Of a stretch of DNA of 21,454 nucleotides, positions 1 to 21,454 are shown in pieces (position 1 is the stretch's first letter; each line of letters starts with the position of its first letter). Below the pieces are notes generated by a model that saw only the letters and a list, made by a program, of their open reading frames with translations, was not told the DNA's origin and ran no database searches. The position numbers and the translations under genes were made by a program. This DNA comes from a virus. The DNA lies in the IMG/VR virus record IMGVR_UViG_3300045955_000189, positions 1 to 21,454 of that record; one strand, given 5' to 3'.

Positions 1-533
1 AAGGCGAACGGCACGTCGTTCGGGCTGCCAGCTTCCACGATCGCCTGGCCGAAGATCTTCACGCCCGTGTCGAGGCCGCCGTCGAACGGCACCCCGCCCG
101 GAGAGTCGATCGGGTCGTCGCCGCCGCCCGCACTCGCCGCCGCCTGCCATTCGTGATGCGGCGGCTCCAGGCCGGTTCCGTCCGCCGCGTTCCACAGCCA
201 GTATCCCAGCACGACTTCGGCCGGATCCGGGATGCCGGACGGCGTCACGTCGCCGGCATTGACGCCGTTCCAGCCGTTCCTGCCGCCGATCCAGGCCGAG
301 CCGACCCCGCTGCCTGCCGGCGGCGTCACCACCTGCACCGAGTCGGCCCAGCTCAGCGTGAACGGCTCGACGAAGGCAGGCCCGCCGCCGCCTGTCTCCT
401 GGTCGCCCAGGCCGACCTCGAGCTGCTTGCCGATCTGCACCGCGAGATAGCGCGAGGCCCAGCCGACCTCGACGATGGTCCGGAACGGGTCGAGGACGAC
501 CGGGTTTTCGGTAGAGCCGTAGGGACCGGGCAT
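1..533 (-). CDS. Hypothetical glycine-rich phage tail-region protein, C-terminus cut by window edge
   Basis: An open frame begins at ATG 533 and runs off the left edge, giving at least 177 residues (starts MPGPYGSTENPVVLDPF). A strong GGAAGG lies five bases before the ATG and supports the start. The protein has Gly/Pro-rich stretches, including GGGGP near residue 50 and GGGDD near residue 140, and many Trp and Asp residues. No signal peptide or catalytic motif is visible. It follows the fibre-like gene in the last visible part of the tail module, so a tail fibre, spike or other virion accessory role is possible, but I do not recognise the family. The Shine-Dalgarno lies at the end of a family A intergenic repeat. 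Confidence 0.6.
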   Translation of the reverse strand, partial: MPGPYGSTENPVVLDPFRTIVEVGWASRYLAVQIGKQLEVGLGDQETGGGGPAFVEPFTLSWADSVQVVTPPAGSGVGSAWIGGRNGWNGVNAGDVTPSGIPDPAEVVLGYWLWNAADGTGLEPPHHEWQAAASAGGGDDPIDSPGGVPFDGGLDTGVKIFGQAIVEAGSPNDVPFA

Positions 534-540
534 CAGCACC

Positions 541-641
541 TTCCGCCGAAGGCGGAGCGGGCGACTGCCCGCCGCCGCTCGTGCGGCGCCCCCGCGGAGC
601 GCCAGGCCGCCTTGCGGCCGGTGCGGCGCGTGAGCGAGATC
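541..641 (+). repeat. Intergenic hairpin repeat, family A copy 1
   Basis: The 106-base gap between two minus-strand genes is filled by small GC hairpins. On the plus strand these are CCGCC-GAA-GGCGG (543-555), GCGGGC-GACT-GCCCGC (557-572) and a GCCGC/GCGGC hairpin (about 573-587), then GGCGCC-type and GGCCGC-type stems and a GTGAGCGA tail that overlaps the stop codon of the upstream gene. The same layout recurs at 1855-1968, 12761-12863 and 14614-14678. The gene-proximal end supplies the GGAAGG of the next gene. Confidence 0.75.
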
Positions 642-1200
642 ATGCCGTCACGTCCTCGGCGAGCCGCCCCTCGAGATCGTATTCGTCCTCGGCGACGCAT
701 TTGAGCACCACGGTCCCGTGCCGCACCGCCGTCTGCGCCAGGAAGCCGTCCGGCACGTTGATTGTCACCCCGGTGCCGGCGTCGAACTCGATCGGGTCGG
801 CGCCGGCCTGGCGAAAGTAGATCTCGCTGTCGACCGCCATGCCGATGCCGGAAGCCACCACGACGGTGACGCCGGCCGCGAAGCGCTTGTAATGGTTGGC
901 ATCGCCCGAGACGAGCTCGTAGGTCCCGTCGGTCGGCACATCCTCGTCGTCGGTGATCGCCGGCCGGAAGTTCGCCTGCGGCAGCGTGAACGGCCCTTCC
1001 TCCGTCGCATCGTCGAGGATGATGGTGATCTGCGTGCCGTCCTGGACGATATTGGCGATGCCGTTCGGCTCGGGCAGCGCCGCGATCTCGGAGTCGATCT
1101 TCTGGTCGACCGTATAGAAGTTCTCGTCGACCTGCGCTGCCGTCAGGTTGGTTCCCTCGCCCGGCCCCCAGGCGCCGGCCGTCCGGTATCTGATCGTCAT
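640..1200 (-). CDS. Phage tail fibre-like / appendage protein
   Basis: This 186-residue protein starts at ATG 1200, with AGGAG eight bases upstream. The N-terminus carries NLTAAQVDENFYTVDQKI (about residues 18-35), a pattern often seen near the N-terminus of tail fibre and receptor-binding proteins of alphaproteobacterial phages. The rest is rich in beta-prone, acidic segments, such as GVTVVVASGIGMAVDSEIYF and GTGVTINVPDGF, and would fit a compact beta domain. No enzymatic motif is seen. Its place downstream of the tail hub genes fits a virion appendage. The function is inferred from the N-terminal motif and position; an uncharacterised minor tail protein is the alternative. Confidence 0.6.
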   Translation of the reverse strand: MTIRYRTAGAWGPGEGTNLTAAQVDENFYTVDQKIDSEIAALPEPNGIANIVQDGTQITIILDDATEEGPFTLPQANFRPAITDDEDVPTDGTYELVSGDANHYKRFAAGVTVVVASGIGMAVDSEIYFRQAGADPIEFDAGTGVTINVPDGFLAQTAVRHGTVVLKCVAEDEYDLEGRLAEDVTA

Positions 1201-1240
1201 TCAGCGTGCTCCTCTTCGGCCCGTCAGGGCCGCAAGGCGT

Positions 1241-1333
1241 GAGTAGTGGAGTAGTGAGTAGTGAAAAAAGAAGAACGTGGAGCCCGACGGATGATCTGCA
1301 CCATTCACTATTCACTATTTCACTATTCACTCA
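1241..1333. repeat. Palindrome with GAGTAGTGA-type micro-repeat arms (family E)
   Basis: The left arm (1241-1265) is built of GAGTAGTG units and the right arm (1304-1333) of TTCACTATTCAC units, which are largely complementary. About 38 bases lie between the arms. The arms are AT-richer than the surrounding genes. The right arm overlaps the stop codon of the gene at 1331-1840. A short GGCCC/GGGCC hairpin lies at about 1219-1232, just before the Shine-Dalgarno of the next gene. Arms of this kind are known as dispersed repeats in rhizobial chromosomes; that assignment is from memory. Confidence 0.7.
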
Positions 1334-1840
1334 CGCCGCATCGGGATTTCGGAAGTTGAGGCGGATGAACACGCCGTCGTCGCGCCGCTGGAACGCGATC
1401 CAGATGCACCGGCGGACCATCACGTATTGCTCGGGATCGTCCGGGTTCTCGACCCTGATTTCCTCTTCCGAACGCTGGTATTCGTCGTATTCGATCAGCT
1501 TCGCGCCGGCTGGAGGCTCCTCGTCGCCGCCGGTGCCGCTGTTGACGATCGTCGTATAGGTGATGTCGGTGACAGCTGCCGGCTCCGTCAGCTGGAACCT
1601 GGCCGGCTTGCCCCATCGGAGCTCGGCTGCGCCCTGGTCGACCGGCGGCCTCAGCAGCGCCAGCCTCTGGAGCACGTCCTCGGCCAGCCCCTCGCGCGCG
1701 ATCTTCTCGGCCGGGGAGATCGGCCCCAACTGGCGTTTCGCCCGCTCTCTGGCGCTGTCCAGCATCGAATTGACGCGCTCGGCCGCGCCTTCGATGCCGC
1801 GGACGCCGCCGCTCAGCGAAAGCGTGTAGCGCTCGCCCAT
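1331..1840 (-). CDS. Hypothetical phage tail-region protein
   Basis: This 169-residue protein begins MGERYTLSLSGGVRGIEGAAERV. The ATG at 1840 is chosen because GAGG lies seven bases upstream; the longer open frame to 2020 reads through a repeat and is not believed. An N-terminal half with charged helical character (residues 15-65) is followed by beta-prone segments and an acidic stretch (EYDEYQRSEEEIRVENPDD, about residues 117-135). I recognise no family. It lies between the tail hub-like gene and the fibre-like gene, so a tail-tip or fibre-attachment role is possible but unproven. Confidence 0.6.
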   Translation of the reverse strand: MGERYTLSLSGGVRGIEGAAERVNSMLDSARERAKRQLGPISPAEKIAREGLAEDVLQRLALLRPPVDQGAAELRWGKPARFQLTEPAAVTDITYTTIVNSGTGGDEEPPAGAKLIEYDEYQRSEEEIRVENPDDPEQYVMVRRCIWIAFQRRDDGVFIRLNFRNPDAA

Positions 1841-1854
1841 CACGCTGCCTCGCA

Positions 1855-1968
1855 GGCCGCGACCGCGGCCCGCCGGCCGTCCGGCGCCCCGCCGGAGCGC
1901 CAGGCCCCGCGGCGATTGCGCAGCAATCGTCCGCAGCGGCCGATACGGCGCGTGAGGCAGGACAGACC
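1855..1968 (+). repeat. Intergenic hairpin repeat, family A copy 2
   Basis: This fills the 130-base gap between the genes ending at 1971 and starting at 1840. The plus strand shows GGCCGC-GACC-GCGGCC (1855-1870), GCCGG-CCGT-CCGGC (1872-1885), a GGCGCC...GGAGCGCC segment, and an extra CGATTGC-GCA-GCAATCG hairpin near 1912-1929, ending CGCGTGAGGCAGG. The orientation matches the other copies. Confidence 0.7.
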
Positions 1969-1970
1969 CA

Positions 1971-3716
1971 TCACGCCGCCTCGAGGTTGATGGTGCGCGG
2001 CACCATGAGCGAAGAGACATTCACCGCGTAGGACGTCTCGAACGGCCCGCCGTCGAGCGGCACAAGTTCCAGATCGACCTCGGTATAGACCTCGTTCAGC
2101 GCCTCGGCCGCCTGCACCAGGTCGCCGGCGATGCCGAGCCCGGAGAGCACCGCCCGCTGCGCGAATTCGCCGTTCGATACGGTGAGCGTGTCGATGACGT
2201 TGACCGCCTGCATCCCGTTGAGGAGATCGACGCCGTCATCGTCGGGATCGGCGGCGAAGGTCTCGTACTGGACCTCGCCGGCGATCGGCATGGTAAACTC
2301 GCCGGTCTCCACCTGCCATCCCGAATTGACGTAGCCCGCATCGACATAGGTCGGCGTGCCCGTGGCCCCCGAAACCGTGTTGCCCTCGCCGACCATGCAG
2401 CCGATGGTGATCGAGGCGCCCAGCGCACCCTCGTCACCGTCGAGCGAAAGCTGGTAGGCCACGACCTTGCCGGACGCCGTCCCGCCGGGAAGCCTGTCAT
2501 CGTCGACCGAGACGTTCATCGTGCAGTCGAGCGCGAGCGCATTCAAAAACGGCACGTCGAACGACACTTCCACCGCCCGCGCCCGCGCCAGTATCTGGGC
2601 GCGCGCCATCGATATCAGCGCGGTCAGGCTCTGCCGGCCCCTGTCGGTCGGGAAATAGCTCCTGCGCCTGACATCCCTGACCGGCTTCAGCGCGCCCGCG
2701 TCGATCGGCTTGTCGGCATCCGAGGAGGCGAGCGTGAGATATACCACCTCGTCGTCGGCGGCGAGCGTCACGACGTCCTGGCAGTCCGCCCTCAGCGTGA
2801 ACGTGACGGTTTCCGCATATTGCCGGCTGGCTGACCAGTCGACCTCGAACTCCGGAACCAGAGTCCACACCGGAAACTCGCCGGTCTCGTTGGTGGCGAT
2901 GACCGTGACGAAGCCCTGCTCGACGACCAGGCCATCCACGCGTGTGACCGAACTGTCGCCCACCGTCCAGCCCGAGCCGATCCTGTCGCCCTTCTCCGGC
3001 CAGTCCTCGGAAAGCCCGCCCCCCGTCAGCGACGTCACCACCCAGCCATTGCCGGAACCGACCGACTGGAACGCCGAAAGGAGCCTCGCCTTCAAATCGA
3101 CCGAGCCCGTCGCCACCTGGTCCCAGGTGACCGACGCCTCGACCTTGACGGCCCTGATCGGCGGCGAGCCGATGGCGACCGCCAGGCTGTCGTAGATGAT
3201 GTTTTCGCCGAAATCGATCGAGTCCCCCTCGCCCGTCACGATGTCCGATGCCGTGACCGCGTGGCTCGTCCTGTGGCAGTGCCAGAGCTTCGGATAGAAC
3301 TCCAGCACCGCGTCGGGATCGTCGCGCCTGTCGGGCGCCACCCACAGCGCATCGTAATAGGGCGTCACCCGCAAGGCCGACGCAGCCGTGCGCTTGCGCG
3401 AATCGTAATTGCCCGGCCGCGCCTGGAACGAAAGCCGCACGGTCTCGCCGTCGATGTCCTGCGGCAGCGCCACCAGCCGCCCGAAGAACAGCGGCACGAC
3501 GCCGTCGGTGGTTTCGGTATCGACCGAAAACCACGCCCAGATCTGCCGGCCCGGAGCGAGCAGGCCGGTCTCGGGGTTCGGCACGACGATGTCGAGCGTC
3601 GCGAAGTCGCCCTCGTGCTGCGCCAGCACGAAGGAGAACACCGACAAATCCTCGACCTGGTGCGAGACGTTGAACGTCGTCTCGCTCGCGTCGGCCCATG
3701 CGAAGAAGAACTGCAA
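1971..3716 (-). CDS. Tail-tip hub-like (baseplate) protein
   Basis: About 581 residues if it starts at TTG 3716, which follows the upstream stop by four bases and has GAGG nine bases before it. An ATG at 3770 would overlap the upstream gene by 50 bases, with AAGG directly abutting it, and is less likely. The N-terminal domain has a pattern shared by hub proteins of long-tailed phages: DIVVPNPETGLLAPG followed by LFFGRLVALPQDIDG. These read as an alternation of beta strands with an FxG turn. The C-terminal third has beta-prone segments and an acidic ADPDDDGVDLLNG. Downstream of the tape measure and distal tail genes, it probably closes the tail tip and carries the fibres. The family assignment is an inference from pattern and order. 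Confidence 0.6.
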   Translation of the reverse strand: MQFFFAWADASETTFNVSHQVEDLSVFSFVLAQHEGDFATLDIVVPNPETGLLAPGRQIWAWFSVDTETTDGVVPLFFGRLVALPQDIDGETVRLSFQARPGNYDSRKRTAASALRVTPYYDALWVAPDRRDDPDAVLEFYPKLWHCHRTSHAVTASDIVTGEGDSIDFGENIIYDSLAVAIGSPPIRAVKVEASVTWDQVATGSVDLKARLLSAFQSVGSGNGWVVTSLTGGGLSEDWPEKGDRIGSGWTVGDSSVTRVDGLVVEQGFVTVIATNETGEFPVWTLVPEFEVDWSASRQYAETVTFTLRADCQDVVTLAADDEVVYLTLASSDADKPIDAGALKPVRDVRRRSYFPTDRGRQSLTALISMARAQILARARAVEVSFDVPFLNALALDCTMNVSVDDDRLPGGTASGKVVAYQLSLDGDEGALGASITIGCMVGEGNTVSGATGTPTYVDAGYVNSGWQVETGEFTMPIAGEVQYETFAADPDDDGVDLLNGMQAVNVIDTLTVSNGEFAQRAVLSGLGIAGDLVQAAEALNEVYTEVDLELVPLDGGPFETSYAVNVSSLMVPRTINLEAA

Positions 3717-3720
3717 GGCT

Positions 3721-4152
3721 TCAGGCCTCTTCCAGTGACATCTGCCAGTTGCAGGCAGCGCCGTATTCATCCTTGCCGATGCGCAAGCCCGTGACCTTCA
3801 TGGCGAGCTTCGGCCGGTAGAACACGAAGCCGTCGGCCGTCCGCGACGATCCCGACACGACAGGCTTTTCCGGCGAGCTGCCCGTCGCGTCGGGATAGGC
3901 GAGCTCGGGGATGCAGCTGACGTTGATCGTCATCCCCGGCCAGATGCCGTCGATCGCCGGGCTGTCCATGTCGGTGCACGTCACCGTCGAGCGGTATTTC
4001 CTGAACTGCGTCGCGCCGAGGTCGACCAGGTCGCCGTTGATCGTGCGGCGCATCTGCGCGGATATCGGCTCGAGCGTCTGCGTGACGCCGCGCGCCGAAT
4101 AGGGCGGCACGCCGACCTCGTCGATGTCGAAAACGGTCGTCTCAGCCGGCAC
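3721..4152 (-). CDS. Probable distal tail / minor tail protein
   Basis: This 143-residue protein starts at GTG 4152, preceded by GGAGGG about five bases upstream. It follows the tape measure gene by 43 bases. Three cysteines are visible (in TCTDMD, VSCIPE and AACNWQ) along with strongly beta-prone sequence (FRKYRSTVTCTDM; AMKVTGLRIGKDEYG). Size and position, directly after the tape measure and before the hub-like protein, match a distal tail or tail-tip protein in siphophages. I cannot name a family. Its stop is four bases before the TTG start of the next gene, which suggests coupled translation. Confidence 0.6.
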   Translation of the reverse strand: MPAETTVFDIDEVGVPPYSARGVTQTLEPISAQMRRTINGDLVDLGATQFRKYRSTVTCTDMDSPAIDGIWPGMTINVSCIPELAYPDATGSSPEKPVVSGSSRTADGFVFYRPKLAMKVTGLRIGKDEYGAACNWQMSLEEA

Positions 4153-4195
4153 GAGACCCTCCGGCCGAACCGCGTGAGGCAGGCAAACTCTTCAC
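4153..4195 (+). repeat. Short remnant of intergenic repeat family A
   Basis: The 43-base gap between the tape measure stop and the next GTG carries CCGCGTGAGGCAGG on the plus strand. This is the same tail as family A copies at 1955 and 14665. The hairpin array is missing. Its other end holds the GGAGGG that serves the next gene. Confidence 0.45.
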
Positions 4196-6886
4196 CTATC
4201 GCCTCCAGCCCGGCTTGCGGCCGGTCGAGGCGACCGAGCGGCCGCCGATATACTGCGACAGCTTGCCGGCGATCGAGGCCGGGCTCTCCTGGGCGAGTGC
4301 CGCGATCGTCTGCCCGCCGGGCAGGTTGATGACGATCGGCGTGCCGCTTGGCCCCGCCGGCTCGGCGAACCCGCCGCCGGCGAGCGCCAGCGCCGGCTGT
4401 GGCGCCATCCCGGCGAAGCCGCCGCTGAGCCCGTCGACCAGCCCGCCGAGGTTGAAGCCGCGGAAAAAATCCTTCGGCAGGCTGAGCGAATTGATCGCGG
4501 CCATCAGCGCCGGCCCGTATTTCCTGACCGCCGCCGTGCGCATGACGAACTCGCCGTCGCTGAGCCAGGCGAGAATGGAATCGCTCGTCGCCGTTCCCGC
4601 GCCCCTCACCTGCCCGCCGCCGGCCAGGCCGCGCGCCGACGAGCTGCCGCCGCCGCCCGAGCTCGCCTGCGCCCTCAGCCGCGCCGCTTCGGCGGCAGCG
4701 CGCCTCAGCGCCGAGATGATGCGGGAGATCATCGCATCGATCGACGCCGCGATGCTCCCGACTTCCGTCCTGATCGCCGCGAAGCCGCTCGCGACCAGCG
4801 CCCGGATGCCGTCCATGATCTCGCCGATGCGGCTCGAAGCCTGCTCGAACGGCTCGACCAGCCTCGCCGCGAGCTCGCCGGCGCCCTCGATGTCGCCGGC
4901 CGCTTCCGTCGCCCGCGCGATCGCCGCGGCGATCGCATCGGCCGCGGCCGCCACCTCGCCGGTGGCCCCGGTGAACGCCTCGACCACGCCCGACACCAGC
5001 GAGCCGACCGTTTCGATGACGGCCGATATCGCGGCGCTCGCCACCGAGGAAATCGCGTTGAAGGCAGTGGTCGCCGCGCTCTCGATGGTGCCCCACACCG
5101 CCGAGCCTGCCGCCGAGATCGTCGCCCACACAGGCGCCAGCAGCGCCGCCGCGCCCTGGGCGGCCACCACGATGCCGTCCCATATGCCCATGGCGGCCGT
5201 CGAGATGGCGAGCCATACGCCCTCGCCCGCGGCCCTGATCTGGTCCCATGTCGGCAGCAATTGAGCGGCCAGGTCGGCCAGCCGCGCGATGACGCCCTGG
5301 ACGAACCCCTCGACGCCGAGAACCGCGCCGGCGAAGACCGCGGCCAGCCCCTCGAGCGCCAGCGCGACGGCATCGACGAAGAATTTTCCGACCGCCGCGC
5401 CGGCTTCCTGCATGGCGGCCCCGAACGCCGCGAAATTCTCCGCGGTGAACAGCGAGGCGATGAAGTCGAAGGCTTCCAGCGCCGCCGCCTCGATGTCGTC
5501 CCAGAAGATGACGATCGCCGCGCCCGCCGCCACGAGCCCCGCGACCAGCAGCGCCGGCCAGCCCACCAGTCCGGCGATGAGCCCTATGAACGTCGTCGCC
5601 CCTGATATCAGGATGCGGAAGAATGCCGTCGCGCCCGCGATCAGGCCCGAGCCGAACAGCGGCGCCAGCAGGGTTCCGATGAGCTGCAGCCCCGCGATGA
5701 CCACGCCGACGCCCGAGGTGAACAGCCTGAACACGCCGATGAGCTGCAGCAGCGCCGCCGTGATCAGCAGCTGGCCGCCGCTGATGTTGGTGCCGAACAC
5801 CGCGTTGATGCCGTCGGCGACGAATTGCGCGGCATCCCGCACCGCCCTGAACAGCGGCAGGATGATGCCGTTCACCACCGCCGCGACGTCGGTCCCGAAC
5901 TCGACGATCGCGTCGCGCCATTCGAGGATCCACGGCCGCGTGACACGCGCGTCGTTGCCGGTGAGCGCCGACACCAGGTCGCCGAGGAAACTCGCCGTCA
6001 GCTGCGCGGCGACGCGGCCGAGCTCGATGAGCGCGTCCCTGTTGCGCACTATGAAGTCGCGGAAGGCCTCCGCGCCGGCGAGTACGATCGGCGCGAACAG
6101 GAGCCCGATCTGCGCCCTGACCGCACGAATGGCGACGCCGACCTCGTCGAGCGCGTCGCCGAGCGCATCGCCCAGCCTGAACTGCTCCGGCGTGAACACG
6201 ATGCCGAGCCGCTCGGCCTGTCGCCCGAGCTCGCGCAAGCCGTCCGCACCCTGGTTGAGGAACGGCAGCAATTCGGTGCCCGACCTGCCGAACAGCCCGA
6301 TCGCGGCCGCCGCCTCGCGCGCGCCGGCCGGCATTCGCTGGAACGCCGTCGCCAGATCGCGGATGATGTCTTCCGTCGGTCTCAGTTGCCCCCTGGCGTC
6401 GAAGATGGTGACGCCGAGCTCGGAGAATTTTTTGAGCGCCTCCTCGGAGCCGCCCGCCGCCTCGTCGAGCGTCTTGTTGAGGCGGTTCATGCCGGCCTGG
6501 AAGGTCTCCAGGCTGACGTCGGCCTGTTCGGCCGCGAACGCCAGCCGGCCGTAGGCATCGATCTGCAGGCCGGTCTTCTCCGCCGCCTTGCCGGCGGCAT
6601 CGGCGGCTTCCGCGCCGCTCTTCGCCAGCTGGAACACCGCGACGCCGGCGCCGGTCGCCACCGTCGTCAACCCGGCGAACGCCAGCGCCACACGCCGCCC
6701 GACTGTCGCGAGATCGCTGCCGAAGGTCTTCAGCGACGCCCCGAACTTGGCGAGGTCGGCCTTGATCGCCGCGGCGCGGATCTGCTCGAAGGCCTTTTCG
6801 CCGGCTTCGCCGATCGCCTTGAGCTGATCCTCGATCTGCTTGCCGCCTTCCAGCGCGATGCGCTGGACGATCGGTTTGCGTGCCAT
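4196..6886 (-). CDS. Tail tape measure protein
   Basis: This 896-residue protein starts at ATG 6886 with GGAGA five bases upstream. It sets tail length, forms the tail lumen scaffold with the chaperones and is ejected at infection. Residues 1-100 are helical and Ala/Lys-rich (KQIEDQLKAIGEAGEKAF). A long hydrophobic stretch at about 370-460, in several segments, resembles membrane-insertion helices of tape measures. The C-terminal part has GGGQVRGAGTATSDSILAWL near residue 755, followed by SDGEFVMR, a typical tape measure C-terminal pattern. At about 1.5 angstroms per residue the tail would be roughly 130 nm (inference). The large open frames on the opposite strand here are GC-codon shadows. 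Confidence 0.92.
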   Translation of the reverse strand: MARKPIVQRIALEGGKQIEDQLKAIGEAGEKAFEQIRAAAIKADLAKFGASLKTFGSDLATVGRRVALAFAGLTTVATGAGVAVFQLAKSGAEAADAAGKAAEKTGLQIDAYGRLAFAAEQADVSLETFQAGMNRLNKTLDEAAGGSEEALKKFSELGVTIFDARGQLRPTEDIIRDLATAFQRMPAGAREAAAAIGLFGRSGTELLPFLNQGADGLRELGRQAERLGIVFTPEQFRLGDALGDALDEVGVAIRAVRAQIGLLFAPIVLAGAEAFRDFIVRNRDALIELGRVAAQLTASFLGDLVSALTGNDARVTRPWILEWRDAIVEFGTDVAAVVNGIILPLFRAVRDAAQFVADGINAVFGTNISGGQLLITAALLQLIGVFRLFTSGVGVVIAGLQLIGTLLAPLFGSGLIAGATAFFRILISGATTFIGLIAGLVGWPALLVAGLVAAGAAIVIFWDDIEAAALEAFDFIASLFTAENFAAFGAAMQEAGAAVGKFFVDAVALALEGLAAVFAGAVLGVEGFVQGVIARLADLAAQLLPTWDQIRAAGEGVWLAISTAAMGIWDGIVVAAQGAAALLAPVWATISAAGSAVWGTIESAATTAFNAISSVASAAISAVIETVGSLVSGVVEAFTGATGEVAAAADAIAAAIARATEAAGDIEGAGELAARLVEPFEQASSRIGEIMDGIRALVASGFAAIRTEVGSIAASIDAMISRIISALRRAAAEAARLRAQASSGGGGSSSARGLAGGGQVRGAGTATSDSILAWLSDGEFVMRTAAVRKYGPALMAAINSLSLPKDFFRGFNLGGLVDGLSGGFAGMAPQPALALAGGGFAEPAGPSGTPIVINLPGGQTIAALAQESPASIAGKLSQYIGGRSVASTGRKPGWRR

Positions 6887-6896
6887 GATCTCTCCG

Positions 6897-6932
6897 CTTC
6901 GTCATCCGCGGGCTTGACCCGGGGACCCATTC
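6897..6932. repeat. Dispersed alphaproteobacterial repeat (GPRVKPADD type, family F)
   Basis: Plus strand CATCCGCGGGCTTGACCCGG, continuing GGACCCATTCC, is a half-palindromic unit. Read on the minus strand it would encode the spurious peptide MGPRVKPADDE. That peptide is a known by-product of repeats scattered through many alphaproteobacterial chromosomes (recalled, not searched). It sits in the 67-base gap just before the tape measure Shine-Dalgarno. Confidence 0.7.
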
Positions 6933-6953
6933 CGTGACCTGCCGGCAGTCTGC

Positions 6954-7628
6954 CTACGCGTCCGGCTTAAGATGTTTCACATAGAGCGCCGCCAGCCTCG
7001 CCGCGGCGCGCTCGACGATCTCGCGGATCGAGAACCGGTCCCTGATGTCGACCGACCTCAACCCGACGAACAGCGGCACCAGCCTCGACGGCGCCCCGCC
7101 CGCCCCTCTTCGCAGCGCCGACAGCGTCACCTTGCTCCCGGCCTGCGGTCGTCCGGTGCCGCCGCGCTTCTGCCCGCGCCGGCTCAGCGCGATCTGCCCC
7201 GCGAGCAGCGGATTTTTTCCAGGCCGGTTGATCGAGAACAGCGGCCCGACCGTCCTCACATACTGCGCCGGCGTCGCCCTTTTTCCACCGACCCGCTTCG
7301 GCGTCGATTTGAGCGGCAGCCACAGCAGCGGCTTGCCCGGTATCGTCGCCCCTTCCTCGAAAACGCCGGCATAGCCGATTTTGTGGAAGGCGAGCGCCGC
7401 CGCGTTGATCGACACCTTCGGCCGCTTCGGGTAGACGTTGACCCGGAACGCGTTCTGCCACTTGCGCGAAAACCCGGCCGCGGCGATGTCGGCCCGCCCT
7501 TCGCGCTTGACGATGTCGCCCGCTTCCGAAATCGCCCCCGACCCGGCGGCAGCGATCGGGTCCTTCATCGAAGCGAAGGCCTCGGCGAGCTCCCTTTTTT
7601 TTTTCCGCTCGTAGACGAACCGCGCCAT
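6954..7628 (-). CDS. DUF6441-like phage protein
   Basis: This 224-residue basic protein begins MARFVYERKKKRELAEAF at ATG 7628. It lies between the tail chaperones and the tape measure, a position where tail-completion or tail-assembly proteins are common. Visible segments include AFHKIGYAGVFEEGATIPGK (about residues 80-99) and PAQYVRTVGPLFSINR (about 120-135). The C-terminus is Ala/Arg-rich and helical. The DUF6441 label is from memory of similar phage proteins and carries no known activity. Codons 9-12 contain a run of ten A, unusual here. The Shine-Dalgarno is weak: GGAGG lies about 15 bases upstream, at the end of a palindromic repeat. Confidence 0.72.
   Translation of the reverse strand: MARFVYERKKKRELAEAFASMKDPIAAAGSGAISEAGDIVKREGRADIAAAGFSRKWQNAFRVNVYPKRPKVSINAAALAFHKIGYAGVFEEGATIPGKPLLWLPLKSTPKRVGGKRATPAQYVRTVGPLFSINRPGKNPLLAGQIALSRRGQKRGGTGRPQAGSKVTLSALRRGAGGAPSRLVPLFVGLRSVDIRDRFSIREIVERAAARLAALYVKHLKPDA
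7595..7604 (-). other. A10 homopolymer within the start of the DUF6441-like gene
   Basis: Ten consecutive T on the plus strand give AAAAAAAAAA in the coding strand, encoding Lys-Lys-Lys and the first base of Arg 12. No other run approaching this length was seen in the window. A run of this type can cause replication slippage, transcriptional slippage or ribosomal frameshifting. Confidence 0.85.
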
Positions 7629-7640
7629 CAGCCGGCGCCG

Positions 7641-7779
7641 CCCCCTCCACCGCCTTCGGCGGTCCCCCTCCCCCGCGAAGCAAGCTTCGCAGGGGAGGAT
7701 CCGCGCTGGTAGACGGCCGCGACGCCGATCCTCCCCCGCTTGCGGGGGAGGGGGACCACGCGAGGCGTGGTGGAGGGGG
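7641..7779. repeat. Nested long palindrome with purine/pyrimidine arms (family C)
   Basis: The left arm (7641-7676) reads CCCCCTCCACC, then a GCC-TTC-GGC hairpin, then GGTCCCCCTCCCCC. The right arm (7742-7779) is its reverse complement around a different small hairpin (CACGC-GAG-GCGTG). The central part has further short inverted units, such as GCGAAGC-AA-GCTTCGC. It fills almost all of the 160-base gap before the DUF6441-like gene. Confidence 0.8.
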
Positions 7780-7788
7780 CGGCCTCGC

Positions 7789-8091
7789 TCATTCCTTCGT
7801 CAGCTCCCTGATCCGCTTTTTCACGTCCTTCGGATCGCCACGCGCCGCGGTGGCCTGCAACGCCAGTTGCGCCCCCGTCTCGCGCTTCCTTCGCCGGTCG
7901 GAGAAGCCGAGCCGTCCGACGAGCTCGCGCGGCGTAGACTTCCACAGCCGCTCCTCGTCGTGCCCGCGCTCGATCAGCTCGACGATCACTTCCGCGATTT
8001 CGTAGCCGGCGCCCTTGCCGATGCTGCGGCCGCGTCGGCTCCCAGAGTTGCCCCCAGCGCCGTCAGCTTCTCGACGAAGGGGCCCAGTCCG
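7789..8091 (-). CDS. Tail assembly chaperone T extension (made by -1 frameshift as G-T fusion)
   Basis: This frame encodes the C-terminal part of a fused chaperone. Translation from ATG 8405 shifts -1 at CCCAAAC (8091-8097) after residue 105 and then reads 100 more residues (RTGPLRREADG... to ...RIRELTKE), for a 205-residue G-T protein. The useful domain is the helical part from about GYEIAEVIVELI onward, with DEERLWKSTPRELVGRL resembling the W-x-P segment of T domains. In lambda and many siphophages the G-T product links the tape measure to the tail tube subunit. An independent start at GTG 7989, overlapping the G stop codon, is the alternative and would give 66 residues. Confidence 0.75.
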   Translation of the reverse strand, partial: RTGPLRREADGAGGNSGSRRGRSIGKGAGYEIAEVIVELIERGHDEERLWKSTPRELVGRLGFSDRRRKRETGAQLALQATAARGDPKDVKKRIRELTKE

Positions 8092-8405
8092 TTTGGGAGC
8101 GTCAGCTTCAGGATCTTCGCGATGAAGTCGGCCTGGACGTCGACCGACAGCTTCGCCGCTATCTCCTCGGCCGCCCGGTCGCTGGGCGATCCGCAGCCCG
8201 CCGCGATGATCGCTGAAACAGCCTCGCCGCCCATCTCCATCAGCCGCTCCGGGGAAACTTCCATCCCGCTCATCATCTTCCTGAGCTCGGGAAACCGCGC
8301 GAGCAGGCTCGCCACCCCCGCCGCCGAAACGCCGTACACTTCCACTTCCACGCCGCCGACCGAAACCGTCTCGGTCAGCGGCGCGATATCCAGCAGACTC
8401 GCCAT
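7986..8405 (-). CDS. Tail assembly chaperone G
   Basis: This 139-residue acidic-to-neutral helical protein starts at ATG 8405, with AGGGAG five bases upstream (MASLLDIAPLTETVSVGGVEVEVYGVSA). It lies directly between the major tail protein gene and the tape measure side, the fixed place of tail chaperones. The N-terminus has a short beta-rich part and then helices (VASLLARFPELRKMMSG). Its last third overlaps the -1 frame T extension. The main product is expected to coat the tape measure during tail assembly and to be absent from mature tails (family knowledge). Confidence 0.8.
   Translation of the reverse strand: MASLLDIAPLTETVSVGGVEVEVYGVSAAGVASLLARFPELRKMMSGMEVSPERLMEMGGEAVSAIIAAGCGSPSDRAAEEIAAKLSVDVQADFIAKILKLTLPNGLGPFVEKLTALGATLGADAAAASARAPATKSRK
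8050..8097 (-). promoter_or_regulatory. Predicted -1 ribosomal frameshift site: slippery CCCAAAC plus downstream stem
   Basis: On the coding strand the heptamer C-CCA-AAC is in the zero frame of chaperone G (CCA is codon 104). It fits the X-XXY-YYZ rule. Seven bases later GCCCC (8083-8079) can pair with GGGGC (8054-8050), enclosing a CTTC/GAAG mini-hairpin. The -1 frame then stays open to 7789. Position and direction match the G/G-T shift of lambda-like phages. Confidence 0.8.
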
Positions 8406-8426
8406 GCAAACTCCCTCTGGTTATCG

Positions 8427-8493
8427 AGGCAGTAGGCAGTAGGCAGTAGGCAATAGTCGTCTCCTACTGCCTAAGCCCTACTGCCTACTGCCT
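8427..8493. repeat. Palindrome with GGCAGTA micro-repeat arms (family D)
   Basis: The left arm (8427-8456) contains three AGGCAGT units and the right arm (8464-8493) the complementary CTACTGCCT units, with a seven-base loop and only a few mismatches over about 30 bases. It fills the gap between the major tail protein stop and the chaperone Shine-Dalgarno. Repeats of this kind are scattered in rhizobial genomes (recalled). Confidence 0.8.
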
Positions 8494-8498
8494 GATCA

Positions 8499-9026
8499 TC
8501 ACTCCGCGTCCGTCACCGTGATCGTGCCGAAGTTCGTCGAGCCGTCCGTGTAGGTGGTCGACAGCACTTCCGCCGTGATCTCGATCTGGCCCCACTCGTC
8601 GGAGATCAGGCTCAAGGACCCCGTCGGCGTGAACGACACGCTCGGCAGGTTCATCACCACCTGGTTGCCGACGTCGTTGGTGCCGGTGAAGACGATCGCG
8701 CCGGTGATCTCCGACTGCTCGAAGATGTCGAAGCTCTTGGTGCCGTCGGTGGCGGTGGCGACCTCGGAGCCGATCAGCAGCATCTGCAGGTTTTCGGCCG
8801 TGATCTCGTCGAGCACGATCCTCAGCGCCATCGACTTTTCGAGCACGATCGAGCGGTCCTTGGTGCGCACGCCGGAGCGCGAGGAGAAGTGATCGAGCTT
8901 CTCGATCGTCGGCGTCAGCTCGACCTCGGGCGCGTTGCCGAGATCGCGCTCGACGCCGCCGGTCGGCGTGAACTTCACGATGCCCTTGCCGATGAAATAG
9001 TTGAGCGTGTTGGGAGAAGCAGGCAT
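8499..9026 (-). CDS. Major tail (tube) protein
   Basis: This 175-residue protein starts at ATG 9026, with GGAAAGGG just upstream. It polymerises into the tail tube. The sequence has the usual signature of siphophage tube subunits: an N-terminal segment MPASPNTLNYFIGKGIVKF, a DLGNAPEVELTP turn, then LDHFSSRSGVRTKDRSIVLE, and beta-rich C-terminal repeats with a final ITVTDAE. The order tail terminator, tube protein, chaperones, tape measure is standard. No C-terminal Ig-like extension is present. No promoter is evident, although the 153-base gap upstream is one of the largest in the window. Confidence 0.9.
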   Translation of the reverse strand: MPASPNTLNYFIGKGIVKFTPTGGVERDLGNAPEVELTPTIEKLDHFSSRSGVRTKDRSIVLEKSMALRIVLDEITAENLQMLLIGSEVATATDGTKSFDIFEQSEITGAIVFTGTNDVGNQVVMNLPSVSFTPTGSLSLISDEWGQIEITAEVLSTTYTDGSTNFGTITVTDAE

Positions 9027-9076
9027 GGCCCTTTCCTTTCAGAGTTGCCCGCTACGCCGGGCGTTGCGATTAGCCT

Positions 9077-9154
9077 TCCTCGCCCCTTGTGGGAGAGGAT
9101 AGTAAGGCCCGGTGAGCGGCTTGCCGCGAACCGTTGGCCGCACTTGGTGAGGGG
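9077..9154 (+). repeat. Intergenic repeat, family B copy 1
   Basis: The plus strand reads CCTCGCCCCTTGTGGGAGAGG, then AGTAAGGCCC, a long hairpin (GGCCCGGT...GCGG / CCGC...ACCGTTGGCC) and CACTTGGTGAGGGG. Matching copies lie at 16758 and 20655. In this copy the hairpin stem has changed on both sides (GGT/ACC in place of GGCTC/GAGCC), which keeps pairing. Confidence 0.8.
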
Positions 9155-9179
9155 TGTGCGCCCTTGCCGATTGGGGTGC

Positions 9180-9638
9180 TTACGCCGTGACCTCTTCCAC
9201 GAGGCTCCCCGGACGCATCAGGTACCGGAACGCGAACGCCACGCCGATGCCGCCTTCCATGGACCTGCCGCGCTCGGCCACCATGTTCGAGCCGAGATAG
9301 CGCGCCGACCGCCCGTTTTCGGTCAGCGCCAGCAGCGCCGCATCCGACAGCACGGCCTTGATCAGCTTCGCCCTCAGCTCGTTGAGCCTGGTGCCGACTT
9401 CGGCCGCGCTCGAGGCCAGCCGGAACTGCACCTCCGGCGTCATCGTCACCCGCCGCGGCGCCGAGGCCGGCCTGCCTTCAGGGTCGTCGTCGGCGGCGAG
9501 CTCCTCGCCGTCGAGCAGCACGACCACGGGCAGCGCCGAATCGGCGAGCACCGTCTCGTTGCGCCTGGCATTCAGCGTCGCGTCGACACCGCCGGCGATC
9601 TCCAGCAGCCGCGCCAGTATCTCCTCGCGCGGATCCAT
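9180..9638 (-). CDS. Tail terminator-like (gpU-type) protein
   Basis: This 152-residue protein begins MDPREEILARLLEIAGGVD. ATG 9638 overlaps the upstream stop (TGATG), and GAAGG upstream makes it a better start than TTG 9641. An N-terminal helix is followed by PVVVLLDGEE and VTMTPEVQFRL beta strands, then a helix (GTRLNELRAKLIKAVL) and a C-terminal strand segment (GIGVAFAFRYL). This alpha/beta layout is typical of proteins that cap the tail tube and join it to the head. The call depends on fold pattern and on its place between head closure and tube genes. Confidence 0.7.
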   Translation of the reverse strand: MDPREEILARLLEIAGGVDATLNARRNETVLADSALPVVVLLDGEELAADDDPEGRPASAPRRVTMTPEVQFRLASSAAEVGTRLNELRAKLIKAVLSDAALLALTENGRSARYLGSNMVAERGRSMEGGIGVAFAFRYLMRPGSLVEEVTA

Positions 9639-9976
9639 CAAACCACCTTCTCGAGGATCAGCCGCACTTCGCCCTCGTCCTCGCCCGCCGGCGACGGCCG
9701 CATCTCATGGCTGGCGATCCGCCACGATCTGCCGTTGAACGCGATCGCCGCGCCGTCCAGGCTGGCAACCGCGACATCAGCCTCGTCGAGCTCGTAGACG
9801 CGCAAATCGGCCGCCGGCAGGATCGTCGCGACGCCCGGCCCGCTCAGCACCTCTATGCCGAACGTCTTGTCCACCGCCGTCAGCTCGATCTCGGTCGCCG
9901 CCGTATCGGCCAGCGTCAGCACCGCGTCGACGCCGAGCGCGCCGTAGATCGCGTCGTAATGCGCCCGCCAGTCCAT
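9638..9976 (-). CDS. Head closure / head-tail joining protein (gpFII-like)
   Basis: This 112-residue protein starts at ATG 9976, one base after the upstream stop (TAGGATG). It begins MDWRAHYDAIYGALGVDAVL and ends with FNGRSWRIASHEMRPSPAGE and GEVRLILEKVV. A small beta-barrel with a WRI...GE..LIL end is usual for FII-like neck proteins. In other phages this gene directly follows the capsid and connector genes. Here a six-gene carbohydrate cassette separates it from the decoration gene. Confidence 0.68.
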   Translation of the reverse strand: MDWRAHYDAIYGALGVDAVLTLADTAATEIELTAVDKTFGIEVLSGPGVATILPAADLRVYELDEADVAVASLDGAAIAFNGRSWRIASHEMRPSPAGEDEGEVRLILEKVV

Positions 9977-9977
9977 C

Positions 9978-10784
9978 CTATTGCAGCAGCCTCCACAACG
10001 TCCCGTCGACCAGCTCGCGCTCGTTGAACTGCGAATAGGCGAGCGACCTCAGCCACGGCTCGCGATCCGGATAGATCGGCTCCTCGATCCGCCCGATGTC
10101 GCAGCGGCCGACGAGCGCGGCCGCGCTCGACCGGTCGACGAACACCGGGCAGCCCATGATGACGGCTTCCACCGCCGCGCCCGATCCGTGCGTCACGAGG
10201 CAATGAGCGCCCTCCAGATCCCGGTGCAGCTTGCGCCCCGACCGCTGCATCTCCTTGTCACGAAGGACGATCGTCCGATCGGTGATTTCCTTCAGCCTCG
10301 CGACGGTCTTTTCCGTCCAGCTCTCGAGGCCGTGAAAGGCGCTGTAGGTCGGCGTCGGCTCGGCGACGACGACGTGTTTGCCGGTCCGCTTCCACGGCCA
10401 GACCGGCGTCGCCATCGACGTCCAGCGGTCGTCGGCGCAGTCGCGGATCCGCTGCATCTGGAACGCGCCGACGTGCCAGCGGTAGTAGCCGCCGTCGGTG
10501 CCCGGAGGCAGGTCGGTGGCGAAGATGCGCCTGACATAGCCCCTGTCCCAGTAGATGAACGTCCTGCCGCTCTGCCGCCATTTCATGACGAGATGCCTGA
10601 CTTCAGGCATGCAGCCGACGATCGGGATGATTGCGTCGGGCAGCCTGTCGAGCTCGCCGGCGTCTGTTTTGACCACCATGCCGCCGAGCTTCTCGATTTG
10701 CCGCGCGACCGTCTCGAACAGCACCTGCTTGAACTTCTTCAGCCCCGCCGGGACAAAGAAGGCGACCCGCCGCGGCTCGATCAT
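9978..10784 (-). CDS. Predicted GT-B-like glycosyltransferase, capsule-synthesis-like
   Basis: This 268-residue protein starts at ATG 10784, which overlaps the previous stop (ATGA). It has FIYWDRGYVRR (about residues 76-86), an HGSGAAVEAVIMGCPVFV motif (199-216) and a C-terminal LAYSQFNERELVDG. The His-Gly-Ser-Gly...Glu...Gly-x-Pro-Val pattern resembles the sugar-nucleotide-binding end of Kdo or capsule-type transferases. Proteins with this layout recur in phage and polysaccharide loci but have no assigned reaction that I know. It is last in the cassette, one base before the head closure gene. Donor and acceptor are unknown. No membrane segment is seen, so it should act in the cytoplasm. Confidence 0.65.
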   Translation of the reverse strand: MIEPRRVAFFVPAGLKKFKQVLFETVARQIEKLGGMVVKTDAGELDRLPDAIIPIVGCMPEVRHLVMKWRQSGRTFIYWDRGYVRRIFATDLPPGTDGGYYRWHVGAFQMQRIRDCADDRWTSMATPVWPWKRTGKHVVVAEPTPTYSAFHGLESWTEKTVARLKEITDRTIVLRDKEMQRSGRKLHRDLEGAHCLVTHGSGAAVEAVIMGCPVFVDRSSAAALVGRCDIGRIEEPIYPDREPWLRSLAYSQFNERELVDGTLWRLLQ

Positions 10785-11428
10785 CGGCACCAGTACTCGC
10801 GCACCCAGCTCAGATGCGTGTATTGGGACGGATCCCTGCGGCCGGGAAACGCCACCACGCGCGCCCCGCGCGGCAGCAGCTCGCCGCCGGGCCAGCCGCG
10901 CTGCTGGAATGCATAGACGCCCGTCTGCCGGCCGCATCTCCAGCCCGCCGCCCGCGAAAACTTGTGCCAGAACCAGCCCTGGTCGTCGGGGAACTCGAAA
11001 CGCGGGATCACGTCCAGCTTCGCCGGCGAGAAGTCGTGCCAGACGTCCGGCCTGTAGCCGGCGGTGAGCATCCACATCGAGCCGTTGTACGGGCACGGAT
11101 TCGCCGAGTTCGCGCCCTGCATGATGACGAACGGCTCCGGCCGGTCGAAGAGGCCGCCGAGCGGCCCCGTCACGATCAGGTCGAGATCGAGGCAGACGAT
11201 GCGGTCGCCCTCCCTGATCCCGAGAGCGCGCTGCCAGGACGGATCGAACGCCCTGAGCCGCGCGAAGCAACCCGGTATCCGGGTGAGATGCATGTCCTCC
11301 TGCGCCGGCCGGCAGACGAGGAAGCGATGGTCCTTCCCGAGGTGCCGCCCGACGCCGGCCGCGAGGCGCTCGACATAGACCGGCGGATATTTCTCGCCCC
11401 ATTGCCATGTCGTCACTACGAGCGCCAC
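10781..11428 (-). CDS. Glycosyltransferase, DxD type (GT-A-like)
   Basis: This 215-residue protein starts at GTG 11428, overlapping the end of the methyltransferase gene by 13 bases. The DLD motif (D81, D83) in VCLDLDLIVTG is the expected metal and nucleotide-sugar site. NGSMWML (115-121) and PDDQGWFW (147-154) fit the acceptor side of small GT-A enzymes seen in phage and rhizobial surface loci. The N-terminus (LVVTTWQWGEKYPP) resembles the opening strand of the fold. It lacks a signal peptide and membrane anchor. The sugar cannot be told from sequence. An initial Shine-Dalgarno is weak, so translation is likely coupled. Confidence 0.8.
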   Translation of the reverse strand: MALVVTTWQWGEKYPPVYVERLAAGVGRHLGKDHRFLVCRPAQEDMHLTRIPGCFARLRAFDPSWQRALGIREGDRIVCLDLDLIVTGPLGGLFDRPEPFVIMQGANSANPCPYNGSMWMLTAGYRPDVWHDFSPAKLDVIPRFEFPDDQGWFWHKFSRAAGWRCGRQTGVYAFQQRGWPGGELLPRGARVVAFPGRRDPSQYTHLSWVREYWCR

Positions 11429-11994
11429 AGGACACCGATGCCGTTGTGTCCGGTCTCGCGCCTGATCTCCAGGTGTTTTCGCCCTTCCCTCAGCTCATCC
11501 CACACTTTCGGGACATCGATCTTCAATTTGTGCGCCGGGAAATTCGCCGGCTCGACCCAGCCGATGTCGTGGAACGCGACGAGGCGGCCGAGCGGCCCGT
11601 AATTCGCCCAGTCCGCCCTGACGTAAGGCTCCGTATGGTTGGCGTCGATGAACACCGCGTCGAACGGCCCGAGCCGCGTCGCGAACGCGATCGCCTCCGG
11701 CGACGTCGAGTCGCCGAGAAAAAGATGCGCGTCGTAGCCCTTTTCGGCCAGGCGGGCGACGCAGGCCTCGAGCGGCGCCTGTGTCTCCTTGAACGAGCCG
11801 TCCCCGTGCGGCTGGTCGATCGACACGACCCGCGAGCCCCGAGGCATCGACCAGGCGACACGCCAGAGCGAGCCGCCGAACTTCGAGCCGATCTCCAGGT
11901 AGGAGCGGACGTTCTCATGCGCCAGCAGCTCGATGAACGAGGCGATCTCGTTCCCGTTCTGCAGCGCGGCCGTCTTGTATTTCGCCTTCTTCAA
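11416..11994 (-). CDS. Class I SAM-dependent methyltransferase (Methyltransf_24-like)
   Basis: This 192-residue protein starts at TTG 11994, fused to the previous stop as TTGA, with GAGG upstream; no nearby ATG in frame fits. Motif I is YLEIGSKFGGSLW (residues 32-44), an acidic residue follows at D60, and FDAVFIDANHTEPYVRADW (111-129) with AFHDIGW (140-146) is the typical second half of O-methyltransferases of the cephalosporin-hydroxylase-like group. Such enzymes commonly methylate sugar hydroxyls in polysaccharide loci. In this cassette it probably caps or decorates a glycan. The length is short for the family but complete. Confidence 0.83.
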   Translation of the reverse strand: MKKAKYKTAALQNGNEIASFIELLAHENVRSYLEIGSKFGGSLWRVAWSMPRGSRVVSIDQPHGDGSFKETQAPLEACVARLAEKGYDAHLFLGDSTSPEAIAFATRLGPFDAVFIDANHTEPYVRADWANYGPLGRLVAFHDIGWVEPANFPAHKLKIDVPKVWDELREGRKHLEIRRETGHNGIGVLWRS

Positions 11995-12755
11995 AGCCGC
12001 CTCATCGCTTCTTCGTAGACGACGTCCACCCTTATGTTCTCCATCGCTTGCCGGCAGTGCCTGCACGGGCTCGTCGAGCCGCAGAATTCCTTCGAGCCCG
12101 TCATGTTGGCGTGCGTTGAATAGCCGGTCACCTCGGGCGGGATGAAGCCGCCGAAGATGACCACGGCCGGGATGTTTACAGCCGCGGCGCCGTGATGCAG
12201 CCCGCCTTCCGGGCCGATGTAGAGCCTCGCGTTCGCCAGGATCGCCAGCGCGTCGCGGAAGCTCCCCGTGCTCACCGCCTCGACGCCGTCGAGGGCCTTT
12301 CCGGTCGCGAACTGGATCAGCCTGACGCCGCGCAGCCGCAGGTAGTTCGCGAGCTGCTGCCAGTTGCCGCGGCCCCAGTCCTTGTTGGCCGCTACCTTCT
12401 TCCATGCCGGCAAATTCGGCTCGATGACAACGTAGTCGCCGGCGACGCGGCGCGCGTGCTCGCGCTCGGCCTCCTCGAAAAACACCTCGCCGGGCACGGC
12501 CCTGAAATCGCGGTTCCATATCCAGCGGCCCCGCCCCGGCCGGTTGTAGATCCGGTGCCCCTTGTAGAACGGCACCCATTCCAGGTCGGTCGTCCGCTCC
12601 TCGCCCGGCCTCGCGATGTTCGGGTTGCCCCGGAATATCCCGGCGCTGTGCTGGTCCCACAGGATGCGCCGGCGGTCGCCGAAGGCGATCCGCTTGCCCC
12701 GCGCCGCGGCGCCGCGGGCGAGGCCCGTCGCCATGAGATTATCGCCCAGGCCCAT
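11991..12755 (-). CDS. Glycosyltransferase family 9 (heptosyltransferase-like)
   Basis: This 254-residue protein starts MGLGDNLMATGLARG at ATG 12755, with GGAAGG about seven bases upstream. The GLGDNLMATG loop at the N-terminus and GPEGGLHHGAAA (181-192) near the C-terminus are the standard substrate and ADP-sugar binding motifs of GT9 enzymes. A cysteine group, CGSTSPCRHC (225-234), is unusual and may bind metal, as it occurs in many phage and surface-sugar relatives. It is shorter than the usual 320-350 residue heptosyltransferases and lacks much of the N-terminal domain. Whether it uses heptose is unknown. Confidence 0.82.
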   Translation of the reverse strand: MGLGDNLMATGLARGAAARGKRIAFGDRRRILWDQHSAGIFRGNPNIARPGEERTTDLEWVPFYKGHRIYNRPGRGRWIWNRDFRAVPGEVFFEEAEREHARRVAGDYVVIEPNLPAWKKVAANKDWGRGNWQQLANYLRLRGVRLIQFATGKALDGVEAVSTGSFRDALAILANARLYIGPEGGLHHGAAAVNIPAVVIFGGFIPPEVTGYSTHANMTGSKEFCGSTSPCRHCRQAMENIRVDVVYEEAMRRL

Positions 12756-12760
12756 CTTAC

Positions 12761-12863
12761 GGCCTTCCCCGGGAGGCCGGGACCGCGACTGCGGTCAGCC
12801 GGTCGTCCGGCGCCCCCGCGGAGGGCCAGGTCACGAACCGAGCGCTGCGGCCCGTGAGCGAAA
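12761..12863 (+). repeat. Intergenic hairpin repeat, family A copy 3
   Basis: The plus strand has a GGCCT/AGGCC hairpin (12761-12778), GACCGC-GACT-GCGGTC (12781-12796), GCCGG-TCGT-CCGGC (about 12799-12812), then GGCGCCCCCGCGGAG and a GTGAGCGAAATCA end that overlaps the stop of the upstream glycosyltransferase. It is the only repeat inside the carbohydrate cassette, and it supplies the GGAAGG of the GT9 gene. Confidence 0.78.
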
Positions 12864-13571
12864 TCACGCCGCCCACCGCATCAGCTCGGCCCGCCATTCC
12901 TCGGCCCAGGGTGCGGCCTCGTATCCCGGCATGTCGGGCGTTCCGTCGGTGAAATGCACGATCGCCGGATCTATGCGCGGGTCGCTGTGGCCGACCAGGA
13001 AATTCCATTTCGGGTCGAGCCCGCCGATCTCGGAATCGTCGAGCCAGCAGAAGCGATGCAGGTCTCGGCCCGCCACGGCGTTGACCAGCGCCGGCGTCAG
13101 CGCCCGGTTCGCCTTGTGGCCGCAGTTGATCAGCATCACCGACGACCAGTTCTTGCGCGCGTAGGCGGTCTGCAGCTGGCCATCCATTTTGATGTCGTTG
13201 GCCGGCCGGTGGTCGTGCTTGACCACCATCACGGCCTTGTCCGGGTCGGCCTGGTCGAACAGCCGGTCGAGGTTCGTGCGCACCAGCATGTCGCAGTCCA
13301 TGAACAGCGCCCAGCCACCGCCGGCGAGGTGCGGCACCAGGAAGCGGCTGATCGCGAACTCCGTCGACATCGGCGCTTCCGAAATGTCGTCCCACAGCCT
13401 GCCGTCGCGGATCGACGTCGGCCTGTGATAGAGCCCGGCCGCCCTGAGCTCGGCGAGCCTGAGCCCGAAGGTTGGCACCGGCGCGATTCCATGCCTCCTC
13501 GCCGAATGGCGGGTGACGGCGAACCCCGCCGTCTCGCGTGGGTCGAAGCCTATGAAAACAGTCCGTTTCAT
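12864..13571 (-). CDS. Glycosyltransferase, DxD type (GT8-like)
   Basis: This 235-residue protein starts MKRTVFIGFDPRETAGF at ATG 13571. A GTG at 13598 with GAGG upstream would add nine residues and overlap the previous gene, so the start is not certain. The N-terminal strand and STEFAISRFLVPHL (69-82) lead to LFMDCDMLV with D92 and D94 as the metal-binding pair. KMDGQLQTAYARKNWSS (128-144), DLHRFCWLDD (170-179) and HFTDGTPDMPGY (206-217) are typical of a GT-A group found in phage and rhizobial glycan loci. No signal peptide is visible. The sugar donor is unknown. Confidence 0.82.
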   Translation of the reverse strand: MKRTVFIGFDPRETAGFAVTRHSARRHGIAPVPTFGLRLAELRAAGLYHRPTSIRDGRLWDDISEAPMSTEFAISRFLVPHLAGGGWALFMDCDMLVRTNLDRLFDQADPDKAVMVVKHDHRPANDIKMDGQLQTAYARKNWSSVMLINCGHKANRALTPALVNAVAGRDLHRFCWLDDSEIGGLDPKWNFLVGHSDPRIDPAIVHFTDGTPDMPGYEAAPWAEEWRAELMRWAA

Positions 13572-13578
13572 CGACGGC

Positions 13579-14205
13579 CTAGACCAGCTCTGCTTCACGC
13601 ACTGCCTCTTCGAAGCTCATTCTCGGCCATGCGTCGACCGCGCTCCCAGGGCTCGCGTTCACGATGCGCACCCCCATTTTCGCGGCCGACGGCGCCACCG
13701 CCCGGTATTCGGCGGCCTGCTCGGCCAGCGATTTCGCCTCGCCTCCCTTCGGCCATGGCCATTTCAGCCCGTGACTGTGCCGCGCACCGCCGGGCCCCAG
13801 CCTGGCGTCGACGCCGAGCAGCACGATCCGCGCCGCGCCGAGATGGATCGCCAGGTTGATCGCGCCGGTCGTCGACGTCCGCGCCAGCGCGACGCAGGTC
13901 CGGTCCGACGACATCTGCTTCGGCTTGACCTTCCTGACCTTCATGATCCGGGGGTCGCCGACTTCCATCGCGGTCGTCACCACCGTTCCGGCGAACTCCT
14001 CCGGGATGGACGGCCGCAGGTTGCGCTCGCGCCACCAGCGGCCGTCGGCGAAGAACAGCATGTCGGCCTTCGGCCAGTGCACCCAGGACGACTTGACGAC
14101 GATCACCCGCCGCCCGGCGAGAGGCGACAGGTCGCGGGGAAGCGACGGGCCGGAAGCGACGATGAAGACCGTCTCGCCCGGCCAGTCGCGCGGCACCGAC
14201 CACAA
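13579..14205 (-). CDS. DUF115 / MptE-like predicted glycan-modifying protein
   Basis: This protein of about 208 residues starts at TTG 14205, one base after the decoration gene stop; GTG 14196 is an alternative, and neither has a clear Shine-Dalgarno. VFIVASGPSLPRDL (13-26) holds the Gly-Pro-Ser-Leu loop, FFADGRWW lies at 51-58, and INLAIHLGAARIVLLGVD (116-133) and NASPGSAVDAWP (183-194) complete the pattern seen in DUF115-like proteins, some of which act in flagellin glycosylation, and in the similar nucleotide-sugar fold of GT42 sialyltransferases. I infer a glycosyltransferase-like role. It opens the cassette directly behind the capsid decoration gene. Confidence 0.72.
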   Translation of the reverse strand: MWSVPRDWPGETVFIVASGPSLPRDLSPLAGRRVIVVKSSWVHWPKADMLFFADGRWWRERNLRPSIPEEFAGTVVTTAMEVGDPRIMKVRKVKPKQMSSDRTCVALARTSTTGAINLAIHLGAARIVLLGVDARLGPGGARHSHGLKWPWPKGGEAKSLAEQAAEYRAVAPSAAKMGVRIVNASPGSAVDAWPRMSFEEAVREAELV

Positions 14206-14206
14206 C

Positions 14207-14569
14207 TCAGTTCAGCGCGCCGCCGCCGAGCAGGACGTCGCCGGTCGACGACGGGTTCGACGCGGCCGCATACGCCTTGCCGATCGCCACCAGGCCGGCC
14301 GTCGAGTCGACGTTGGTCGCCGCGCCGGTCGCCGTGTCCCAGTAGATCAGGTCGCCCTGCGTCCACGCCTGCGCCGAGGTCTTGGCCAGCCGCCACACGC
14401 CCGTGAGCGCGAGAGCGCCTTCCGCATCCTCGGCGATGTCGACGATCGCCACGCCGAAGATGTTGCCGGCCAGCACGCCGTCGCCGGCAGAAATCGCGCC
14501 GTCGCCCGCTGTGTTGATCGGGTTGTGATAGGTGAGCGTCTCACCATTGCCGAGAAAATTGGTAGCCAT
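14207..14569 (-). CDS. Capsid decoration protein, DUF2190 family
   Basis: This 120-residue protein starts at ATG 14569, with AAAGGAG six bases upstream. The sequence (MATNFLGNGETLTYHNPINT, then GDGVLAGNIFGVAIVD, WTQGDLIYWD and AIGKAYAAAS) is typical of DUF2190, small beta-rich proteins that stabilise or decorate the capsid. It lies immediately after the protease-capsid fusion, as usual. It ends GGGALN. Being the last head gene before the glycan cassette, it is an obvious candidate acceptor for glycosylation; this is an inference. Confidence 0.85.
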   Translation of the reverse strand: MATNFLGNGETLTYHNPINTAGDGAISAGDGVLAGNIFGVAIVDIAEDAEGALALTGVWRLAKTSAQAWTQGDLIYWDTATGAATNVDSTAGLVAIGKAYAAASNPSSTGDVLLGGGALN

Positions 14570-14613
14570 TTCAGGCTCCTTTCAGATGATCAGGATGTAA
14601 GGGGAATGTGACC

Positions 14614-14678
14614 GGCCCGAAGGGCCGAGCCCGCGACTGCGGGCCGCCGGAAGTCCGGCGCCCCGCCGTGAGGCAGAA
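14614..14678 (+). repeat. Intergenic hairpin repeat, family A copy 4
   Basis: The plus strand has GGCCC-GAA-GGGCC (14614-14626), GCCCGC-GACT-GCGGGC (14629-14644) and GCCGG-AAGT-CCGGC, followed by GCCCCGCCGTGAGGCAG, which reaches the capsid gene stop. Loop bases GAA and GACT match copy 1, while the stem bases differ and remain paired. Confidence 0.8.
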
Positions 14679-16742
14679 CTATGCGCCCGTGGAATAGACC
14701 AGCCCGCGGAAGTCGAGCGCCTTGACGCCGGCGTCGATGCGGGCCTTGAACTCGACCCCGTCGACGTTCCAGCCGTCGCGCTGCTCGAGCGTCGGCTGGC
14801 TGACGCCGTTGAGATACGACACCTCGATCGTGTCGTGCGCGTTCGGGTTGGCGGCGAGATACCACTCCGCGGTGGAGTCGGCGTCGAGCCGCGCCTCGTC
14901 GACCACCTGCACCAGGTCACGGACATAGTTCGGTGCCCGCGTGTTGTTGGTGCCGGCCGCCGTCACCTCGAACTCGCTGGTGATCAGCTGCCGCGCCTTT
15001 CCCGCGAGCGTCGTCGGCACCAGCAGGAAGGCCGGGCGGATGTTGAGCGCCGCGGCGTGGCCGTCGGGATCCTGCTGCCGCGCCATCTTGGCCCGCGCCG
15101 CGTCGAGGTTGGCCGTCGTCAGCGTGCCGGTCGTGGTGTTGTCGTGGTCGGCATGGAACAGCGCCACGCCGTCGGCCATCGCCGGGTTGCCGGTGAGGAT
15201 CGCATAGACCAGATTGCCGATCGTGCGCCGCGCCGCGCGGCCCATCCGCGCCGGCACGCGGGTGAACACGCTGAGGTCGTCGTTGATGATCGCCTGGCGG
15301 GTGATGGCGAACATCTTGCCGTAGGTGGCGAGCTGCACCGTCTCGCCGCGGTCGCCGATCGTGCCGAACGTGTATTCGGCACCTTCCGGCACCTCGCCGA
15401 GCGACGGGAACAGGTTCAGGTCGACGCGCTTGGTCGCCTTGAAGTCGGTGAGCGTGCCCGACGCCGTCCACAGCGGGAAGGTCTCCTCGGCCTCCATGTA
15501 GCCCTTCAGCATCGACTTGTTGGCGACGTTCGCCAGCACCTCGACGAAATCGGACGTCGAATGCATGCCGGCCGCCATGAACGGCCGCATGCCGAGCGCA
15601 GCACCCACCATCACCATCGGGTCGCCGGTGGTGAGCTTGATGCCGGCCTTCTCCAGGCTCATGCGGGCGATCTCGCGCAGGCTCATCGCAGAGAACTCGT
15701 TGACCTCGCCGCCCGAGAGGCCGGCCTTCGACATCAGCGACTTCTCGACGCCCTGCCTGAAGCGGTCGCGCTCGTCGGCCGCCACGGTCGCGACCGGCCG
15801 CGTCGGCGAGCCGGTATCGCCGGCAGCGAATGCGTCGATCACCAGGTCGCGGGCCTTGTCGAGGCTGCCGGCGGCCGAAGCGATGATCTTCTGCGTCTCG
15901 TCGAAGGACATCTTCGCGCGGCCGCACATCTCGTAGATCTTCACGGTCACGGCGTCGGCGCCGAGGCCGGGAAGCGCGGCAACCGGTGCCGGTTCGGGCT
16001 GCGGGGAAGCAGGGGTCGGGTTGGCGGGCTGGTTGGGGTCCGCCGGAGCAGCATTCCTGGACATGATTGTCCCTTTCGGTTCGAGTGCATCGAGCGGTGC
16101 GGACGCAACCGCCACCATCGGCAGGCCGCTGGCCTTCCGATCCCTGGCCGACGCAACAAGGTGCGCCGGAGCATTCCTGTAGGTGCCGTAGTCGAAGGTC
16201 GCGTCGGCCGTCGCCGCGTCCTTCGCCTCGTCGACCGTGGTCGCGAAACCCTTCTCGACCGCCTGTTTCGGCGTCAGCCAGGTTTCGGCCTTCATCATCT
16301 TGCGGATCTCGGCCTCGCCGCGGCCGCTGCGGTCGGCATAGACCTCGGCGTAGACGCCGCCCATCGTCTCCAGCGTGTCGGCGGTGCGCCGGTGCTCGTC
16401 GGCCGTGCCGAGCGTGATCCCGGCCGGCTCGTGGATCATCATCAGCGAGCCGAGCGGCATGACGATCGTGTCGCCGGCCATCGCGATCAGCGACGCCGCC
16501 GATGCGGCAAGACCGTCGATCGTCACCGTGACGGCGCCGTCGTGACGCTTCAGCGCGTTGTAGATCGCCGCGCCGTCGGTCGCGATGCCGCCGGCCGAAT
16601 TGAGGCGAACCGTGATGTCGCCCTCCATGCCAGCCAGCGCCTCCACCACCTGGTCGGCGGTGAAGCCGGCCCCCTCCCAGAAATCGTGGAAGCCGAGCGG
16701 CCCGTAGAGCACGAGCTCGCCGTCAACGATCAGGTTTTGCAT
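14679..16742 (-). CDS. ClpP-like prohead protease / Mu-like major capsid protein fusion
   Basis: This 687-residue polyprotein starts at ATG 16742, with AAAAAGGAG six bases upstream; a longer frame to 16811 has no support. Residues 1-200 form an S14 ClpP-like maturation protease: NSAGG (48-52) is the oxyanion loop, S81 in GLAASAAS the nucleophile and H104 in MIHEP the base. A Pro/Ala/Asn-rich linker (about 227-260) and a helical scaffold-like region follow. The capsid part occupies roughly residues 340-687 (KGYMEAEETFPLWTASG; ALFHADHDN) and is Mu gpT-like. Such fusions are known. An in-frame ATG at 16064 with AAAGGGA upstream could make a separate 461-residue capsid precursor. Confidence 0.93.
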   Translation of the reverse strand: MQNLIVDGELVLYGPLGFHDFWEGAGFTADQVVEALAGMEGDITVRLNSAGGIATDGAAIYNALKRHDGAVTVTIDGLAASAASLIAMAGDTIVMPLGSLMMIHEPAGITLGTADEHRRTADTLETMGGVYAEVYADRSGRGEAEIRKMMKAETWLTPKQAVEKGFATTVDEAKDAATADATFDYGTYRNAPAHLVASARDRKASGLPMVAVASAPLDALEPKGTIMSRNAAPADPNQPANPTPASPQPEPAPVAALPGLGADAVTVKIYEMCGRAKMSFDETQKIIASAAGSLDKARDLVIDAFAAGDTGSPTRPVATVAADERDRFRQGVEKSLMSKAGLSGGEVNEFSAMSLREIARMSLEKAGIKLTTGDPMVMVGAALGMRPFMAAGMHSTSDFVEVLANVANKSMLKGYMEAEETFPLWTASGTLTDFKATKRVDLNLFPSLGEVPEGAEYTFGTIGDRGETVQLATYGKMFAITRQAIINDDLSVFTRVPARMGRAARRTIGNLVYAILTGNPAMADGVALFHADHDNTTTGTLTTANLDAARAKMARQQDPDGHAAALNIRPAFLLVPTTLAGKARQLITSEFEVTAAGTNNTRAPNYVRDLVQVVDEARLDADSTAEWYLAANPNAHDTIEVSYLNGVSQPTLEQRDGWNVDGVEFKARIDAGVKALDFRGLVYSTGA

Positions 16743-16757
16743 CGTCAGCTCCTTTTT

Positions 16758-16857
16758 CTCGCCCCTTGCGGGAGATGCGGACGATGGCAAGCCATCGCCG
16801 CGGGATAGCAAGGCCCGGCTCGCGGCCCTCCGCGAGCCGCTGGCCGCGCCTGGTGGT
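16758..16857 (+). repeat. Intergenic repeat, family B copy 2
   Basis: CTCGCCCCTTGCGGGAGATG begins the unit. An inserted CGATGGCAAGCCATCG hairpin follows, then GGCCCGGCTCGCG...CGCGAGCCGCTGGCC and a GCCTGGTGG end that touches the portal gene stop. It has the same orientation as the copies at 9077 and 20655. It fills the gap between portal and protease-capsid genes. Confidence 0.8.
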
Positions 16858-18429
16858 TCAGTTGGCTTCGGCCGGTTCCGCTTGCACGGGATCGGCCGCC
16901 GGCGCCGATGCCGTCACCGCGTTGCCGGCTGCGGTACGCTGGCGGGGATCGCTGTCGAAGACGAGCCCGAGCTCGTCGGCGCGTTCGCTGTCGACGGCAT
17001 TCTCGGCATCGAGCTCTTCGGGATCGAAGCCGAGCTTGCGCTGCTCGTTCGAGCGCGACGACAGCCCGGCGCGGATGGCGTCGCGGGCGGCGCCGATCTC
17101 CTCCTTCGGGTTGATCATCTCGCGGGAGGGCGGCGTCCAGTCGAGCACGACGTCGGAAAGGTCGCGCGCCAGCACCAGGCTCGCCGCCTCGAGGAACCAC
17201 TTCGCCACCACGCCGCAGAGCTGCGGGATCAGCATGAAGCGCTGCGCCGCGCCGATTCCGCGCTGGAACTCCAGCCAGCCCATGCGTCCGCTGGAGAAGT
17301 TGACGCCGGTCAGGTCGCCCGACAGCGCCTCGTAGGAGGTGCCGAGGCCGACCGCGATGTCGCGCAGCTCGGCCGCCTTGTAGGCACCGAAGTCGCCGAC
17401 CGAGGGCGGCGAGCCGAACGTCACCTCTTCGCCGGGCTTGAGCCGCTGGATCATCCCGGGCTCGAGGCTTTCGACCCTGTAGGTCGCACCGTCCTCCAGC
17501 GCGGCGATCGGGCTGGTGTCGCCCAGCACCGTCGCCGTCGGCAGCTCCGCGCTGATGAACACGGCGAAGCAGGCGGCGATCTTCTGCCTCAAGAGCTGCG
17601 CGTCCGAATAGTCGGCGAGGTCGCGCATCTTCAGGATCACCGGCGCGAACCAGGTGACGCCGCGCGCCTGCCCCGGCCGGTCGGTGCGGAACACATGTGC
17701 GATGTCGGCCGCCGGTACACGCGCCGAATCATAGGCCCGGCCCGAATAGGAGCCGGGGTGCTGGGTGTAGAGCCAGTAGGCTACCTTGCGGCCCTGCCCG
17801 TCGAACTCGACGCCCTGGATGGCGAAGTTGCCATTCGGCATCGGCCCGTCCTTCGTCGAATCGAGATAATCGGGCTCGAGCACCTCGATCTGGAACGGCA
17901 GCGGCAGTCCGTCCGAGGCGAAGCGCCGGCGGCGCCTCAGGAGCACTTCGCCGCTCTCGACGATCGTCCCCATGGCCAGATGCTGCAGCCCGTAGAGATT
18001 CATCCGCCCGAAGGCATCGCAGGCCGGCGTGTCGAGATGCGCCCTGATCAGCCCCTGCACCCTGGCCTTGACGGTCTTCGGCGCGGTACCGGCAACCGCA
18101 GGGATGATGCCCTCGTTGCCGACGATGTTGTTGGCCAGAACCGCCTTGCCGCGCGCCGCGTGCGGGTTGTTGCGCACCATGTCGCGCGCCACGTCGCGCA
18201 GCCTCGACAGCGCCGGCAGGTTTTCGGCGTTGGCGTCGGTCGACACCACGCGCCAGCCCTGCGCGCGGCGGCCGCGCGTCGCGCCGTCATAGGCCATGCG
18301 GATCACCTGCCGCTGCAGGGCGGCGAGCTCGGCGCGCTCGTGCGCCGAGAGCGTCGATGCGTCGGCCAGCCCAGCCGGCCGCTTCGCCCGCGGCGATCGC
18401 CTGCGATCGTCCATTGCCGCTTTCGCCAT
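16858..18429 (-). CDS. Portal protein, lambda (gpB) family
   Basis: This 523-residue protein starts at ATG 18429, three bases after the upstream stop, with GAGGGG upstream. It forms the dodecameric ring at the capsid vertex through which DNA passes. Family marks include MAYDGATRGRRAQGW (about residues 45-60), RDMVRNNPHAARGK (about 80-94), NNIVGNEG, ESGEVLLRRRR, QIEVLEPDYLD (about 180), GVEFDGQGRKVAYWLY and HVFRTDRPGQARGVTWFAP. The C-terminus is low-complexity and acidic/Ala-rich. Length matches lambda gpB. Partner genes on both sides (gpW-like and capsid) agree. Confidence 0.95.
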   Translation of the reverse strand: MAKAAMDDRRRSPRAKRPAGLADASTLSAHERAELAALQRQVIRMAYDGATRGRRAQGWRVVSTDANAENLPALSRLRDVARDMVRNNPHAARGKAVLANNIVGNEGIIPAVAGTAPKTVKARVQGLIRAHLDTPACDAFGRMNLYGLQHLAMGTIVESGEVLLRRRRRFASDGLPLPFQIEVLEPDYLDSTKDGPMPNGNFAIQGVEFDGQGRKVAYWLYTQHPGSYSGRAYDSARVPAADIAHVFRTDRPGQARGVTWFAPVILKMRDLADYSDAQLLRQKIAACFAVFISAELPTATVLGDTSPIAALEDGATYRVESLEPGMIQRLKPGEEVTFGSPPSVGDFGAYKAAELRDIAVGLGTSYEALSGDLTGVNFSSGRMGWLEFQRGIGAAQRFMLIPQLCGVVAKWFLEAASLVLARDLSDVVLDWTPPSREMINPKEEIGAARDAIRAGLSSRSNEQRKLGFDPEELDAENAVDSERADELGLVFDSDPRQRTAAGNAVTASAPAADPVQAEPAEAN

Positions 18430-18432
18430 CGG

Positions 18433-18633
18433 TTAGAGGCCCCTCGAAAATCCCGCCACGGTGCGCCGCGGCTCGGCCGAGGACGGATTGACCTCGGCCT
18501 CCATCTGCGCCAGCAGCTTTTCCATCTCGGCCACCGAGCGAAACGTCAGCAGCGTGTCGCCGTGCTTGGATGTCAGCACGCCCGAAGCCATCGCCCGCTT
18601 CAGCCTGTCGATGTCGGTCTGCGTCCAGGCCAT
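18433..18633 (-). CDS. gpW-like head-tail joining protein
   Basis: This 66-residue protein (MAWTQTDIDRLKRAMASG) starts at ATG 18633, six bases after the terminase stop, with GAGGG upstream. The opening W-T-x-x-D-I-x-x-L-K-x-A-I/M-A-x-G and the following TLLTFRSVAEMEKLLAQME are the normal gpW-type layout of two helices around a beta turn. It sits between large terminase and portal, exactly as gpW does in lambda. It connects the portal to head-closure proteins. It is complete in length. Confidence 0.87.
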   Translation of the reverse strand: MAWTQTDIDRLKRAMASGVLTSKHGDTLLTFRSVAEMEKLLAQMEAEVNPSSAEPRRTVAGFSRGL

Positions 18634-18639
18634 CGCTTT

Positions 18640-20634
18640 TCACCCTCTCAGCCAGCCGCCGGGACGGCGATCGATGAAGATCTCCTTCGTCGCCGCCGCC
18701 GGCGCCGGCTTCTTCGCGCCGGCCTTCGGCTTCGCCGGCGCCGGCATCCCGGCCTGCACCTTCAGCACGTCCGGCGAGAACAGGTCGAGATCGGCGGGCA
18801 AGCCGCGGTCGGCCGCGAGCCGCTTCCATTGCTCCTCGGTCATCCTCGACTGGCCGAGATAGTCGGCGAGCGCGTCGTTGTAGATCTCGCAGTCTAGGCT
18901 GTGGTTTTCCTCGCCGTTGCGCACCGTCCACACCCGCCGCTGGCGGCCGCGGAACATCTCGGTCGCCAGGTACTCCGAGGTGATCTGCCGGAAGTAGATC
19001 TCGTCGAGCCAGGTGCCGAAATGGCAATAGCCGGCCGGGTCCGCATCCTTGCCGGCGGCGATGCCGAGCTTGTGCAAATTGGCGTAGAAAGCGCCCTTGA
19101 GCGGCCAGGTGCCGACCGCCCAGACCATGGCGCCGTGGCGGATGCGTTTGCCGTTGAAGTCGATATCGACCGGCGACGGCGACCCGAGTGCCGGCCGCGA
19201 CCAGCCGTCGATGCCCTTCAGCGCGAACGCCGCCGCCTTGCCGCGCACCCATGTATAGACGACATGGCTGCGGTATCCGGAATCGACGCCGAAGGCGTCC
19301 ACCTGGCGCTCGCGGCCGAAGGCGTCGGGCCAGCGTTTCGTCCTGATCTTCTCGAGCTCGACGAAGGCGCCTTGATGCGGATCGGACGTCTCGCCGTCGA
19401 TGTAGCCGGCGTCGACCCGCCAGCTCTGGCCATCCGGCGCATAGGCCTTGATGACGTACCAGATGCCGCGCATCTGGACGTCGGCCGCGCCGGTCAGCAT
19501 CAGCCCGCGCGGCGGGATATGGCCGCGCTGGAGGCTGCCGTCGCGCCGCTCCATCAGCCGCACGTGATCCGGCGCATCGCCCTTGACGTCGAAGGGCAGG
19601 CCCAGCGTCAGATTCTCGAAGGTCTTCAGCTTCTTCGGATCGCCGGCGGCCTTGACCCAGCGCTCGGCGACCTTGTCGAAGGGCACGAAGGGCGAGGTCA
19701 GCGCGTCGAAATGGTAGCTCGGATGGGCGCCGGGCTTGGGATCGGTGGCGATCCAGCGGCCCTTTTTCATCAGCGCCACCTTCTCGTGGCCCTCGACGAT
19801 GGCGCCGCAGCACGGCGTCGCATAGTGCGCGTTGTACGGCCACTTCTCCTCGAAGCGGAACCAGCGGCGGTCGAAGACGAAGCGGAAATTTTCGCCGCAG
19901 CCCGGGCACGGCATGTGCCAGTAGCGGCGGTCGCCGGCGTTGAAATAATCGTCGATCTTCGAGCCGCCCTTGACCGTGGGCGTCGAATTGTAGAGCCGCT
20001 TCCACTCGCCCGACATCAGGAACGATTCCTGCCGGGCCTCGACCATGCCGATCGGGTCGCCCTGCTCGTCCAGGTCGTCTGGATATTCGTCGACCTCGTC
20101 GAGCAGCGCGACCTTGATCGTCTTCGACCTCAGATCCGCGGCCGAGGTGGCGATCGCCAGCGTCAGCGAGCCGCCGGGATAGACCTTGGACGTCGTCGTC
20201 GAGGCGTCCCCTGCCCGGCTGGTCTGCGTCTTCACCTTGCGGCGGAGCTCCGGCGTCTTCTCGATCGCCAGCTGCAGCTTGTCCTTGTTGAAGTCCTTGC
20301 GGGCGTCGTTGGTCGGCTGCACGATCATGATGCGGCAGGGATCCTGGTCGATCATGTGCCCGACCGCGGCGAGGATCAGCGTCGTGAAGCCGCTCTGCGC
20401 GCTTTTCCTGATCGCGATCTCGTTGACCGGACTGTCGAAGGAGAGCATGTCCAGCGGCTCGACGATGTAGGGCGTCAGCGAGGAATCCCAGGCCTCGCCC
20501 GACTTCGGCCCGTCCGGCACGACCAGGTGCTGCGCCGCCCATGCCGACGGCACGATCCGCTCCGGCGGCATGATGATGCCGGCCAGCGTGCCGGCGACGA
20601 TCGCCAGCGCCGAGCGCTTCAACCTGATTTGCAT
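18640..20634 (-). CDS. terL: Terminase large subunit, GpA family
   Basis: This 664-residue motor/nuclease starts at ATG 20634, with GAAGGG five bases upstream; TTG 20637 is less likely. The ATPase part has a variant Walker A, RKSAQSGFT (76-84), Walker B VALLDEVDEY with D179/E180, and a coupling motif NSTP (216-219). A cysteine group CPGC (243-246) and CC (275-276) may bind zinc, as in lambda gpA relatives. The nuclease part begins at TGAADVQ (D385) and VDSGYRS (D451). The last 50 residues are Ala/Pro/Lys-rich. Together with the small subunit it cuts and packages concatemeric DNA. Confidence 0.95.
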   Translation of the reverse strand: MQIRLKRSALAIVAGTLAGIIMPPERIVPSAWAAQHLVVPDGPKSGEAWDSSLTPYIVEPLDMLSFDSPVNEIAIRKSAQSGFTTLILAAVGHMIDQDPCRIMIVQPTNDARKDFNKDKLQLAIEKTPELRRKVKTQTSRAGDASTTTSKVYPGGSLTLAIATSAADLRSKTIKVALLDEVDEYPDDLDEQGDPIGMVEARQESFLMSGEWKRLYNSTPTVKGGSKIDDYFNAGDRRYWHMPCPGCGENFRFVFDRRWFRFEEKWPYNAHYATPCCGAIVEGHEKVALMKKGRWIATDPKPGAHPSYHFDALTSPFVPFDKVAERWVKAAGDPKKLKTFENLTLGLPFDVKGDAPDHVRLMERRDGSLQRGHIPPRGLMLTGAADVQMRGIWYVIKAYAPDGQSWRVDAGYIDGETSDPHQGAFVELEKIRTKRWPDAFGRERQVDAFGVDSGYRSHVVYTWVRGKAAAFALKGIDGWSRPALGSPSPVDIDFNGKRIRHGAMVWAVGTWPLKGAFYANLHKLGIAAGKDADPAGYCHFGTWLDEIYFRQITSEYLATEMFRGRQRRVWTVRNGEENHSLDCEIYNDALADYLGQSRMTEEQWKRLAADRGLPADLDLFSPDVLKVQAGMPAPAKPKAGAKKPAPAAATKEIFIDRRPGGWLRG

Positions 20635-20654
20635 CAAAGCCCTTCGCGGGTTTC

Positions 20655-20734
20655 TTCCTCGCCCCTTGTGGGAGAGGACAGTAAGGCCCGGCTCGCGACC
20701 TTCCGCGAGCCGTCGGCCGCACTTGGTGAGGGGG
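20655..20734 (+). repeat. Intergenic repeat, family B copy 3
   Basis: TTCCTCGCCCCTTGTGGGAG opens the unit, followed by AGTAAGGCCCGG, the stem GGCTCGCG...CGCGAGCC, and CACTTGGTGAGGGGG. It is nearly identical to the copy at 9077 at its two ends and differs in the middle stem. It fills the gap between small and large terminase genes. Confidence 0.82.
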
Positions 20735-20745
20735 TACTCCTTGGC

Positions 20746-21381
20746 CTAATCCTCGGCCAGGTCGACCTGGTCGCCGCCGGCCTCTTCCTCGGCCAAGCCT
20801 TCGCCCTTCTGCAGCGTCAGCGCCGAGCCGATCCCCTTGCGCAGCTCGTCCTTGATCTCGCGCAGCTTGCGCCGGACCGCCGGCTCGCCTTCCTTCGCCG
20901 CGCCGACGAGCTCTGGCGCGAAGCTCGGCAGCCGCTCGATCGTGCGCACGATCGCCTCCGCCGCCCTCACCATCGCCGCCTCGACCATCGCCACCGGCAC
21001 CAGCTTGCCCTGCCGCTCGCCGAGATCCAGCGCCCTCAGCCGCGCGTCGTAGACCGCCCGCTCGGTCTGCGCGTCGCGCAGCTTCGACGGCACCGGCTCC
21101 TCGGCGACCGTCTCGCGCCTGGTCGCGACCGCCTGCTCCTTGACCGCGTCGCCGGCCTGGCCGACCGCCCGGTCGAACGCCGCGAGCTCGACCAGCCGTG
21201 ACCGCCCGTCGAGCCTGGTCGCGACCAGCCCCTTCGCCTCGAGCCGGTCGACCCGCTCCTTCGCCGCCTGCCGGCCGATGCCCTTGCGCCGCGCCAGCTC
21301 GGCGATCGACACCCAGACGCCGCCTGACGTGGCCGCGCCGCCGTTCCCCGCGTCCGACGAACTTGCCTGTAAGGTTGTCAT
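20746..21381 (-). CDS. terS: Terminase small subunit (Nu1-like DNA-binding)
   Basis: This 211-residue protein starts at ATG 21381. A winged-helix part (VSIAELARRKGIGRQAAKER, then VDRLEAKGLV, about residues 24-53) should bind the packaging site. After a linker, ERAVYDARLRALDLGERQGKLVPVA (about 108-132) resembles the self-assembly segment of Nu1-type small subunits. The C-terminus is acidic. It lies directly before the large subunit, separated by a family B repeat. No strong Shine-Dalgarno precedes the ATG, only ACGGGC, so the start could be further inside at a GTG. Confidence 0.85.
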   Translation of the reverse strand: MTTLQASSSDAGNGGAATSGGVWVSIAELARRKGIGRQAAKERVDRLEAKGLVATRLDGRSRLVELAAFDRAVGQAGDAVKEQAVATRRETVAEEPVPSKLRDAQTERAVYDARLRALDLGERQGKLVPVAMVEAAMVRAAEAIVRTIERLPSFAPELVGAAKEGEPAVRRKLREIKDELRKGIGSALTLQKGEGLAEEEAGGDQVDLAED

Positions 21382-21454
21382 GCCCGTTTCGTCAGGTTTG
21401 TCAGGTCAGTTTCCACCCCAGCCTCACTACCGCCAGATCGCGCGCAGCCGCGAC
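21382..21454. other. Window-edge stretch upstream of small terminase
   Basis: Seventy-three bases before the terminase start. The stretch contains a repeated TGACCTGACAAACCTGACGAA-like pattern on the coding strand, with three CCTGA/TTGTCAGG-like units (21388-21407). No sigma-70 promoter can be called, and no gene is supported. Confidence 0.3.

Follow-up and report, generated by a model that had tools for sequence, protein, structure and literature searches.

The DNA analysed here is an IMG/VR virus record of 21,454 bp (the window, with positions counted from its first letter). Its minus strand encodes a lambda-like late operon, with genes for TerS, TerL, portal, a fused protease-capsid protein, head decoration, a cargo cluster, tail proteins and tape measure. 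Twelve gaps interrupt this operon, and the locus raises the question of what occupies them and how it arrived there. Our best reading, to which we assign a probability of roughly 0.6, is that non-coding mobile palindromes of the REP/BIME/RIME kind have been copied into the gene junctions of a lambda-like temperate phage with a rhizobium-type host. It is based on junctions that are empty in relatives, on compensatory changes in the structure, on multiplicity and polarity, and on occurrence in chromosomes as well as in unrelated prophages.

Searches of annotated phage and plasmid collections found nothing close to the window. Relatives come from IMG/VR and from the genomes of Mesorhizobium and further bacteria, alphaproteobacteria for the most part; the closest share about 60-76% protein identity in head genes. 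Compared with these relatives the window genes are open and largely full length, so the description of the genes as intact in an earlier, sequence-only reading stands. The protease and capsid domains are fused in a single 687-aa gene (14679-16742). The cargo cluster (9978-14196) lies between the head and tail genes and includes, among unidentified genes, a family 9 glycosyltransferase-like and a methyltransferase-like gene; related genes are present in L033 and L005. Two small overlapping genes at 7789-8405 occupy the tail-chaperone position, and a programmed frameshift is possible there.

Repeat content of the gaps

We re-derived the gaps by an independent codon-usage gene call; gene calls and counts are approximate. 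The same 12 gaps were returned at the same coordinates, apart from a single 3-nt difference that reflects the choice of TerL start, and the remaining gene junctions in the window are overlaps or shorter than 15 nt. The contents of the gaps are as follows, with scores from a covariance model of family F1 (R1) where these apply. G037 is a genome that serves as a stand-in for that of the window's host.

534..639, plus strand: five-hairpin F1 copy at 542-641 (R1 92.9 bits); at its 3' end it meets the stop codon of gene 640-1200
1201..1330, no strand assigned: F1 remnant at about 1210-1245 (GGCCCgtcaGGGCCGCAAGGCGTGAG), seen by eye in the sequence
1201..1330, no strand assigned: F3, an imperfect inverted repeat of TGAATAG/CTACTCA-type units (gap fold z -3.7)
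1841..1970, plus strand: F1 copy at 1846-1963 with a nested 25-nt hairpin (R1 51 bits); a 10-nt direct repeat, GCGTGATGGG, lies on both flanks
4153..4195, plus strand: probable remnant of F1 reduced to its start and end motifs (CCGGCCGAA..CCGCGTGAGGCAG), from the sequence, with no excess fold
6887..6953, no strand assigned: F6 half-palindrome (CGTCATCCGCGGGCTTGACCCGGGGACCCATTCC), with matches in the G037 chromosome
7629..7788, no strand assigned: F5 composite palindrome (CCCCCTCCACCGCC..GGCGGTCCCCCTCCCC plus inverse; fold z -10.7)
8406..8498, no strand assigned: F4 hairpin with CAGTAGG-unit arms at 8427-8456 and 8464-8493 (fold z -7.7)
9027..9179, plus strand: F2 copy at 9075-9154
12756..12863, plus strand: F1 copy at 12766-12865 (R1 79.8 bits), matched at 86% by one in the G037 prophage; its 3' end runs up to the stop codon belonging to the gene at 12864
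14570..14678, plus strand: short form of F1 at 14612-14690, without hairpins H4 and H5 (R1 43 bits), downstream of the capsid gene
16743..16857, plus strand: F2 copy at 16755-16855 with a nested hairpin, at the portal/capsid junction
20638..20745, plus strand: F2 copy at 20654-20733, at the TerS/TerL junction

A repeat is present in all 12 gaps: F1 in six (four copies and two remnants), F2 in three, and F3 to F6 in one each. The four F1 copies, including the short form, were confirmed by the covariance model, and the two remnants were recognised by eye from the ends of F1. Ten of the 12 gaps fold below the shuffled mean (transcript strand, dinucleotide shuffles), with a mean z of -2.9 versus -0.15 for matched coding windows of equal length (Mann-Whitney P 2e-4); the gaps lacking excess fold are 4153-4195 (z +1.5) and 6887-6953 (z +1.0). 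The sequence-only reading had described a palindromic repeat in every gap longer than about 40 bases, six families, and genes that otherwise abut or overlap. All of this holds, the six families after regrouping. Its statement that one element fills each gap does not hold, as gap 1201-1330 contains members of two families and the copies at 1841 (F1) and 16743 (F2) each enclose the extra 25-nt hairpin. Weak microRNA matches at the F4 site were dismissed as chance matches to a long hairpin.

The same junctions in related prophages

Comparison of gap lengths with homologous prophages, suggested by the sequence-only reading, revealed junctions that are mostly empty in relatives. The TerS/TerL spacing is -4 to 14 nt in relatives versus 108 nt in the window, and that between the major tail gene and the next gene is -1 to 6 nt versus 93 nt. 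Portal and capsid are separated by -29 to 22 nt in most close relatives (others have larger spacing or extra genes) versus 115 nt in the window. The 1841 gap measures -1 in four relatives and the 1201 gap 9-12 nt in three, each versus 130 nt. The 6887 gap is 3 nt in L004 and L033, and the 4153 gap is -4 in three relatives, 0 in one and 208 nt in one. Four relatives have a TGATG stop-start overlap where the window has the 1841 gap, and three have one at the position of the 8406 gap. The capsid/decoration gap is already 54-103 nt in most relatives versus 109 nt in the window, and thus the element there explains only part of its length.

Because most comparable junctions are empty in related prophages, the elements were added: they are invaders of phage gaps, not phage structures. 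Elements that belonged to the phage itself were expected, in the sequence-only reading, to be absent from the host and to sit in the same gaps of distant phages. In relatives that share the gene order we found no F1 in the homologous gaps, the sole exception being L214 (a prophage of Mesorhizobium sp. GbtcB19, G003:C57). Here F1 lies in the gap homologous to 1841-1970, between TGA and ATG, in the opposite orientation.

The GCGTGATGGG flanks at 1841 are what a 10-nt duplication of a TGATG-type junction would leave. A check for target-site duplications returned 17 flanks of at least 6 nt against 7.9 expected, with one clear 10-nt case (the 1841 gap), and this small excess does not support target-site duplication as a general property of F1. 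No F1 copy was seen to be both present and absent among close strains, which counts against insertion.

Structure, distribution and placement of F1

Alignment of copies from the window, the G037 prophage and other genomes defines F1 as an element of about 100 nt with five hairpins, followed by a conserved 3' end, CGTGAGGCA or CGTGAGCGA. Compensatory changes were identified in 17 of 24 pairs in a first alignment of 13 copies. In a larger set (59 copies, 58 distinct), 95.3% of 1277 cells are paired and 21 of 24 pairs changed on both sides; pairing is 64% in shuffles, none of 500 shuffles is as high as observed, and sliding the partners by 1-3 columns lowers pairing to 31-43%. The second alignment was fitted to the model, and the 13-copy alignment is therefore the cleaner test. 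Pair types are 9 G-U, 52 A-U and 1180 G-C. The scarcity of G-U pairs suggests DNA hairpins or constraint on both strands, although it is no proof in so GC-rich an element. F1 is an uncatalogued element: Rfam 15 has no family that reaches gathering score in the window, two G037 prophage stretches or L007, and under permissive settings the window still showed no match at F1 or F2 sites.

Of 199 family genomes covered by a model search, 82 have F1; the best 20 candidates per genome were scored, which makes the copy numbers minimum values. Tandem arrays with a period of 99-103 nt occur in several genomes. In three genomes, G037, G112 and G108, the copies cluster in prophages. All seven copies in G037 lie inside a 36-kb stretch of a sheath-tailed prophage, with TerL in the same stretch. 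This prophage is unrelated to the window phage and carries 2-3 F2 copies as well. Outside it, no F1 was found in 1.13 Mb sampled or in a whole-genome scan. In G112, 9 of 11 copies lie within about 20 kb of a TerL gene, and the prophage region holds 9-10; in G108, four of eight are on a contig with a TerL gene and three of these four are beside a tape-measure-like gene. These three genomes were chosen for many copies or F2 hits and are not a random sample. Thirteen IMG/VR contigs contain the exact F1 core, several with many copies. In twelve of the genomes sampled by region, F1 occurs in stretches without viral genes detectable with a limited viral set. Annotated collections gave two weak phage matches and one weak plasmid match to F1, and the plasmid collection gave no rhizobial match to F1 or F2 at the sensitivity used.

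Copies or tandem arrays of F1 lie directly 3' of a 1035-nt gene, apparently the same, in L146, L147 and L152; the one scanned, from L147, matches semialdehyde dehydrogenase. That three genomes share this position behind an asd-like gene hints that F1 is retained there or has a function. In L143 (8456-10372) and L145 (9057-9252), F1 adjoins a cluster of small genes with SLT transglycosylases among them, which may be a degraded mobile element.

Some families are true chromosomal repeats. F5 occupies some 20 places spread over 10 G037 contigs (75-82% in long matches), with 13 strong copies in the 1.13 Mb outside the prophage, and F6 has three matches in 1.13 Mb of the chromosome. Weak plasmid matches to F5 are from Sphingomonas/Sphingobium. 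In G037, F2 is represented by the prophage copies and one weaker copy elsewhere; it is also present in chromosomes of other family members, and none was found in the genomes of seven relatives or in annotated phages and plasmids. In L068, L070, L071, L072, L073, L074 and L075, F2 is often found in BIME-like inverted pairs with some 20-60 nt between the copies. No exact match to the F4 or nested-hairpin motif turned up elsewhere in about 2.4 Mb scanned. The likeness of several families to repeats of rhizobial chromosomes, noted from sequence, is borne out for F1, F2 and F5 as repeats of rhizobial-type genomes. The literature, searched mostly outside subscription journals, yielded REP work only and nothing on these elements in rhizobial phages.

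Predicted genes are overlapped by 21 of 78 F1 copies. Among those in phage DNA and outside predicted genes, 25 of 27 have a gene boundary no more than 20 nt from the 3' end; for 20 of the 25 this boundary is an opposite-strand stop codon. In other regions the 3' end is near a boundary in 9 of 26 cases versus 0 of 25 for the 5' end (P 0.0017); three copies of this group were later found beside a phage tail gene. These counts show that F1 is polar relative to gene ends. Seven of 11 copies adjacent to a start codon end in GAGG, and a GTGAGG end before ATG may be usable as a ribosome site. Adaptation of this Shine-Dalgarno-type end to start codons is not supported beyond a trend (end type versus start or stop, P 0.15).

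Origin of the elements and known systems

Polar placement at stop codons and starts, together with the strong compensatory conservation, the repeated position after the asd-like gene and the GAGG ends beside start codons, would also fit F1 and F2 as functional RNA in 3' or 5' UTRs. They might protect or process late mRNA or set capsid/tail expression ratios, some of them offering a ribosome site (GTGAGG before ATG). We consider this unlikely, as relatives with the same gene order do without the element in homologous gaps, L214 has it reversed in the same gap, G-U pairs are very few, and the association of end type with starts is not significant. The sequence-only reading favoured host chromosomal repeats that drifted into the prophage during long residence or domestication. 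F5 is indeed a chromosomal repeat of G037, and F1 and F2 are in chromosomes of other family members. Simple leakage from chromosome to prophage fails for F1 and F2 in G037, however, where the prophage is loaded and the chromosome lacks F1, and other prophages are as loaded while the window genes are not degraded. We regard drift as distinctly improbable. Inserted elements of rhizobial-type origin remain from the sequence-only reading; domestication or long residence cannot be concluded from it: equal loads are present in other intact prophages, and the most host-like chromosome, that of the stand-in G037, is without the main family. Nor is it supported that the load is unexpected in an intact phage, given that of the G037 prophage, the G112 region and the 13 IMG/VR contigs. 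Finally, repeats kept as recombination linkers, for module swapping between temperate phages of one host, would explain why the window and the sheath-tailed G037 prophage, although unrelated phages, have F1 and F2 in common (up to 86%). A clear module switch in relatives (TerL 30% versus 44-63% for the next gene) falls at an element-free junction, however, and no mosaic breakpoint was demonstrated at an F1; we give this explanation very little credence.

The best reading of F1 is thus of a mobile element that lacks the usual RAYT transposase, settles at gene ends and is spread partly by temperate phages. RAYT was rejected as the mover for most genomes: the Y1/RAYT domain (PF01797) is absent in 8 of 10 F1-bearing genomes tested, including G037, G112 and G108. 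On settling, F1 would place its 3' end (CGTGAGGCA or CGTGAGCGA) against a gene boundary, in most cases immediately after an opposite-strand stop codon and sometimes immediately ahead of a start codon. Such sites would tolerate an insert because the stop codon and ribosome site survive. Movement may occur as a unit through a single-stranded hairpin intermediate, by a trans-acting recombinase or by replication slippage, with temperate phages probably carrying F1 between hosts. Once settled, the hairpins may stabilise or process late mRNA as a side effect. A narrower proposal is that F1 is a mobile, RAYT-free hairpin element disseminated by phages, with the stop-start junctions of temperate phages as the preferred sites into which it is copied via a single-stranded intermediate, and that phages deliver it to new hosts, so that some hosts carry F1 only in prophages. 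Taken together, these parts are speculative and we would not expect all of them to hold. A covarying, uncatalogued element in the junctions of intact late operons of phages, concentrated in prophages in some genomes, would make temperate phages a route between hosts for REP-like repeats, which have mostly been examined as repeats of chromosomes. The empty and filled sites are also precise starting points for asking how an element moves when no transposase for it is known.

Among catalogued elements, F1 resembles Rfam families in being a conserved structured element, but matches none in Rfam 15. Unlike a MITE, it starts with hairpin H1 and ends in CGTGAGG, in place of terminal inverted repeats. 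RIMEs are reportedly palindromic mosaic elements of intergenic regions in rhizobia. F1 is likewise a palindromic intergenic element, a likeness to the S. meliloti RIMEs that is by description only. A passage in a citing paper presents RIMEs (Osteras 1995) as Rhizobium-specific intergenic mosaic elements (PMC2245857).

REPs and BIMEs are intergenic palindromes of 20-50 nt in many copies, in tandem and mosaic arrangements, with a GTAG tetranucleotide and an associated RAYT (TnpA-REP) (PMC8266576). F1 shares with them the imperfect palindromes, the many intergenic copies and the tandem and mosaic arrangement, but is about 100 nt long with five hairpins rather than a single palindrome of 20-50 nt (PMC8266576). 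It lacks a GTAG-type tetranucleotide, having its CGTGAGGCA/CGTGAGCGA end instead, and most F1-bearing genomes examined lack the Y1 transposase. We therefore do not class F1 as a RAYT-linked REP. Br-REP1 and Br-REP2 of Bradyrhizobium are multi-palindrome chromosomal repeats in 3' UTRs, transcribed as stem-loops (PMC5082802). Like F1, they are multi-palindrome repeats of alphaproteobacteria; their printed consensus differs, and F1 also fills phage operons (PMC5082802). Of the described elements, Br-REP1 is nearest to F1 in kind.

Follow-up and report, generated by a model that had tools for sequence, protein, structure and literature searches.

Organization of the locus

The window, which is the whole stretch of DNA that we analysed, is a 21,454-base IMG/VR fragment within which lysogeny and prophage edges are not visible, and the hosts of the phage are soil bacteria related to Mesorhizobium. 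Six genes for soluble enzymes, denoted g1 to g6, run from 14205 to 9978 on the minus strand; five of the products are sugar transferases and one is a methyltransferase. The cassette is bounded on one side by the cement gene DUF2190 and on the other by a gene presumed to encode head closure, and the features of the region are listed below in gene order.

14679..16742, minus strand: fusion of a head protease with the major capsid protein, assigned from position and from the ClpP-like N-terminus and capsid-like C-terminus of the translation
14207..14569, minus strand: DUF2190 / Phage_cement_2 head decoration protein (Pfam 3.6e-23; phrog_122)
13579..14205, minus strand: g1, the leading cassette gene, 208 aa, TTG start, transferase of Maf/DUF115-like and GT42-like type
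12864..13571, minus strand: g2, 235 aa, GT-A-type glycosyltransferase with an invariant DxD (D92, D94)
12763..12871, no strand assigned: dispersed intergenic repeat, mainly between g2 and g3
11991..12755, minus strand: g3, 254 aa, GT9 (ADP-heptose type) glycosyltransferase
11416..11994, minus strand: g4, 192 aa, TTG start, SAM-dependent O-methyltransferase-like
10781..11428, minus strand: g5, 215 aa, GT-A-type glycosyltransferase with an invariant DLD (D81, D83)
9978..10784, minus strand: g6, 268 aa, glycosyltransferase of the GT-B fold, structurally closest to the KpsC/WbbB Kdo transferases
9638..9976, minus strand: presumed head-closure protein, its position conserved in relatives
8499..9026, minus strand: major tail protein with an Ig-like domain (phrog_807, 2.7e-34), a candidate acceptor

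A sequence-only reading of the window had described this series of six genes following DUF2190, and direct reading of the open reading frames and junctions confirmed it. The TTG start of g1 lies one base past the DUF2190 stop, g3 and g4 overlap at TTGA, g4 and g5 by 13 bases and g5 and g6 at ATGA, and one base separates the end of g6 from the next gene at 9976. The sole junction that is not tight is the 108-base spacer between g2 and g3, which contains the dispersed repeat; related copies of the repeat occur in two Mesorhizobium genomes. The product of 9638..9976 had no family match among Pfam and PHROG profiles and is presumed from its position to be a head-closure protein. The fused protease/capsid gene matched the D3 head protease in part, the portal was identified in the window (phrog_21, 6e-97), and g2 to g6 have the same GC3 as the virion genes on either side.

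Predicted enzymes of the cassette

The g1 protein matched phrog_4603 (2.8e-28), while its score against MptE-like DUF115 (PF01973) was 22.9 bits, under the Pfam gathering cut-off of 34.6; we therefore term it Maf-like rather than Maf. The AF2 model of g1 (pLDDT 94.7) predicts a Maf-like fold, with Maf 5mu5 as its best PDB match (Z 16.1, rmsd 3.1, 183 of 208 residues) and the GT42 enzyme CstII second at a Z of 12.0. The fold is common to Maf and g1 over the 183 residues, whereas Maf, at 632 residues, is a much longer chain, is 14% identical and has flagellin as its acceptor. A Maf enzyme has been reported to transfer Neu5Ac and Kdo onto Ser/Thr of flagellin (PMC11339370).

Among the remaining enzymes, g2 matched phrog_28018 (3.5e-57) and Pfam GT8 only at 0.021. 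The assignment of g3 draws on Pfam GT9 (PF01075; 2.3e-8, 34.1 bits, over the gathering cut-off of 22) and on a PDB profile match to heptosyltransferase II 1psw (1.2e-6), and HldE homologues, for ADP-heptose, are present in the host genomes. Methyltransf_24 matched g4 over the Pfam cut-off (4.3e-8), as did O-methyltransferases in the PDB (8.5e-6). The matches of g5 were to phrog_1962 glycosyltransferase (9.7e-6) and, by PDB profile, to Skp1 galactosyltransferase 6mw5 (0.0022) and glycogenin (0.28); a profile comparison of g5 with g2 was not significant by probability. None of the g1 to g6 proteins has a convincing membrane segment (maximum KD19 1.68), leaving the cassette without a membrane protein or flippase, and GtrA flippase was absent from all seven records searched for it.

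For g6, the family match was weak (DUF6716 putative glycosyltransferase, 0.0037) and a g6 profile found no match among PDB sequences. Its AF2 model (pLDDT 95.0) matched 6mgc in Foldseek at 1.2e-5 and aligned with WbbB and KpsC at Z 10.3-11.5 over 224-238 residues. The g6 protein shares the GT-B fold of these retaining Kdo transferases but does not conserve the catalytic Asp that they carry after the first strand of the C-terminal domain. In KpsC this residue, D160 in chain numbering, sits in DQTFND, and the g6 consensus at the corresponding loop is AxPxPxY with an invariant Tyr147 and no conserved Asp, in a register set by secondary structure rather than by residue-level superposition. With the catalytic Asp absent, we do not claim that g6 is a Kdo transferase. 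We also rejected the invariant D80-R81-G82 of g6 as the counterpart of the KpsC nucleophile: although a profile alignment pairs this DRG with the EDGFxRS motif of KpsC at a non-significant E of 0.07, D160 belongs to DQTFND, not to EDGFxRS.

Recurrence of the cassette in other phages

Co-occurrence was determined with g6 as the anchor, in 30 non-redundant loci that extend 6.5 kb or more upstream. In this sample g5 was present at 29 loci, g3 at 28, g1 at 27, g4 at 24 and g2 at 23, and the exact order g1 to g6 was found in 14 of 52 loci. Loci selected independently keep both the gene set and its order, so the arrangement is more than chance. At least three head/neck arrangements that are unrelated to one another carry the cassette, as do Mesorhizobium prophages, and it lies among virion genes wherever the surroundings are readable. 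The window and L149 read MCP-DUF2190-cassette-head closure, L063, L094 and L095 read MCP-portal-cassette-neck/tail, and L086, L073 and the Mesorhizobium prophages L151 and L152 (the latter in Mesorhizobium jarvisii LMG 28313) read TerL-MCP-115aa-cassette-portal. The siting in relatives supports the claim of the sequence-only reading that a multi-enzyme glycan cassette lies within the late virion genes of phages with rhizobial-type hosts. Homologues confined to independent morons at prophage edges, which would have spoken against that claim, were looked for and not found.

The same reading had described the cassette as inserted into a conserved head-to-neck order, but a one-off insertion it is not. 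Among phages of the window's backbone type (W-type), the slot may contain no glycosyltransferase (L183), g1 alone (L180) or the full six genes (L096). Sequence comparison identifies the cassette as a conserved, mobile module and not a private insertion. None of 50,697 phage-collection records matched all six genes, with Caulobacter jumbo phages reaching four, and no plasmid among those searched carried it. Beyond the reference genome there were no strong g6 matches (1/385 genomes of the class and 1/398 of the phylum, with at most six candidates scored each), and at a looser threshold g6 was found in 7 of 146 genomes of a genus-level sample.

Behavior of g1 and of g2 to g6

Comparing identities across backbones, the window g1 is about 60% identical to that of W-type L096 and 32% to that of type-A L006. 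The other genes are 72% (g2), 61% (g3), 52% (g4), 62% (g5) and 66% (g6) identical between the window and L006, and values within the W type are similar. From these identities we infer that g2 to g6 have been exchanged: g1 stays with the phage backbone, and g2 to g6 are as similar across backbones as within them. In the g1 tree, placing the window g1 with type A was rejected (p 1.6e-8). For g2 (p 0.27) and g6 (p 0.125), separate AU tests left W-type monophyly unrejected, which counts against the exchange. The backbone tracking of g1 could also be mere linkage.

Comparison with known systems

The closest precedent is the late-operon methyltransferase/glycosyltransferase cassette of mycobacteriophage Corndog (cluster O), in which gp35-gp38 are described as an O-methyltransferase and three transferases among virion genes. 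According to the descriptions available, infected cells were found to contain these enzymes, for which a role in capsid modification was proposed, and glycosylated proteins have been reported for Che8, Corndog and Myrna (Freeman et al. 2023, via citing papers). Both Corndog and the window combine an O-methyltransferase with several glycosyltransferases amid head genes, in the window inside the virion structural operon. The Corndog cassette differs in its actinobacterial hosts, in having four genes and, as far as these descriptions go, in lacking a Maf-like initiator or GT9. No mycobacteriophage was among the matches listed by tblastn with g1 to g6.

Homologues of g1, g6, g2 and g3 and a methyltransferase lie in series in Caulobacter phage CcrColossus (gp126-gp131) and its relatives, and we know of no tested function for this cassette. 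CcrColossus is a jumbo phage, its cassette lies between tail and lysis genes rather than beside the capsid, which counts against a virion role, identities are 29-41%, and homologues of g4 and g5 were not found in cassettes of this type. The sequence-only reading knew of no described six-component system of this make-up, and while this stands in the 50,697-record collection, the Corndog and Caulobacter cassettes are close precedents. In the tailed phage Tetraselmis viridis virus S20, a run of glycosyltransferase, methyltransferase and g1-type genes lies between head genes and the head closure Hc1, with two g1 copies and a g5 homologue but no g3 or g6 homologue found. In Pseudomonas phage D3, orf7 is a g1 homologue between the major head protein and the head-tail adaptor; no other cassette gene was detected there, and the O-antigen-modifying genes lie elsewhere, near attP. 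A gtr-type seroconversion cluster has a GtrA flippase or another membrane protein, which the g1 to g6 cassette lacks, and occupies a lysogeny-expressed position near attP. The window being a fragment, position can be read in its relatives, whose cassettes lie among late genes.

Proposed function and alternatives

Judging from gene content and siting, the cassette is probably a horizontally mobile virion-glycosylation module that would be expressed with the late head and tail genes. In the mechanism that we propose, g1 would act in the cytoplasm as Maf does on flagellin, linking a first sugar (Kdo taken from host CMP-Kdo is a possibility) to Ser/Thr residues of a virion protein present in many copies. 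The chain would be lengthened by g2, g3, g5 and g6 with host nucleotide sugars (ADP-heptose for g3 and UDP-hexoses for the DxD enzymes) and O-methylated by g4, and the glycan would probably alter adsorption to hosts or debris, or shield the particle. By recognising a phage-specific acceptor, g1 would remain with the backbone, while the extension genes would be traded between phages. As a full account this is tentative: a Maf-like enzyme may take a CMP-ulosonic acid of the host, CMP-Kdo for instance, to start O-glycosylation on a tail or head protein, a swappable multi-enzyme module may build an O-methylated oligosaccharide on it, and phages of Gram-negative Alphaproteobacteria may thereby have adapted a flagellin-type glycosylation system to virions and exchanged it even where they are unrelated.

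To our knowledge, virion glycosylation has been shown chiefly in mycobacteriophages. A conserved six-enzyme module moving between unrelated Alphaproteobacteria phages would, if real, make it a general strategy and offer a tractable system for protein O-glycosylation whose initiating enzyme is small; the role of virion glycans would be directly testable in lysogens differing only by the cassette.

The main rival is a late remodeling of the host LPS core by these enzymes, which would free virions from debris or exclude co-infecting phages. GT9, GT8-like, GT42-like and Kdo-transferase-fold enzymes are LPS-core or capsule families, Pelagibacter phage Mosig carries g2 and g6 homologues, and the authors of the pelagimyophage study interpret such genes as host-LPS modifiers (PMC7029224). 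We consider this possible but rather unlikely, as the cassette sits among virion genes and not at a lysogeny-expressed position, the best fold match of g1 is a protein O-glycosyltransferase, g1 tracks the phage backbone, and phage D3 keeps its O-antigen genes separate from its g1 homologue. The Maf-like fold of g1 would also suit another target, in that g1 and the extension enzymes could glycosylate flagellin, pilin or a different surface protein of the host and so block superinfection; the late virion-operon position and the variation of g1 with the backbone argue against this, no host-targeting feature was seen, and we regard it as unlikely.

Glycosylation of hypermodified phage DNA would have a parallel in the known DNA-modifying phage glycosyltransferases (through a reference cited in PMC12619734), but a thymidylate-synthase/hydroxymethylase-type gene was present in only one of seven records, some of them fragments, and the siting among virion genes makes this explanation very improbable. 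Scarcely more credible is the view that the cassette arose by accident or is a decaying moron and now serves no function: enzyme content does differ between relatives, yet open frames, invariant catalytic-type residues and gene order are all kept in divergent phages.

For virion glycosylation, the sequence-only reading had named capsid, decoration and tail proteins as candidate acceptors. DUF2190 is probably not the only acceptor, since g1 retains 58-60% identity in phages that have another head type and in which DUF2190 was not detected (L096, L011, L170-L173 and L175-L177). A protein common to both head types would be the more likely acceptor, for example the major tail protein, which is common to the phages that define the backbone type of the window.

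Organization and conservation of the cassette

The glycan cassette of the window is a real, conserved feature. On the minus strand, from 14205 to 9978, genes g1 to g6 are flanked by the gene of the cement protein DUF2190 and by a presumed head-closure gene. The junctions described in the sequence-only reading proved exact, with TTGA at g3/g4, a 13-base overlap at g4/g5, ATGA at g5/g6 and one base before the next gene; the sole loose junction, g2/g3, contains a dispersed intergenic repeat. In GC3, g2-g6 match the virion genes on either side. The window itself is a fragment of an IMG/VR virus without readable prophage edges.

When IMG/VR was scanned with g2, g6, g4 and g1 as queries, the loci recovered had the cassette in common with the window, but in many of them no shared head or tail gene could be detected. 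Removal of near-copies left 52 loci with full g6, of which 14 had the exact g1-g6 order. Of the 52, 30 extended 6.5 kb or more upstream of g6; in these we found g5 in 29, g3 in 28, g1 in 27, g4 in 24 and g2 in 23; all six genes were present in 17, and g1 held the first position in 26. Bacterial contigs with g6 came from Mesorhizobium (two), Bradyrhizobium, Phenylobacterium and a Hyphomonadaceae MAG. At L161 and L162, in two genomes of the genus Mesorhizobium, the g6 homologue was broken across two frames; at L164 and L165, likewise in two genomes of that genus, a g6-like domain was part of open frames 1079 and 1106 aa long. At L163, L168, L040, L044 and L039, g6-like genes stood in tandem runs beside homologues of CcrColossus gp127 and may represent a second kind of glycan cassette.

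Enzyme identities and proposed mechanism

g1 matched phrog_4603, whose family name is alpha-2,3-sialyltransferase; its match to Pfam MptE-like/DUF115 was weak. The top structural match of its AlphaFold model (pLDDT 94.7) was a Maf flagellin glycosyltransferase (Z 16.1, 183/208 residues), followed by GT42 sialyltransferases (Z ~12), and a profile search of PDB sequences matched CstII at 2e-4. Both g2 and g5, with invariant DxD motifs, are GT-A-type enzymes, while g3 is a GT9 enzyme whose closest solved structures are heptosyltransferases. g4 is a SAM enzyme of O-methyltransferase-like type. g6, as modeled (pLDDT 95.0), is a GT-B enzyme with the Kdo transferases KpsC and WbbB as closest folds; because the aspartate corresponding to KpsC D160 is not conserved, we assign it no donor. 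No convincing membrane segment was found in any of the six proteins.

By analogy with Maf on flagellin, g1 would initiate a glycan on a virion protein, ADP-heptose may be the donor for g3, and the chain would be O-methylated by g4; we infer all of these biochemical steps. No nucleotide-sugar synthesis gene was recognised within the cassette, which therefore agrees with donors from the host. The donor Kdo is generally made by Gram-negative hosts, and HldE homologues, for ADP-heptose, were found in all four host genomes examined. A Maf enzyme was reported to use CMP-Neu5Ac and CMP-Kdo, modifying surface Ser/Thr (PMC11339370).

Phage backbones, acceptor and alternative functions

The cassette occupied several positions among virion genes.

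Gene order around the cassette
W-type (the window's backbone): capsid, DUF2190, cassette, head closure, tail
Type A (L086, L073, Mesorhizobium prophages L151 and L152): TerL, capsid, 115-aa gene, cassette, portal
Third type (L063, L094, L095): portal, then cassette
Contig L104: cassette directly ahead of neck and tail genes

Immediately upstream of the cassette in L104, 2151-5228 encodes a 1025-aa protein with repeated 'PVNQxDWPLP' motifs and no PHROG match.

When loci were instead chosen by their major tail protein, 14 W-type relatives were obtained. Ten (L170-L179) carried g1 with additional cassette-type genes, L182 had g1 in two copies and L180 had g1 without other cassette genes; in L183 the slot held a 210-aa protein without a match to cassette profiles, and L181 had a different head and no cassette. 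The head type with DUF2190 comprised the window, L149, L150, L174, L178 and L179; in L096, L011, L170-L173 and L175-L177 the head had a separate capsid protein and DUF2190 was not detected. Since g1 of the latter phages is 58-60% identical to that of the window, DUF2190 is probably not the sole acceptor; a protein common to both head types, for example the major tail protein, would fit better. Among W-type phages, g1 distance correlated similarly with neck, tail and portal distances, so this test does not single out an acceptor.

We consider virion glycosylation the best explanation of the cassette, and a somewhat probable one. Its strongest rival is modification of the LPS core: LPS cores are built by the same enzyme families, and such modification is the published interpretation of pelagimyophage glycosyltransferases (PMC7029224). 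Against it stand the siting of the cassette in the virion operon on several backbones, the Maf-like fold predicted for g1, and phage D3, whose O-antigen acetylase, iap and wzy-beta lie near attP, apart from a g1 homologue between capsid and head-tail adaptor. Glycosylation of host appendages or of DNA seems less likely.

Inheritance of g1 and of g2-g6

The window's g1 is ~60% identical to that of W-type L096 versus 32% to that of type-A L006, and 14 W-type rows formed a single, strongly supported clade in the g1 tree. Grouping the window's g1 with type A was rejected (p 1.6e-8). For g2-g6, identities to L096 resembled those to L006 (g2 72%, g3 61%, g4 52%, g5 62%, g6 66%), and the g3 tree placed the window among type-A cassettes. 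Because W-type monophyly was not rejected by the topology test for g2 or g6, the putative exchange of the extension genes has the support of the identities but not topological proof.

Comparison with known phage cassettes

Although phage glycan cassettes as such are already known, this one differs in make-up. In its portal-protease interval, mycobacteriophage Corndog carries an O-methyltransferase, two glycosyltransferases and one N-acetylglucosaminyltransferase. Its authors suggested capsid modification and recorded these enzymes in infected cells, whereas the list of proteins from purified virions did not include them (PMC4351075). Later reports describe glycosylated proteins of Che8, Corndog and Myrna (PMC12363180; PMC12619734). 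Caulobacter phages have homologues of g1, g6, g2 and g3 plus a methyltransferase, and S20 has a long cassette at the same head position. None of 50,697 phage records matched all six genes, and g4 matched only two of them, from uncultured phages, unannotated and at 27%.

Dispersed repeats and other features

539-647, 1857-1909, 12763-12871 (between g2 and g3), 14631-14683: repeat family 1, dispersed, mostly at gene junctions
9075-9154, 16803-16855, 20654-20733: repeat family 2, dispersed, ~53-80 nt, at gene junctions
4212-4305: tRNA-Ser(cga) called by ARAGORN
8427-8493: palindrome of AGGCAGTAGGC units

Copies related to family 1 (75-84% identity) occurred in two Mesorhizobium genomes and were absent from the one Bradyrhizobium and one Phenylobacterium genome searched, hinting at a Mesorhizobium-like host; family 2 matched none of the four host genomes searched. 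The tRNA call, within the long minus-strand ORF 4196-6886 at the tape-measure position, is probably spurious. The palindrome is intergenic, with the major tail protein gene on one side and the next tail gene on the other.
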